Translations under genes and position numbers: made by a program
Notes under the pieces: model-generated
Database searches by the model: none
Told to the model about the DNA's origin: nothing
Seen by the model: only the letters and a program-made list of their open reading frames with translations
Part shown: positions 1 through 64,000 of the stretch, piece after piece
Position numbering within the stretch: the first letter of the stretch is position 1
Layout of the letters: each line of letters opens with the position of its first letter
Source: Sugiyamaella lignohabitans
Lineage: Eukaryota > Ascomycota > Dipodascomycetes > Dipodascales > Trichomonascaceae
Reading direction: 5' to 3'
DNA: 64,000 bases
Assembly (NCBI RefSeq): GCF_001640025.1
Contig: NC_031672.1
Location: forward strand, 3,782,001 to 3,846,000

Positions 1-503
1 TGCTGTTGTAGCGACACCCTGCCATTTCTGGCCATACTGGCATTCCGCGAGATAGCGTTTCCGGCACTAGTCTGCCTGCCGGGCTTTTCTTTACTGTCAT
101 TGTAGATAGAAACCTTCTCCACCAGCACGTTCTTGGCATCGAGCTGCCGTGGCTGTCTATTAATATTGGTCAGCGTCTGCAGAGCAGTCCGCTTCCTCGA
201 ATTATTCTTCCCTACAGCGGTCACGGCGGCGGCCGCCGCCAGCCCCTTACTATTGGCCATCAAAGTAGGGGCATTTTCGTCGTTGGTTCGCGACACGACC
301 TGTCCTGTTAGCCACTAGACTCGGGTGCCCTGCTGCCTCCGGCAGCTGGGGCTCCGCCCCAGACCCTGGTTGCTCCTGCTTCGCAGGAGTTGGCCGGGGC
401 CGTCGACGCAACGACTCGAGCGAAGCGAGAGGAGCAACCAGGGTCTGGGGCGGAGCCCCAGCCGCCGGAGGCACTCCCCCCGTCAGGTACTTACTCCGTC
501 CAT
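1..503 (-). CDS. Partial gene with destruction box, probable B-type cyclin (5' part only)
   Basis: A minus-strand reading frame is open from 299 to the window edge, so no ORF with a stop exists. It encodes an NDEN motif, then an Ala-rich stretch, then RTALQTLTN, which exactly fits the RxxLxxxxN destruction box recognised by the APC/C ubiquitin ligase. B-type cyclins of fungi have this N-terminal layout (NDEN, basic linker, D-box); the cyclin box itself would lie beyond the edge. I place exon 1 at 503-495 (ATG GAC GGA) followed by GTAAGT, and the acceptor at 300 after CTAACAGGACAG, giving phase-0 joining and a 195-nt intron. The intron is mostly one GC foldback element (334-473). An in-frame ATG at 258 is an alternative start. 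A coding frame is well supported; the cyclin identity rests only on the N-terminal motifs, and another APC/C substrate such as a securin is possible. Confidence 0.6.
334..473 (+). repeat. GC foldback element, complete (A-spacer-B), inside an intron
   Basis: Two GC-rich arms in inverted orientation. The left arm begins TGCCTCCGGCAGCTGGGGC and ends in the A hairpin (TGCTTCGCA). A spacer containing CCGTCGACGCAACGA follows. The right arm begins CTCGAGCGAAGCGAG (B hairpin) and ends GCCGCCGGAGGCA. The element lies wholly inside the intron of the partial cyclin-like gene. Confidence 0.95.
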
Positions 504-1642
504 TGTATGATCAGACTGTTAGTGGTGAAGTGAATGAGGCTCCATGCAAAACCAGAGTCGCTTGGCGAGTGGTGTGTGAGTGTGTTTTGGATGGCGGCTA
601 ACACAGTGGGATTGTGGCAGCGTATTTGGGTATGTTTGTTGTGGTGTTTCACTGTCCGTTTCAGTGCAGAAAGTCTGTTGAACAAGGTTATTTGCCGTGA
701 CTTGTTGCAACCAGTGGATAAGCGAGTGTTTAGGGGTCAAAAAGGCTCGCCAGCAGCAGGAACCGTGTGTTTTGATGTGTAATATTTGAAATTTCAATGA
801 ATGTAAGGAGTGAAAGGAATGATTAGTAGAGTTAGTTGGATTTTTTTGGTTGTGTTAAAAAAAAAGAGCGTTGTGAGAACAAGAAAAATTCAAACCCCAA
901 TAGTAATGGTACCTAGAGGCAGAAATGATAATTTCCGTTGGCTAACAAACCGTAAAGCGGCTTGTTTTTTGTATTTATACAGAATCGAGGAATGGGACCA
1001 AATGCGGCAATGGGTACACAAAAAAATAACGAAAATCGGTTACTGCAGTTTGAGCTGCTGGTGCATGCACCTGCTATTGGCATTCCCACCAGCATATTTG
1101 CCGCCAATCGCTGCGTCAACAACAAACAGAGAATGTATATCTGCTGCCAGAGAAGCGGCAATGAATGCGGACATCAACGGTCGGAATGGTCTCTGTATGA
1201 GCTCGTACCAGCTGGTTTGTGGTTTTCTTTCTTGCTGCTGTTGGTGCTGCTGTAGCTGCTGCTGTGCAATAGATCTGGCCTGAATCTGAGCCAATTCTGT
1301 TTTAGTACGAATTAATATTCGGTCAATTATTCTATGATAATTCCTGCAATAGCTGTAACTGCTGCATTTTGTATATCAATCAGCTTGTCAGTCACTGCCG
1401 CTTGCTACATGTCCAGTCAACCTCTGTCCAATACGAAGTTACATGATTAAAATATAATGAAATAACCAATAACCAATATCCACAACTAACTTCCTCGTGT
1501 GCTTTCACGGCGGCCGTTCTGCCTGCCTCTCTACACACATCTGCCTCATAACCGAGCGCTATGACCACTCGCCAGACCCCTCACCCGATCACCTGTGATC
1601 CACTTCAGGCGTGTTTGTTTAGATCACTAGCTGGGGGGTGCA
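504..1642. other. Upstream region of the cyclin-like gene, no firm gene
   Basis: No recognisable gene. It would contain the promoter of the minus-strand gene starting at 503. A minus frame at 1294-1040 (84 residues, Gln-rich N-terminus, then a stretch with SWYELIQRPFRPLMSAFIAASL) is preceded by TACTAAAACAG, which resembles a branch site plus acceptor. It could be an exon of a small split gene, but I found no convincing partner exon and no family match. Confidence 0.3.
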
Positions 1643-1780
1643 GCCTCCGGCGGCTGGGGCTCCGCCCCAGACCCCGCGGCTCCTCTCGCTTCGCTCGAGT
1701 CGTTTTCCGCCACGATCCCAGCCAACTCCTGCGAAGCAGGAGCAACCAGGGTCTGGGGCGGAGCCCCAGCCGCCGGAGGC
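1643..1780 (-). repeat. GC foldback element, complete (B-spacer-A orientation)
   Basis: The left arm ends in the B hairpin (TCTCGCTTCGCTCGAG). The spacer reads TCGTTTTCCGCCACGATC and continues CCAGCCAA. The right arm starts with the A hairpin (CTCCTGCGAAGCAGGAG). Flanking bases extend the inverted symmetry slightly (GGGGTGC outside both ends). Confidence 0.95.
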
Positions 1781-2737
1781 AGCACCCCAGCCAAGTCGCC
1801 AGGGCGGACTGCCTTCATTGTTGAGCGCATCTCGCGTGAGCTGGTGCATTTTTGGAGGCCCTTTTTGGTGTGGTGTGGTTGGTGAAGCCCGATTGTTATT
1901 GCCTGTTAGGTTGTGTTCTGACAACCGCTGTCTGACATGCGTGCCGGTCTGTACATTCTTGATCGGCCGGTGGAGATGCATGCTGTCTCGCCAGTAACCC
2001 ATTCTGCGAGCATGTTTTTCCGGTCTGAGCGCCTCAATTGGCAGTCGTGGTACGTGCCTCGGCATCTGCCCATTGTTTCGCTCATTGTTCGACGCTCCAG
2101 AGTGGCTTTGTAGACGTTTTAATACTCGTCAGTCGTTCCTGCTTCTGATTCTTCAGCGTCCTCATCTGTCTCAAACTACCTAATTCAGTTATCAGTTGGT
2201 GACTCGTGACCCTGTTTTCGAGCTGGTGATTTATGTTGTCACGGTTCGTTCGTTGCCAACCAAGCAGTTCAGCCGTTTAGCTTCTGGTCTCCTGTGTCGT
2301 AGACTGGAGAAGAGCTCGCCGGTTGCTGCCAAGTAAACTCGAGCTCATTCCTGCTCGAAATTAGACTTCATTTAGCCGTTTAATCGGACCAGGATCGTGC
2401 ATACTGACGCACGGGCCTGTGCACCATTCCTGCACACCCATCGCTTAGTAACGCCGGCAACTGGTGCTCCCAACCCCATCACGGCTAGTACTTTTTCAGG
2501 GGAAAAGACCCGAGCTCAGGGGGAGCTCCAAAAACTGACCTCGACCTCGCCATCCAACACCCACTACCAACTTTTCTCACCCACACTTCTACCACTCCCA
2601 TCTACCACAACCGACCCACGGCCGTTCACCACACCCCATTCCTGCCGCCGATCGGTGCGACACTTCCCCTGACAACCGTGTGGGGTCGCATCTCGCAGCT
2701 GTACTTCCCCTGAATTACTCCAGGGGGGCCCGGCACT
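1781..2737. other. Intergenic stretch, no gene seen
   Basis: Short open frames on both strands have no recognisable composition or family motif. I see no RNA gene or element here. Confidence 0.5.
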
Positions 2738-2875
2738 TGCCTCCGGCGGCTGGGGCTCCGCCCCAGACCCCGTGGCTCCTGCTTCGCAGGAGTTGGCTGG
2801 GACCGTCGGTGGAACGACTCGAGCGTAGCGAGAGGAGCAGCGGGGTCTGGGGCGAAGCCCCAGCCGCCGGAGGCA
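2738..2875 (+). repeat. GC foldback element, complete (A-spacer-B)
   Basis: A-arm first, spacer TTGGCTGGGACCGTCGG, then a B-arm with one change in its hairpin (CTCGAGCGTAGCGAG). The outermost arm bases are canonical. Confidence 0.95.
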
Positions 2876-3656
2876 GAGGCCCGGAACCCAGATCGGTGTT
2901 GGTGGCCGATGAAAAGTGGTCCCTGTTGCAGCGGCCGACTTGGCGGGTGGAGTGTAGATTGCTGGTGAGGACCGGAATGAGCGTCGTGTGGTGGGACGGG
3001 AGGAGGAGCGCGCTAGCGGGGTGTCGAGTCGTTGGCGGAGAGGTAGGTGAGAGGCGGTCAGGAGGAGACATGAGCGTCTGGGGGTGTGGAGTTTGTGAGG
3101 GATGTTAGCTGAAAGGTCGTTGTTTGGGTGTTTGAGGTGTTATTGGGGGGTAATGGATGGTGGTGGTGGTGGTTTATAGGGGCTATGGCGCGATCGATTT
3201 GAGAGATAAGAAGCAGGTCGATCTATCTGCTGGAGTCGGCGAGGTGGACGTCGATAAGCAACGTGCGAGGTGCGAGGACGGGGAAAATGGACAATGGATC
3301 GGTTCCAGTGCAGATATTATTGTTAGTCGGTAGGTTGGATGGCGTGTTTGGGGGTCCCACGTCGCAATTGCATCGCCCGGTCTAAAACCATCGACTGTTG
3401 GGTCGAGTTATGAGGGTGTGGATTGAGCAGGTAACTAAACTAATCGCCCTTCGTGCCGTGCTCAACAATGTATTAATTAATCAACGGAACTAGGATGAAA
3501 TGAGGACGTATGCACACATGGCTATGAGCAGCGTTTGATGCGTTCTTCGTTGAACGGTGCATCCATATCTCACCCTAGTGTGATAATTCTAGCTCCTCTC
3601 GACTAGAATGAACTGGCCGGCGCATATAAGCGGAATAAGCATATCGTCAGCATGCT

Positions 3657-3700
3657 ATAAGCATGCCATAAGCATGTTCTAAGCATGCCATAAGCGTGCC
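3657..3700 (+). repeat. Four-unit 11-bp tandem repeat (ATAAGCATGCC)
   Basis: Four contiguous 11-bp units close to ATAAGCATGCC, each with a central GCATG(C), so each unit has a small palindrome at one-helical-turn spacing. Imperfect related copies lie just upstream (3635-3656). Confidence 0.9.
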
Positions 3701-3791
3701 TGGAGCACCCGTATATAGTGTTTACAATGGATTGGAGAACCCGGTTCTTTGACCAGTCCTTATCGAGAAAGAGGAACTTGACTGCAGCTCT

Positions 3792-3824
3792 TCAGGGATA
3801 GCTCAGGGATAGCTCAGGGATAGA
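3792..3824 (+). repeat. Three-unit 11-bp tandem repeat (TCAGGGATAGC)
   Basis: Three tandem copies of TCAGGGATAGC, the last one clipped. The period is the same as in the array 90 bp upstream but the sequence is different. Confidence 0.9.
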
Positions 3825-4999
3825 TGAGGTAGGGGTCCAATGCTAGCTTGATAGATCTAATTACCCCTTGTTCGTCGTCCAGATTGGTAGATAAGAAGCA
3901 GGCGGCAGTTAACTTAGTTACAACGAACTTGATAAGGACGGCCAATATAGTTACTTGTTCCTGTTTAGTATTAGTTAGCAGCATTTCACCATTTCGTTCA
4001 GTGATACGAGTGGTTAACCGTAAGTCAAGGTTCGCCACTAGAAACCAGTTAGTCTATTGAGTACCGAGTATCCTTTTTGTGGCACACGATTCTCAAGTGA
4101 ACTTTATTTTATTCAAGTGACTAAGTCTTTTTTCGATATCAGCCGTCGTTAGCTCGTTTTTATCAGTAACCACATCTCATCTAAAGCCCTGATGCAGCTG
4201 TTGTAAAAGAGATGGGTCTGATAAGGACAGGCAAGATCAGACAAGGTCTGTTAAACAAAGGTCAAACAAAGGATTTGAGAATCCCAACACATATTATATA
4301 GTTAATTTTAGTGGAGCCGAAATTCTGGATTTCTGGATTTCAGTTTGCCACTCTATTGTGAGAGTGAATGGTCAACGGTAAACGGTGTTTATCTCATTCC
4401 AACCTAGTCCCCTGTGGCGGTGTCCGATAACGATTGTGGCGGAGGATCGGAGGCCGTTTTATGTCTAACCAGAACCAGGAATAGAGGTGAACATCCATGT
4501 GGCGCCATGCCTGGATGTGGCGGTGCTGCTTTTCACGGATCAAGAGCTGAAGATGCCTTTGTGTTGAGAATACCTCGACCGATTCATGTTAGTGACCAGC
4601 TAAGTATTTGAAATTTTCTTTCTAGCCAACTTTCATGAAGTCTGTTCAAGATTGGCCGCTGCAGCCTGCGATTGGTGCGCAGACGACCAGGTACATCATC
4701 GCCGGTTGTCGTTAGGCATATGATTCTTTTCGGTGAAAAAAATGAATTATTCAATTGATTATAATTGGTTAGTGGGTATTCTTCGACAGAAATGAACATT
4801 CCTTTATCTTTCGACTCGCGTTGGTATACGGGTGCAAAACAGATGGGATATTGCAGCGATTATCGTCAAAAGCGGATTCTGTTCTACCAAAAGAGAAAAC
4901 CAACAAACGCTAGAATCACATTCCAGCAACTCTAGAACCAATCAATCTAACTACTCTCAGCAGAAAAACCTACCATTTTCCGCGACCCCCGACGCGCCG

Positions 5000-5059
5000 A
5001 CTCGAGCGCAGCGAGAGGAGCCACGGGGTCTGGGGGCAGAGCCCTAGCCGCCGGAGGCA
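5000..5059 (-). repeat. GC foldback half-element (B arm only)
   Basis: A lone right-hand arm: CTCGAGCGCAGCGAG, then GGGGTCTGGGGGCAGAGCCC and a canonical GCCGCCGGAGGCA end. Part of a spacer (GACGCGCCGA) precedes it; the other arm is missing. The arm carries point changes (CCCTAG for CCCCAG). Confidence 0.9.
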
Positions 5060-5278
5060 CTGAAATACAACTCCACGGGCCGCTGCACCACCACTTTACA
5101 TTTACTTACATTTGAAAATTAACTCATTAGCTACCGGTCTTCGGAACGAGTGCCAGCAGTGATCCGATCAGCGGAGCCGGCACCAGCCATGCATGGCCGG
5201 AAACCCACCAACTCCGTCGATCGCACGATCCCAACCCATTCCTCCACTCACCAAAAACCAGCCTGTTCCCCCAAACAA
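5060..5278. other. Intergenic, no gene seen
   Basis: Nothing recognisable. A tract at 5219-5235 (CGCACGATCCCAACC) resembles the element spacer and may be a stretched remnant belonging to the half-element that follows. Confidence 0.4.
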
Positions 5279-5333
5279 CTCCTGCGAAGCAGGAGCTACG
5301 GGGTCTGGGGCAGAGCCCCAGCCGCCGGAGGCA
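5279..5333 (-). repeat. GC foldback half-element (A arm)
   Basis: Right-hand arm with the A hairpin (CTCCTGCGAAGCAGGAG) and canonical end. No facing arm within 200 bp upstream. Confidence 0.9.
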
Positions 5334-5537
5334 GACCCCCCTCGAACACGGCCCTGGCCAGTTGACCTCGATCAGTGGTGCGGTAAGCTGCTGCACATCA
5401 AGAGCTGATCGGCCGCATCAAGCAGGGTCAGATGCAGTGGGTCACGGAGCCGGCGGCACGCCGACTAGTGCCGGTTTGCCGGTGCATTGCAGCGACCTGC
5501 AAGGTCCAACGGCCGTGGCAGGGAGGAGGCCACGGCG

Positions 5538-5593
5538 TGCCTCCGGCGGCTGGGGCTCCGCCCCAGACCCTGGTTGCTCCCGCTTCGCGGGAG
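5538..5593 (+). repeat. GC foldback half-element (A-like arm)
   Basis: Left-hand arm whose hairpin carries a compensating pair of changes (CTCCCGCTTCGCGGGAG instead of CTCCTGCTTCGCAGGAG), so the stem is kept. No partner arm follows directly. Confidence 0.9.
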
Positions 5594-6013
5594 AGGGTGG
5601 GCGGGCCAGCAAACGGAAGGGGTACTGGTGGGGGAAAGGGAGAGAGAGAGAGGGGGAGGTGTGAGTTCAGGTGGGGGTGTGGTTAGTCGGCCAGCAGGTG
5701 TGGATCGGGTCGGGATGCCGGTGACAACTGCGACCGATCAGTCGTTCGGTCTTTCGTTAGTTCGTTTCAGGTGGGGTGGATGGATGGGTGTTGGCGGAGA
5801 GCCAAATGTGGGGTACCCCACCATCGGACCAGTGGGGCCCGAGCCCGACTGCCAAACGAGGAAAGCCCTTCTCCACAGTCATCTGGCCACAGTCCAACCG
5901 ACTCCAGACTTCTTACAGTCGGAGTTGTCTGCGTGTGACCACGATAACTCCCACCCCGGCTTTTCCCATTCACGATCCTCTCGGGTCCCCGAATCGGACT
6001 CTGGGGGCCATCC

Positions 6014-6153
6014 TGCCTCCGGCGGCTGGGGCTCTGCCCCAGACCCCATGGCTCCTCTCGCTCCGCTCGAGTCGGTTCCGTACACGATCCCTGCCAACTC
6101 CTGCGAAGCAGGAGCAACCAGGGTCTGGGGCGGAGCCCCAGCCGCCGGAGGCA
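6014..6153 (-). repeat. GC foldback element, complete (B-spacer-A orientation)
   Basis: B-arm (CTCGCTCCGCTCGAG), spacer TCGGTTCCGTACACGATC, then the A-arm (CTCCTGCGAAGCAGGAG). Both ends are canonical. Confidence 0.95.
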
Positions 6154-6768
6154 GTCCCATCCCCGCCAGCAGGCCCCGGTGCGTATCCCCGAGAAATGTT
6201 CGATGCGGTTTCTGGATCAGGCTAGCGCGGAGATAAGAGCAGACCGTTATAGTCAAAATGGACCGCGGGGCCTGGACAGACGCACAGGGCCGAAAAAAAA
6301 CGAGCCGGCCTAACTAACAGCGGCGGCCAGCGTTAACACCGCCCAAGTCAGTTAGCCAAGTCCTAACGCCGTTGGTAAGGAGTTATTAATTGCCCTATCG
6401 GTCGCGTTAGTCGGGGTCGAGATATGACGAAGCACAAGGAGGAGATAAGAGATAGTGCGTGTGTGTGTGTGTATCTTGCCCCGGCAGGGTCCCCGAGAGA
6501 ATGCAGGGAAGAAATAGTACAAGGCAGAGATACCTCTCGGTAAGGATCCCGAGACCGCTAGATGGAGAAAGAGGGGAATTCGGAGATAAACCAGCTTCGA
6601 GCGAAGAACCGAGAGGGGTACTCGGGTGAGACGAGCGGGTACCGAGCTGTGTGCAAGAGCAGGTCATTTTGTACTGAGGTGTGGTCGAGGCGGAGAATGA
6701 ACTAACAAAAGTCGCTGCGGCCGGTCCCTGTCGCTCACGGTTCGACCCGCAGTAAGGGGTGGGGCACA
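6154..6768. other. Intergenic, no gene seen
   Basis: No gene recognised. Contains a short GT microsatellite near 6452-6472. Confidence 0.4.
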
Positions 6769-7189
6769 GCCTCCGGCGGCTGGGGCTCCGCCCCAGACCC
6801 TGGTTGCTCCTCTCGCTTCGCTCGAGTCGGGCGTGGCGAAGGTGGGTTGAATACGGATGGGCAGACGGACGTGCTGCGGCGGTGCTGCTGCGGAAGCTTG
6901 GCCCATGCTTCGTATGCTGAGGTACCTGCAGGGCCCATCATTCTCAGAAGCACCGAAACAAACTCCAGGGCTAGGGCCGTATTTAAACATCGACTGACAG
7001 CATCCGCCCGCATCCGCCCACCGACCGACCGACCAGTGTCAACAACACCCACAACGCCCACCCGCAACCCAACCCAAACCAACAGAGCCAATTCCTACAA
7101 ACAAAGCGCCCCTCCCCTCCCCACGCCCGACTCGAGCGAAGCGAGAGGAGCAACCAGGGTCTGGGGCGGAGCCCCAGCCGCCGGAGGCA
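6769..7189. repeat. Long foldback pair (B...B) with ~280-bp interior
   Basis: The left arm (6769-6843) and right arm (7121-7189) are both of the B type. Their pairing continues inward past the hairpin: CGAGTCGGGCGTGG on the left faces CCACGCCCGACTCG on the right. The interior is unrelated sequence with no convincing gene. Unlike the compact copies, both hairpins are the same type. Confidence 0.9.
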
Positions 7190-7701
7190 GACCCCCCCTC
7201 TCCCCGACCCCTGTCCCCCCTTACTGGGTCCAGACCCTGGTCAACGACCACGCCAGCCCGAGTACGATGCTCATCGCACCCTTGTTTGCTAGACACAGTT
7301 AGCGCTCGGTGCTAGTGTGAGTATCGCAGTTAAAGCCAAGCTAAGCAAGCGAGTGGAAGCGTATCTCCGTGGAATAGAATACGAATCGACAGCCCGCCAG
7401 CGCTAAGTCCGATCTAACCTTAATCGACGGACGGGCTGTATATCGCAAACGATTAGTCAACATGGGCCGCTTGTGCATGCTTTCTTATAAGCTTCTAAGC
7501 CAGCCAAAAACGGCAATAGATGAGCCAGGTGCCGATCGTATCCGCACTGGCTCAGGCACCGGCGGACCAGCCAGTGCGGCAACGCGGACCTAAGCCCACC
7601 TGCGGCGGAGCTAACAACGGATGGCCCTGCTGTCCGGGGCCTATTACAAATGACTCCATGGGCTGCAATGAGTAAGCTGCTGCCGGGCTGACAAAGTGTC
7701 T
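7190..7701. other. Intergenic, no gene seen
   Basis: No recognisable gene, RNA or repeat beyond low-complexity sequence. Confidence 0.4.
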
Positions 7702-8611
7702 GGGGGGTGGGGTGTGCCTCCGGCGGCTGGGCTCCGCTCAGACCTGGTTGTGCTCGCTTCGCGAGCGGGTGGGGGGGGAGTCAGTAGAGGGTGGGAGGGT
7801 CAGAGAGTTGGGTCGGAGTTGAGAGTTGGAGCGGAAATTGATAAAATTGGAGGAGGGCGAGGCAGGTGACGGAGATGTTGGGTCGTAGTCCGCGCAGAGG
7901 GAGGTTAAGTCCGGTTTGTCAGCTCGGAAATGACTCGATTGTCGTTGGTCAGCAGTTAAGTGCGATAGCAGTGCAGCGGATATGCGCTGATGAGCAGCCA
8001 AGCGCATCTCCGCTGCACCACCAAATTTCGAAACCTGGTCCGCTCGAGTTGCTCGGGCTGGCACCCAGTGTCGCGCTGGAGTTGTTCGCTGCCCGGACCT
8101 GTTTGTCTGCTTGGATGGGGTTGGTGCGTATTAGTCAGAGGTGAGTGGGAGATCAGCCGGCGTTAAGGTTTATTGACAAAATGAGCCACACCGCAGGGTC
8201 ACTCACAGGCTGGCAGGCTGGCTGACACACCAATCAACCAGCAGCGGCCTGGCTGACACACCAAGCGACTAGCGTCCTGCCTAACCTAGCGAGCGACCTA
8301 ACGGGCCAACGAGCCTAATGTAATGAGTAATGAGCTTATGATTACTCACATGCACAGATAAACAAATAAACAACCCAAGCAAGCCCAAGTCCAAGCCCAA
8401 GCCCGAAAGCAAGCACAAAGGCATCGCGCTAACAACGGGCCCAGGCCACCAGCCCGAATGGTCGATGCATACGAGCACAACGGCCCCCCCTAATACAAGC
8501 CAAGCCGGCCGAAACGAGGTGCAAACGAGCCCCAAACGAGGGTTATCGAGGTCAGATGCGACCAGGCCAGCCAAGCCAAGACTGAGCAGAAAAAGTGATA
8601 GACAAGAGAAC

Positions 8612-8652
<41 letters not shown>

Positions 8653-8916
8653 CGGCAGTAGCATCGCAGGGGCACCAGCAGGAGCATTAGCAAGAGCATT
8701 AACAGGAGCGGGCCAAGTAAGCAAACGGTGCATCCAACCCAGACCAAGCCAAGCCGACTGACAAGGCCAACCGAATTCCATTACCACAGCACCTTACACA
8801 ACCACGCCAGCCAAGCCCTACCAGTCCCCAAACCAACCCGCAACCCCCATCGCTCGCGAAGCGAGCACAACCAGGTCTGGGCGGAGCCCAGCCGCCGGAG
8901 GCACATCCCACCCCCC
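7702..8916. repeat. Composite structure: matched variant inverted arms flanking ~1.1 kb
   Basis: Left arm 7702-7772 and right arm 8851-8916 share changes not seen in any other copy: GGCTGGGCTCCGC (one G short) and TTGTGCTCGCTTCGCGAGCG in place of the usual A or B hairpin. The inverted match extends outside the arms (GGGGGGTGGG). The interior contains an 11-unit AGC microsatellite (8618-8650). A 108-codon minus frame (8064-7738) runs into the left arm and is probably not a gene. Confidence 0.85.
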
Positions 8917-9854
8917 GGCTCGGCAACAACCACCTCGGACCAGGAGCACCCAGGAGAGGCGGCGTTCAAGGAGCAGTTATCGTTAAATCCAAAATCCGCC
9001 GCCTCATGGCCCTCATCGGCCGGCAAGCAAGGTTAAGTCCGGCACGAGCCAAAACAGAAAACAATGGACCAAGGACCACGGAGCATGCCGCCGCGGGGCC
9101 GCATGGTGTAAGACGTTCCGGCACCCGAGCAAACCTTGCCGGAAGCACATGAGAGCCGGCGCCGGTGTGGGAGACTATCCGTGGAGGTAGGTACGTAGGC
9201 AGGCAGGTGCAGGAGACAGGCAGGTGGATGTGGGTGGTCGGTGGTGGGTGATGGTGGTGCTTAAGTCAGCGGACATTACGGTTTGCGGATGTGTCATCAG
9301 GCACATGCAGAGTAAGTTCTTATAATCTCAAAACAGATTACAAACCTCAGAAAAAAAAGCAACGAGATGAGCTAAATTGCAGCGGCAGCGGGATTTGCTT
9401 TTGTCGGTAATCCGGTACTAACCAAACACGAGAAAAAGCAATTCGACCGCTGTGATGTGCGATATTCGAGACCGACAAGAAAATAACTACATGCAAGCAC
9501 AAACACAAATTGCATTATATATAAATAAGCTCTTGGTCCATGATTACGAAAAAAAAAGTTCATATCAATCAATCAATCAATCATCTCTTAATATATCGAC
9601 AAGAAGGAGTCCGAAGACGCTTTTTTTTGTCATTCCATTCAGTTATTACTGTGATTTGTGTGATTAGTTAATAACTAGATATTTACACTACTATCATCAC
9701 TATCGCATTATCGCCAGTATCGCTATAGCCAGAGCTTCCGATAAGAACCAGACCCAGACCAAGACTCACTCTCACCGATAACAGTCTTATTACTAGACAT
9801 TCTAATCACCACCACATTGGAGCCGATTTCAGCAATACATTCATCCTTTTTACA
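8917..9854. other. Upstream region of the acidic protein gene
   Basis: GC content falls sharply after about 9300 and the sequence becomes promoter-like. No gene is seen before the ATG at 9855. Confidence 0.4.
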
Positions 9855-10763
9855 ATGTCCGTTTCTGCCCTGTCGCCCACCTTAGCAGTGTCGCCTGCTT
9901 CCGAGATCTCTCAAGCCGATATGTACTTTCTGGCGGCCCGTGCCCGATCTAAGCTCACTAAAGAGGCAGCTCGTCACGATCACGACTTGCGTGTGCTTGT
10001 GACCCACGCCAATCTTTTGGATAATGTTATGGATTCACTTGCTGATGCCAGAAGACAAGCCAGAAAGGCCCAACTTGAGAAGATGAAGCAGATGCAAATG
10101 CCCACACAACACAAATCTACTACTACTACCGTATCTACTGGTAACACAGTCAAGGTCACTTTCGACCTTCCTAAGAAGCACAATATTAGTAACATTCAAA
10201 TCATTGAAGAAGAGTCTGAACTCGAGGAGAACGAGTCGGCTGATAACGAGAAGGAGCTCATGGTTGTCACTTCACTCCACACCCCATCTATCAGCAGTCG
10301 AGAGATTGCTGAAGATGATGATGAAGACGACTATTACAGTTCATCTGATTCCGATTCTGATGAGTACGAGTCGGACGACTATTCCGAGTCTGACGAGGAC
10401 GAGGAAGACGATGAGTATGAATACCAATACCAGCATCATCATGAAGACGAAGAAGACATTGTCGACATTGATCTTGACATTGTCGATTCTCTGCATTCTA
10501 CACAATCATCCACCTACCGGGGCATGCCTACCATTGAAGAAGAAGCTGTTGTTGACGATAACAACAAAGACAGCTATACACCACGCGTTGCTGCTGATAA
10601 CGAGTCGGAACCATCACTGTCTTACTCGTCCTCAGAAGAAGACAACGACGACGAAGACCAGCATCACCAGGAGTACATGGCAGCATCTCCCGCTCCCATC
10701 TACAAGAACTACAAGATGAACTCGTCACAAACACAGCTCGGCCTCGTCCAGCCTGTTTACTAA
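9855..10763 (+). CDS. Acidic protein, Ecm13/YJR115W-like N-terminus
   Basis: 302 residues. The N-terminal region (about residues 20-70) holds a pattern with ARSKLTKEAA, HDLR and HANLLDNVMD that I associate with the fungal Ecm13/YJR115W family; its molecular function is not established. Residues ~115-285 are very rich in Asp, Glu and Ser (long runs such as EDDDEDDYYSSSDSDSD), typical of a disordered acidic tail. No signal peptide or membrane segment is visible. The first ATG has an A at -3 context and follows an AT-rich leader. A foldback element begins 193 bp after the stop. The gene is secure; the family link is tentative. Confidence 0.8.
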   Translation: MSVSALSPTLAVSPASEISQADMYFLAARARSKLTKEAARHDHDLRVLVTHANLLDNVMDSLADARRQARKAQLEKMKQMQMPTQHKSTTTTVSTGNTVKVTFDLPKKHNISNIQIIEEESELEENESADNEKELMVVTSLHTPSISSREIAEDDDEDDYYSSSDSDSDEYESDDYSESDEDEEDDEYEYQYQHHHEDEEDIVDIDLDIVDSLHSTQSSTYRGMPTIEEEAVVDDNNKDSYTPRVAADNESEPSLSYSSSEEDNDDEDQHHQEYMAASPAPIYKNYKMNSSQTQLGLVQPVY

Positions 10764-10955
10764 ACACTCCTCTCTTCTCTCAATACCACTTCCACATCAT
10801 CACCACGGCTGCATTAGATTTCATCACACCCTCTTCACGTCTGTTACGACTACGACTTAATGACTTATGATTGCTTATTTATGTTCTATCTTATAATCTC
10901 TATTCTACTGTAAATACATTCTCTTCTAATACTTCCTCCTCTCTTTTCCCCTCGA

Positions 10956-11118
10956 GCCTCCGGCGGCTGGGGCTCTGCCCCAGACCCCGTGGCTCCTCTC
11001 GCTTCGCTCGAGTCGGCCGTCGGGTCCCCCCTGGAACTTGGGGTTTCCCTTGTGAATCGACTCGAGCGAAGCGAGAGGAGCCACGGGGTCTGGGGCAGAG
11101 CCCCAGCCGCCGGAGGCA
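10956..11118. repeat. GC foldback pair (B-B) 3' of the acidic protein gene
   Basis: Both arms carry the B hairpin and are near-perfect mirror images. The spacer is about 50 bp and unlike the standard one. It lies about 190 bp past the stop of the upstream gene. Confidence 0.95.
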
Positions 11119-11388
11119 CACCCCGATCGATCGTGGGTCTCATCGGCGTTTGCCCCCTGGAAACTCCGTAGTGGTCGGCCCTGGCGCTGATCTGGTGAAG
11201 TGTCCGGTCGGGGTTTAGACTTTGCTTTTTATGCAGTTGGCAGGGACGCATTTTTTTTTTAGCTGATGGATTGTGGGTTAGGACCGGGTCCTAGTAGGGG
11301 GCAGTGTCTGCGGAGCGGGATAGCGACCGGTGGCAATGGCGCTAGGGGATGATGGTGGTCTGAGTCAGAACGAGTCGAGGACCGGGGT
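11119..11388. other. Intergenic, no gene seen
   Basis: No gene recognised between two repeat copies. Confidence 0.4.
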
Positions 11389-11533
11389 TGCCTCCGGCGG
11401 CTGGGGCTCCGCCCCAGACCCTAGTTGCTCCTGCTTCGCAGGAGTCGACGGGGGCCGTGGTGAACAGTGGCTGCACCCGATCCGACACGGATCTCCTGCG
11501 AAGCAAGGAGCAACCAGGGTCTGGGGCAGCAAC
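11389..11533 (+). repeat. GC foldback element with truncated right arm
   Basis: Canonical A-type left arm. The facing right arm (from 11493, CTCCTGCGAAGCAAGGAG) stops after GGGTCTGGGGCAGC, losing the terminal half. Confidence 0.9.
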
Positions 11534-11748
11534 CCGGCCCGGACATTAGGTTTGGCAGGGGGAGCAATTGAGCCCGGAGAACGCATTCAGGAGGCCTGGA
11601 TTGGGAGTTGATAATCGCACCGGCAAACAAACAGAAAAACACGGACATGCTGCTGGCGAACCCGCGGAACAGAGCACCTACCAGCACAGACCCAGACCCA
11701 ATGCAGTTGCTGTCTCCCGGATATAAGTTTAGTCGGCCAGTCACTCAC

Positions 11749-11819
11749 CACGGTCCTAGCCATCTCCTGCGAAGCAGGAGCAACCAGGATCTGGGGCGGA
11801 GCCCCAGCCGCCGGAGGCA
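11749..11819 (-). repeat. GC foldback half-element with retained spacer (A arm)
   Basis: Right-hand A arm (CTCCTGCGAAGCAGGAG) preceded by a spacer remnant, CACGGTCCTAGCCAT. The B arm is missing; the break lies in the spacer. Confidence 0.9.
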
Positions 11820-11974
11820 CACCCCGTACCCGAGCCCGGCAACCGGGATACACTTAAATCCGAAGTGACACCTGCGGCGGATATTCCGTGGTGTCGGCGC
11901 GCCGGGCGAGAATGCTTCTGTGCATTGTCAGGCGCCAGCGTGCATGGCCGGCATGCGGAGGGGAGGGGGGTGTG

Positions 11975-12028
11975 TGCCTCCGGCGGCTGGGGCGCTGCCC
12001 CAGACCCCGTAGCTCGCTTCGCTCGATA
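11975..12028 (+). repeat. GC foldback half-element (shortened B-type arm)
   Basis: Left-hand arm with canonical start, GGCGCTGCCCCAG core and a shortened hairpin (AGCTCGCTTCGCTCGA). No partner follows. Confidence 0.9.
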
Positions 12029-12399
12029 CGTGGTGGTGGAGGGGGGCTCGTGGGGAGCGGGAGCGGGAGGGGGAGGGGGGTGGTGGGGCCGGGGCCCGGG
12101 TTAGAGACGGTGCGGCAGGTGCTGGCGCCAAGGGCACGGAAACCCTGAATTTTAATAGTAGGGGACGAGGGTGCTGCAGGGAGGCCGTTTTGCGCGGCAT
12201 GTGTACTGACTGGGCAATATCACAGCAAGCAATTGTATTAACATCCCCGTCAACATATGTAATTAGCTCACCTCACTTTGACGCGGCCGGCGCCTTCTGG
12301 CAACCCGTAAACCCTAAATCCAAAACCCACCCGCCTCACATCCGCCCTGCGCACCCTGCGTGCTGCCTGCGTGCTGACAGAGCTCTTTGTCAGAGGGGC
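12029..12399. other. Intergenic, no gene seen
   Basis: Nothing recognisable. Confidence 0.4.
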
Positions 12400-12538
12400 T
12401 GCCTCCGGCGGCTGGGGCTGCGCCCCAGACCCCGCGGCTCCTCTCGCTTCGCTCGAGTCGTTTCGCGACGGTCCCGAGCAAACTCCTGCGAAGCAGGAGC
12501 AACCAGGGTCTGGGGCGGAGCCCCAGCCGCCGGAGGCA
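12400..12538 (-). repeat. GC foldback element, complete (B-spacer-A orientation)
   Basis: B-arm, spacer TCGTTTCGCGACGGTCCC, A-arm; both ends canonical. Confidence 0.95.
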
Positions 12539-12828
12539 GTCCCCCACCCCCAGTATCCGGAGGCTAGATATAAACAGGTACGAGCAGCCGCCAAGCCCAG
12601 GAGCCCATCTGTCCAGTAACCTATCGCGGCACCGCTGGATAGCGCTAGCGGCCCCAGAAGCAGGGCCCGCCCATTGTCCATGCACCCGACGCTTTCACCG
12701 CCCAGCAGCTCCCTGCAGCTCCTGCACCAAATCGCCTCGATCCACGCCGCCAGATCGTATGCCGCCGAGCTCCGGCTTGGCCCTTGTCTGGACCGCCGGG
12801 GTCCCGATTGGTTATGGGGGGAGGGGTC

Positions 12829-12900
12829 TGCCTCCGGCGGCTGGGGCTCCGCCCCAGACCCTGGTGGCTCCTGCTTCGCAGGAGATGGCGGGGACCGTGG
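12829..12900 (+). repeat. GC foldback half-element with retained spacer (A arm)
   Basis: A-type left arm followed by ATGGCGGGGACCGTGG, i.e. most of the spacer, then unrelated sequence. The B arm is absent. Confidence 0.9.
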
Positions 12901-13478
12901 GGTGCGGCAGGAGGGGTGAGTGGGGCTAGGAGGGCCGATGCGGTGGGTGGTGACTAGCGAGTTTAGTGAGGGTGGTGGTGGGGCTCGATGCATGGTGGAT
13001 GTGTGGGTTAGAGATCGGATGGTGTCGGATGGTGTGAGACGGCGTGAGAAGTGAGACATGCGATCGGTGCGAAACTTTTTTTTTTTTATTTTTAGTTTTT
13101 TTCTTGTTTGTTTCACACGCCCGCCTGACGCAGTGTCCGGTGTCTCGGAATCCTTTGCGCTGCGGGTATGGGTTCCTGTCGCACCAGCATATGTGCACCG
13201 ACCGACAGGGTCTGATAGCTGCTGCCAGGAAGCCCCGGGATCGGCGGGCCCGCAATATGCTGCCAGTTCCCCTGAATAGCCCACTTGCGGCAGCAACCAA
13301 CTGTTTATCAGAGCTGCCTCGTGCACCCTTCTACAACCGGCACGCTACCCCTCCCTTCCCCGTCCGTCCACCCACTACAGTAATCTCTTTGTCAGCCGAT
13401 TTTTCCGGAACACCCCACTGGCATCCCGCCTCTCCCCTCCCCCCACCGAACCCCACGGTCGCTGCCATCTCCTGCGAA
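12901..13478. other. Intergenic, no gene seen
   Basis: Includes a T-rich tract (13077-13105). No gene recognised; a 352-codon minus frame crossing this region and two repeat copies is an artefact of stop-poor repeat sequence. Confidence 0.4.
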
Positions 13479-13537
13479 GGGTGGGTATGCCTCCAGGGGC
13501 TGGGGCTCCGCCCCAGCCCCTGGAGGCATACCCACCC
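13479..13537. repeat. Perfect 28-bp-stem palindrome related to the GC arms
   Basis: A 59-nt perfect hairpin: 28-nt arms beginning GGGTGGGTATGCCTCC and a 3-nt TCC loop. It shares the CTGGGGC-TCC-GCCCCAG core of the foldback arms, but the flanks (CCAGGGG / CCCCTGG) differ. CTCCTGCGAAG just upstream is a remnant of an A hairpin. Confidence 0.95.
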
Positions 13538-13791
13538 CCTAGCGAGCCTGGTATCGGGAAATGCCGGGCATAATCCCTGATAGTGCGGCGTGAGCGGCGT
13601 GAGCGGCGTAGGAAGATGGGCGGGGCGTTTCAAAGTTTTTACCCTACTTCGCAGTCGACGTTCTTTGTCACCCGGACTTCAGTGTCAAGTATAACCCGGA
13701 CGAACAGTAAGTCCGAGCACCGCAGCTGTGAAGTGAGGGTAATTCAAGTCTACGGAAAAACTCAGAAGTAGGTATTTTCAGGGGGTGGACG

Positions 13792-13862
13792 TGCCTCCGG
13801 CGGCTGGGGCTCCGCCCCAGACCCTGGTTGCTCCTGCTTCGCAGGAGTTGGCGGCGACCGTG
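13792..13862 (+). repeat. GC foldback half-element in the REB1 5' flank
   Basis: A-type left arm plus spacer start (TTGGCGGCGACCGTGAG), then loss of the B arm. It ends about 25 bp before the REB1 ATG, so it probably lies in the 5' UTR or core promoter. Confidence 0.9.
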
Positions 13863-13887
13863 AGATCGAGAGATGGGGTGTTAACGG

Positions 13888-16137
13888 ATGGGTTTAGATC
13901 AGAAAATGAATGCGATTCGGAAGGCCTCGAGGTGGGCTTTTAGTGAGAAGAATGGAGAGGATGGTGATCCTGGTTCGCCGGGTGGAAATGGTAATGGCAG
14001 CGAGAAACAGTTAGGTGTCGAGGGATCGGGTCCTGCCGAGTCGGGGGTCGACGAACCGGCTGCTAAAGCGCTTCTCGCGTTGGGTGACGCGAAAGACGAG
14101 GAGGAAAAGAAGAATAATAAGTCGAAAAAGACAAGATCCAGGAAAAGAGCTTCTAAACAGGACAGCGAAAAGTCTCCTGTTGAGAATGAGAATATTTTGA
14201 ATGCCGGTCATGAGGCAATTGCTGTTGCTGCTGCTACTTCCGCTACTTCTGGTTCTGCTGCGAATGCTGAAAACAGCGTGGATAACCATCGAGAACCTGA
14301 TTTTGGCAGCGTTGGCGATGTTATACAGTTTGTGGGCTCGTTATCGCCAAATGCCAATAGCGGTAACAAGAAACGTAAACTGAATAATAACGCGTCAACT
14401 GCGTTCGATAACGGCGATATCTCGGGCTTTGAGTCGAATTGGGGTACTTATCTCAACGACGACATGGCTGACGGGTCGTCTCAGGCTCATAATGAGGATT
14501 ACATGTTCATTCAGCCTCAACAGATCCAGCAACAACAGCACCAACACCAGCAACAGCAGCAGCAGCATCAGCATCAGCAGCATCAACAACAGAACTCACA
14601 ACAACAGCTCCAACAGAATCACCATGCTCAGAATCATCAACAACAACAACAGCAGCAACAACAACGTCAACAGCAACAACAACAGCAACAGCAGCAGTCC
14701 CAGCAACAGCAGGAGGAACCGTCTCAAGATCAGAAGAAGAAGAGAAAGGGTAAGAAACGAGCTCTTAATGTTGACCCTGCTCTGGCTCATTTGGACGATA
14801 CTGGTCCAGGCCAGAATGAACATTTTAAAGAACAGCAGCTCGTGGAACAGGCCATGTTAGAAGCCCATGCTATTGCTACTGAGTTAGAATCGTCGGAGAC
14901 AACCTCCGGTGCTGCTGCCTCGAGCATTGTTAACGGTGCGGGCGCTGGTTCCGATGCTTCTGCTGTAGCTACTGCCGCTGCTTTAGCAGCTGCTGCTGCC
15001 ACTGCTCAGCAGTTACAACTCGATCACCAGCGTCATCTCCATCATAAGTATCTTCATTCTCCGGGAGGAGTCGTGGCTAGTCAGCAGCAGCAACACCAGA
15101 CAACCCAACAACCTCGTAGAAAACGGCCCCATGATTCACAACAACACCGTCATGAAGACTTGGTCGACCAGGAACTTCAAGACTCTATTAAAAATAATTG
15201 GGCATTGCTGGCTGATGGACAGGATGTCAAAGAACGAGGTGGTTCGTTCACAAAAGAAGAAGCTGCTCAACTTGACAGGTTTATGGAACATTATATGGCT
15301 GCCAAGGGGTTGACTCGAGATGAAGTTTGTAGCCGAGTATGGTCGAGCCAGCGGAAAAAGGATAATTTCTGGGGTCTCGTGTCGTCTGTCTTGCCCTATC
15401 GAACCCGGTCAAGTGTATATAAACACGTACGACGAGCATACCATGTGTTCAATGCTCGTGGTAAATGGGACAAGGAAACAGATGCCCAGTTGGCTGCACT
15501 TGTAAATGAGCGAGGTGCTCAATGGAAGGCTATTGGTCTGAGTCTTGGAAGAATGCCCGAAGACTGTCGAGACAGATGGAGAAACTATCTCAAATGTGGT
15601 GATCAACGAAACCAGAACAAATGGACTATTACCGAAGAGAACAAGCTCAAAGAGATTGTTATGACAATTCTCAGCGACAACCCTGCTGCTGACATCAACT
15701 GGACAGTTGTCAGTGACCGCATGGGAGGTTCACGATCCCGCATCCAATGCCGATATAAATGGACCAAGATCCACAAGAATATGAATGCCACTCTTGTAGA
15801 CTCGATGCCCAATGCTGACAAGAAAGTGTTTTTGGAGTTGTTGAAACACTATGCCAACGAGCAGCAAATCAACTGGGAAACGGTGGCCGTCATTGAAGGC
15901 AAGGGCATCTTCTCGGCCAAAGACTTCGCTACCATCTACACCCGTCTCAAACTCAAATACTTTGGCACCGAAACTCCCAACAAAGATTATATCGACGCCA
16001 TCACCGAACTCATCGACTTCCTCGACAAAGAAGACGTGCCAAACAAACCTCTCTCCCTACCACCAACCACCGACGAGCCCCAAAACGCGCCAAAACCCGT
16101 CCTACACGCCACCACTACCCCTGTTCCTGCTAGATAA
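13888..16137 (+). CDS. REB1: Reb1-type Myb DNA-binding protein
   Basis: 749 residues. The C-terminal half has the Reb1/TTF-I architecture: a Myb-like region with FTKEEAAQLDRFMEHY (about 450-515), a Myb repeat starting KWDKETDAQLAALV (~525-570, ending DRWRNYLK) and a second starting KWTITEENKLKEIV (~577-630, with CRYKWTKIHK). The N-terminal half is disordered, with Lys-rich clusters and a long polyglutamine/His tract (~211-276). In yeasts Reb1 is an essential general regulatory factor that binds TTACCCG, excludes nucleosomes and terminates Pol I transcription. A consensus site lies upstream of the nearby RPS11. A repeat half-element sits just before the ATG and another starts 21 bp after the stop. 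Orthology is clear from the DNA-binding region; the N-terminus is poorly conserved in this family. Confidence 0.92.
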   Translation: MGLDQKMNAIRKASRWAFSEKNGEDGDPGSPGGNGNGSEKQLGVEGSGPAESGVDEPAAKALLALGDAKDEEEKKNNKSKKTRSRKRASKQDSEKSPVENENILNAGHEAIAVAAATSATSGSAANAENSVDNHREPDFGSVGDVIQFVGSLSPNANSGNKKRKLNNNASTAFDNGDISGFESNWGTYLNDDMADGSSQAHNEDYMFIQPQQIQQQQHQHQQQQQQHQHQQHQQQNSQQQLQQNHHAQNHQQQQQQQQQRQQQQQQQQQQSQQQQEEPSQDQKKKRKGKKRALNVDPALAHLDDTGPGQNEHFKEQQLVEQAMLEAHAIATELESSETTSGAAASSIVNGAGAGSDASAVATAAALAAAAATAQQLQLDHQRHLHHKYLHSPGGVVASQQQQHQTTQQPRRKRPHDSQQHRHEDLVDQELQDSIKNNWALLADGQDVKERGGSFTKEEAAQLDRFMEHYMAAKGLTRDEVCSRVWSSQRKKDNFWGLVSSVLPYRTRSSVYKHVRRAYHVFNARGKWDKETDAQLAALVNERGAQWKAIGLSLGRMPEDCRDRWRNYLKCGDQRNQNKWTITEENKLKEIVMTILSDNPAADINWTVVSDRMGGSRSRIQCRYKWTKIHKNMNATLVDSMPNADKKVFLELLKHYANEQQINWETVAVIEGKGIFSAKDFATIYTRLKLKYFGTETPNKDYIDAITELIDFLDKEDVPNKPLSLPPTTDEPQNAPKPVLHATTTPVPAR
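14510..14716 (+). repeat. CAA/CAG repeat coding polyglutamine in REB1
   Basis: An interrupted run of CAA, CAG and CAT codons encoding Gln with scattered His. The codon mixing indicates an old, stabilised tract. Confidence 0.9.
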
Positions 16138-16157
16138 TCTCTCCTTGTGGCCCTCGT

Positions 16158-16330
16158 GCCTCCGGCGGCTGGGGCTGCGCCCCAGACCCCGCTGCTCCTC
16201 TCGCTTCGCTCGAGTCGGCCTGATATATCTCTCTCTTAGCTAATTAATTCGCTTTGTGCCTCCGGCGGCTGGGGCTGCGCCCCAGACCCCACTGCTCCTC
16301 TCGCTCCGCTAGAGTCGTGCGTCGACGGTC
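16158..16330 (+). repeat. Two directly repeated B half-elements 3' of REB1
   Basis: Left-hand B arms at 16158-16217 and 16257-16315, offset by 99 bp and in the same orientation, both with the GGCTGCGCCCCAG variant core. The second keeps spacer sequence (GTGCGTCGACGGTCACTG). They start 21 bp after the REB1 stop. Confidence 0.92.
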
Positions 16331-16480
16331 ACTGAAATATCTCGGGGTTTGTTCTTTGAGTCGTTCTGATCTGTTGTACAGTAAAATAACCGCCATTTTG
16401 AGCCCTGATTCACTTCCAAAAAAATCCAGGTTCAGGAAGGAAACTTCATCCAGTCTCCGAAGAAAATCCGGATCCTGAAG

Positions 16481-16577
16481 GCAGCGCCCCAGCCGCCGGA
16501 GGGAGTCCGAATCCTGGAGTTATCTCCTGCGAAGCAGGAGCCACGGGGTCTGGGGCAGCGCCCCAGCCGCCGGAGGC
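16481..16577 (-). repeat. Truncated arm plus A half-element 3' of RPS11
   Basis: A short arm remnant (GCGCCCCAGCCGCCGGAGG, 16481-16504), then a right-hand A arm (16522-16577). They face the two arms at 16158-16315 in inverted orientation, between the convergent 3' ends of REB1 and RPS11. Confidence 0.9.
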
Positions 16578-16662
16578 GCGAGGACAGGAGATGAGAGTCA
16601 GTACAAAATCAGATTATATTTTGAATACACACATGATCAATTTTTGGGGTCATATAAACAGT

Positions 16663-17642
16663 TTAGAACTTGGAGAATTGCTTCTTACCAGAACCGGCAG
16701 CAGGAGCGACTCTAAGGACGTTGAATCTGACGGTCTTGGAGATGGGACGACATTGACCAACGGTGACGACATCACCCTCGTTGACACGGAAAGCAGGGGA
16801 GACGTGGGCAGCGAGGTTCTTGTGTCTCTTCTCGTAACGGTTGTACTTGGGGATGTAGTGCAAGTAGTCACGTCTCAAGATGATGGTACGGTGCATCTTG
16901 GTGGAAACAACGGTACCGGTGAGGATACGGCCTCTGATGGAGACAAGTCCGACGAAGGGGCACTTCTTGTCAATGTAAGAACCTTGGATGGCCTCCTTGG
17001 GGGTCTTGAAACCAAGACCAACTTCCTTATACCATCTCTTGGTCTTCTTGCTGGCCTTGGCCTTGCTGTTTTGGAAGATGTGAGGTTGCTACAAAATTGT
17101 TAGTATTCGGGGCTTAGATGATTAATAGAGAGATAGTGGACTTTGTCTAGAGAATGATGTGATATGCAGACGAATCGATTACACGGTGATAGACACAACG
17201 AAAAAATTTTTGTAATTACTCTGTATCGAAAGTTTGAACTGAAAAACAAACGCAAGCTGTTGATAATAGTAGAAGTTTGCTGTTGAGATAGTGTTGCATT
17301 CATTGGTAGACTAACTTGCCAGTTCCATGTCTTACACAGATATCAAGTAAACAGACCAGACGACGCTGCTGTTTATCAGTTGAAAAAACACGGTGATGAA
17401 CATTCAAGTTGATAACCTGCTAATATATAAACTCGCAGTCTTCAGGTCTCAGAAATTTGTCGTTTATTAAGTCAGTTGTCGCATTCCAGATTTGTGGTCC
17501 GTATCATAGTCGCTATATCACCGTGGTTCGTGGCAGAATCACACCTCCTTCTCAGACAGTTTGTCCATTGTTTCGTTCATTGTTGAATTATACACACCTT
17601 TTGGAAAGCACGCTCAGATTGGACGGTCAACTCAGTAGCCAT
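16663..17642 (-). CDS. RPS11: 40S ribosomal protein S11 (uS17), split gene
   Basis: Exon 1 is 17642-17598 ([15 protein letters not shown]), exon 2 is 17088-16663, giving 156 residues, the same length as the S. cerevisiae protein. Exon 2 carries the family signatures [55 protein letters not shown] and [14 protein letters not shown]. The 509-nt intron starts GTGTGT and ends with TACTAAC (17105-17099) just before TTTTGTAG. A long, early intron is typical of yeast ribosomal protein genes. uS17 binds 18S rRNA in the small subunit body. The gene is convergent with REB1, and a TTACCCG Reb1 site lies about 200 bp upstream. Near-certain identification. Confidence 0.97.
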
Positions 17643-17840
17643 CTTGTATGTATTTTACTCGTAAGGTTGTCGAAACGGGTTACGAAGGAGGAAGTCGAAA
17701 TTCGATATATGCTGCTAAGCTTACTGGTGAAGTTGGGCGCCTGTGCGTCGGGCATCTGTGTGAGTCGCTGAAAAATTTCGCAGTACATTTCGGACTGACG
17801 TGTTACCCAAATAGGCAACTAAAGTCACCACCCACAGCCC

Positions 17841-17847
17841 TTACCCG
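17841..17847 (+). promoter_or_regulatory. Reb1 consensus site (TTACCCG) upstream of RPS11
   Basis: An exact TTACCCG lies about 200 bp upstream of the RPS11 ATG. A second, related CCCTTACCC follows at 17870-17878. Reb1 sites are common in yeast promoters; function here is inferred. Confidence 0.5.
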
Positions 17848-17925
17848 CCCTTGCCCTGAACATCACACCCTTACCCATGGTTTACTCAGGGGGTCTTGAT
17901 ATGTTCAAGTTGTCTATGGGGGTCG

Positions 17926-18213
17926 GCCTCCGGCGGCTGGGGCTCTGCCCCAGACCCCGTGGCTCCTCTCGCTTCGCTCGAGTCGGGCGTCCACGGTCCC
18001 AGCAGCTCGGGGAGGGTGTTTGTTTGGGGGATCCTGTGTGTTCTGACAGTAAATTACGGATATATATTCACTAATGATAACTAACTTTATTGGCTTAAGT
18101 GAAGAAGACGGGAGTGAGAGGAAGGCGATATCGCCGAGAGCTATTGGCGGGAGACCCCCGAGCACGACTCGAGCGCAGCGGGGTCTGGGGCGGAGCCCCA
18201 GCCGCCGGAGGCA
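17926..18213. repeat. Separated B arms upstream of RPS11
   Basis: The left B arm (17926-17988) keeps a spacer tail (GCGTCCACGGTCCCAGC, to 18005). About 160 bp later a right-hand B arm (18168-18213) follows, with an internal deletion joining CTCGAGCGCAGCG directly to GGGTCTGGGG. Confidence 0.9.
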
Positions 18214-18501
18214 GACCCCGTCTCCCTACGGACTACCAATTTAGCGAAAGTTGATACGGGTTAGAAACCCGTTAGGAGGAGGAGGGGGGTTGTAGCGCCG
18301 CGTAGTTTACTGGGAATAAGGTTGCATGCAGGAGGGGGGTTTGGACCCTACATGTTAGTTATGCGTGAGAGGTTGATGAAAGGAAAAAATGAGGGGAGAT
18401 AATTTATGGTGGACGCGAGCATGATGGAGAGGAGAGGTCGGGGCACATGGATATGCATTTTTCTTGTTGTTGCTGGTGGTGGTTGAGTCGCCGGTAGAAG
18501 G
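18214..18501. other. Intergenic, upstream of the unrecognised gene
   Basis: No feature recognised. A minus frame of 181 codons here overlaps the next gene and looks like a shadow of it. Confidence 0.4.
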
Positions 18502-19341
18502 ATGATTTTAGAGAAAATGACACGACTCAAGGGCCGGGCCCAGTCGTGCGTGGCTATTAGAAGCCAGAGATATTCAGGTGGGAAAAGTGTGGTGTCCGTA
18601 CCACAGGGATCAGAGTGTGAAGAAAAGTGCAGTGAAACGGTAGATAATTCGACGGCAGCTGAGAGTGATGTTTGTGGTAGTGAGAACAACGACAGCGATG
18701 CTAATGATAACGACGATGATGACGAGGACGACGAGACCAGCAACTCGGCAGCCAGCTCGGCTTCTACGTTTTCTCCAGTCAACGTGGCACTTGTGGTTGT
18801 CCAGGATCTTATAAAGTGTTTTGGTAGACCTAGAGATACCACTAAAACGACACTTAAAAGTCTTAGATCACACGGAGAAGAATGGTATCTCACAGCCAGA
18901 GCGTCGTTTGTGATCAGTACATTACTGCAGCTATGGGAGGCCCGTCTCCAGGGAGTAACATGGCGAAAAAGTTTGTTGTCAGTGGTCAGGAAATTAGGCC
19001 TGCTTCAACTGTATCATTACACATGGAAAGTATTTTTCCGAGCTCTATTGACGGCCCTGAAAATATGTAAAAGCGTGGACCACTCGGAGTACTCAGTAAT
19101 ATATGAGCTATCTGAGTCGCTTATTGCCATCCAGCACGACACTCTACAAAGTGTGCCACCCGACAGAACAGCTTTACAACTAATCCGAACCGGGGTAATT
19201 CGAGCACTCCAACGACATAACATACAGCCGAGTTTTTCCTACAACGAAGACTACACGTATTTCGAGCCGGAGCTAGCACGGTCCCTGTGGAAAATAGCCA
19301 AACGCACCTCCTATCGCTCAGGGGGATCGGCGACGCATTAA
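18502..19341 (+). CDS. Unrecognised protein with acidic N-terminus
   Basis: 279 residues that I cannot assign to a family. Residues ~55-80 form a disordered Asn/Asp run (NDNDDDDEDDE). From ~90 onward the sequence looks folded and mostly helical, with regularly spaced hydrophobic residues, several Trp (EEWYLTARA, LQLWEARLQGVTWRKS) and a basic/hydrophobic segment RKLGLLQLYHYTWKVFFRALL that could be a membrane-facing amphipathic helix. No signal peptide is visible. ATG codons at residues 1 and 6 are both possible starts. The stop lies just before an AT-rich tract. Evidence that it is real: length, composition change and absence of repeat sequence. A lineage-specific gene is likely. Confidence 0.6.
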   Translation: MILEKMTRLKGRAQSCVAIRSQRYSGGKSVVSVPQGSECEEKCSETVDNSTAAESDVCGSENNDSDANDNDDDDEDDETSNSAASSASTFSPVNVALVVVQDLIKCFGRPRDTTKTTLKSLRSHGEEWYLTARASFVISTLLQLWEARLQGVTWRKSLLSVVRKLGLLQLYHYTWKVFFRALLTALKICKSVDHSEYSVIYELSESLIAIQHDTLQSVPPDRTALQLIRTGVIRALQRHNIQPSFSYNEDYTYFEPELARSLWKIAKRTSYRSGGSATH

Positions 19342-19772
19342 CCGTGTTTGCACCAACAATTATCAAAAAAAGACCATTCCTCAAGCATTGCTTATTTATA
19401 AATAAAATAAATCAATTAATTAACTAAAAATTAATTATATTTATAAACCAAAAGTAATTATAAAATAAAATATAATTTCTATAATCAGTTTAAACCAGTT
19501 TCCAGAAGACTCGAAACCAAACCAACCAACAGCCAGTCAGCCAGCCAGCTGAATCGGCCATCACCCCCGTCACAAACCAAACCAAACCCAATTCGCCCAT
19601 TCTCACCCACTCTCACCACCTCCCAGAACCACCCAAGCACGAGCAATTTGCCGACCACTAACCAAAACCGCCGACAGCCGGCAACAAAGCCGCAACACAC
19701 GTCGCACACCGCAAAAACGACCAGTGCTGCCCGCCCCACGATCGCCCCAGGGCCACCTGCGTGACGGGGGTC
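19342..19772. other. AT-rich 3' flank, no gene seen
   Basis: Positions 19385-19480 are strongly AT-rich (TTAATTAA and TATAA motifs) and would suit a 3' end. The remainder is C/A-rich and without a gene. Confidence 0.4.
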
Positions 19773-19932
19773 TGCCTCCGGCGGCTGGGGCTCCGCCCCA
19801 GACCCTGGTTGCTCCTGCTTCGCAGGAGATTACGGGGAAACCGAAACAGAGAGCAGCGGGACGAGACGCAACGACTCGAGCGAAGCGAGAGGAGCCACGG
19901 GGTCTGGGGCGGAGCCCCAGCCGCCGGAGGCA
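19773..19932 (+). repeat. GC foldback element, complete (A-spacer-B, long spacer)
   Basis: Canonical A and B arms separated by an enlarged spacer that still ends GACGCAACGA before the B hairpin. Confidence 0.95.
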
Positions 19933-20784
19933 GCACGCGCCCCTCAAAGAGCAATCCACCTGACCAGCAAAAAAATGAGAGAGAGAGAGCAAGATCGCGC
20001 ACTTGGTTGCTGTGTCAGGCCTGAAAACGACTTGTCCCCCCTGAGACGGCGGGCGCGGTCGCGGCTACCGGATGGCATCCCATTTTACCCCCTGTCAGTT
20101 TGAAGCATTTGCAGCAGGAGTGCATTCAATCCGCACCACAATCACGCGTGTATCTGACTCCTTCCACGCACGTACTACTGGAAGTTCCACACATCACACA
20201 TTCGGCGACAAAAAGTGAAAAATCCAATAAATACCAGGCCCCATCCCTGCACATATTGTCGTTGCACCTTTTCCCGTCCGCCCCCTAGTCATCCTTCCAT
20301 CCTTCAACCAGCAATCGGAAAATTCGCCGACAACCATCTGGATTTATTTCATTACAGGAATTTTTTATTTTTATTTTTCCTAGTTTTGAAATTTCGTATT
20401 TGCTTTCCAGATTTTTTTGATTGTGTGTGTGAATTCTAGTTTATTTTTTTTTGTTACCTGATTATTTTTTTTTTGGTTATTCAAATTTTTCACTATTAAT
20501 AATCTTTTTTTATATTTGGTTTTTTAATTCGAAATAGGATACTCTGCAATTGTCAATATCCTGATTAATTATCCAGTTTAACTAATTACTTCGTAGAGAA
20601 AAAAGAATCCCTTAAAACGTTGACCGTTGAATTCTACGACCTTACTCCCTACCACTTTCTAATCAATAATATCGTTCAATTGGACTGTCTAATATCCATA
20701 TCGACAGTATTAGCATATTAGCACTCGTTGAAACCAACCACCTCCACTACTAGTTAATTTCGAATTGTCGTGTTGCTTTAGTGA
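19933..20784. other. Promoter-proximal region of the KH gene
   Basis: No gene. T-rich tracts (20350-20525) and AT-rich sequence precede the leader of the KH-domain gene. Confidence 0.45.
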
Positions 20785-20880
20785 AGTTCAGTTCAGTTCA
20801 TTCAGTTCAATTCAGTTCAATTCAGTTCAGTTCAGCTCATTTTCACTTCTATTCAGTTCAATTCAGTTGAGTTGAGTTCT
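20785..20880 (+). repeat. Pentamer repeat TTCAG/TTCAA in the KH gene leader
   Basis: More than a dozen copies of TTCAG, TTCAA or TTCAT in near-tandem, 140-235 bp upstream of the ATG at 21019. The position suggests the transcribed 5' leader. Confidence 0.85.
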
Positions 20881-21018
20881 GTCAGTATACATATATATAT
20901 ACGACGAGAAAAGACAACCGAACAAAACACACAAATCCCCAAGGACAACCCCACAGCAGCCTCATTTACAGGCAGCAATATTAGTTGTATCATCCACGAG
21001 GACTCTAAATTCTATACA

Positions 21019-22206
21019 ATGTCTGATTCAGGTGAATCTGTACCGGTATCTGACAATGGCAATTCTGTCAACAGCGGCGACTCTTTGTTTTCCGAGCAAA
21101 TCGCTGCTGCTCCTGTAGTTGATTCCACTACTGCAGGCTCCAATCCCGATGGATCAGTTCTCGACGAGTCCAATCTTGGTGCTCCTGGGTCTAGTACTTC
21201 AGGAGTGTCTGATGAGACTGTTGGTAAGACTATGATCACCATTCGATCTCTCGTAACCTCGAAAGAAGCCGGTGCCATTATTGGCAAGAACGGTAAAAAC
21301 GTTGCTGACTTGCGAGATGAAACCGGTGTTAAAGCCGGTGTATCAAAACCAGTTCGTGGTGTTCATGATAGAGTACTTACTATTACTGGTACCCTTGAAG
21401 GGGTTGCTAGAGCCTATTCAATGGCCGGTCAGACTTTAGTCGATAACCCTCCTACCCTGCCATATGTGCACTCGTTATCACCACCTGCCCCACCAGGAGT
21501 TACTACTGTCAGACTATTAATCCCTCATCAACAGATGGGATCTGTTATTGGCAGACAGGGATTAAAAATCAAGTCTATTCAGGAAAACTCTCGGGTCCGT
21601 ATGGTCGCATCCAAAGAAATGCTGCCTCAATCGACCGAAAGAGTAGTGGAGATCCAGGGAACTCCCGAATCCCTGAAAACCGCTATTTGGGAGGTTGGCA
21701 AGTGTCTTTTGGACGACTGGGAAAGAGCCGCTGGTAGTATTCTTTACGTTCCCCAGCTGCGTCCGCGAGGCGAGGGACCTCTTGACATATCACTTTCGGC
21801 GGTTTCTGGTCGTCACCCCAACAGCACTGGCGGAGCAGGCTTTGCTAGTTCCAACAACGGCGGTGGCTTCAATGGTTCAGCCGGCCGGTTCAACCGAGGA
21901 GGATTTCCTGGTCCCGGCAACCACCTCGTCGCCGGTAATGGCCCTGAGGACGAGCACGATTTCACCGATCAAGAAATCACCATCCCCGCTGATATGGTCG
22001 GATGTATTATTGGCAAAGGAGGCGCCAAGATCCAAGAAATCCGCCGAGAAAGCGGCGCCAAGATCTCCATTGCCAAACAGGCCATTGATGAGAGCGGCGA
22101 GCGACTTTTCACCATCCGCGGCACCCCACAGGCCAACGAACGAGCCCTTTTCCTGCTGTACGAACAGCTCGAGCAGGAGAAGCTCAGAAGATCCGAAGAA
22201 AACTAA
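21019..22206 (+). CDS. Triple KH-domain RNA-binding protein (Pbp2/Hek2/Rnc1-like)
   Basis: 395 residues from the ATG at 21019. The frame is open further upstream, but the extra 49 codons read through leader-like repeat sequence, so I reject the longer start. Three KH domains lie at about 71-140, 162-235 and 317-385, with intact GXXG loops (GKNG, GRQG, GKGG). A Gly/Asn-rich linker (~265-305) separates KH2 and KH3. This is the poly(C)-binding layout of yeast Pbp2 and Hek2/Khd1 and fission yeast Rnc1, which bind mRNAs to control stability, localisation or translation. I cannot say which paralog it represents. It converges with the zinc-binding regulator gene, with a complete foldback element between the two stops. 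Confidence 0.9.
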   Translation: MSDSGESVPVSDNGNSVNSGDSLFSEQIAAAPVVDSTTAGSNPDGSVLDESNLGAPGSSTSGVSDETVGKTMITIRSLVTSKEAGAIIGKNGKNVADLRDETGVKAGVSKPVRGVHDRVLTITGTLEGVARAYSMAGQTLVDNPPTLPYVHSLSPPAPPGVTTVRLLIPHQQMGSVIGRQGLKIKSIQENSRVRMVASKEMLPQSTERVVEIQGTPESLKTAIWEVGKCLLDDWERAAGSILYVPQLRPRGEGPLDISLSAVSGRHPNSTGGAGFASSNNGGGFNGSAGRFNRGGFPGPGNHLVAGNGPEDEHDFTDQEITIPADMVGCIIGKGGAKIQEIRRESGAKISIAKQAIDESGERLFTIRGTPQANERALFLLYEQLEQEKLRRSEEN

Positions 22207-22422
22207 CCACCCTCCACAACACACTCACCACACCACCACTCCACTCACAATACACATCACCACACACAGACACGACATACCGCTTAATTCTTTCCTTAGA
22301 CCTGTTGCTCCTATTACTATTTTATTCCAATTTGTATGTACGTACCTTGCTTTGCTCTGCCCGATTGTTTGAAAAGTTTTACACTGCGAAGATAATAAAA
22401 GTTGACCTCTGACCCCGTCCTC

Positions 22423-22590
22423 TGCCTCCGGCGGCTGGGGCTCCGCCCCAGACCCTGGTTGCTCCTCTCGCTTCGCTCGAGTCGTTGCGTCGACGGTGCC
22501 AGCAGCCCCTACGAAGGACCTCCAACCCCGAAAACCTCCTGCGAAGCAGGAGCCACGGGGTCTGGGGCGGAGCCCCAGCCGCCGGAGGCA
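22423..22590 (-). repeat. GC foldback element between convergent stops (B-spacer-A)
   Basis: Canonical B and A arms with an enlarged spacer containing TCGTTGCGTCGACGGTGCC. It lies 217 bp after the KH gene stop and 46 bp before the end of the minus-strand regulator gene. Confidence 0.95.
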
Positions 22591-22635
22591 GCGACAACCA
22601 CGGAAGAGTCAGTATAAATATTCAGTACATTCCAG

Positions 22636-24609
22636 TTAGATGTCGTCGGCAAGGCCGTGGGGGCCCGTGGTAAAGGCGATGTCGGGTCGCGAGAGGAAGG
22701 GCGTGTCGAATTGGTTTTGGTCGCCGTTGAGAGCGAGGTCTTCTTGCATGACCTGGCGGATGGCGCATTTGGTGAGCTGGCGGCGTTGGGTCTCGATGAC
22801 GCTGATGATTTGCCGCAGCTCGTTCATGTCTTTTTTGGACCGTTTTTTGCCGGTGCGGCCTTCTTCCCGGTTGCGTTCTACGTCGTGTTGTGCTTGGTGA
22901 AGAAACCATGAAGCGTAGTTGTTGCTGGGTCCGGTCGAGCTGTTGACGTTCTGCCACGATTGACACTGGTCGCAGAACCCAATCAACATCCCCGAACCTT
23001 CTTTTTTGTCGGGTCGTTCGCTCATAATAAACGGCAGAGCGTATCGCTGCTTTGTACACGAACGAATGCCGTGGGCAGATTTCATATGGTGGAGATAATT
23101 GCATTGGTCGCGTTTATGCCAGCTTTTACAGCATCCGCAATAACATTCGCGATCTCGTCCCTCGCCAGATCGGTGGTAAAAAGAGTCGTATTGGTTGTTC
23201 GACATGTCAGGGTCGTCTTGTCGGGCATGTGTGATTTGTTGGCCGGGGATCATTTGTGGCATCGACTTGAACTCGGCAAGATCAAAACTGTACCTCTGTT
23301 CAGGTCGAAGGTCTTTCATATGAAACCATTTGTTAAATGGAATGTATCCCAAAGGGTAGCTCACTTCAGCAGGATCCCACGCTTTAAGAAACGGTTTTTT
23401 CTTCTTGATTTTATTATGATTCTTCTGATACCGAGACTTCGTGACCCCGGGAGACTCGTTCATTGCCAAACTATCAATACTACCACAATCACTGACCCGG
23501 TCTCCAGGTCGCAAAACGGCAACAAATAAAGCGGGATATTGACACTCTCGCACCCGGGCCCAAACTGGGCTATATGACGAGTTGCGATGGGTCGTCATCT
23601 GGTAGTCTGTGGGTAACCAGCGGTGTTCAGTAATGTTTTTGAATCCTCTAGATAAATTAATAATATCCGTCTGCTCTCTTAGATTATCAACGGTCTTGAT
23701 TCCAGCTATTGATGCTATCTCGTTTTCAATACAAACTCCTTCTTCCTTCATCATTTGGGCTACTGCGTTACTAGACTCACAGTTGCCGTCAGTGGGACCA
23801 CAGATATAGCTACCGGCGCTATTACATTCAGGATCAGTCGTGCTTAGAATCACCTGGTTACAATCTACCGAGGGATCATATTTGTTGAAAACCCCTTTGG
23901 CAGTTTCCAGCAGGTCATCTACTGATGTTGTTGATGAAGGGAGTTCGGCGAGCGTGGGGAAGGCTCGAAATGTCACATTATTAAGAGGCGATGTTGCTGG
24001 TACAATCCGAGTAGACAGTTTGCCTTTATCCATCAAAGGAGTAGAAATCTCGTCACACTCGCTCGAATCCGAGCCTCCTTTATCCGATTCAAGCTCGATC
24101 TTCAACAATTTACTAATATAATTCTCATCTTTAAGAGGGGCAGACCCAGCCGCCCGTTTGTCTCCGTCCCCGTCCCCGTCTCCATCTCCATCTCCATCTC
24201 CATCTCCGTCTCCTCGTCTATCAATACCCACAATATCCACATTCATCATATCAGGATACGAGCCTGAAATAGTATTAATATCAAACGAGGCCATGGTGCC
24301 AAAATCCCAGTCTGAGCTGTCACCATGCTGTAATTTAAACATATCGTCCATCGACTGGTAAGCGTATGAACCCTGGTATCCAGCAGTATTACTATTAGCA
24401 CCTACAGTCTTTGCATCGTCTTTGACCAGCAAATGGACCTGGCCAAGATCAAACTTGGGAACACTATTATCATCTTCTAGTCGAGAAGAACTGGGGCCGG
24501 TAGAAAATTCCGTGCCAGACGTATCATCACGAAGCTCCTCCCAGTCAGTTATCCACTGGTCGCCACACTCGAATATATCCATGTCGACCGGTTGATGTTG
24601 GCAATACAT
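22636..24609 (-). CDS. Zinc-binding transcription regulator, Rua1 C-terminal domain type
   Basis: 657 residues. The C-terminal region (~370-610) has a Trp/Tyr-rich segment (SYSPVWARVRECQYPALF) followed by a Cys/His module (YCGCCKSWHKRDQCNYLHHM, then HGI) and a second CxxC pair (FCDQCQSWQNV). This resembles the fungal Rua1 C-terminal family (formerly DUF4451), named for a Ustilago regulator; I base this on the motif pattern. The N-terminal half is acidic and disordered, with a (Gly-Asp)n run at ~130-149 encoded by a GA-rich hexanucleotide repeat. A basic KKRSKKDMNELR segment near the C-terminus may be a nuclear signal. Met1 and Met11 are both possible starts. A nuclear DNA-binding regulator is inferred; its targets are unknown. 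Confidence 0.75.
   Translation of the reverse strand: MYCQHQPVDMDIFECGDQWITDWEELRDDTSGTEFSTGPSSSRLEDDNSVPKFDLGQVHLLVKDDAKTVGANSNTAGYQGSYAYQSMDDMFKLQHGDSSDWDFGTMASFDINTISGSYPDMMNVDIVGIDRRGDGDGDGDGDGDGDGDGDKRAAGSAPLKDENYISKLLKIELESDKGGSDSSECDEISTPLMDKGKLSTRIVPATSPLNNVTFRAFPTLAELPSSTTSVDDLLETAKGVFNKYDPSVDCNQVILSTTDPECNSAGSYICGPTDGNCESSNAVAQMMKEEGVCIENEIASIAGIKTVDNLREQTDIINLSRGFKNITEHRWLPTDYQMTTHRNSSYSPVWARVRECQYPALFVAVLRPGDRVSDCGSIDSLAMNESPGVTKSRYQKNHNKIKKKKPFLKAWDPAEVSYPLGYIPFNKWFHMKDLRPEQRYSFDLAEFKSMPQMIPGQQITHARQDDPDMSNNQYDSFYHRSGEGRDRECYCGCCKSWHKRDQCNYLHHMKSAHGIRSCTKQRYALPFIMSERPDKKEGSGMLIGFCDQCQSWQNVNSSTGPSNNYASWFLHQAQHDVERNREEGRTGKKRSKKDMNELRQIISVIETQRRQLTKCAIRQVMQEDLALNGDQNQFDTPFLSRPDIAFTTGPHGLADDI
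24163..24219. repeat. Hexanucleotide repeat coding (Gly-Asp)n
   Basis: About nine units of CC(C/A)TCT/CCCCGT type on the plus strand inside the regulator gene, encoding alternating Gly and Asp. Likely to vary in length between strains. Confidence 0.85.
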
Positions 24610-25398
24610 AATTTCACTTTGCCTTTTTGTTCGCTTCGCTAGCTAACAACCGACAACCAGAGAATGGTCAAAGGACAGCGAGTTACTTAAGTAAGTCATA
24701 CTTTCTGATCGCACCACTTGTCCGCTTACAAAGACATACCCCATAACAAGTTGTCGAGGATTATGGAACCATCCCACACATGTGAGATCTCGGCTCCCTA
24801 CGCGTTATGGTACTTCTGAGATGGAGATTAGGTAGCATAGACCGGTCTGCCTGACCGTCCTCAGCTCTGCCTTCCACCTCTGAAAACTCGAAAATTCCCA
24901 CTCAAAAGTCTCACAAAAACCACACTCCCATTACCAGAACACAGAACACAGAACACAGAAAAAACAGAACTCAGAACTCATTCTTGCTGACAAAGTTCTG
25001 TATCAGCCTCTCCCGAGTGTAGGAACCAGTTGCAGTAACTGCTGCTCGACGAGGCTCGTCTGTCTCCTCTTCTCACACACTCTCACTTCTGACGTCCGCG
25101 ATCATAATCGCAAAACCGATGCTGTGAGCATGTCCCCATCCAGGACATCCACACTCACACACACACACACAGCCACCGGAGGAGCCTGCCATAAACAGCC
25201 GGCAAACTTATGCGCCGCAATTTCGGTTGCCATATTCGTCCTGATCCGAGTTGTCGGATAATTAGGTTGACTGCAGCTGATTCCCACGATAGTCAGGGCA
25301 CACCCGCATCCTCATGCACTACCCGTGCATTATCTCGATAAGGGCAAGGGCATCTCACCCGAGACCCGTGCTCAGGGGGTGGAGTGAACGGGATCTGG
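24610..25398. other. Upstream region of the regulator gene
   Basis: No gene recognised. Contains three tandem AGAACAC units (24936-24956) and a CA microsatellite near 25152-25171. Confidence 0.45.
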
Positions 25399-25502
25399 TG
25401 CCTCCGGCGGCTGGGGAGTTCACTGGGACCCGCGCCCGAAACGACTCGAGCGAAGCGAGAGGAGCCACGGGGTCTGGGGCAGAGCCCCAGCCGCCGGAGG
25501 CA
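25399..25502 (+). repeat. GC foldback element with internally deleted A arm
   Basis: The left arm stops after GCCTCCGGCGGCTGGGG. Spacer-like sequence (CTGGGACCCGCGCCCGAAA) and a full B-type right arm ending at 25502 follow. Confidence 0.9.
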
Positions 25503-25525
25503 GTCGGGGGGGGGGGGGTGGATCG

Positions 25526-25585
25526 TGCCTCCGGCGGCTGGGGCTCTGCCCCAGACCCCGTGGCTCCTCTCGCTTCGCTCGAGTA
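25526..25585 (+). repeat. GC foldback half-element (B arm)
   Basis: A left-hand B arm directly after a 13-G homopolymer (25504-25518), which joins it back-to-back to the preceding right arm. A small remnant (GGGGTCTGGGGCAGC) follows at 25628. Confidence 0.9.
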
Positions 25586-26366
25586 GTTTACGAGAAGCCC
25601 TTGCCGGAGGGTTCGGCGTGAGCATAGCGGGGTCTGGGGCAGCGGGGGTATGCCAGGTTCTTCCTGGTTCCATCGGAAGCGATGCATATGCAGCAACTGA
25701 AAGGAAAAAATAAGGGTCCTCAACAAGCAGGCAGCTGTTCCTGACAGAGAGACACCGACGACCAATCGCAGCAAGTGGTGCGTGGGGGGTGAAAGTTAAT
25801 TTCGACGCTTCGGGTTTGACCTGCTTTTATATTGTAATTGACTAAGAGTTAGGTAATCGCGGTCAGGGTAAATGACGGCATGTCCGGGCTCAATTGTGGA
25901 TAGCACGAGCAGACTAAGGACGTCGTTGTTGTTGGCAATTCCAGCTCGGTTGTTGGTTTGTGTTTAGTACAATTGAAAAGAACAGGATAAAAGATGAGGG
26001 TCCCGTGTCATCAGAAGCACGCAGAAACTCCGCTGCGTCCCGTTTGTAAACGCGGGCGGCACGAATTGTCCCGTAACCGGCGTAGGGCCAGGTGCTTATT
26101 TATCCATCGGACCACTTAGTTCCGATTCAGGCACCAGGCGCGGACGACTGTGCCGCGCTTGGCTGGCCCTGACTGGCTGCTTCGGATGCCCATGCACCGG
26201 GACCTGCTGAAATTTGGGGTTAGGTCTGGTTCCCGGGTAGTCTGGTAAGGTACCCCTGGCTGCTAGCCAGCCAAGCCAGGCCGGCCTGCTGGGGTGAGCA
26301 GGTGCGGGTGGGCTGCTGCCGGGTTTGCTGGGGTGCTGCTGCTGGTACTGGTGGTGGTCGATTGTT
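25586..26366. other. Upstream region of TAL1
   Basis: No gene recognised. Sequence becomes G/C-rich with GCTGG/CCAGC motifs before the TAL1 TATA box. Confidence 0.4.
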
Positions 26367-26376
26367 TATATATAAA
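26367..26376 (+). promoter_or_regulatory. TATA box of TAL1
   Basis: TATATATAAA, 119 bp before the TAL1 ATG, followed by a CT-rich tract (26405-26430), the usual layout of a strongly expressed yeast promoter. Confidence 0.7.
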
Positions 26377-26485
26377 GGCCCGGAACCCCACAAAGGGACG
26401 CATCTTCTTCTTCTCTTCTTCTGTTTCTTTGGTCAATTTTTTTCACTTTAACCAGCCATTGAAAAAAGTCACACACACCTTAACA

Positions 26486-27680
26486 ATGTCTTCCAACTCT
26501 TTAGAATACTTAAAGGCCACTGGCACTGTTGTCGTCACCGACACCGGTGAATTCGAATGTGAGTATTTTTCAAGGTGTGGGGGGTTGTGCCTCCGGCGGC
26601 TGGGGCTTCGCCCCAGACCCTGTGGCTCCTGCTTCGCAGGAGTTTTTGGCTCTAGCGACCATCGACGCAACCGACTCGAGCGAAGCGAGAGGAGCCACGG
26701 GGTCTGGGGCAGAGCCCCAGCCGCCGGAGGCAGTGGTCAACTGGAGCAATTGCCCGAGCCAGTAACTAACAGAGCGTTAAGCCATTGCCAAGTACAAGCC
26801 TCAAGACGCCACTACCAACCCTTCGTTGATTTTGGCTGCTGCTAAGAAGCCCGCTTACGCTGCTTTGATTGAGAAGGCTGTTGAGGCTGCTAAGAGCAAG
26901 GGCTCTTCTCCTGCCGAGAAGGCCAGTGCTGCTTTGGACATTCTTCTTGTTGAGTTTGGTACCGAGATTCTTAAGATTGTTCCTGGCCGTGTTTCCACCG
27001 AGGTCGATGCTCGTCTTTCTTTCGATAAGGAGGCTACTATTAAGAAGGCTTTGGAGCTCATTGACTTGTACAAGTCCAAGGGTATTTCCAAGGATCGTGT
27101 TTTGATCAAGATCGCTTCTACTTGGGAGGGTATCCAAGCTGCTCGTGAGCTCGAGGCCAAGCACGGAATCCACGTCAACTTGACTTTGTTGTTCTCGTTT
27201 GTGCAAGCCGTTGCTGCCGCCGAGGCCAATGCCACTCTTATCTCCCCCTTCGTTGGCCGTATCTTGGATTGGTACAAGGCTTCGACCGGAAAGACCTACG
27301 AGTCTTCTGAGGACCCCGGTGTCCACTCTGTTAAGGGTATCTACAACTACTACAAGAAGTTCGGTTACAAGACCATTGTCATGGGTGCTTCTTTCAGAAA
27401 CACTGGTGAGATCAAGGAGCTTGCCGGTGTTGATTTCTTGACCATCTCGCCCAGTTTGCTCGAGGAGTTGTACAACTCGACCGAGGCTCTTCCCAAGAAG
27501 CTCGACGCCGCCTCGGCCTCGTCGCTTGACCTGCAAAAGGTCTCGTACGTTGACGACGAGCCCAGCTTCCGTTTCCTGCTCAACGAGGACCAAATGGCCA
27601 CCGAAAAGTTGTCCGACGGTATCCGCAAGTTCTCTGCCGACTGCGTCACTCTCCTCAAGCTCTTGGAATCCAAGTTCTAA
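26486..27680 (+). CDS. TAL1: Transaldolase, split gene
   Basis: Exon 1 is 26486-26558 ([20 protein letters not shown] then GEFE) and exon 2 is 26782-27680, joined within a Ser codon; the product has 323 residues against 335 in S. cerevisiae. Transaldolase transfers a dihydroxyacetone unit between sugar phosphates in the non-oxidative pentose phosphate pathway, in the cytosol. Signatures include [28 protein letters not shown], the Schiff-base lysine region [16 protein letters not shown] (Lys ~134), [14 protein letters not shown] and [16 protein letters not shown]. The 223-nt intron has a GTGAGT donor, a TAACTAAC branch site and a TTAAG acceptor, and is mostly one foldback element. Codon bias is strong, as expected for high expression. 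Near-certain. Confidence 0.97.
26588..26732 (+). repeat. GC foldback element inside the TAL1 intron (A-spacer-B)
   Basis: A complete element with both arms, filling 145 of the 223 intron bases. Its spacer includes CGACCATCGACGCAACCGA. Confidence 0.97.
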
Positions 27681-27766
27681 GTAATTTATCGCTCTTTACT
27701 GTAATGACCGTGGTGTAAAAATCAATTCTTTAATTTCCTTTCCTGGATCGTTGACGGGTGGGTTCC

Positions 27767-27903
27767 TGCCTCCGGCGGCTGGGGCGTTGCCCCAGACCCC
27801 TTTGCTCCTGCTTCGCAGGAGTTAATGGGACCCGAGACGGAAACGACTCGAGCGGAGCGAGAGGAGCCACGGGGTCTGGGGCGGAGCCCCAGCCGCCGGA
27901 GGC
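27767..27903 (+). repeat. GC foldback element 3' of TAL1, last copy in the window
   Basis: A compact canonical element (A arm, spacer TTAATGGGACCCGAGACGG, B arm), 86 bp past the TAL1 stop. No recognisable copy occurs to its right. Confidence 0.96.
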
Positions 27904-28039
27904 TGGCCCCGTCCCCATATTCAGTTTGCGATGGAAGGAATGGCCTCTTGTTCCGTATTTGGTGAGCAAAATCGTCGCAATTGTTCAAGAGTGCCGTGAT
28001 TGGACGGATATGAACCAGCTTGACTTGTGCTGCGATACT

Positions 28040-29600
28040 ATATTAGCCCATTAGGAAGATGGAATGGTGAACGACGGTGTCCTCCTTGAGCACGTATAAC
28101 CATTCTCCATGTAAAGTAGACAACATAGATTCCGGGTTACGGGACAAGGAAAAGACACTATAATTTGGCCTTCTCGGGTTGGCTTGATTTATTGTGGAGT
28201 CAAAATCCTGGAGATCGAATTCCCATCGTTCAATCAAACCTGCTCGGGATAGCTGTCCCCTGGCAGTTATTTAGAACGGCATGCTCGGTGGCTATGTGAA
28301 ATGGTAGGCTACCAAGTAAAGTCGAAACTCTTTAGTGGCTAGTTCGACTGCTGGTGTTCTAAAACACATCTTGAATAATTTCCATTCCGACTCGGCCAAG
28401 CTTTCGCTATTGTAAAAGAATAATAACTGGCCCCTGAGCTTGTTTATGCCAGCAATACTGAACCCAAGTCGGTGCTCGGTGGGTCATTTTCTTTGAGAGT
28501 CTCCTGGTACTGAAGGTGGAACGAGTCTACCTCTTTCAGTTTATCAAATGCTAGCTGGTGTTATGGGAACACAACGAGTGTCTACTTCTTTCTTCAGCAA
28601 ATTATACAATGGCACTGCTAATAATGCGAAATGGGCCACGTTTCAGCGAAGATAATTTACTGTTCCAGAAATCTTTGTAATCGCTTGGTAGAAACTCTGA
28701 ATCATGCTGTTGTACCAAGCTCAAATTATGACAAATTTCACCATTGTGTAAGCACTTGTCTTGAATCTTTTTGTTGTTCAAAAGCTGGACTAAAGAAGAT
28801 CATTCCAACCAAATATACTAGAAGTATTGGAGTTTAAATCACTAAAATGTCCCAGTACGCTATTGGAGAATTCCCGCAGAAGCTGTCGACCCTATAGGAA
28901 GAACCTTCTGTGGCTTTTAAACCTTGGACTTCATAAAGCGGAGAGCAGACAACTTTTCAGCCTACAACTGAAGTTCATGATATCCGAAACACCGATCGTA
29001 GAGATATCTGGACTGCCAGCTAAGCAATCGCTAATTTCCACCTTCTTCAGTCGTCCTATGTCCTTTCGTAAAGACTGTATCTGGACTCCTGCTTAATGAG
29101 TGTATTTTTTAAAAGGTTTACAATTCGGATCACGCAGGATGATACTAACTGGAGCAAATTCGCGATACCAGGGACTCAATCTAGGGGAGGATTATTAATC
29201 TCGTCCGCAACTCTGACTGTTTACTCTAAAGCATGAATCCATAGCCGATCTCTGATCTATCAAGGGGATGGTAGGACTATGAAACTAATAGTTCTGGCCA
29301 GTATCGTAGTAAGTAAACAGCTCTGTAACACCTGCCTGAAATATCACGCAGAAGCTAAATTGATGCCCTTTGGTTTAATTTGGCTGATAATGGACTATTA
29401 AAATGTGAATACATTATGTCAAGAGGAGGGAAATTATCTGGTATCTCTGTGAGATTTTTGTCAGCTTCATTAACCCTTCGAATATCTGTGAAAGGAGATA
29501 TCAAGGCAGGTGGGTAATGAAAGCACAACTTCCCCTGAAGTTGAATTTCAATGAAGAGGCATAAGAGCAGTAAGTTTCGCTCCCAAGCCACAAAACATGG
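28040..29600 (-). pseudogene. Decayed Ty3/gypsy retrotransposon pol (RT-RNase H remnant)
   Basis: No frame is intact, but minus-strand fragments in all three frames line up in Ty3/gypsy order. Near 29400-29480 a DIRRVNEADKN-like piece recalls the start of the reverse transcriptase palm. FGYHELQL (28989-28963) and YEVQ (28935-28921) recall the DxxxGYHQ and YEVQ region. FSPAFEQ and RQVLT (28797-28750) follow. PLYNLLKKEV (near 28600) and AFDKLKE (near 28540) mark the connection into RNase H. FYNSESLAESEWK (near 28420-28370) and FRLYLV fit the RNase H core. RWEFDLQDFD (28237-28180) and SLSRNPE mark its end. At least four frameshifts or stops separate the pieces. I saw no flanking LTRs or integrase. 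It is a yeast transposon relic, not a functional element. Confidence 0.8.
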
Positions 29601-29862
29601 CTTAAAACTTCTCTCCGAGAGTCACTCGGAATTCCCAATTGGATATCTCCATGTCAATTGATTCTATTGATCAGATAAAATATAAACCTCGTAAAAAGCG
29701 ATATCTATATCAACTCAAACAGGGTTGGGTCTAAGATCAGACCCTGCAGCTGGACCAAAATCATGTCATCACGTGATGACGATACCCCGGAAAAATCTTA
29801 TCTGCGTGAAAAAGCGTCCGATCTGTAAACAGAAAACAACCGCTAATTAATTATTCAGTAAA
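29601..29862. other. URA4 promoter region
   Basis: AT-rich intergenic sequence containing the CACGTG palindrome listed separately; otherwise nothing. Confidence 0.4.
29766..29779. promoter_or_regulatory. 14-bp palindrome with CACGTG upstream of URA4
   Basis: TCATCACGTGATGA is a perfect palindrome centred on CACGTG, the E-box bound by Cbf1-type bHLH factors in yeasts. It ends 83 bp before the URA4 ATG. Confidence 0.65.
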
Positions 29863-30912
29863 ATGACCGATTCGATTGAACTAGGATGTCCTGGAGATTT
29901 CCACGTCCATCTCCGAGATGGCGACATGAAGAATTTGGTTACACCTACCATCAGAGAAGGAGGTGTATCTGTGGTATATGTCATGCCTAATTTGGTCCCT
30001 CCCTTGATTGATCCTGAGGTGGTTCTGGAGTACAAAAAGTCTTTACAGAAGTTGTCCCCCAAGACCACCTTTTTGATGAGCTTATATCTGTCTCCAAAGA
30101 TTACTCCCGAAGTAGTTGAGCAGGCCAAAAAGGCTGGAATCACCGGTATCAAGTGCTATCCTGCAGGCGTCACTACAAACTCCGACCACGGAGTGTCGTC
30201 ATATGAACCATTCTATCCCACTTTTGCTGCCATGGAAAAACATAATATGATTCTCAATTTACATGGTGAGTGCCCCTCAGGTCATGGAATTCATGTTTTA
30301 AACGCTGAAGAAAAGTTCTTACCTACATTGAAGGACTTGCACCAACGATTCCCAAAGCTACGTATAATTCTCGAACACTGTACATCTGAGGCCGCTATTA
30401 ATGCTGTATTAGAGTGTGGTGATAACGTGGCTGCCACTATTACTGCTCACCATTTGTACTTGATTGTTGATAATTGGGGAGGAAATGCCCACAATTTTTG
30501 CAAGCCAGTTGCCAAGCTTCCTGCTGATAGGGATGCTCTTATCAAGGCTGCGACATCGGGAAATCCTAAATTTTTCTTTGGTTCTGACTCTGCTCCTCAT
30601 CCTGTCAAAAACAAGGCCAAGGCTTCTGGCGCTGCTGCTGGTGTGTTTACCCAGGCTTATGCCATCCCTTATGTTGCCGAGGTATTTGAACAAGTGGGCA
30701 AGCTCGACTACCTAAAAGGTTTCGTGACCGATTTTGGTAAGAAGTTTTATGGAATTTCTGATGATGATCTTGTAGACAAGTCCACTGTCACTCTGGTAAA
30801 ATCCACTCAAGTTGTAGAGACATCGCTTACTAGCGCTGCACTCACCGATGGCGACGCTGTTATTCCTTTCCGTGCTGGTGAGAAACTCAAGTGGTCCGTT
30901 ACTTGGTCCTGA
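29863..30912 (+). CDS. URA4: Dihydroorotase
   Basis: 349 residues. It catalyses the reversible ring closure of carbamoyl-aspartate to dihydroorotate, the third step of pyrimidine synthesis. The zinc site of the class II family is complete: HVH at 14 and 16 (DFHVHLRDGD), the lysine that becomes carboxylated at ~97 (TGIKCYPAG), His ~134 (LNLHGE), His ~172 (LEHCTS) and the catalytic Asp ~242 (FFGSDSAPH). Length is close to that of the yeast and E. coli enzymes. No intron. A CACGTG palindrome sits in its short upstream region, and the decayed Ty3-like element ends about 260 bp upstream. Near-certain. Confidence 0.97.
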   Translation: MTDSIELGCPGDFHVHLRDGDMKNLVTPTIREGGVSVVYVMPNLVPPLIDPEVVLEYKKSLQKLSPKTTFLMSLYLSPKITPEVVEQAKKAGITGIKCYPAGVTTNSDHGVSSYEPFYPTFAAMEKHNMILNLHGECPSGHGIHVLNAEEKFLPTLKDLHQRFPKLRIILEHCTSEAAINAVLECGDNVAATITAHHLYLIVDNWGGNAHNFCKPVAKLPADRDALIKAATSGNPKFFFGSDSAPHPVKNKAKASGAAAGVFTQAYAIPYVAEVFEQVGKLDYLKGFVTDFGKKFYGISDDDLVDKSTVTLVKSTQVVETSLTSAALTDGDAVIPFRAGEKLKWSVTWS

Positions 30913-30983
30913 TATGTACATATTTAACCGTATATGATTTATCCTAAGATATTTCATTAAATCAATATCTATAAACGTGGATA

Positions 30984-32627
30984 TTAACTAACACACAATG
31001 AGAGAACAAACCTCGTTGACCCTTTTTTGTTGAAAGCAGGGTATTCCTGTAGACCCTGGAGCTTTTTCACGTTCCAATTCCGAGAACTGTGAGGTTGGAG
31101 CTTAAATTTTGAAAAATCGTATCTTGTATTCGACAGTGCTTTGATTTTGACGTATAGAGATGTTTTTCTCCGTTCATCAAGATACCGCTCATGTAAGTCC
31201 AGAGTGGGCATGTTCTGTTCGACTTCTTCGTCCCACCTAATGTGTGTGGTTTTGATAGTAATAAAACTGTCCCACGACACGCTTTTAGATGTGCTAGTTA
31301 TGGCTTTACTCTGAATCCTCCTATATAAAGACAATTCTGGGGGGCTAGATTTGTTAGAGGATCTCCAGACAAAGATCGCCCAAGCGGATCCTGCGTAAAA
31401 AAACGGTTTAGTATATACCCCCTGGCATTCTGTTAACTCGAACAAACCAGGCAGCTCCACTCCAATCCTCATTGGAGGGTATCGAGTCCATTCAGTAGTA
31501 TTTGAGCCTGGGTTGTGACTTGGGTATCGCCTGACCTCCTCTGTATTCACCGAATACAATGCCCTCTTTACAACCTCACCTGGATTATGCATCTCGATCA
31601 GGCCCAGACTGGGAGGGGAATCATCATTTAACTGAGATATCATAGCTTGCAACCTAGTAAGGTCCCACAGACCTTCTTGCAGACATTCGGGATGGATCAA
31701 AGGTTCACCAAAATGATCTGCTTCGTCCCAAAGCGTTGACAATTCTGTGGGTGTCATGTGCATGTAGTGAATACCAGAATTAAGACCCTCCTGAATTGTC
31801 TTCAGCATTTTGTCCAAATTTCTCACTTTCTCCTCCACTGAGTCTTCATAAACGATGGTACAAGTAGCACTTTCTTCGTCACGATTATTGTTCTCTCTAC
31901 TTGCCGTTTCCTGGGGGTCTTCTATTGCATCACGGGATATCTCAGTGTAGTTTTTCCGAATTTCGATGAGCAGTTTTGATACCTTGCGATATAACTTGAT
32001 GAGAAATTGACATCGTTCCCATTCATTTTTAATAAAAAAAGAGTCACTGGTGGTAACCCTCACAAGCATGTCGCAAGGAATCTTCAACCAAATTTCATCT
32101 GCTAGATCCGTAGATTCAATACAGAGAAACATCTCACAAGCTTGTCTAACATCTTTGACTGCCTGCACAAACTCAAAGGAACAAACAAGAATAGCTATTT
32201 CATGGACGGTTGTCTCATCAATAGCTTGAATCAGATGCTTGGAACATTCTTCAGAAAGGTCAGGAATATCTAGAAAACTGGCAAGTTCCAGAAGAGAAAA
32301 CATCTTCTTAAGTTCCATTGGTTTTACATTTATTCCGTACAACTGGCCAAGAGCAAGTTCAAATATTTCCTGCGTGAAATTGGACCCTAATTCAATATTA
32401 TAAACGGGATTACACTTCTCCGCCGAAGGTGTGGTACAACCGTTGTCATTGTTCCATAAATCACTGGATAAAGTGACAAAGTATGAACTACGATAGAGAA
32501 CAAATTTATGTAGCGCGTAATCTTTTCCAAATGCGTGGATAGTAATATCAGAACAAAATCCTTCACCAAGTGCCTTTTCTTGCAAATACTTTCGAAAAGC
32601 GACCGACAAACCAGGGCCTTCTGTCAT
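30984..32627 (-). CDS. BTB/POZ-domain protein, tandem copy 1
   Basis: 547 residues. A BTB/POZ domain occupies about 14-140 (CSDITIHAFGKDYALHKFVL, then YRSSYF), followed by a BACK-like helical region (to ~230). An acidic linker leads to a C-terminal part with RYPPMRIGVELPGLFEL and YTKPFFYAGSAWAIFVWR, a beta-rich pattern shared with its neighbour. BTB domains dimerise and often recruit substrates to cullin-3 ligases; I cannot show that here. It lacks the ~130-residue disordered N-terminus of the neighbouring copy. The two genes lie head to tail, 382 bp apart on the same strand, and share motifs throughout, so they arose by tandem duplication. The function is unknown. Confidence 0.88.
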   Translation of the reverse strand: MTEGPGLSVAFRKYLQEKALGEGFCSDITIHAFGKDYALHKFVLYRSSYFVTLSSDLWNNDNGCTTPSAEKCNPVYNIELGSNFTQEIFELALGQLYGINVKPMELKKMFSLLELASFLDIPDLSEECSKHLIQAIDETTVHEIAILVCSFEFVQAVKDVRQACEMFLCIESTDLADEIWLKIPCDMLVRVTTSDSFFIKNEWERCQFLIKLYRKVSKLLIEIRKNYTEISRDAIEDPQETASRENNNRDEESATCTIVYEDSVEEKVRNLDKMLKTIQEGLNSGIHYMHMTPTELSTLWDEADHFGEPLIHPECLQEGLWDLTRLQAMISQLNDDSPPSLGLIEMHNPGEVVKRALYSVNTEEVRRYPSHNPGSNTTEWTRYPPMRIGVELPGLFELTECQGVYTKPFFYAGSAWAIFVWRSSNKSSPPELSLYRRIQSKAITSTSKSVSWDSFITIKTTHIRWDEEVEQNMPTLDLHERYLDERRKTSLYVKIKALSNTRYDFSKFKLQPHSSRNWNVKKLQGLQEYPAFNKKGSTRFVLSLCVS

Positions 32628-33009
32628 TGGTAATTGTCAGAGTTAACAGCCGGTGAAGGGGGAAGATAGTGAACTTATGGTTTCAGATGAGTATCATAAT
32701 GTTGGAGATGTCACCTGCAGTTCTATCTGCCAGAGATGCGGTTGAATGGCATAGGCAAGGACCCTGCATATAAGCATGCAGGGAGATACGTGGTTCTAAT
32801 ATTGGAATTGTGTCTCTAAATTTTGAAGCACGACTCAGTCTACTGCTTATCAAAGAAGTGTTTTAAAACCTTGTAATTGTATGTAAGCTTTCACAGTCAA
32901 TGGTTAATACGTCAAGCAGTTCACCCAGACTCAGAATAGGTATATTTCATTATTCATTGCCTCTGAATGTATATATAAATAAATTTAATAGACATGCTGC
33001 CATGTCGAT
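32628..33009. other. Spacer between the tandem BTB genes
   Basis: AT-rich; serves as 3' flank of copy 2 and promoter of copy 1. Nothing else seen. Confidence 0.4.
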
Positions 33010-35226
33010 TCAAATAATTCCCACAGTAACCATAAACTTTAGAGGCTTCTTGCTCAAGATAGCAGATGAATAAAGGCTCTTGCTTTTCCAACCCCAAGAC
33101 TGGGAAATATCAAATGTATCTGGAGAAGAGGAGAAGCATGACAGTGATGACATTCCTTCTCTGGAAGTCGTGTAAATTTTGAAATATGCCGATACCTTCT
33201 TACGCTCATCAATATACAGTGGCTCCATATTTACGGCATTTCGAACCTCCTTTAGTTCTCTTCCGACTTTCAGCAATATATTCCCCGAACATTCATTAGA
33301 AGGGGTCATAGAAACCCGTGGTTGACTCGATTTGAATTGCTCAAAGGCCTTTTGATTTTCAACTGGGGATAATTTTTCCTTGTACACAGCCGTAAGGTCA
33401 TCATATGTTTGGTCTTCGCCATGAACCGAAAAGCTCCCATCATTCCTCCTAATAGAACTAGATACATAGTCCTGAGAACTATCAGGAACCATATCTGGTC
33501 TACCTCTATGTAGATACACTCCTAACTGGTAAACCCCCTTTTTATGAGGTCCTCTTTGAATGTACACATTCCAGTATGATCCGGCGTACCAAAACGTTTG
33601 GCTATATACCCGCTTGTAAACAGGCATTTCAGCAACATTTGGAAACTCAACTGCAAAGCGAAATGGCGGATACCCGGTAAGTGTCGGTCCAGAGTTTGCC
33701 TCTGCCTCCAGTCGACTTTGGTTTCTGTCAGTCCTTACACTCTCCTCTGTCACACGATAATTTAGGCCATGCTGCGATATGAAAGATAATGTAGAAGGAT
33801 AAAAGGCACCTTTAGAGCATATATCTTGTTGGAGCATCGTCTGTGTCCATAGTGCTTCTAGTAACACCGCACGGTCGATAAGCGGGTTCAGCTTACGATC
33901 TTTAACTGATTCCAAGAATCTTAATTGGCCAGGGGCAATATTGGCATAGTGAATACCAAAATTCAGACCCTTCTGGATTCTGATCAAAGTTTGTTTCAAA
34001 TTCTCAATCCGGTCAGCTGAAACATCTTCAGTTCCCTGAACATCAGCATCCGCACCCTTCTTGATATCATCGTCAAGTACAAGCTTTTGATTCAAAGAAC
34101 TGGAAAAGTCGCTGAACTCGAGGCTACTCAACAAACTCGAAATCTGATTATATCGCCCCATGAGAAAAACACAACGATCGAATTCAGATGTAACAAAAAA
34201 GGAATCGCTTGTGATCACATCTACTAACATGTCACTAGGAATCTTGAGCCAAATATCCTCTGATACAGTTGGGCCCTCTATACAAAGAAAGCTCTTGCAC
34301 GCTTCACTGATTAATTCACTCGGTGGCCCATAGTCGAATGATGTTGCAAACGATGCCATTTCAGCTATATTTCCCTCATCGATGTTTCTAATCAAATGGT
34401 CCAAACAATCGTTAGCGAGGTCAGGAATATCCAAAAAGCTTGCAATTGCAAATAAACCGAACATGTTGTCTGGACTTTTAGGGGCCTCACCGTTACGGTA
34501 CAAATAGCCAAGTGCAAGCTCAAATACTTCTCGCGTAATATGGGGATCCGCACTGAAATCGATATCAAAGACTGAATTGAATGATCGCGACGTCGAGTCT
34601 CCATTGGATTCCGTATGAAATTTGTGATCCTTGCTATTATCGTTGCTCCATAGGACACTAAATAAACTGGCAAAATAGGGGCTACGATAAAGAATCAATT
34701 TGTGTAAATTATATTCTGTTCCAAATGCTCTTATAGTGACATCTGAGCAAATGCCTTGGCCAAGGGCCTGTTCAAATAGGTATTCATTAAGCGTCATTTG
34801 CTTCCTATTGGTAGACAGACTTCCGTGAAAATTCGATATTTGACGATGTCGTGGGGTGTGATTCATGGTGCTAACAAGCTTTTCGCAAGAATCTTGGTCA
34901 TAAGATGGTAAAGCATCTGACAGCTCCTCACCAGATTCTGAATCTAGCGAATCCCCATTTTTAGCTGTGATTTCTGTTCTCTCTGGGTAAATTCGATACA
35001 AGCTAGTCGAATCCCAATTTGTTTTAAGGCCTGGAGCCGATGGTTCATCGATGGTCACACCAGAATCAGCTACCCTACGTGTTTCATCGTCATCAGTAAG
35101 GGTTTGACTAGATGCAAATAATGATGCTGCAAATTCTGAATCTTCTGTAGCAGAAGATGTATCCACAGACAAATTGGTGCTTATCGGCAGTGCTATATCA
35201 GAATCTCTTAGTACGAAATTATCCAT
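33010..35226 (-). CDS. BTB/POZ-domain protein, tandem copy 2
   Basis: 738 residues. Residues 1-145 are acidic, Ser/Thr-rich and probably disordered. The BTB/POZ domain lies at about 150-290 (CSDVTIRAFGTEYNLHKLIL, then YRSPYF). A shared block LKIPSDMLVDVITSDSFFV (~345) matches LKIPCDMLVRVTTSDSFFI in copy 1. The C-terminal part has YPPFRFAVEFPNVAEM and FWYAGSYWNVYIQR, then YIDERKKVSAYFKIYTTSRE. Filamentous fungi have similar BTB proteins of this length with a beta-rich C-terminus; S. cerevisiae has no close match that I recall. It starts 487 bp from the divergent MTE1-type gene. Confidence 0.88.
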   Translation of the reverse strand: MDNFVLRDSDIALPISTNLSVDTSSATEDSEFAASLFASSQTLTDDDETRRVADSGVTIDEPSAPGLKTNWDSTSLYRIYPERTEITAKNGDSLDSESGEELSDALPSYDQDSCEKLVSTMNHTPRHRQISNFHGSLSTNRKQMTLNEYLFEQALGQGICSDVTIRAFGTEYNLHKLILYRSPYFASLFSVLWSNDNSKDHKFHTESNGDSTSRSFNSVFDIDFSADPHITREVFELALGYLYRNGEAPKSPDNMFGLFAIASFLDIPDLANDCLDHLIRNIDEGNIAEMASFATSFDYGPPSELISEACKSFLCIEGPTVSEDIWLKIPSDMLVDVITSDSFFVTSEFDRCVFLMGRYNQISSLLSSLEFSDFSSSLNQKLVLDDDIKKGADADVQGTEDVSADRIENLKQTLIRIQKGLNFGIHYANIAPGQLRFLESVKDRKLNPLIDRAVLLEALWTQTMLQQDICSKGAFYPSTLSFISQHGLNYRVTEESVRTDRNQSRLEAEANSGPTLTGYPPFRFAVEFPNVAEMPVYKRVYSQTFWYAGSYWNVYIQRGPHKKGVYQLGVYLHRGRPDMVPDSSQDYVSSSIRRNDGSFSVHGEDQTYDDLTAVYKEKLSPVENQKAFEQFKSSQPRVSMTPSNECSGNILLKVGRELKEVRNAVNMEPLYIDERKKVSAYFKIYTTSREGMSSLSCFSSSPDTFDISQSWGWKSKSLYSSAILSKKPLKFMVTVGII

Positions 35227-35712
35227 AGTGGTCTTAAATTAGACAGACATAGAATGGCCTGAGGATGAATTCCAGTTACCTGACTGACGGTTAGGGTGCT
35301 CAATAGGATGTACATCAGACCAGCCACTTCAATACAATCATCTAATCATATGCCCATGTCAAAGTGCTACTAAATATGTCTTCCAACAGCTCAATACCCG
35401 TTACAAACGTTCCAATGAGTGGCAATCACACTATTTCCCAAAAATTGAACAGTAGTTTTCACTGGAAAACCTACAATTCTAGGACTGACAAGGTTGAACT
35501 ACGACACTTGCATATTCTTTGCATGTCTGATGCAGCCTATTCTGATAACATCAAAATCACCGAACTATAGGTTTTGGTGCATATTTATAATCTCTAATGT
35601 CACAGTGGATGCTTTGCTAATACTAGCAATCCAAGACAATGTTGATAGAAACCAGGAGCAATTCACAAGGATTTCATTTCTATAATCTATGAAAGAACTA
35701 TGATGAGTAAAA
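35227..35712. promoter_or_regulatory. Divergent promoter region (BTB copy 2 / MTE1-type gene)
   Basis: A 486-bp AT-rich intergenic region between divergent ATGs. I see no clear factor site. Confidence 0.4.
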
Positions 35713-37200
35713 ATGCAGGATAAACCAGATCAGTCTGATGAAATAATAAGCGAACAGCACGAGTTCGATGTGATGTGGACATCACAAATGGTTCAAAAAC
35801 GAAAAAAATGGTATGACGGCAGACTGAAATTTTTTACGTTTAATAAAAGGTCTATACTCTACGACGAGTTCGGTCATTTTGTTGCTGATTATTTTCTTAA
35901 TAGACACGTTAATGAAGGCGACCAGCTAGTCTTTGATAGCGTTCTTGTCAGTGTAGAAGCTAAGAGGGAGCTTGTAATAAGAAACATAGCGCCAGCCTTA
36001 GAGAGTCTTAGAAAGGAATCAAGAGCCAAAGACAGAAGCAAAAAAGATTCGGCGAACACGGATGTCAGTTTAAATTCCAGAGATAGCACGACCACAAGAC
36101 GATCTCAATTGGGTTTAGAAGCCTCAAACTCACGTACATCAAGGGGTCCATTTGGCATATTTTCAGGACCCCCTGCTAATATTATCACAAATGATACATT
36201 CAGGAGTGCCGAGAACTCTGCTCGCCCATTTGTTCGGCCCACGACTTCGTTGGATATTCAGAATAGCAACAATCTTGCCCCATCTCCTGGTACGAGTTCA
36301 CCGCCAGTGGCCATTTTGACTCCTCTCAAACCAGGACCCTCTTTAGGTTTGAAAAGAAGGCGTATATTGAATAGTCCTAAAGGTCCTTCTCAGCCGGTAG
36401 TCAGTAACAATAGTTCTAATGTTAGAATTCGTAAACTGACTGTCAACTATGAATCTGGGTCGAATAAGAATTTGGCCCATTCCCGTGTGCTAGTTGAAAA
36501 TCGTGCCAGGGATACTGTCGGAGGCACAACTCTGGAACAGAGACCTGAGCGGGGTCATGCTCAGATCTCGACTTCGGTGCATGAGGTTGTGAGAGAGTCA
36601 AGTCCAGTACTAGTTAGAGAAGAAGTGGCACGAGCACCTCAGACAGGTATAGATGCAGTTACTACATCAACGGGCAAAATGCTTCCTCTGAGACGACGTC
36701 TTATCTCAATTCAGCAGAGTTCTACAACGAATGACAGCAATCACCAGAGGATTCCTGTCATTAAACGTAATAGCCGAAGTCTTATTTCTTTGCAGAGAAA
36801 TCATCTCCCAGAAACGTCCCTGGCCCATGAATCAGCAAACGGCTCTAAAGAATCAAATAATAGTGAGACCACTGATTATATTACACCTGAGCTACAACTC
36901 CAACTCTCACAAGATTTAGATCACATCAAAGAAGTAGCTATTTCTCCAGAAGATGATCTATATTCTGAAGACGGGCTCAGTATTGTAGAAATGCATAACA
37001 TGCTTAATCGAGCAAAATCGGTAGCCACATCAACTTCTCATCCTCTCTTAGGAAACACTTCCGAATCAAGCTCACGCTCAACCACGGCTGTTAATACTAT
37101 TGATATTGAAGCTCTTGAAAGTACTGGACCATGGACTAAAGAAGCCCTTGACTTGTTTTCCTGGAGGCCGCCAGACTTGCCCAAAACATGCTTGCAATGA
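35713..37200 (+). CDS. MTE1: Mte1/Dbl2/ZGRF1-type DNA repair protein
   Basis: 495 residues. The N-terminal ~17-95 fits the DUF2439 domain of ZGRF1, yeast Mte1 and fission yeast Dbl2: MWTSQMVQKRKKWYDGRLKF, LYDEFG, and VFDSVLVSVE. In S. cerevisiae Mte1 binds the Mph1 (FANCM-type) helicase and controls recombination intermediates and telomere stability. The rest is disordered, Ser/Thr/Asn-rich, with basic patches (GLKRRRILNSPKGPS) and a short conserved-looking C-terminus (GPWTKEALDLFSWRPPD). There is no helicase domain, in line with the yeast rather than the animal form. It is convergent with DCK1; the stops are 97 bp apart. The identification rests on the N-terminal domain. Confidence 0.75.
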   Translation: MQDKPDQSDEIISEQHEFDVMWTSQMVQKRKKWYDGRLKFFTFNKRSILYDEFGHFVADYFLNRHVNEGDQLVFDSVLVSVEAKRELVIRNIAPALESLRKESRAKDRSKKDSANTDVSLNSRDSTTTRRSQLGLEASNSRTSRGPFGIFSGPPANIITNDTFRSAENSARPFVRPTTSLDIQNSNNLAPSPGTSSPPVAILTPLKPGPSLGLKRRRILNSPKGPSQPVVSNNSSNVRIRKLTVNYESGSNKNLAHSRVLVENRARDTVGGTTLEQRPERGHAQISTSVHEVVRESSPVLVREEVARAPQTGIDAVTTSTGKMLPLRRRLISIQQSSTTNDSNHQRIPVIKRNSRSLISLQRNHLPETSLAHESANGSKESNNSETTDYITPELQLQLSQDLDHIKEVAISPEDDLYSEDGLSIVEMHNMLNRAKSVATSTSHPLLGNTSESSSRSTTAVNTIDIEALESTGPWTKEALDLFSWRPPDLPKTCLQ

Positions 37201-37297
37201 ATGATCACGATATAATGAATATGAAATTATAGATACTTTTCGATATTTAATCTACATACTTAGTTTTATTGTCGTTTTATTGCTGCGACTTCGGTGG

Positions 37298-40200
37298 CTA
37301 TAGTCTTATTGTTGGGTTTAGTCCAACAGAAGATGAAGAACTTGAATGAGGGCCATTCATGGCTTCACCTTTACGTCGGAGGCTATCAACAACCAGCTCT
37401 CCATTTAAGTTCTCTGCTACAGCAGCGATCAGCTTGTTTGGGCGCGTATAAGACCGTTCCCATTGATATGCTTGATATGAGCCGGTAGTCATCTCCTCTT
37501 TAAGTTCCTCTAATTCCATTTTGAAATTTTGTTCAAAGAGTTTTACCAACAGCTCATGATGGGGCCTGAGACTTGGAGAGATCTTCTTCCCATGGTATAC
37601 CAATGCTCTGTTTATGGCCGCAGTGTAGTCCAGAAGCGCCAGTTTCAAATCTGTTACTAAATCACTTTTATTGGCTTCCTCCAAGTTTTTCGACTCGTCT
37701 TGGAGTAAATCACGGTATATATTAATACCACCATTTACTGGTGAGTCAATTGCACCAGACAAGACTAGATCTAACATTTGAACATTGGCTTGGGTTACAA
37801 TATTATGACCACCTATTCCACCTCTTGTTTCTTCAATTCGAAATAGATTTTCAAGCTCTATTAAATTTGACGTCTTGTCTCTTAACATCATTAAAGCATT
37901 TTCTAGCGGTGAAAGAATTTCGACCTCGCAAGTCTTGATTTCACTGCGCTTCACGATGGTAGGGAATGACTGGTACGTCTCATAAGTAGATTTCTCAACT
38001 TTCATATTTGATGCTGATGTACTTCCTGGCAAGGGCCTTGAATATGAAAACCGTTTAGTCTTCATTCTTAGAATGTACGCCTTGGTATATGGAGAAGCTG
38101 CAGGTTTCGATAGCAGAAACTCGCACATTTCGGAATGAGACATGGGTGGCTCAGGGTCCACACACGATACAAACAAGTATTGTGTATCTTTTTTTGCTTT
38201 CGATTCATGGCTGACAATTGTTGCACCAGGATAAGTCCGATGTAGTCTGTCATGAATCGTCTCAAGCTTGTCGCCCGGTCGCCCTTGAAATATGAATTGT
38301 CGGTTTTGTAACGAACTTGGAAATCCGACCCCTAAATAAACAACTCTGAAAAACTGTGGAATGGGGCGATCGGTTGAGTCTATCCATTTATAAAGTCTTG
38401 CGAGCATAGAATGCGATGCCGAAAGCTTATAAAAGTCCAAGGCGACAAATTCATACACTTTAGTTAATTCCTCGACTACTGCAGCGGCTAGTTCGTAAGA
38501 CTGCCCACGAATGAAAAATTGAATAATCATCTCATAAAGGGCTTCTTTTCTTTCAAATTCTGTCTGACTAGGTAATTGAAATTGGCTTTTCAGTCCCCAA
38601 ATGCTGTCAGTTCTTTGATCGTACCTCCAATCGTAGGAATTGGCCAAAAGTTGTAAGGCCAGACCGGCTTCGGTATAATTCTTTCTTGGAATACTAGTAG
38701 CTACAATGTCAAATACATATCTCACTAGCTTCTCTTCTTGATCACAATCTTTCAAAAAGTTCAAAACATTTAATGCATGAAATGTTCTGTCTTCGGTAAA
38801 TGCTCCACCTGGTGGAATATTGTATAGCTCAAGCAGCATATCAAGAAACTCGAACAAGTCGGTAATTTCACTTTTCATCTGCTCACGAGCTTCATCATTT
38901 TCTTTCATTAGCTCAATTGACTGCATTAGTTGATTCTCAAATACTTTACAATCTCTGTCTTCGGGAAGTGACTTTCGACTGGTGAATATATCATCCATAG
39001 ACACAGCCATTTCACTCTTAATTCTTTTCAGGTTACCATTCTTAAGCCATTCTCCAACTATGATGGAATATAGTATATCAACCTCGGTTACCTGGGAAAT
39101 GGGTCGCCGCAAAAGGCATAAATTCAGAATAAAAGGAACAAGGCTATATTGGCCGCCTACAAGCTCCAGCTGATGACCACTAAATCGGGTGACTCCGAAG
39201 CGACCGTTTTCTTCGTTGGTAGCAGGTCTGCCAAGTACATCCCACATATGTTTGAGTAATCTCATTGCTCGGCTTCTGAGATCAGGTGCAATCTTGTGAA
39301 CTGCTCTTCGGTTCTGCTCTGATAAAAGTTCCAATATTAACAGCTCTGAACCTGCCACACAAGAAAGTGAGCTGAGGTATGAGTGCCAGATATCAGCGTG
39401 AAATGGTTCTGTCTTATTGTTTGGGATAAAGTGCTTAATCATAGTATCGCTGATGTAGCTCAGCATTTTAAACGCTGTTTTATGGTTCACCGTGTATAGA
39501 GATATCCAAGACTGTGGAAATGGCGGTGATTCAACCATATTGGTGGCTGCTATCACAATTTGTAGAATTACACCTCGTAGTTCTACCGAGGAGATGTTTC
39601 TTGATGGATTATACTTGGATATAGAATCAACAACTAAGTCGACTAGCATTGTAATTACAATACCCAACTCAATAAGAGTTTCATCAAAAATAGCATCATT
39701 AACCAATGAGTCTCTTGGCCAAGCATCAAAGGGGTATCTTTCAGGAAACAAAGGAGAAAAAGCAGTTCTAGGAATCCGTTCAGAATTGTTGAAATTTTCT
39801 AGTAACCGAGAGTAGAGACTACTCAAAATAGGAAGAAGCTTGCCAAACAAGGTTCTTAGCTTTAAACTTGTCGAGTTGTCCTTCCAAAGTACTTTGAGTT
39901 GGGTAGAAAAGATACCGCATAGAAGTCTTATCTGGATTAAATTGCTTGTGTATTCAGCTGGCTCAACATCAGCTCCTGCTTTTTGGCCCAAGATATACGA
40001 CAGACCCCATTTTATGGTATGGCCTATGAGATACGTTCTATACTTCTTGCTGCTAAAAACCCAGGAATCCGATAATTTCCTAATCAGCTGTAACTTGCAG
40101 CTATACACAACCGAGTTGGAAGACTTTATGGAATCAACAAGATCAATGAGACATTTGACTACAATGTCTTGCCCAGTAAGCACAGATAGATGGTCATAAA

Positions 40201-42896
40201 TTTCGAACAAAACGTTAATGATCGCGCTTTGCCCTTCGTAGAGGCTCAATCGATCTTGTCGAAGGAAGTCTTTGATAAGAACCGTAATCCTACCAAGGTA
40301 TTTTAAAATTCCGCGTATCGTCTCACGATAAATATCAGGGTCTGATTTATCTACAAAAGCTGAAGCTCGAATTATTTTTGACAGAACTGGCCCACACTGA
40401 AACAGGTCCAGAAACAATTTACCGCCCTTGAAGTTGTCCCGAAGGATTACATACTCAATTTGAAAGAGAAGCATCTCAGATAGTCGTCCAAGACTGAATT
40501 CTTCTAAAAATATAGCTTCCAGATAACATAAGTCATGGTAGTTATACGAAATTCTTGTAAGCAAATTAAGTAGACCCGTAAATATGACATTAGCATGATG
40601 TTCCTCTTCACGATCTTTAGTTGCACAATCGAGAATTTTAATTAGGCATTCAACCAGACCGTAAGAATACTGTCTCGATGTTAGCAAGTGTGACTTGTAT
40701 TTGCCTATCTCCATTAATCTTACCTTTGTAATTTCTGCCTGTTTCAGATGTGGGATGCTAACAATTGCTACTACGACGCGATCCAGATTATTTTTGCTGT
40801 AAAGAGTCTCCCAATTGAAAATATCTTCGATGGACTTCTCTAAGTAATGCACCGTCCCGACATACTGAGTACAAATCCCGAGACTAACCTTAACATCCTC
40901 TATATAAAAAATCAAGTCACATTTGCCACAAATGAGTTCTCTACCTCTCCAGAGTTTGAGATCTTCTCTAGAGAAAAGTTTGTCAGCCTTGTACAGATCA
41001 ATGTGGATAATATCGCTTTGTCGAGCTCTATTTATTCTCACCAATTCACCTAAGTACTCGCCGCTTTTTACAGAAAGGGATCGCCATTTTGAAGAAGCGC
41101 TGACGTTGGAGGCTGATGAGAAGCTCAAATTGCTATTAGGAGACGAAAGCACAATGGAAAAATATTCATCGGTGCTTACTCCAGATAGAGCAAATGGGAC
41201 CTGCAGCAATTCAAATAGGAGGTAGCAGTCGTCTCGGGGCTCGCTATGATATGTTGTAAAAAGACTCTTCACTGGCTCTATGGCCTCGTAGTTTTGAATT
41301 GCCCTGTTCATATGAACATCATGAATAGAAAGTGCCTCAAACTCGGTAACCGTACATACAAGTTCTGTGGTTTCCAAGTTTACAGCTCTGTCATCGTTAG
41401 CTACACATCTCTCGGTTGCAAAATATTACTTACACTCCGGAAGGAAATCCAAGAATTATTTTTGAGACAAGTTCTCCCCATCCAGTGTTATACTTATCGG
41501 TGCTGACTTCGTTGTAATCATTGGCATAGAGCTTAATTGTAAAAGGCGTTTCAGAATTACTTTGGATTTTAAACAGTCTGGAGATATCAGTTACCCCTAC
41601 AACTAGTCCTTTCCTTTCAGGTATACCTATCAGATTCAACTCACTTAGCGGTTCCTCGTAATAAACCTCAGCAACAAGATATGCTTCACTTTTCGCAATC
41701 CATAGCGGTAAATCACAAAATAAAATACTAGGTAGTTTGGTCATTGGAGTCTTAGGGTCAATTTTTGCTTCGAAAATGTCAGTAATACGACTCCATTTCG
41801 TTCGAATATAAAGTAGTATTTTCAAAACATGTTGGGAACCGACACCAGACATGGATATTAAATTAACTATGAAGTATTTGGGAAGCTGAGGATAGGGACG
41901 AATATTACCCTGTGGATGATAAATAGGGTAATTAGGTGCCAAAGCAAGGAGAAGCTGTTCCTGAGCCAGTTTAATTTCACTTCCGAGACAAGGTATAACA
42001 TCGCCAGTTTCCCAATCAAAAGCTACTATTCCTCGCTTTAGAACTCTTGAAACTCTACACATATGCCAAATGGCCCTTTTTCGAGCAGTTCCTTTTTCAG
42101 ATTTTGTTAGGACATTGTGGACCATCTGCTTTCTTATATAATCGAGCCTTTCCATAGCATGTGAAACAACACTCATAGTCGACGAATTGTACAGGAAGGT
42201 ACTTGTAACATAAGCACCATAAAGCTCACCCATAGTTGAAATAATATCATCTACAATTGGCTCCGATGGGACGGTGAGTGATTTGTATTCGAGTCTTAAA
42301 TGAGGCAATGCTGGTGGTGTAGGTTTCTCGTCCTCGATACAAACAAGAGTTGTACCATCAGGCTTAGGCTGCACCACGGTCGCTGAATCATAGTGCTCCT
42401 TTATTGAGATCAGTTGTGCTGGAAATATACTAGTAGATATAATGGGTCTACATCCCCCCAAAATGACTTGTTCTGGACAAAAGTTCTCCTTTTCAGCTCG
42501 TTTGAAATCTGAATGAGCGTTTTTATGTGGGTGAAGATCAGGCGTGCCAGGAGCTACAAGCATATTTGATTGAATCAATGGAAGCGATACCACATACCCA
42601 CGATACCATTTATAAGTCGGGTCTATCTCAAAGACATATACCAAATCGCCTATATCGAGATTGCCAAGAGGTGAGACTTGAGAAAGATTGGGATGAAAAT
42701 TGCCGACTGCAACCCCCTTTGCAATCTGCGGTAGTGGAATCCATGTTTTCGCTTCCGGAGTTGGCGAACTTCTTTCTGAATGTGACCTTTCAGATATTGG
42801 CGCGGTTGGAGGGGGCCCATTTGTGGTCCGTGTCTTTCGAAGAGATCCTAAGCTCATTGGTTGGTTTATCATCAACACCAGCTCAACTTCCGACAC
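37298..42896 (-). CDS. DCK1: DOCK-family guanine nucleotide exchange factor, split gene
   Basis: Two exons, 42896-41434 and 41387-37298, give 1850 residues (S. cerevisiae Dck1 is about 1930). The 46-nt intron has GTAAGT and ends CTAACGATGACAG; joining completes a Val codon and restores the frame. An SH3 domain lies at ~59-105 (GVAVGNF, DLVYVFEIDPTYKWYRGYVV). The central part holds the DHR-1 region and long helical repeats. The DHR-2 (DOCKER) catalytic region is near 1300-1800, with YELAAAVVEELTKVYEF, FFRVVYLGVGFP and KQFIF-like QFIFQGRPGDKLE. Dck1 works with the ELMO protein Lmo1 to activate the Rac-like GTPase Rho5 at membranes and mitochondria under stress. Without the intron the gene would be called as two pieces. 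Confidence 0.9.
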
Positions 42897-43106
42897 TAAG
42901 CATCAGTGGCAATCGGTCTTGAATTTTATCAGCCAACTAGTCATAGTTTGTTCGTATTTCCATTAATTTCTAATAATATTCAGGCTAGCAGAAACTTAAA
43001 GTAATTTAGATTCTATAAGTTACTTTAGAGGTCGAGGTTAGAACATAGTGGCGTCAACCACTTGGTTACTATGTATCATTATTTTGAATTAAATTTAGGG
43101 CATCTT

Positions 43107-43677
43107 TCAGCTTGATGCTTCAAGGAATTCCAAAAAGAATTCCAACGCCAATCTTGCGAACTCAGCCATATTTTCGCTACGATCGCTGATGCCAGTTAGT
43201 TTTGAGATTGACACCTGTTTGTAAGGACTGGCAATCCCGAAAAATACTGAGCCCACCTCAGAATCAACAGCAGTAGGACCGGCCCAGCCTGTTTCTGATA
43301 ATGCATAGGTGCTACCCAATTCAAGTTTAAGATTACGAGCCAATCTTAACGCTACATCTTCCGATGGCCCCGTATACGACAAGATATCTTGTTCAGACCA
43401 TCCACTAAGCTTCAGTCTGGATTTCAAAGCATATGTTAAGGTGCCACCAAGGAAGTAAGATGATGCTCCTGGAACAGAAACAAAGTAAGATGATATTAGA
43501 CCACCACAAGCCTGGCATTGTTAGTATTATGTCATGCCACATCAAGAATATAATACCTACACTTTCCGAGATCGCTAGCGTCTCATTCCGGTCATTTAAG
43601 ATAGCAGCAATTTTATGAACTGTATCCTTGACATGGGCAGGAGGAAAGGTTGAAGTGTGAGGGGCAGCATTCATCAT
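43107..43677 (-). CDS. CinA C-terminal-domain protein (NMN amidohydrolase-like), split gene
   Basis: Exon 1 is 43677-43561 and exon 2 is 43511-43107, giving 173 residues, the usual size of a stand-alone CinA C-terminal domain. The 49-nt intron has a GTAGGT donor and TACTAACAATGCCAG end. Joining restores the family's signature across the junction: LAISES then ACGGLISSYFVSVPGASSYF (bacterial LA.AESCTGG..a..lt..pGaS..f). Later motifs YALSETGWAGPT and GSVFFGIAS fit AE/sGiAGP and G.v..a. The bacterial domain deamidates nicotinamide mononucleotide in pyridine nucleotide recycling; activity here is inferred. A second in-frame ATG follows the first immediately. Such genes are patchily distributed in fungi, so an old transfer from bacteria is possible, though the intron shows it is well established. 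Confidence 0.82.
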
Positions 43678-44411
43678 GGCTACTGACAATCAACAATTTA
43701 GAATTAGTGCGCGTGCTTCTGCTAAACATGGGTATGCATGTGTATAAGTAGCACATGTTGACGTGGGACTTGAACTTCCAGCCGATAGGGCTTATGGCTC
43801 TGTTAAGACTTGAGTTCTTTGGTATAATTTGTATACCGTTTATTGACACTATATAAAATAACATAATTGCTTTATTCGTCAATCCGCATTCTTCTCGATA
43901 TATTTTTTTCTCCCGAACCGAAATATATACTCTTCTTACCCTCGTCCTCTATTATTTCACATTCACCCTAGCCCTATTGCGCAGATAATATGAAATATAC
44001 TCCATAACATCAATATACAGATTCTAAAATGCAAAATGGCTAACTTTGCCAGTGAAATTTGTATATTTTCCATAATCAATATGCTGACTTGTTCTATCTT
44101 GCTTAGGGTTTCCTCTCCCTATTTACCTTTCATTGTCTTGTAATCAGAGTCATGATTCTTCTGGATAAATCAATAATTATTGAGACAGCAATGGTCTTCA
44201 TATCGAATATGCTCCTGGTATGCTCTTAAGTTGATTGACATACCGAAGAAACTCCCATTTTAACAGAATCTTTCCTCGTCTGTAAAAGATCGGGACGAAT
44301 ACGAAATTTTTCATTCGCCCCTGAAAATACCCATACTAGTATGAACCCTAATATTCCCAGCCACATATTTCTATATCACCCATGTTTATTAACCCTCTAT
44401 CTAACTACGAT
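43678..44411. other. Intergenic, AT-rich, no gene seen
   Basis: Promoter of the CinA-type gene and 3' flank of the oxidoreductase gene. No RNA gene or repeat recognised. Confidence 0.45.
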
Positions 44412-45506
44412 CTATTTAGCAAAAGGATAATCGGTATATCCCTTGGCATCATTCGTATAGAAAGTGTCTCTATCATAATCGGTCAACTCTAGCTTGCGTT
44501 CCAACTTGTCAACGATATCAGGATTGGAGATGAAATGTCTACCAACGGCGATGATAGTGTTAGGCTCTTTTTCAGCAACCTCAGCAGCAACTGGGAGCAT
44601 ATTTCCGGCTTTAATAAGAATACCCTTCCAGATGTTATTGATAAATTCGTTACTACCAGACCAAGATTCCAAGTTAACATGTCCTGCAATACGGGGTTCA
44701 ACAATATGAACAAAGGCCAAACGCTTGTTCTGTTCCACAGCGCGCTTCTCGAGCTCAGCGACAACGTAAGACCATTGAGGAATAGGAGAAATACCTGGGA
44801 AAACTTCGCCATAAGTATTCCAAGGAGACAACCGGATTCCAACCCTGTCAGCACCAATAGCTTCAACCAAAGCATCAACCACCTCTAAAGTGAAGCGGGC
44901 ACGGTTCTCGATAGATCCTCCATACTCATCAGTTCTCTGATTTGTGTTCTCATGGAGGAATTGATCGAGCAGATATCCATTGGCCGAATGCAACTCAATA
45001 CCATCGAAACCAGCTTCAACAGCATTCTTAGCAGCCTTAACATAAAGTTGGATATACTCTTTAATTTCCTCCTTAGTCAAGGGTCTAGGAGCACCTCTCT
45101 CCTCATCAATGGGAACATCCGAAGCAGACACATAGTCAAAACCTTCAGCCTTTAAAACTGCGGGGAATGCTTGTCTGCCGAGAGCCCAGATTTGGGCGTA
45201 AATGAAAGACTTCTTGGCGTGAACTCTGTCAGTAACCTTTTTCCAAGCATCAATTTGTTCCTGACTCCAGATACCTGGGACGTTTGGAATACCACCAGCC
45301 TTGGCAGCAATGAAAGTTGCCTCGGTAATAAGTAAAGTACCGGGTCTTGAAGCTCTTTGCTCATAGTATTCAGCAACCAAATCACCGGGGACGTGCTTGG
45401 GAGATCTGAATCTGGTCAAGGGTGCCAATGCAATTCTGTGCTGAAGAGTAGATTTACCAACCTTAATTGGCGAAAATAAAGGGGGAGTCGAAGAAGATAC
45501 AGTCAT
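44412..45506 (-). CDS. Old Yellow Enzyme family NADPH dehydrogenase
   Basis: 364 residues from the ATG at 45506. The FMN-dependent OYE family reduces activated alkenes. Seen: LFSPIKVGKSTLQHRIALAP, GTLLITEATF, then ELHSANGYLLDQFL with the substrate-binding His173 and Asn176 and catalytic Tyr178, and RTDEYGGSIENRARF. Late VGRHFISNPDIVDKL binds the FMN phosphate. The frame extends 30 codons upstream to an ATG at 45596, which would add a hydrophobic segment (CLVFIFGLLVLGLIPFF) resembling a membrane anchor. I prefer the internal ATG because its distance to the first family motif and its A at -3 are normal. A CACGTG site lies about 180 bp upstream. The physiological substrate is unknown. Confidence 0.93.
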   Translation of the reverse strand: MTVSSSTPPLFSPIKVGKSTLQHRIALAPLTRFRSPKHVPGDLVAEYYEQRASRPGTLLITEATFIAAKAGGIPNVPGIWSQEQIDAWKKVTDRVHAKKSFIYAQIWALGRQAFPAVLKAEGFDYVSASDVPIDEERGAPRPLTKEEIKEYIQLYVKAAKNAVEAGFDGIELHSANGYLLDQFLHENTNQRTDEYGGSIENRARFTLEVVDALVEAIGADRVGIRLSPWNTYGEVFPGISPIPQWSYVVAELEKRAVEQNKRLAFVHIVEPRIAGHVNLESWSGSNEFINNIWKGILIKAGNMLPVAAEVAEKEPNTIIAVGRHFISNPDIVDKLERKLELTDYDRDTFYTNDAKGYTDYPFAK

Positions 45507-46176
45507 TTTCAAATTTTCTGTTTTGTTGTCAAAAAAAGGAATCAAACCCAGTACCAACAGTCCGAATATAAATACTAAGCACGACCGTGAAAACATGCAA
45601 ATTCTTGATTCCGAGTTGGGCGATGCTTACAAATAAATATTCTGTCAGCTCGCACGTAACTCTCTTCATTTCCACTTTCGTCACGTGCGGAGTTAAGGAT
45701 ATCTGCATGACGGAATTTTTGAATGAGATTCTCCTACTGGCCTCTATGGCACAGATGCATTACGGACTTTGTGGCAAATATTTAGATTATCCAGCAGTTT
45801 TTTTTAATTACTATTAACATCACTATTTGCTTATTAATTTTAGAATTTAGTTGTTTACTTTTAGTTTAAATTGTATTCACACTTGGACCGGGTGTTCAAT
45901 ATCAGCAATGAAAAGCCTCGTCCGCCGCACATACAGATATGCTGGTGACCTGCCACTGTGAATGTCAATTCATCTCGCAGCCCTCTGAACAACTCTCTGT
46001 CAACTGTTGCCATTGAAGTACTTCAGCTATCACTATAGAAGATAACGGTAGAGAAAATCAAGAATCAGCATTGTGTTATTTCACAGCAATTGCAATTGTA
46101 ACAGAGACGATTTATCAGAGTCTTTAGAACCACCTAGCAAAGGCTTTACCGCTCTTTTCTTATTTATTATCATAAC
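45507..46176. other. Divergent promoter region (OYE / RPN13)
   Basis: No gene. CACGTG occurs at 45682-45687 (within TCACGTGC). No other recognised element. Confidence 0.45.
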
Positions 46177-46689
46177 ATGTCAGAGCCTATTCTGTCGTTC
46201 AAAGCTGGACGGGTTGAGCTCAATGAAGCAGCCAAGAAAGCCACCCCAATAAAGGGTCAGGGTCTTATTAAAGTGTTAAAGAATCCTGATGACCCCATGC
46301 TGTACTCCTTTATTTGGGAGCCCAGAGGATCTTACAAATCCACACCAGGTGCAGAAGCGTCGAGAGATGAGCTACTACTTTTCCCAGGCGATGCTCAATG
46401 GATCCATCTAGAACAGTGTAAAACTGGAAGAGTGTTTGCGTTAAGATTCCGTAGTTCAAGTGAGAATTTTGTGTTCTGGATGCAATCGCCAGTGGAGCCA
46501 GGACAAGATGTTAATGCATTGACTGAACAAGATAAGAAAATCATGGATGAATTTCACAAGCTACTAGACAAAGAAATCTTGGACGATGAAGATATTGCTG
46601 AAAATGAAACCGAAGATGCAGCTCCAGCGGCCCCAAATCCACCAGCTGCCAACGAAGATATTGAGCTGCCAGATGCTGATTCTCATTAG
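46177..46689 (+). CDS. RPN13: Proteasome ubiquitin receptor Rpn13
   Basis: 170 residues (156 in S. cerevisiae). Residues ~1-115 form the Pru domain: LSFKAGRVELN, KGQGLIKVLKNPDDPMLYSF, ELLLFPGDAQWIHLEQC, GRVFALRFRSSSENFVFWMQ. This domain binds ubiquitin through its loops and docks to Rpn2 in the 19S regulatory particle. The tail is acidic (DEDIAENETEDAA) and lacks the UCH37-binding DEUBAD domain of animal Rpn13, as in other yeasts. Single exon. High confidence from the continuous Pru motif set. Confidence 0.93.
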   Translation: MSEPILSFKAGRVELNEAAKKATPIKGQGLIKVLKNPDDPMLYSFIWEPRGSYKSTPGAEASRDELLLFPGDAQWIHLEQCKTGRVFALRFRSSSENFVFWMQSPVEPGQDVNALTEQDKKIMDEFHKLLDKEILDDEDIAENETEDAAPAAPNPPAANEDIELPDADSH

Positions 46690-48036
46690 ATTTACCGGCG
46701 AATCACTAGCTAACGAAGTACACATTTGTACCATCCTGTTCTATCCATTCCGTCCTCATATATTTAAATAAAGGAGTCTATAATACGTCTTAGTGTATTG
46801 ATATATTGATTTTACGTGGCATCGCTTTTGTCATATAGAGGGATATTCTTATATGGTTGGCATTGTCTAGCCTATTAAGGAGCAAAATAAAGATACCATT
46901 ATTCAGGCATGTTTAGCCTAACGAAAGACTGCTGTCTCGCAAATCTTCTCAATTGATCATTGATCTATAGAAATCTAAAAACTATTATCTGTTTCTATAT
47001 AACTGATCTGGATAATCTTCAACTATCTGTCAGAGCTCATTAGGAGATCTTATAGGGCTTGAATGGAAACAGGCTCAAACATTAGAGTAAAAACTTTAGC
47101 TACCACTCGAACCTCCCTGTAAGATCCCCAAAAAAACACCCACTCAAGTACCAACTCCTGGTGATAATATCTACCTTTTTATTACTACTATTATTCGCGG
47201 GATCAAAGAGTCGGCGCGATTATACCTCACAGAAGCGCATGTGTTCACGTGACATGTTTACTCCTGAAAAACTACCAATCTAAACATTGCCTATGCAACA
47301 ACAAAACATACGAGTGGAGCACCTTCGACAAAAAGACGACCAAACCTCCACGGCGAAATACCCCAGGGTAATCGAACAATTTCCTTTGGTTGTTCAGTCT
47401 TCGGTTTAAAATAGAGACATTATTGGATTTTCATAAAAAATTTAAGAGTAAGTTCAAAAATTGAAAGAAAAGGTTGTCTCACCGGGTTGAGTTGTTTGTT
47501 TTGGTTCTGTTGCTGATGACTCGTAACGTGATTCCTGCATGGCAGCTATAATCTCTAGAGTTCTATCGTTTTATCAACCTCTTATAGAGTAGTCTAAGAC
47601 TGTCCATTGCTTTAATACAATAGAATCCATTGGTAGGAGCATAACCGCGCCAACAGTTTAACGAGGAACCAATTTTAGACTTTACCGCCAGCATCTGGAC
47701 ATCCAGTATGTTTTACATTCGCGTCAACGACTGGTCTTATAATTGAGATGCGATTCGGGACTAACAAGATACAGGAATCACTGAGTCAATTTACAATTGG
47801 TACAAGTGACTCACAAGTTTTGATAATACCCCCTTTTGAACTTGTGTTCCCTGCATAGGTATGTTATAATATGACAGTCAAATCCTACCAATTGCAGGCA
47901 ATCATTATTGACTGTAGATGATCCTACAATACGGTATTGAGAAGCTACAGAGGATTTAAAGAATATTGCACTCTTTATTGCCGGACTCACATTGTATTAG
48001 GTTTAACAAGTATACTAACATGCAGTTTAGCCTGAC
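46690..48036. other. 1.35-kb intergenic region upstream of NUM1
   Basis: No gene or RNA recognised. It contains a palindromic TCACGTGA at 47245-47252. The AT-rich tract and length suggest promoter sequence. Confidence 0.45.
47245..47252. promoter_or_regulatory. E-box TCACGTGA
   Basis: An 8-bp palindrome with the CACGTG core, about 790 bp upstream of NUM1. A Cbf1-type site by sequence; the target gene is uncertain. Confidence 0.4.
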
Positions 48037-51000
48037 ATGGCCGAGGATTCTTCGTCAATGTCGCTCAACGAGCAGTTGAGGCTTATAAAGGGAAAGATCA
48101 AGAAAACAGATTTCATAAATCAGCAGCTGAGTGATGTCGAGGCCCAGCTTGCTTCGCATATGGAGAAAGATGCATCGGAACCAAGTACACAACCTGGTCA
48201 ACAATTGAAGGCCAAGTTGGATACCTTAATCCGTGAGCATGACGATGTTATTCGTGAAGGAGATGTGTTGACAAAGGTTCATGCTGACTCGGTAAGTTTA
48301 TATCCCCCTTCCTTTGGCATTTCAATTTGTTGGGGTTATCAATAGACAGTGTCATTTTCGGATAAGTGATGTTCGCGCATACTAACTGGACTTTTAGACT
48401 GAGCTGTCTTCGGTGCCGCCTGCCGGAGGTTTTCTATCCCCAAAGAAGCATTCTCGCAAGAAGAATTTAAGTGGTCGAGCCAACGATGTCAAATTTGCTA
48501 CAGATATTAGCGAGAGCCTGCTGAGTGAGTGTAGAAGACTGCATGCCTCTCTGGCAGAGAAAGACAAGCTTCTTCGTGAACAAGAGGCTGAACAAGAAGA
48601 ACTGCGACGCAAATGGGCTTCCCTAGAGTCCAAAGTACACTCATTGTCTGAATCTGAAGGTAAGATTATACTACAGATGTGATCAATAAGAATGGGTCAC
48701 GGAGACTACTAAACATAGTGCAAAAGAAGTGGTGTTTGGGATCCACCTTTTACTATAGAGATGATGCTAACAAGAACTTAGAACGGTACCGAGAGGAAAA
48801 TTGGAACCTTGAAGTGCAAATCAGAGAGTATGAAGAAAAAATGGCAAAGTCTAATGATGCTGTTTCAAAGATTGCGTCTGAGCGAGGTAAATTGCAGACT
48901 GCCAAGGACTCACAAATGGAGTTGATCGAGTCTCTTAAAACACGAGAAGCCGAACTCAAAGTTTTGTATGATAGCATGAAGAACCGATATGAAGCCGAGA
49001 CAAATAATCGCCAACGTGAAAAAACTGAGTGGGACCAGGAACACCAGACTCTTAACAAAAAGTTAGCAGATCTGAACCAGGAATTGACATCTCTCAAGGC
49101 GGCCGGTGGTTTTGGTCTTGGAAGTGGTTTAGCTGGGGCTGTAGCTGCTACCCACGGTTCATCAAGTGATATTGATGAGGAACAGCTTGCCCGTGATTTG
49201 GAAAGTTTTGGTGCCCAAGGTGAAGATGATGAGTTGGACTCTCAACAGGCCTCGCATTTGTCTGGTTTAGAAAGTGAAACCATGAAATCTTCACTAGGAC
49301 ATGCTCATAAATTAGTAGCCAATTTACAGCGTGCATTTACAAAGGAAAAGTCTGAAAAGCTAGAACTGCGTAGGCAACTAGCTGACATGCAGGCTGAATT
49401 GCAGAAGACTCGTTCAAATGTCGTCAAAAACAAGCGGTCCAAGTATTTTGCTAACGCTGCTAATAACAGTAACAATGGGTCTGCCAATACCTCGGTTCGA
49501 TCAGCTGGATCTTTATACGGACCTGGCAGAGTTCGTACGAGCATCATTGACTATGAGGAGCCTGTGGCCCAAGATGGATGGGAAGATATTGGCGGTGACT
49601 CGCCTAAGCGAGGAATTAGCAGCGAAAGCGATGCTTTTCATTCTGCATTGGAATCTGAATCTGGTTTTGAAACTGCTCAAGAAGAGGCGCAAACTGAAGA
49701 TGACGTTTATCAGACGGGCCAAGAGACTATGGATGAAGGGTCTTCTGGTGAGCATACAGAGACTGAAGATTCCGCCGTGACTGAGAGTGGTGCTACGTTT
49801 TTCAACCCCAGAAGAAACTCTGTTTCCTCAACTGCCAGTGATTCGGCCTCGGACAATGATTTTAACATGAGCATGGGTAGTAATGCAAGCATTGTCAGTG
49901 GTTCCAGGTCCAGCAGACGTCGTTCGTTTAAAAGCAGGCGAAGTAACCATAATTTAAGATCAAGCACTTACAGTGGTGGTGGATCTGATCCAGAAGGAAC
50001 GCCGGTGAAAACCTCTGGGACTGGCAGCCTTGCTGCCGAGTTCTTATCTACCGAAGAAATTGAGAGACATGCTTCTGAACATGGACTGGTCACTTTGCCT
50101 GTAGAGGAGTACGAACTCATGGTATCCAAGATTGATCTTATTGACAATCCATCAAAGGATGTTCTGCAGTCATCAGCTGCCCAAATCGAACATGAGTTAG
50201 TTCCTGTGGGACATGTTGGTGGTTTGGAATCCCAAATTGGTCAATTCAAGGCACAAATTGAAACTATGGATTCAAAGCTTTCTGAATTGAACTCTCATAA
50301 GGCTGGTCTAGAGTCACAAGTCGAAGAACTCTCTACTCGCTCGGGTGATCTCGAGGGTCAAGTTGCTAAATCCAAGACTCAGGAGCATGTTCAAGATTAT
50401 GCTACACAGCTTGGATTCGAACTGGTTCCTTCAGGTCATGTCAAGGATCTCGAATCAAAACTTTCAAAAGCCCAATCTAAAGATTATATCCTTCATAATG
50501 CCAAGGCTCATAATCTTGTCGCCATCCCAATTGATGATTACGAAAAATACTTGTCTCCAACCCTGGAGGATATCACTCGTCATGCGGATGGACTTGACCA
50601 TAAACTTGTTCCACTCAATGAGTATGACAATTTGATTGCACCACCCACTGTGGATGAGGTGGCCCAACATGCTAAAAATGTTGGATATAAAGCCATTCCA
50701 ATTGAAGAACATGACCGCCTTGTCCATGAAGCAACTCGTTCACTTAGCGAATCTGAAGTTACTGATAAAGCGAGAGAGCTTGGACTGGTTACTCTTCCTA
50801 CTGATGATCATGCTGAACTAGTTAGATCTAGTCTCGATCCAACTGTAGACGAGCTGATAGCCCGAACCGGAAAGCATAACATGACAGTGGTGCCAATAGA
50901 TGAGTATAAACGACTTGTTGAACTTACTCAACACCCTAGCAATGAAGATTTAGAGAAATGGGCTGGTCCTCTTGGACTTGCAGTTGTTAATGACGCAGCC

Positions 51001-54000
51001 TACCGCGACCTTCAACGAGAAGCAAGAGATCCTACACCAGAAGAACTCAGCTCTCGTGCTGAAAAGCTTGGTCTTTCTATTCTTCCTAAAGCTGAGCTGC
51101 AGGCTATGGTTTCCCTCAGTGAAAGCCCACCTAAAGAACACCTCGAGAAGCATGCTGACAAGTTCAATTCCCTATTGGTCGATAAAGATGACTACTCTAA
51201 GATACAACATCTGGCCAATTCTCCCGATCGAGAACACATTAGTGAGAAAGCCCGATCTCATGGTTTGACTGTTGTCCCAGATTCCGAGTATAAAGAACTT
51301 CAAGCCAAAGCCAACAAGCCAACATCTGATCATATAAAGACCAAGGCAGCTGCTGTAGGACTGATTGCTATTGCTGCCGCTGAACATGAAAATTTGTTGC
51401 GGTCGGCTCATAAACCTACTAGAGAAGAACTGGTTGCTAAAGCGTCAGAGTTGCATGGTGCTGTGATAGTGGACAAGGATGTTCATGATGAATTTGTTCG
51501 TAAGACTCAGTCTCCTTCTCATGACGAGGTTAAAGCTCAGGCTGGTGCCCTTGGAATGATTGCTGTTGCTCAAGACGAGTATGATGAGATTTCTCGTAAA
51601 GCAAATTCACCTTCTCTCTCAGAGGTCCAGAGCTCAGCAGAACGTCATTCCCACGTCTTGCTATCTCAAGATGATCACAAGAAACTTGTCGCTTCTGCTA
51701 CATCTCCTTCGGAACTAGAAGTTACCGAGCATGCCAAGAAACACGGTTTGGTTACTGTTCCTGAGTCTAAGTTTAACGATCTTACCAGGAAGAGAACTAA
51801 AGAAGAGGCAACTGCTGCTGTTCGTGAGCACGGCCTGGTTGCTTTGACATCTGAACAATATGAGACAATGAGCAATGCAGCCAATCAGCCAATTGATAAG
51901 AACTTTGTCGAATCTGCAGCAGCTGGTCTAGGACTTGCGACTGTGTCAACTGAAGAACTTGAGGCTTTAAGACACCCACCAGAAAAGACTGATGAAGAAG
52001 TCAAACAGATTGTCAATGCAAGAGGATATATTCTTGTTAAATCAGATCTTATCTCGACTCCGAGCGGAGATGTGCCTGATTTGAACTTGCCAATTATTGC
52101 ACTTACAAAGGAGAATTATGACCAATTAGTACAACCGTCCCAAGAATCTGTTCTGGAGAAACTCAAGGGTTTCGGTTTAGTGGCTATGCCTGAGAATGAG
52201 TACCAGTCGCTTGTAAAGGAACCTACGAGAGAAGAGTTGGTAGAAAAGCTTCAATCTCATGGTCACGTTGCTATTCCTAAAGAAGAATATACTGAGTTGT
52301 CATCTCGTCCTACTGAGATCAATCCTTCCAAGGAAGAACTTGCCGCATTTGCTGCTGGACATGGTTTGTCGACGATTCCTAGTGATCATCTTGAACAGCT
52401 CAAGAGAGAGGCAGAGGAACCCAGTCACGAAAAAATCACCGCTGTTTCTGGTCAACGGGGTCTTTCTTTGGTTAATACAGATGAGCTTAATGCCATTAAA
52501 CGGAGAGCTGAAGATCCTTCTCAAGAAGAGTTAAATGGTCACGCGTCCAAGCACGGTTTGGTGCTCATCGATTCAGGTGAGCTTTCTACTATTCGCTCTA
52601 GAGCCAGCAACCCTACGCCCGACCAGTTGAAAGAAGCATCGTCGAACCTTGGATTATCCGTTATTCCTACGACAGAACTTGAAAACTATAAACGAAAAGC
52701 GAATGCACCATCCAAGACTGAGATTGAGTCTCATGCTGCGCATTTTGGACTTGCTGCTATCTCAGTAGGAGCTTTGGAGGAACTGCATCGTAAATCACAA
52801 AAGCCCAGCAAGGAGGAGGTCGAACAGTATGGTCACAAATTGGGCCTCAGGGTGTTGTCAGAAGATGAGCATAATCAACTGCATAGAAGAGTGAACAATC
52901 CAACCGTGGGTGAACTTCAGAAATCTGCCGCTGCTCACAAGCACTCTATTTTGCCAAAAGAAGAATTGGATCAACTACGACGCAAATCCAACGAGCCTAC
53001 TATTGATGAAATCAAGTTGGCTGGTGAAGCACACGGAATGGTTGTTGTTGACAAGGACATGTATGATGAGCTAGAAAAGAACTCAACTCAACCTGATGAG
53101 CCGACTATAACCCGACTTGCTAAAAAGTTAGATCTTGCTGTTCTGCCAAGCGTAGAATTAGAGCAACTGCGAGAACAACTCAGCCATCCATCGAAAACTG
53201 ACGTAGAATTCTGGGCAAAGAAACATAACCTCGTGGCGATTCCAAGGGAGGCACATGTCTCACTCACCGAAAGAGCTGAGAAGCTTGAAAAGCTTGAGAA
53301 GAACGAGCCGTCTGTGTCACCAAAAGATGTGCATTTGATGTCTGTTGCCGCCAAGCGTAATCACTTTGAGGATATCATTAAACAATCGTCGAAAGAAAAG
53401 CAGAATGATAAGGTCGCTGAGTCAATTAAATCGTTGGGTTATGTTCCCGTGTCAAACGAGGAATATAAGCGTCTTCTGTCAAACCAAAGCGTATATGAAC
53501 CCACTAAGGGTGATATCATTCGTACTGCTAAATCATTTGGTCTTAGCGCTATTCCAATTGAGGAGTATAAGTCATTGCTTAAAAGACACAGTCATGTGCG
53601 TGATGAGAGTACTAATTCTATTGAAAGCTTTGGCTCGGGTGTTTCAGGTGTTCCTGGAGATAGGACCAGTGCTAACCCAACCACACCTGTACGTAACACG
53701 GCTCCACATGACTTCCAATTGGAATCACCCAAATCTGATTTAGATATGAAGGCTGTACCGGCAGAATACCTTGCTTCGTTACGCCGCATTGCTGAGAATC
53801 CAGAAGAAGAAGATCTCAAGGGCTTGGCACACAAGTTGGGCTTAAAACTCGTTCCACTAACTTCTGAAGATGAAGGCAAAAAGACACTCACTACTTCTTC
53901 ATCTGTTAAATCGATATCCAGCCAGTTTAATACTGCCGAAGATGTCAACAATGTATCGATTTCTTTCGAAGAGTATGCTGAACTGAAGAAGAAAGCTAAC

Positions 54001-56517
54001 CAGATATCCTCACCTGAGAGCCTACATGCAAAGGCTGCTGAGCTAGGATTTGTTGCAGTTGCTGCTGGCGAACTTGAAAATTTGCGAAACAAATCTATTA
54101 GTGAGGAAGAAATTCGCGATAAAGCATCACAGCTTGGCTTGGTAACATTGACCAATTCTGATTATCAGAATTTGAGTGATGCTGCTAAACATCAGCCAAA
54201 GGAACTAGATGTTGAGGAGATCCAAGAGAAGGCTCACTTAATGGGTCTTGTTGCTATACCCGAACAACAGTTTGCTGATCTGCAAACCAGAGAAACCAAG
54301 TTGACCCCAGAAGATATCCGCAGTCATGCAGAACAGCATGGCTTGGTCGCTCTACCTGTTTCAGAGTTAGCTCAGTTGCAAGCGCCAAAGGATCTCAGTG
54401 CAGAAGAAATTCAACACCATGCTGAGAGTCGTGGATTAGCGGTCTTGCCAAAGACCGAACTAGCTCAGCTAAACGAACCAAAAGATCTGACAGTTGAGGA
54501 TATTAATCATCACGCCAGTAAGCATGGACTCGTTGCGTTACCACAAGATGAAGTGGACAGGTTGCAAGCTCCAAAGGATATTGGAATTGAAGAAATTCAA
54601 CACCACGCTGAAAATCGTGGATTGGCAGTAGTCCCTAAGGATGAATTATCCCGCTTGCTACAGCCAGAGCTTTCAGTTGATGACATCAAGAAGCAGGCGG
54701 ATTCACAGGGTCTTGTGGTCGTTCCAAAGGAAGAGTTTGTTGCCAGAAAACAAATCAGTGGTAATGATATCAAAGAGCACGCTGACAGTCATGGCTTAGT
54801 GGTTCTTCCAAAGGATGAATTTAACGAACTGCAAAAAGCACAACAACCGAAGAAATCCGGTATCAAGGAAATCGAGGCGGCTGCGGCCGCTCTTGGACTT
54901 GTTGCTGTGTCTGCCGATAGTTACAACGAGTTCAGGAAGAGCTCCAGTGGACAAGTTAAACGCCAGTCACTTTCTCCCGAGGAGCTCACCACTCATGCTG
55001 ACAATATTGGATATGTTGCTGTTCCTGCACCGGAGTACAACCGATTGAAGAGCCCCACCTTCACAGATGAAGACATTCAACGCCATGCAACTAGCTTAGG
55101 TCTTCGTACCATATCAGACGCCGATTATCGCGCATTGATTGCAAAATCTGAGCCCAAAGTGTTCAACAACACAGACTTGGAGAGGGAGGCCAGAAGTAGA
55201 GGTAAAGTTCTTCTGGATTCTAATGAATATGCCGAACTTATGATGAGCCATGAATCGTTAACTGATAGAACTTCGCAAGGTGCTAAAGATAACACAAGCT
55301 CGCTATCGCCCGATGAGCTCAAGAGTCATGCTGAGAAGATCGGTCTCGCTGTTGTAAACGCATCCGAGCTTGAGAGTCTTCGTTCTGCTAGAGAGACAAC
55401 AACACTCAGGGAATCAAGAGGATCACCTATCACTGTTGTCAATAGAAACTCGAGGTTTAACATGCAGTCGGCTATCATTGATGATACTTCTTCGGAAATG
55501 TCTGCTGAAGCTGATGAATCTACCATTACGGTATCTGGCAGACCACCTCATGTTGCTCTTCCTTCTGTTTCAGAATCAGACTTCTCTGTTGAATTTGATG
55601 GCGACAACCGAGTGCCAAGTCAAAGCACAGGCAAACTTCTTCCTGCAGCCGGAATCAGTAAACAGGCTAGTACCTCTGTTGCTGGACCTGCTACTGTCGG
55701 TGTTGTCAGTGGTGCTGCTGCTGCCAGTGCTGCGGCTATTGCAGCCAATGGCCGTCATCACACCCTTGACCCCAGCCATTTGTCACCTGCTAGCAACAAT
55801 GCCAATGCTATGTTTAACCTCAGTCAAGCTACCATTGCTAGTCAGACGTCACTGAATGAACGAAATATGATTCCATACATCACACAAGTTGTTATCGGAG
55901 AGTTTTTGTTTAAATACACTCGTACATTTGGCATTAGTGGCATTTCTGACAACCGCCATGAAAGATACTTCTGGATTCATCCTTACACATTGACATTATA
56001 TTGGAGTAAGGAAAATCCAGCCATGGAGAGTATACATAGTGGTAAGACTAAATCTGCTGCTATTGTCAATGTTGAAGCTGTTGAAGATTTGAATCCCTTA
56101 CCGCCTGGTCTATACCACAAGAGTATAATCATTCATACTTCGGATCGTTTGATCAAGGTAACCTGTCCAAGCAGACAAAGACATAATATCTGGTATAACT
56201 CTATCAAATTCCTGTTAAAGAGATCTATCGACGATCTAACTTTTGATGAGGAGCTTGGCGACGTCAACTATGCTGAGGATCGAAGGGTCAACAGAGAGAG
56301 AACCCGCACTAGTGCTGTGACCGGTCAAAGTTTAAGGGAAAACCGCAGTCACAGAGTGTTGTCGTTGAGACAGAGCTTAGCGCCAGAAATGAACGTATCG
56401 AGGGTTGGAACAAGAGCCTCGCTCCGTCAAGAAAGTGTTAGCTCATTTGTTCCCTCAGGTCAACGAGCATCTTCTGGGTCGACGTCGAGATCAAGCAGTC
56501 GCTTCAGTCGGGGATGA
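48037..56517 (+). CDS. NUM1: Num1/ApsA-type cortical anchor, giant repeat protein, split gene
   Basis: Three exons: 48037-48291, 48398-48659 and 48761-56517, about 2757 residues (S. cerevisiae Num1 is 2748). Intron 1 has GTAAGT and TACTAACTGGACTTTTAG. Intron 2 starts GTAAGA; its acceptor is ambiguous (48761, or 48719 adding 14 residues). Residues ~1-275 form a coiled coil, the part that in yeast contacts mitochondria and Mdm36. A Ser/Glu-rich stretch follows. From ~600 to ~2380 run roughly 50 degenerate units of about 33-36 residues with a core like HGLVALPxDEYxxL. A PH domain at ~2545-2663 (VVIGEFLFKYTR, RYFWIHPYTLTLYWS, IWYNSIKFLLKRS) binds PI(4,5)P2 in the family. The protein tethers dynein and mitochondria to the cell cortex for nuclear migration and organelle inheritance. 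Confidence 0.92.
50041..55385 (+). repeat. Degenerate ~100-bp coding repeat array in NUM1
   Basis: Protein-level repeat: each unit has a charged helix ending in HA/KA, a (H/L)GLVxxP strand-like core and an E/DEYxxL helix. DNA identity between units is low, except units near 54360-54640, which are visibly more alike (GAxEIQHHAExRGLAVxPK twice). Confidence 0.88.
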
Positions 56518-56761
56518 TATATTTGTGAATGAATATTTGTAAAAATTAGTGTAATAAGTAATGTAATCTGAAACTATTTCCATGACAAATTATGCCATTT
56601 AACATAAGTTAAAACAGCGGGAGCAGTCGGTCTTTAAAGGAATATTATATTATAATATTTGCTATCTATACATAACTAGCAAAGGGTCATTAAACAAAAA
56701 CAAAATGCAAAAAAAAAAAAAACATAAATAAATGGCGAGATGACTTTCTAAAAGATCGCTT

Positions 56762-58384
56762 CTATAAAAATGCCATTGTCAAAAAGATAGCAATAGCGAA
56801 CCAAAGATTTTGAATATTAGACGAGGCAGCAGAGGTGTCTGAGGAATGAGAAGCCTTAGTCGATTGGGTGGCTGCCGGAGTAGATGCTTGGGCACTGGTG
56901 GTGGAAATATTAGAAGACATAGAGGAGGCAGGCAAAGATGAGACTTTTGAGGTTGTGGAAGTTTTGGATGCAGATGCGGAGTTGGTGCTAGTTGATGGTC
57001 CAGTGGTGGTGCTGGAAGCTAGACTTGAGCTTGCCGTTGATGATGAGCTAGAAGAAGAGGTGGAAGTCGCAGAAGACGAAGAAGCAGAAGAACTAGTCAA
57101 GAGCGACGGCAGAATTAATGAATCTTTAGGGGTGCCATCGGTAGAACCGATGGTCTTATTGGCAAATCCAACACGCTGACCATCCATATCAAAAACAGTG
57201 TAAACGGTTTTCAAAAACACATCACCGAGAATCCAATTGGAATCTTGAATGTTAATTCCTTGGATATTAGTGGCACACATAGTTGCATTGCTTTGAAGTG
57301 GACTGCCAATGAAATTGTCCTTAGTGATCTGCCATTGAACTCCGTTGAATTCCAGATCTAGGGTAACGTCAGTGTCGCAAGGAATAGCAAAGTTAGTGCC
57401 ATCAGTTTCAGAGCCCTGAATACGACCATGGATTTTAAGGGCATCATCAGGAGGCATAACCAACAGAGTTGTACCAGTGTCCACAACAGCAGATCTGTTT
57501 CCTCCGAAATCTATGACATTACCATTGACAGAGGTGCTGTCGACAGGAATAGTCCATAAAACTTGGCCACTCTGAACAGCAGTATACGAAATATCTCCGT
57601 TGTATTTGGAGGTATCAACACCGCCGAATGTAATACTGCCTTGGTCATCAGGATGAGCAGCAATGCCAAGATTGACAGCAAAAACCCGCTCATCAATAAG
57701 GCTCTGATTCTTGAGGGTGGTCAATACACCTGGAAAGGTAGTGGGTGCATAGTCATTTGCCGATAAACCCATAATACCATCAATGGGAAATGAAGCAAAC
57801 GTATTACCAGCCTGGTCCGCTGCACCAAAGTCTAGAATGGTTTCGAAACCAGCAAACGAGACTACGTCGCTGATTACATCGCCAGACACAGTACTTGTGG
57901 TGTATTGGATTGAAAAGTTTTGGCCCAGTACACTTGCACTAGTAGACTTTGAAATATCATACTGGTTATGAGAGGTGCACACGCTGTTTGTACAATTTGT
58001 GCCATAAACCCATGTATAATAGGAACCGGTATCAATGATGACACTGAAATTCTGCCCACTAGAACCTATTTCAAGATCGAGATAATAAGAAATATCGTTT
58101 CCGTGTTGTTCGATGATGGCCTCAGGAGTTCCTTGGACTCCGCTGTTGGCGGCTAGTGACTGACCAAGGGGCTTGTTTTGTTGTGTGCTGAGAAACTCGC
58201 TAACAAGCACCATAGCTGTTGATACTTGCTCCCCTGTATTTTTGATTGGTGTTAAAGCTGAGGTACCTGCCACGCTTCTTTTGCTGTGTAATGGGAAGGA
58301 AATGGTTTTCAGGTCATCTACAGCCGGAGCAGCCTGGGTCGAACTTAGAGCTAACATGCTCACTAGTAGACTTTTGGTCAACAT
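56762..58384 (-). CDS. GPI-anchored aspartyl protease (yapsin-like)
   Basis: 540 residues. An N-terminal signal peptide (LLVSMLALSSTQA, ~1-19) precedes a propeptide with a dibasic site (HSKR, 36). The pepsin fold follows, with both catalytic Asp motifs: VIIDTGSYYTWV (Asp118) and AVVDTGTTLL (Asp302), plus the flap-side YYLDLEIGSSGQ and the late WILGDVFLKTVYTVFDMDGQRVGFA. Residues ~430-515 are almost entirely Ser/Thr/Ala, a glycosylated stalk, and the end (NIQNLWFAIAIFLTMAFL) is a GPI-attachment signal. Such proteases process cell-wall and surface proteins. Several N-glycosylation sequons occur. It is convergent with NUM1, about 245 bp away. Exact paralog not assignable. Confidence 0.93.
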   Translation of the reverse strand: MLTKSLLVSMLALSSTQAAPAVDDLKTISFPLHSKRSVAGTSALTPIKNTGEQVSTAMVLVSEFLSTQQNKPLGQSLAANSGVQGTPEAIIEQHGNDISYYLDLEIGSSGQNFSVIIDTGSYYTWVYGTNCTNSVCTSHNQYDISKSTSASVLGQNFSIQYTTSTVSGDVISDVVSFAGFETILDFGAADQAGNTFASFPIDGIMGLSANDYAPTTFPGVLTTLKNQSLIDERVFAVNLGIAAHPDDQGSITFGGVDTSKYNGDISYTAVQSGQVLWTIPVDSTSVNGNVIDFGGNRSAVVDTGTTLLVMPPDDALKIHGRIQGSETDGTNFAIPCDTDVTLDLEFNGVQWQITKDNFIGSPLQSNATMCATNIQGINIQDSNWILGDVFLKTVYTVFDMDGQRVGFANKTIGSTDGTPKDSLILPSLLTSSSASSSSATSTSSSSSSSTASSSLASSTTTGPSTSTNSASASKTSTTSKVSSLPASSMSSNISTTSAQASTPAATQSTKASHSSDTSAASSNIQNLWFAIAIFLTMAFL

Positions 58385-61046
58385 TTTTATCTATGCTATA
58401 ATGAGAAACAGGATTTTTTGTTTTGAAGGTCGAGGACTATGTACAAATGAATATATTACACGTTGTGTCCTGTTGTCGACATATAATTTCGAGATACCTC
58501 AGAAATACCTATCAAGTTTGAGAAGAAACCCCCAGACAGGCACCGTAAGGGATGCAATTGAAATGATTTTTTCCTATTTGAATAGGACGCTGCTACCGCT
58601 TTAGGAACTGGATGTAAAATGATTAATAGCGTCTAAACTTGGAACTCCATACAACCAAAGAAAAATTATTATTGAACTAGAAAAATGATTGAACAAGACA
58701 AAGAAAGCTGGAAATAGTCTTTTATAAAACGCTTTGATCAATCGAACTGGATATGTGACTTGCGACGGCTGGTTTATTGTCTCGGCGGCAGCCGTTAATA
58801 TGCAAGTACGTCGTCCCCTTGCTTGGATGGACGGTAGATATTTCCCCTATTGCTATCGATCGCCGGCTGTAGAGAGGTGCGTGGCCCAGAAAGAAATAAA
58901 AACAAAGTCAAGATTGGCGGTTTATACACGAACGTGGCGCTTTAAAGGAGGTCTTTCGCATACAAATAAAAAAAAGGAGGGTACTTTTGTGCAAGAATAG
59001 AAATTAAAGAGACTCGCACTGCACGAAGAGTTTGATAATCACGGTGGGTTCACAGTGGTCCCAAAAAAGTGGTAGATTTTCCAACCGGATCTGTCTTGCT
59101 AACTGACCGAAGTCCCAGGTCTGTTAAGACATGCCATTTAGCGATTAGCTTAAAATTATTTGGTGTAAAACATATATTTAGGTTTATTGAGATATATTTA
59201 CGGGAAACTAAAACAGCGGTCAGCAGAACTGGGCAATGAAAATATGTGAAACGTAGATAGGCTGAAATTAGGACCCAGTTGACCGTGAAATTAGGACCAA
59301 GTTTTTTTTGAGCCAATCAATCCGAACGCCCCCGCTTAATCGAGATCAAAGATAAGCGACTTGGAGAAGGTTTATAATGTTCATCCTAGCAAGAAAAAAA
59401 GTCTCGATGGACTTGCTGCAAGTTCCCCCTCTTTCTCTGTCTTATGATGACAGGAATCAGACAGAGAAACCCCTACGTAGTGGATAGTCATAAACTGCTT
59501 ATCGGATCTTGTCACTGTCAAACCTGATCTGATCTGATCATTTTGTCTCATCTCGCCGATACCATTTTGTGTATTTCTATTCCCAGTAGCGAGCCGAGCA
59601 AGACGGTTTGGGATTTAACATTATACGCACTAACCGTATATGGGCCTACGTAAACCAATATGCCTGTATTAGGCCAATGAGCTGCAAGGTCAATGCTATT
59701 TTTATCACCTTATGTACAATGAGCTACTTTTTAGGTTAAAATATTTCCTATTATGGACTTAATATGCATACCCCTTTCGAGGAGTCTGACTATCAATGAA
59801 AATCAATCAACCTCCCGCTAATTTCTATTGTTAGATGTGGGGCGACTGGCTGGTTACAACCTCCCGTCTGTATTTCATGAGCGCACTCACGGCTCCGATT
59901 ACAATGAAAAGCGCGCGATATAGTATCGGACCAAACGGTCTCACGGCACATTTGGCTGGATTCCAGTTGGATAGTCAGTCAAATAGCTATCTGCCTGGTC
60001 TTTTTCATCTATCTAGAGCTACTAGCAAGCTCAGAGACCTGCCGAAAGTTCTTGGCCAAAGCATGTAATCTAGGAGATGGATATCTGTTTCATGAATGCA
60101 TGTCTCGGAGAGTATAGCTTGATGGCAGAGTAAACCTTGTCTGATGTGTAACAACGTGAACAATAATCAGGGCGATGAGCTGAAGTCGGCTGTTTCCAAA
60201 TTGCCTATTCAATAAAAACAAATAGATCAACAGGTAGTTCTAATGATATTTATTCTAGAGGTGTCAAGATTACCACGATTGACGTCCGAACGTCATCAGA
60301 TCAACTATTCTCCTGAATATCTGGTCCATCATAGATCATCTAAATCAATCTGGAGTTTTGTGGGCCTCCATACACCAACATTGCAGGGGTACTTACCTAC
60401 AGAATTGTCAACAAACCAGCAGCGGTTTTGACAACTGGACCCATGGTCTAAAGGCTTTACTCTGCGAGCTTAAAATATATGGTCTCGACCGTTGATTCGG
60501 TTTTCAAGGTAGCGAATTAGTTAATTCACTATATACATACAGGGTCCTCTATGCACCGAACTGTTGTTACAATACCAAATTCAACTAGGATGACGTGGGG
60601 AATGAAGATCTTCACTTCAGGGGGTTTATACTTGCAGTCGTTTGACAGAATACCCCTGCGCCAGCGGTGTAATCTGGAATCCAGGGACTGCGTTTCGATG
60701 ACCCGGCCAACCTACCTTCAACCTCATGTAAATTAACAGGCTTTTTGGCCCTTTTTTTCCTGTGGCTATCCCCTATGACGGTTTCGGGCCTGTCAAATTG
60801 CACTGCCCGTGTTATGATCAGATCAACCTCTTCACAGAGCACTCACCACACCTATCGGATCATACCTGCTTAGTGAGATCCGTCGTGTGATTAGCAGAAA
60901 GCAAGGGGTGCCTAGGGAGCTCGTAGATAAATAAGAACGAAAAAAGATTGCATTAGAGTATTATCGGGATATATATTTTTAGGGTGAGATCAATGCTATT
61001 TATATATGTCTGTGGGCAACAGCGGTTTCGCTGAGTAATTCATTAG
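58385..61046. other. 2.7-kb region without a recognised gene
   Basis: Upstream of the protease gene and 3' of HLJ1. Open frames of 60-90 codons on the plus strand (58734-59000, 59835-60068, 60243-60431) match nothing I know. The phrase GAAATTAGGACC occurs twice at 59262-59299 and a similar GAAGTTAGGACC at 62844. It may hide an ncRNA or a decayed element, but nothing is firm. Confidence 0.4.
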
Positions 61047-62129
61047 CTACCTATTATAAGCGACACCTAATGTGTCCAGTCTGTCACAACTGGGTAATGG
61101 GATCTGAATGGCTTCGTTATATGCATCAGTGTCGACGAAAAACCAGCCCTTGGCGTCCGAAATTTTTTGCTGCTTATTTTCATATTCGTGGTAACATCTG
61201 TTCTTAAGAGCCTGAACATATGAAACCTCTGCCTGACGGTCCAATTGACGCAACTTGCGTTCAGGCAATTGGGTAACGTCTTCCGGCTTGACATAGTATG
61301 GAATATGATGCAATGGAGTAGTTCGTTCTAGAGTATATGGAGGAACGCTCTTAAATTCGTACCTGGGAGTTCGAAGTCCGGTCGATGAAGATGAGTCTCC
61401 AAATAGTGAGAAAAGAACTGGCACAAAAAATAGCAGCATTAGTGGTAACAATTCAAACAGCTGTCTAATTGAGAATGGTTCTTGTTGTTGTTGACGAGTG
61501 GTGCCAGTACCAGCCTGCCTCCTTGTACCAGCTCCTTGCTGGAATGCAGCAAATGGAGAACTACCGCCTCCGAAAGTATGTACTCTTATACCCGGGCCAC
61601 CAAATCCACCAAACTGTTGGAATCCACCTCCTGCACCGCCAGCTCCACCAAAACCACCACCAAAGAACATGTTAAATAAATCATCTGGTGAAATATCTGC
61701 ACCAAATGGTGACCCTCCAGCAAATCCACTAGCAGCAGCTCGGGAACCAGCACCTCCACCAAATCCTCCTCCTCCACCTCCACCACGGCTATCAGGGTCT
61801 GCACCGGTCTGATCAAAGATACGCTTTTTATCAGGATCCGATAGAACTTGGAATGCCTTGGATACAAGTTTAAAAGCTTCATCTGCTCCGGGAGCTCCAT
61901 TCTTGTCTGGGTGCATTATCAACGCGAGCTTTCTGTATGACTTTCGTACTTCACTATCAGAAGATGGTGACTCTATATCTAAAATGGCATAATAATCGGT
62001 ATGCCTACATTTCCGTACTCGAGTGACGGCAGCCATTTGAGCTGGTGTATAACTTCGATCTTGACGACCCTGGTTATGCGATCTGTTCGTCGCCGACGTA
62101 GTAGATTTCTCTGCTCCAGTAGATGACAT
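61047..62129 (-). CDS. HLJ1: ER-membrane J-domain protein, Hlj1/DNAJB12 type
   Basis: 360 residues. The J domain is at ~44-108 (DYYAILDIES, YRKLALIMHPDKNG with HPD at 73-75, FDQTGADPD). A Gly/Phe-rich region follows (~114-190). One hydrophobic segment (LLPLMLLFFVPVLFSLF, ~226-243) would anchor it in the ER membrane with the J domain in the cytosol. The C-terminal ~100 residues (PRYEFKSVPPYTLERTT, TPLHHIPYYV, RCYHEY) fit the DUF1977 domain of DNAJB12/B14, which S. cerevisiae Hlj1 (224 residues) lacks or has shortened. Family members stimulate Hsp70 in ER-associated degradation. The gene symbol follows the yeast ortholog group and is somewhat tentative; the family is secure. Confidence 0.88.
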   Translation of the reverse strand: MSSTGAEKSTTSATNRSHNQGRQDRSYTPAQMAAVTRVRKCRHTDYYAILDIESPSSDSEVRKSYRKLALIMHPDKNGAPGADEAFKLVSKAFQVLSDPDKKRIFDQTGADPDSRGGGGGGGFGGGAGSRAAASGFAGGSPFGADISPDDLFNMFFGGGFGGAGGAGGGFQQFGGFGGPGIRVHTFGGGSSPFAAFQQGAGTRRQAGTGTTRQQQQEPFSIRQLFELLPLMLLFFVPVLFSLFGDSSSSTGLRTPRYEFKSVPPYTLERTTPLHHIPYYVKPEDVTQLPERKLRQLDRQAEVSYVQALKNRCYHEYENKQQKISDAKGWFFVDTDAYNEAIQIPLPSCDRLDTLGVAYNR

Positions 62130-64000
62130 TGTGTAGAGATATGAATGGATGTTGTGTGACCGTGATAATAGAACTTGTCAGGCTCGATGCTAATATACTA
62201 GTGTTGGTTTTTGTGTTGAAGGTTACCAAGAGGTGATGCGCTGGTAACAGTATAATGTAGTTACGGTTTTCTGATACACCCTCAGGAGATGAAATATTCA
62301 ACTCTTTGATTAAACTTAGTTTGATCTTGTGGATATGCTCAATCTTGTATCTATGCAACAACAAGGCCTGTACAAAGTAAATTCAACGAGACGAATTTAT
62401 TGACGAGTTACCAGTGGTGATCTTGTTTTCAACTCAAGTTTAATAAACTGACTAATAGTATCAACAATCTCAATCCGGTGACTTTTTCCTCTTACCTTTT
62501 TGATTTGAGTAGGATGGTTGATCTTCTTTATTACGTTGCCTGTTTCTCTGCCTATTTTTTTTTATCTGCTGTGAAGTATACAGCTTCAAAGTGACTGGTT
62601 TTAGATTGGTTCACCTGCCTACAAGTATGTAGTAATGGGAGCGACAACAGAGTTTTTTTGTTCAAAAATGTACCCACTAACCAGTTAACAATTCTCGAAA
62701 TTTAAATATCCAGATTTTATTGGTCTTTGACGGATAGAGCCTATGATTTTATCCAGGTGTGTTCAGGATATCACTCGATTACGCTGGACCACTATTCAAC
62801 TGACTGCAAACTTAACTGTCAGGTATAGGACCAGGGATTTCTTGAAGTTAGGACCGCCGCGCGCATCGTCCACGCAGCTCTCACAGCAGCGGGTCAACAG
62901 ATTTTGTGCCACGCAAGAGGAGGCGGATGGACCACGCATGTTTCAACGGCTTTTTTCACCCAACGTCTGTATCCCCGCCACTTGATCGGCGATTAATTTG
63001 AGTCTAGCAGTCATATAAATTTTTATAGAAAAGAATTCAATAACTGTATCGTCGAACGTCTATAATTCTAGCAGTCTGCTTTAAGAGTATCTTATGAATG
63101 CCCTCCATATAATCTGAGTGCTGCTGTACCAGATACTACACTAACTATTAAGGTAAGTGCGTCCGTTTGGCCAAACGATGAAAAAGCTCAGTCTTGTCTA
63201 AGAGCCCTTTTCTGTAAAAGTGGCATTTAAGCCGAAATTGACGTAATTCTGCAATTATCTTTGAACGGTCTCCCACTTGCTCGTATTTCCTCTTCGATGC
63301 CGTCTGTCTCGCTGTCAGATGCTGCATATCAGTTGTACCGTTTAGAACAATCTCGAAGCTTGTAGTTATATGCGCTGCACTTGCATTACGGTAGTTTCTG
63401 TCAGTCAGCTTCTACGATTCTAGAGGATATGTTATCAGTTGTTATCGGTTGTTATCAATTGTCAGTTTTTGTCAGTTGTTCTCAGTTTTGTTTGGGGGCA
63501 AAAGGAATAAATGTAGTCGCTCTAGAATAGGTTCTATATCCGTCCCCGGAAAGTCACTGGCTTTGCAAATTTTATATGATAGTGATAGATTGAAATACTC
63601 GAATTGCCAAGCGCTTATATTTATTGCGATTTGCAATTTCTTGAAGATCCGGATATAGCTCTTCTGTTCCTACCCGTACATTCGTGGGTCACCTTAAGTC
63701 GATGCCTATAATCTGAGGAGACTAGAGTTGTTATTAGCTGTTTGACGATCCCTGCGTCCTGATAAGAGGGGTATTATCCGATAAGATAAGATAAGCTACT
63801 GCCAATCTTGCATATCCGTTATCTTGTCGTATTTTTTAACACCACAGCTTATATCCACCCATAATAATGTGGTAATAACATGTTGCTATTCTCTACTTGG
63901 GTATCTACTTGTTTATTTGTGTTCACTATCTTACCGGTACCGCTAAAATTTATTAACCTTGGGTTTGTATTATATAGCAGGTATATAAAGAATATAGCGA
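62130..64000. other. Right-end intergenic region, no gene recognised
   Basis: About 1.9 kb of mostly AT-rich sequence upstream of HLJ1. It holds a 10-bp tandem array (63431-63490) and three GATAAG units (63780-63795). I found no open frame continuing past the right edge. Confidence 0.45.
63431..63490 (+). repeat. 10-bp tandem repeat (GTTATCRGTT-like)
   Basis: Six contiguous 10-bp units grading from GTTATCAGTT and GTTATCGGTT to GTCAGTTTTT and CTCAGTTTTG. Confidence 0.8.

Follow-up and report, generated by a model that had tools for sequence, protein, structure and literature searches.

Foldback (FB) transposons and MITEs have inverted arms and a target-site duplication, and Helitrons insert between A and T without duplication. 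The REP, REPIN and BIME sequences of bacteria are described as inverted doublets, singlets and clusters, in which the ends are better conserved than the spacer and compensatory changes occur (PMC3116915). The GC clusters of yeast mitochondria, e.g., GC42, are short palindromes rich in GC that can multiply, merge and be shuffled, and the account that claims functional constraint on them also describes AG or ACT direct repeats at their flanks (PMC4478555).

The DNA analysed here (hereafter the window) is a stretch of 64,000 nucleotides from the yeast Sugiyamaella lignohabitans, in which an earlier note had described nine foldback elements, each with one arm terminating in a hairpin A and the other in a hairpin B. 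All nine are present with an offset of 0-1 bp, measure 136-166 bp (137-168 bp in that description), read A to B in five cases and B to A in four, and do pair an A arm with a B arm. They are a small part of a genome-wide hairpin family. In the 15.93 Mb of fungal nuclear sequence scanned (four contigs), the 32-bp arm core has 3,146 exact copies, on average about one per 5 kb, against 0 for a reversed control pattern, which rules out chance for the arm family. The contigs carrying arms are 2.3-5.9 Mb long and the window holds nuclear genes, so the location is not mitochondrial.

An arm is 55-60 bp long and combines a constant head with two short hairpins. Its parts, in order, are the head (T)GCCTCCGGCGG, the hairpin CTGGGGC-NNN-GCCCCAG, ACCC with a short linker, and then the inner hairpin, which is of class A, B or C, the last being GCTCGC-TTC-GCGAGC. 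The middle hairpin had been recognised correctly in every arm, but its loop is not invariably TCC. Exact arms number 1,678 of type A and 1,445 of type B genome-wide, and occur in inverted pairs, solo and in tandem. In the window, the 18-base arm start (up to 3 substitutions) is matched 23 times in left and 20 times in right orientation, a few of these being fragments or a related hairpin. The arms and their arrangements are as follows.

335-472, plus strand: inverted pair A>B, spacer 22 bp
1643-1780, minus strand: inverted pair B>A, spacer 23 bp
2739-2874, plus strand: inverted pair A>B, spacer 22 bp; arms folded as DNA
5001-5058, minus strand: solo B arm, right orientation
5279-5332, minus strand: solo A arm, right orientation
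5539-5593, plus strand: solo A arm, compensatory stem change CTCCCGC-TTC-GCGGGAG
6015-6152, minus strand: inverted pair B>A, spacer 23 bp
6769-7188, unstranded: wide pair of B arms, the left at 6769-6826 and the right at 7131-7188, separated by other DNA
7716-8902, unstranded: wide pair of class C arms, same variant in both, spanning 1,187 bp
10956-11117, unstranded: homotypic B-B pair
11390-11527, unstranded: homotypic A-A pair, right arm truncated
11764-11818, minus strand: solo A arm
11976-12027, plus strand: solo B-like arm, inner hairpin shortened
12401-12537, minus strand: inverted pair B>A, spacer 22 bp
12830-12884, plus strand: solo A arm
13480-13536, unstranded: small related hairpin (head and middle hairpin only) adjoining a truncated A hairpin
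13793-13847, plus strand: solo A arm
16158-16214, plus strand: solo B arm, first of two in direct orientation
16258-16314, plus strand: solo B arm, second of two in direct orientation
16486-16503, minus strand: arm fragment, head and part of middle hairpin
16524-16577, minus strand: solo A arm
17926-18212, unstranded: wide B..B pair, right arm with internal deletion
19774-19931, plus strand: inverted pair A>B, spacer 43 bp
22424-22589, minus strand: inverted pair B>A, spacer 51 bp
25400-25501, unstranded: pair, left arm truncated, right B arm intact
25527-25640, unstranded: left B arm with truncated right arm
26589-26731, plus strand: inverted pair A>B, spacer 29 bp, within transaldolase gene intron 26559-26781
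27768-27903, plus strand: inverted pair A>B, spacer 22 bp

The strict A/B asymmetry proposed earlier is broken within the window itself, by B-B, A-A and C-C pairs and by solo arms. The spacers of the nine copies, described earlier as conserved, about 25 bp long and similar at the centre, run from 22 to 51 bp, and the centre lies within one mismatch of GGGACCGTCG in 4 of 9. In the one wide C-C pair tested, the interior (7790-8840) is single-copy in the genome, and those two arms therefore flank resident DNA.

Genome-wide, the A/B rule is short-range only and is gone beyond a 40-bp spacer. Of 397 close pairs with exact hairpins and a spacer of 10-40 bp, 391 obey it, the remainder being 4 A-A and 2 B-B, against only 29 of 76 at 41-71 bp, where 7 A-A and 40 B-B pairs are found (Fisher odds ratio 106, p = 7e-38). 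The genome-wide check on A/B pairing that the earlier note had set itself thus comes out divided. The pair types at 41-71 bp match random pairing (chi-square p = 0.36), and wide solo pairs show no like-class preference (17/30 vs. 15.4 expected). At spacers of 10-37 bp, 2 like-armed pairs are observed vs. 42 expected from the 41-71 bp rate, a depletion that could partly be a sequencing or assembly effect. Linker types are concordant in 32/42 close and 15/17 wide pairs vs. 27/47 neighbours facing away from each other, but also in same-orientation neighbours (18/24). Wide pairs, like-armed ones included, agree in linker type, as expected of true pairs. These results bear directly on the view of the earlier note that the family is a recombining unit requiring two unlike ends, in the way that a transposon has a left and a right end. 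The near-total A-B composition of close pairs is what such a unit would give, but the loss of the rule in wider pairs, the commonness of solo arms and the shared linkers of like-armed wide pairs all speak against it, and we consider it highly improbable. What stands of the earlier proposal of a defined mobile or recombining unit is a dispersed family of thousands of copies with constant ends in both orientations; the strict asymmetry does not survive as its mark.

Within arms, stems are near-invariant and loops vary mainly where a GNA triloop permits. Mismatches in the shared core amount to 1.3% over 29 non-loop positions vs. 12.8% in the middle loop (205 arms). Read on the opposite strand, loops are GNA in 162/200 middle hairpins (38/200 are not), 105/107 B, 75/75 A and 18/18 C-labelled hairpins. 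Compensated changes are seen in the middle stem (CGGGC/GCCCG in 5/200, TGGGC/GCCCA in 1/200, with 0 mixed stems) and in the A stem (3/75). The middle loop is TCC in 96/102 arms with a 7-base linker vs. 39/98 other arms; its variants are almost confined to one linker class, and loop variation is therefore partly subfamily structure. A link between B-loop base and linker type is not clear (p = 0.10). GNA triloop hairpins outside arms show no excess (6/39, three of the six being missed arm parts). DNA folding energies favour neither strand, and the fold is less clear for B arms than for A arms. An Rfam scan of the window gave nothing at the gathering threshold, and miRNA-precursor models gave only weak matches to the foldback, far under the cut-off.

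The spacers are divergent, with a median alignment score of 14/22 (97 of 100 pairs listed), in a comparison of pairs selected for an exact match over the 34 flanking hairpin bases. Their palindrome content is slightly above comparison (3.73 vs. 3.47), and T-runs and A-runs at the spacer ends do not covary (r = -0.01).

Could such a family have spread without dedicated transposition? Repair of breaks, switching of templates and ectopic gene conversion among thousands of self-complementary copies would homogenise stems and make tandem and inverted duplicates. Several observations fit: stems are uniform whereas spacers diverge, tandem arms with duplicated half-spacers are present (listed arms read by eye), three identical pairs lie 155 bp apart at C1:2345024, and the interior of the C-C pair is single-copy. 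Linker types also cluster along contig 1, where 70/99 neighbours are alike vs. 51.5 expected among the first 100 exact A arms listed. However, pure stem correction predicts equal variation at the three loop bases, and B loops vary essentially at the middle alone, with the centre base altered in 43/107 and the flanking bases in 0 and 2. The outer ends are also constant, the boundary falling after T in TGCCTCC and before A in GGAGGCA, and the adjoining flank follows a degenerate G-rich pattern, GGGGnnGGGGT[CG]T, with T at -1 in 93% of 219 flanks, similar in paired and solo arms. Ends and flank together point to defined insertion ends, and an origin purely in repair and conversion appears to us rather unlikely.

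In agreement with the earlier note, no clear target-site duplication stands out: 60 pairs compared in 16 combinations of offsets gave a single match of 5 bp and no match of 6 or 8, with shorter ones at about chance. Several ideas on the flanks were considered and rejected. Against a palindromic target behind G-rich left and C-rich right flanks, the two flanks of a pair are barely more alike than those taken from different pairs (summed agreement 5.35 vs. 4.90, SD 0.22; gapped score 3.43 vs. 2.96, SD 1.86; mean rank 0.53). For guide pairing of a flank GGGGTCT with AGACCCC inside the arm, TGT equals TCT in frequency at -3 to -1 (37 each of 200), and CCGGGC-type arms, on a reading of the arm list, lack matching flanks. 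Telomere repeats as the G-rich source were looked for by eye in four contig ends, and none was recognised.

Placement in the genome is far from even. Only 6/247 arms lie inside ORFs of 300+ aa, though such ORFs cover 44%, and arm density tracks local GC (rho 0.81) and is lower where ORF cover is higher (rho -0.46). In the window, all 43 arm-start matches fall before base 27910, with none in the next 36 kb, which is rich in long ORFs. Selection at fixed sites for a function in cis, as terminators, insulators, origins or chromatin structures, would account for this intergenic bias and for near-invariant stems with compensatory changes, but sits poorly with the uneven density and its dependence on GC and ORF cover, making this explanation improbable. 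Around masked arms in a 316-kb sample, 20 rows of repeats were read as local tandem repeats, one related gene pair and arm pieces.

Among described systems, bacterial REPINs and BIMEs are closest: the yeast arms are likewise high-copy extragenic palindromes in inverted doublets, singlets and clusters, with conserved ends, more variable spacers and compensated changes. In contrast to REPINs, they lie in a fungal nucleus, have two or three hairpins per arm, lack the REP tags GTAG or CGTC at their ends and follow a pairing rule that varies with spacer length. REPINs further predict that doublets are better conserved than singlets, whereas exact arms make up 80% of 94 close A-B arms and 81% of 47 solo arms (p = 0.95). 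The RAYT-type Y1 transposase of REPINs was not found in this genome (0 for PF01797, with the control positive in 5/14 genomes); the Helitron model PF14214 gave 0, but its control was likewise silent in all 14 genomes. At the boundaries, T lies on the left and A on the right, the reverse of the Helitron order, though both letters could be part of the element itself. Mitochondrial GC clusters are similarly short GC-rich palindromes, but the yeast arms are nuclear and AG or ACT flanking direct repeats were not found at arm pairs. FB transposons and MITEs share inverted arms around a variable middle, and differ in that the yeast pairs have no target-site duplication and arms built of short hairpins.

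Counterparts exist outside this genome. The 28 fixed letters of the arm core are matched exactly in four bacterial contigs, three from Desulfovibrionaceae and one from Acetobacteraceae, as a module GCCTCCGGCGG-hairpin-ACCC. One contig (L041) has three copies with differing stems, and another (L043) has an inverted pair with a 40-bp spacer, which by eye lies between two genes. These repeats share the arm core but are without the A, B or C inner hairpins, and unlike those of the yeast arms their loops are not generally GNA. Viral contigs gave 0 matches to the exact core; a looser pattern gave 6 (two with a hairpin directly behind the head) vs. 5 for a reversed-head control, and was taken to be chance. 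One further match was seen besides. Plasmids held no match to the whole yeast element or to the bacterial pair, and short queries against plasmids and phages gave partial or diverged matches. A similar hairpin, with 92% identity, is present on one plasmid (H45) that has Rep_1 and Zot-domain genes.

The explanation we favour, with confidence evenly divided for and against, is a high-copy short-hairpin family in a fungal nucleus that works like bacterial REP/REPIN sequences, spreading as single-stranded DNA, with the A/B rule arising from descent and palindrome loss. New copies would arise via a single-stranded form with a folded arm, handled by a putative trans-acting enzyme, and would go into short G-rich sites of intergenic DNA high in GC, leaving the target unduplicated. 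The A/B rule would then not be a rule of assembly: the common close pairs may descend from an A-B ancestor, close like-armed pairs may be absent owing to the loss of near-perfect palindromes whose centre is short, and with a centre above about 40 bp any arm combination would survive. A more specific scenario, which we offer tentatively and think unlikely, is that a bacterial-type GCCTCCGGCGG-hairpin-ACCC repeat entered or arose in the yeast nucleus, rose to thousands of copies and became a eukaryotic REPIN system, combining folded single-stranded DNA movement, a putative enzyme recognising GNA mini-hairpins, G-rich-site insertion and palindrome instability that sorts the pairs.

REPIN-like hairpin populations are known from bacteria, and thousands of such structured modules in the nucleus of a eukaryote would represent a type of repeat new to eukaryotes. 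The family would also be a natural experiment on palindromes. Published palindrome constructs covered in one review, with 12-bp and 52-bp spacers, bracket the 40-bp switch (PMC7999016), and the sharp change in pair types near a 40-bp centre may measure in vivo, at hundreds of loci, which inverted repeats a eukaryotic genome retains. Finally, the core common to the yeast and bacterial repeats raises the question whether it was transferred, goes back to a shared origin or reflects convergence on a single design of single-strand hairpin.

All nine foldback copies described in the earlier note, each joining an A-ended and a B-ended arm, are present in the window, together with wide pairs, like-armed pairs and solo arms. 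Matches to the arm start (≤3 substitutions; 23 left, 20 right) all lie before base 27910, and none was found in the remaining 36 kb (27910-64000). This arm-free stretch is ~38-46% GC with many long ORFs; the first 28 kb, with its 43 matches, is mostly of higher GC. The window spans 3,782,001-3,846,000 on contig 1 of a four-contig assembly totalling 15,932,016 bases. Across this assembly, exact copies of the 32-base arm core number 1,543 + 1,603, against 0 for the reversed control, and exact arms number 1,678 for A and 1,445 for B, the latter counted with the TTC loop only. Pfam matches among the window ORFs include a Reb1-type Myb protein, a Rua1-type regulator, KH and BTB proteins and a transaldolase; these matches and the intron-bearing transaldolase gene indicate a fungal host. 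One pair lies within the transaldolase intron:

Pair inside the transaldolase intron: copy at 26589-26731, intron at 26559-26781; with the intron spliced out, the exons read through as an open frame of 323 residues.

Pairs were counted using exact 17-base hairpins in two spacer classes. The strict A/B asymmetry claimed in the earlier note holds at spacers of 10-40 bp, where 391 of 397 pairs are A-B (190 + 201) with 4 A-A and 2 B-B, but dissolves at 41-71 bp, where A-B pairs make up 29 of 76 beside 7 A-A and 40 B-B (odds ratio 106, p = 7e-38). These counts at 41-71 bp agree with random pairing at the frequencies of solo arms in the sample (41 A and 82 B; p = 0.36). From the long-spacer rate 42 like-armed pairs are expected at 10-37 bp and 2 are observed; except for two at 21 bp, the shortest like-armed spacers are 38 bp. 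The unlike inner hairpins of an A-B pair hold the matching outer arms ~50-60 bp apart, and nearly all observed forms thus have a long non-matching centre. In yeast, inverted-repeat breakage drops as the spacer increases from 5 to 12 bp (excerpt of PMC8053094), and forks stalled at a 12-bp spacer in primate cells as well as in yeast and E. coli, whereas at 52 bp they often did so in E. coli only (review PMC7999016, in excerpt). We infer that the apparent strictness of the A/B rule is a product of the loss of short-centred palindromes, although close palindromes may also be missing through sequencing or assembly loss. Common descent contributes to the rule as well, since 63 of 97 typed spacers (among the 100 listed, contig 1 only) are closer to one consensus than 99% of shuffles, with a score of 18 of 22 reached by only 14.

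Arm anatomy was determined in 316 kb of the yeast genome, partly picked for dense or unusual places, which yielded 260 candidate arms, or 247 once 13 false ones were dropped. From its outer end an arm consists of T, GCCTCCGGCGGC, the middle hairpin TGGGGC-NNN-GCCCCA, GACC, a linker of two main types and an inner hairpin, which is CTCCTGC-TTC-GCAGGAG (A), CTCTCGC-TNC-GCTCGAG (B) or GCTCGC-TTC-GCGAGC (C). In 205 arms of types A and B, the shared core mismatches at a rate of 1.3% over its 29 non-loop positions vs 12.8% in the middle loop, and 170 of 211 arms are unchanged at all 29. The centre base of the B loop is altered in 43 of 107 arms and its neighbours in 0 and 2. Read on the other strand, GNA loops occupy 162 of 200 middle, 105 of 107 B, 75 of 75 A and 18 of 18 C-labelled hairpins; GNA-loop DNA mini-hairpins on G-C stems are noted for high stability (PMC4686876, in excerpt). 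The middle loop departs from TCC in 59 of 98 arms without the 7-base linker vs 6 of 102 with it, which looks like a reflection of subfamilies, and this linker-bound variation counts against a purely structural reading. Among the 200 of 260 candidates fitting the search expression, middle-stem changes are compensated (CGGGC with GCCCG in 5, TGGGC with GCCCA in 1, mixed 0); 75 A stems show 3 compensated and 3 uncompensated changes. Folding as single-stranded DNA gave z of -2.6 to -3.5 for two A arms and -1.2 to -2.7 for two B arms, with no clear strand preference in these four. DNA folding gave two possible states for the arm head: a small third hairpin of its own, or pairing to the linker.

Other hairpins occur alongside. 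Class C arms lie at 7716-8902 and elsewhere; in some of them the middle hairpin is shortened to CCGGGC/GCCCGG and the outer flank is GGACAT. At 13480-13536 a small perfect hairpin, GCCTCCAGGGGCTGGGGC-TCC-GCCCCAGCCCCTGGAGGC with GGTGGGTAT/ATACCCACC flanks, abuts a truncated A hairpin; a minimal relative may have inserted here in nested fashion. Four contig ends (L034, L035, L037 and L040) carry a similar AT-rich hairpin series that shares the TTC loop (e.g., CATTTTGC-TTC-GCAAAATG), a second, subtelomeric family with different stems.

Arms avoid genes: 6 of 247 fall in ORFs of 300+ aa, though such ORFs cover 44%. Arm density tracks the GC of masked surroundings (Spearman 0.81, 62 bins). The Reb1-type Myb-domain gene (13888-16137) is flanked by solo arms, probably by coincidence. 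Position -1 of the outer flank is T in 93% (n=219). Ahead of it these flanks are G-rich, following the pattern GGGGnnGGGGT[CG]T, and solo and paired arms are alike in this. Among 60 pairs and 16 offset combinations, a search for target-site direct repeats returned one 5-bp match and none of 6 or 8 bp, bearing out the earlier observation of no clear target-site duplication.

Arm pairs, wide ones included, are units: both arms carry one linker type in 32 of 42 pairs at close range and in 15 of 17 wide ones, compared with 27 of 47 for neighbours that face away from each other, where random agreement is half. Neighbours in the same orientation match in 18 of 24 cases, like tandem duplicates. The ~1 kb between the C-C arms (7716-8902), the one case tested, is single-copy and hence not repeated cargo. 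Among the first 100 listed exact A arms on contig 1, 70 of 99 neighbours share linker type vs 51.5 expected, a clustering that points to spread or homogenisation on a local scale. Arms or pairs that are identical or nearly so form tandem arrays on yeast contig 1 (G000 C1:2345024-2345392, 155 bp spacing) and on L030 (near 1374-1586, 97 bp) and L013 (near 4162-4322, 105 bp).

Four prokaryote-collection contigs (three Desulfovibrionaceae, one Acetobacteraceae) contain exact matches to the arm core at its 28 fixed letters. Chance expectation is 0.0009 naively and up to 1.5 with the second hairpin half counted free, so the matches by themselves are weak; viral contigs gave matches at chance level only. 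The likeness convinces instead on the structure of two bacterial contigs: in L041 the head recurs in two more, unselected copies whose 9-bp stems differ (rough expectation 6e-6), and L043 has an inverted pair separated by 40 bp of spacer. The module common to yeast and bacteria is GCCTCCGGCGG-hairpin-ACCC (AATCCC in one copy), and could reflect transfer, common origin or convergence. The L041 contig (Solidesulfovibrio) also has a c-di-GMP-I riboswitch at 5536-5620.

The yeast arms resemble REPINs, single-strand mobile hairpins, in their constant ends, conserved hairpins and lack of target duplication (PMC3116915, in excerpt), and heterodimer rules are on record for bacterial REPs (PMC3733652, in excerpt). 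However, a profile search found no Y1 transposase in the yeast genome, the REPIN terminal tag is absent from the arm ends, and yeast pairs are no better conserved than solo arms, unlike the REPIN prediction. Given these three differences, the family is best described by analogy, as working like a REPIN system rather than being one; the main rival is that arms spread by break repair without a transposase. No description of such a family was found among the papers listed or in parts of PMC3116915, PMC3733652, PMC4478555 and PMC13155455. The small plasmid pBbsII (NZ_CP134051.1) encodes Rep_1 and Zot-domain proteins; it has TGCCTCCGGCGGC-hairpin-AACCCC close to rep (L057 2501-2537) and, ~130 bp further, a CTCGCTACGCTC stretch resembling the yeast B hairpin. 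This plasmid makes single-strand replicon origins worth a comparison.
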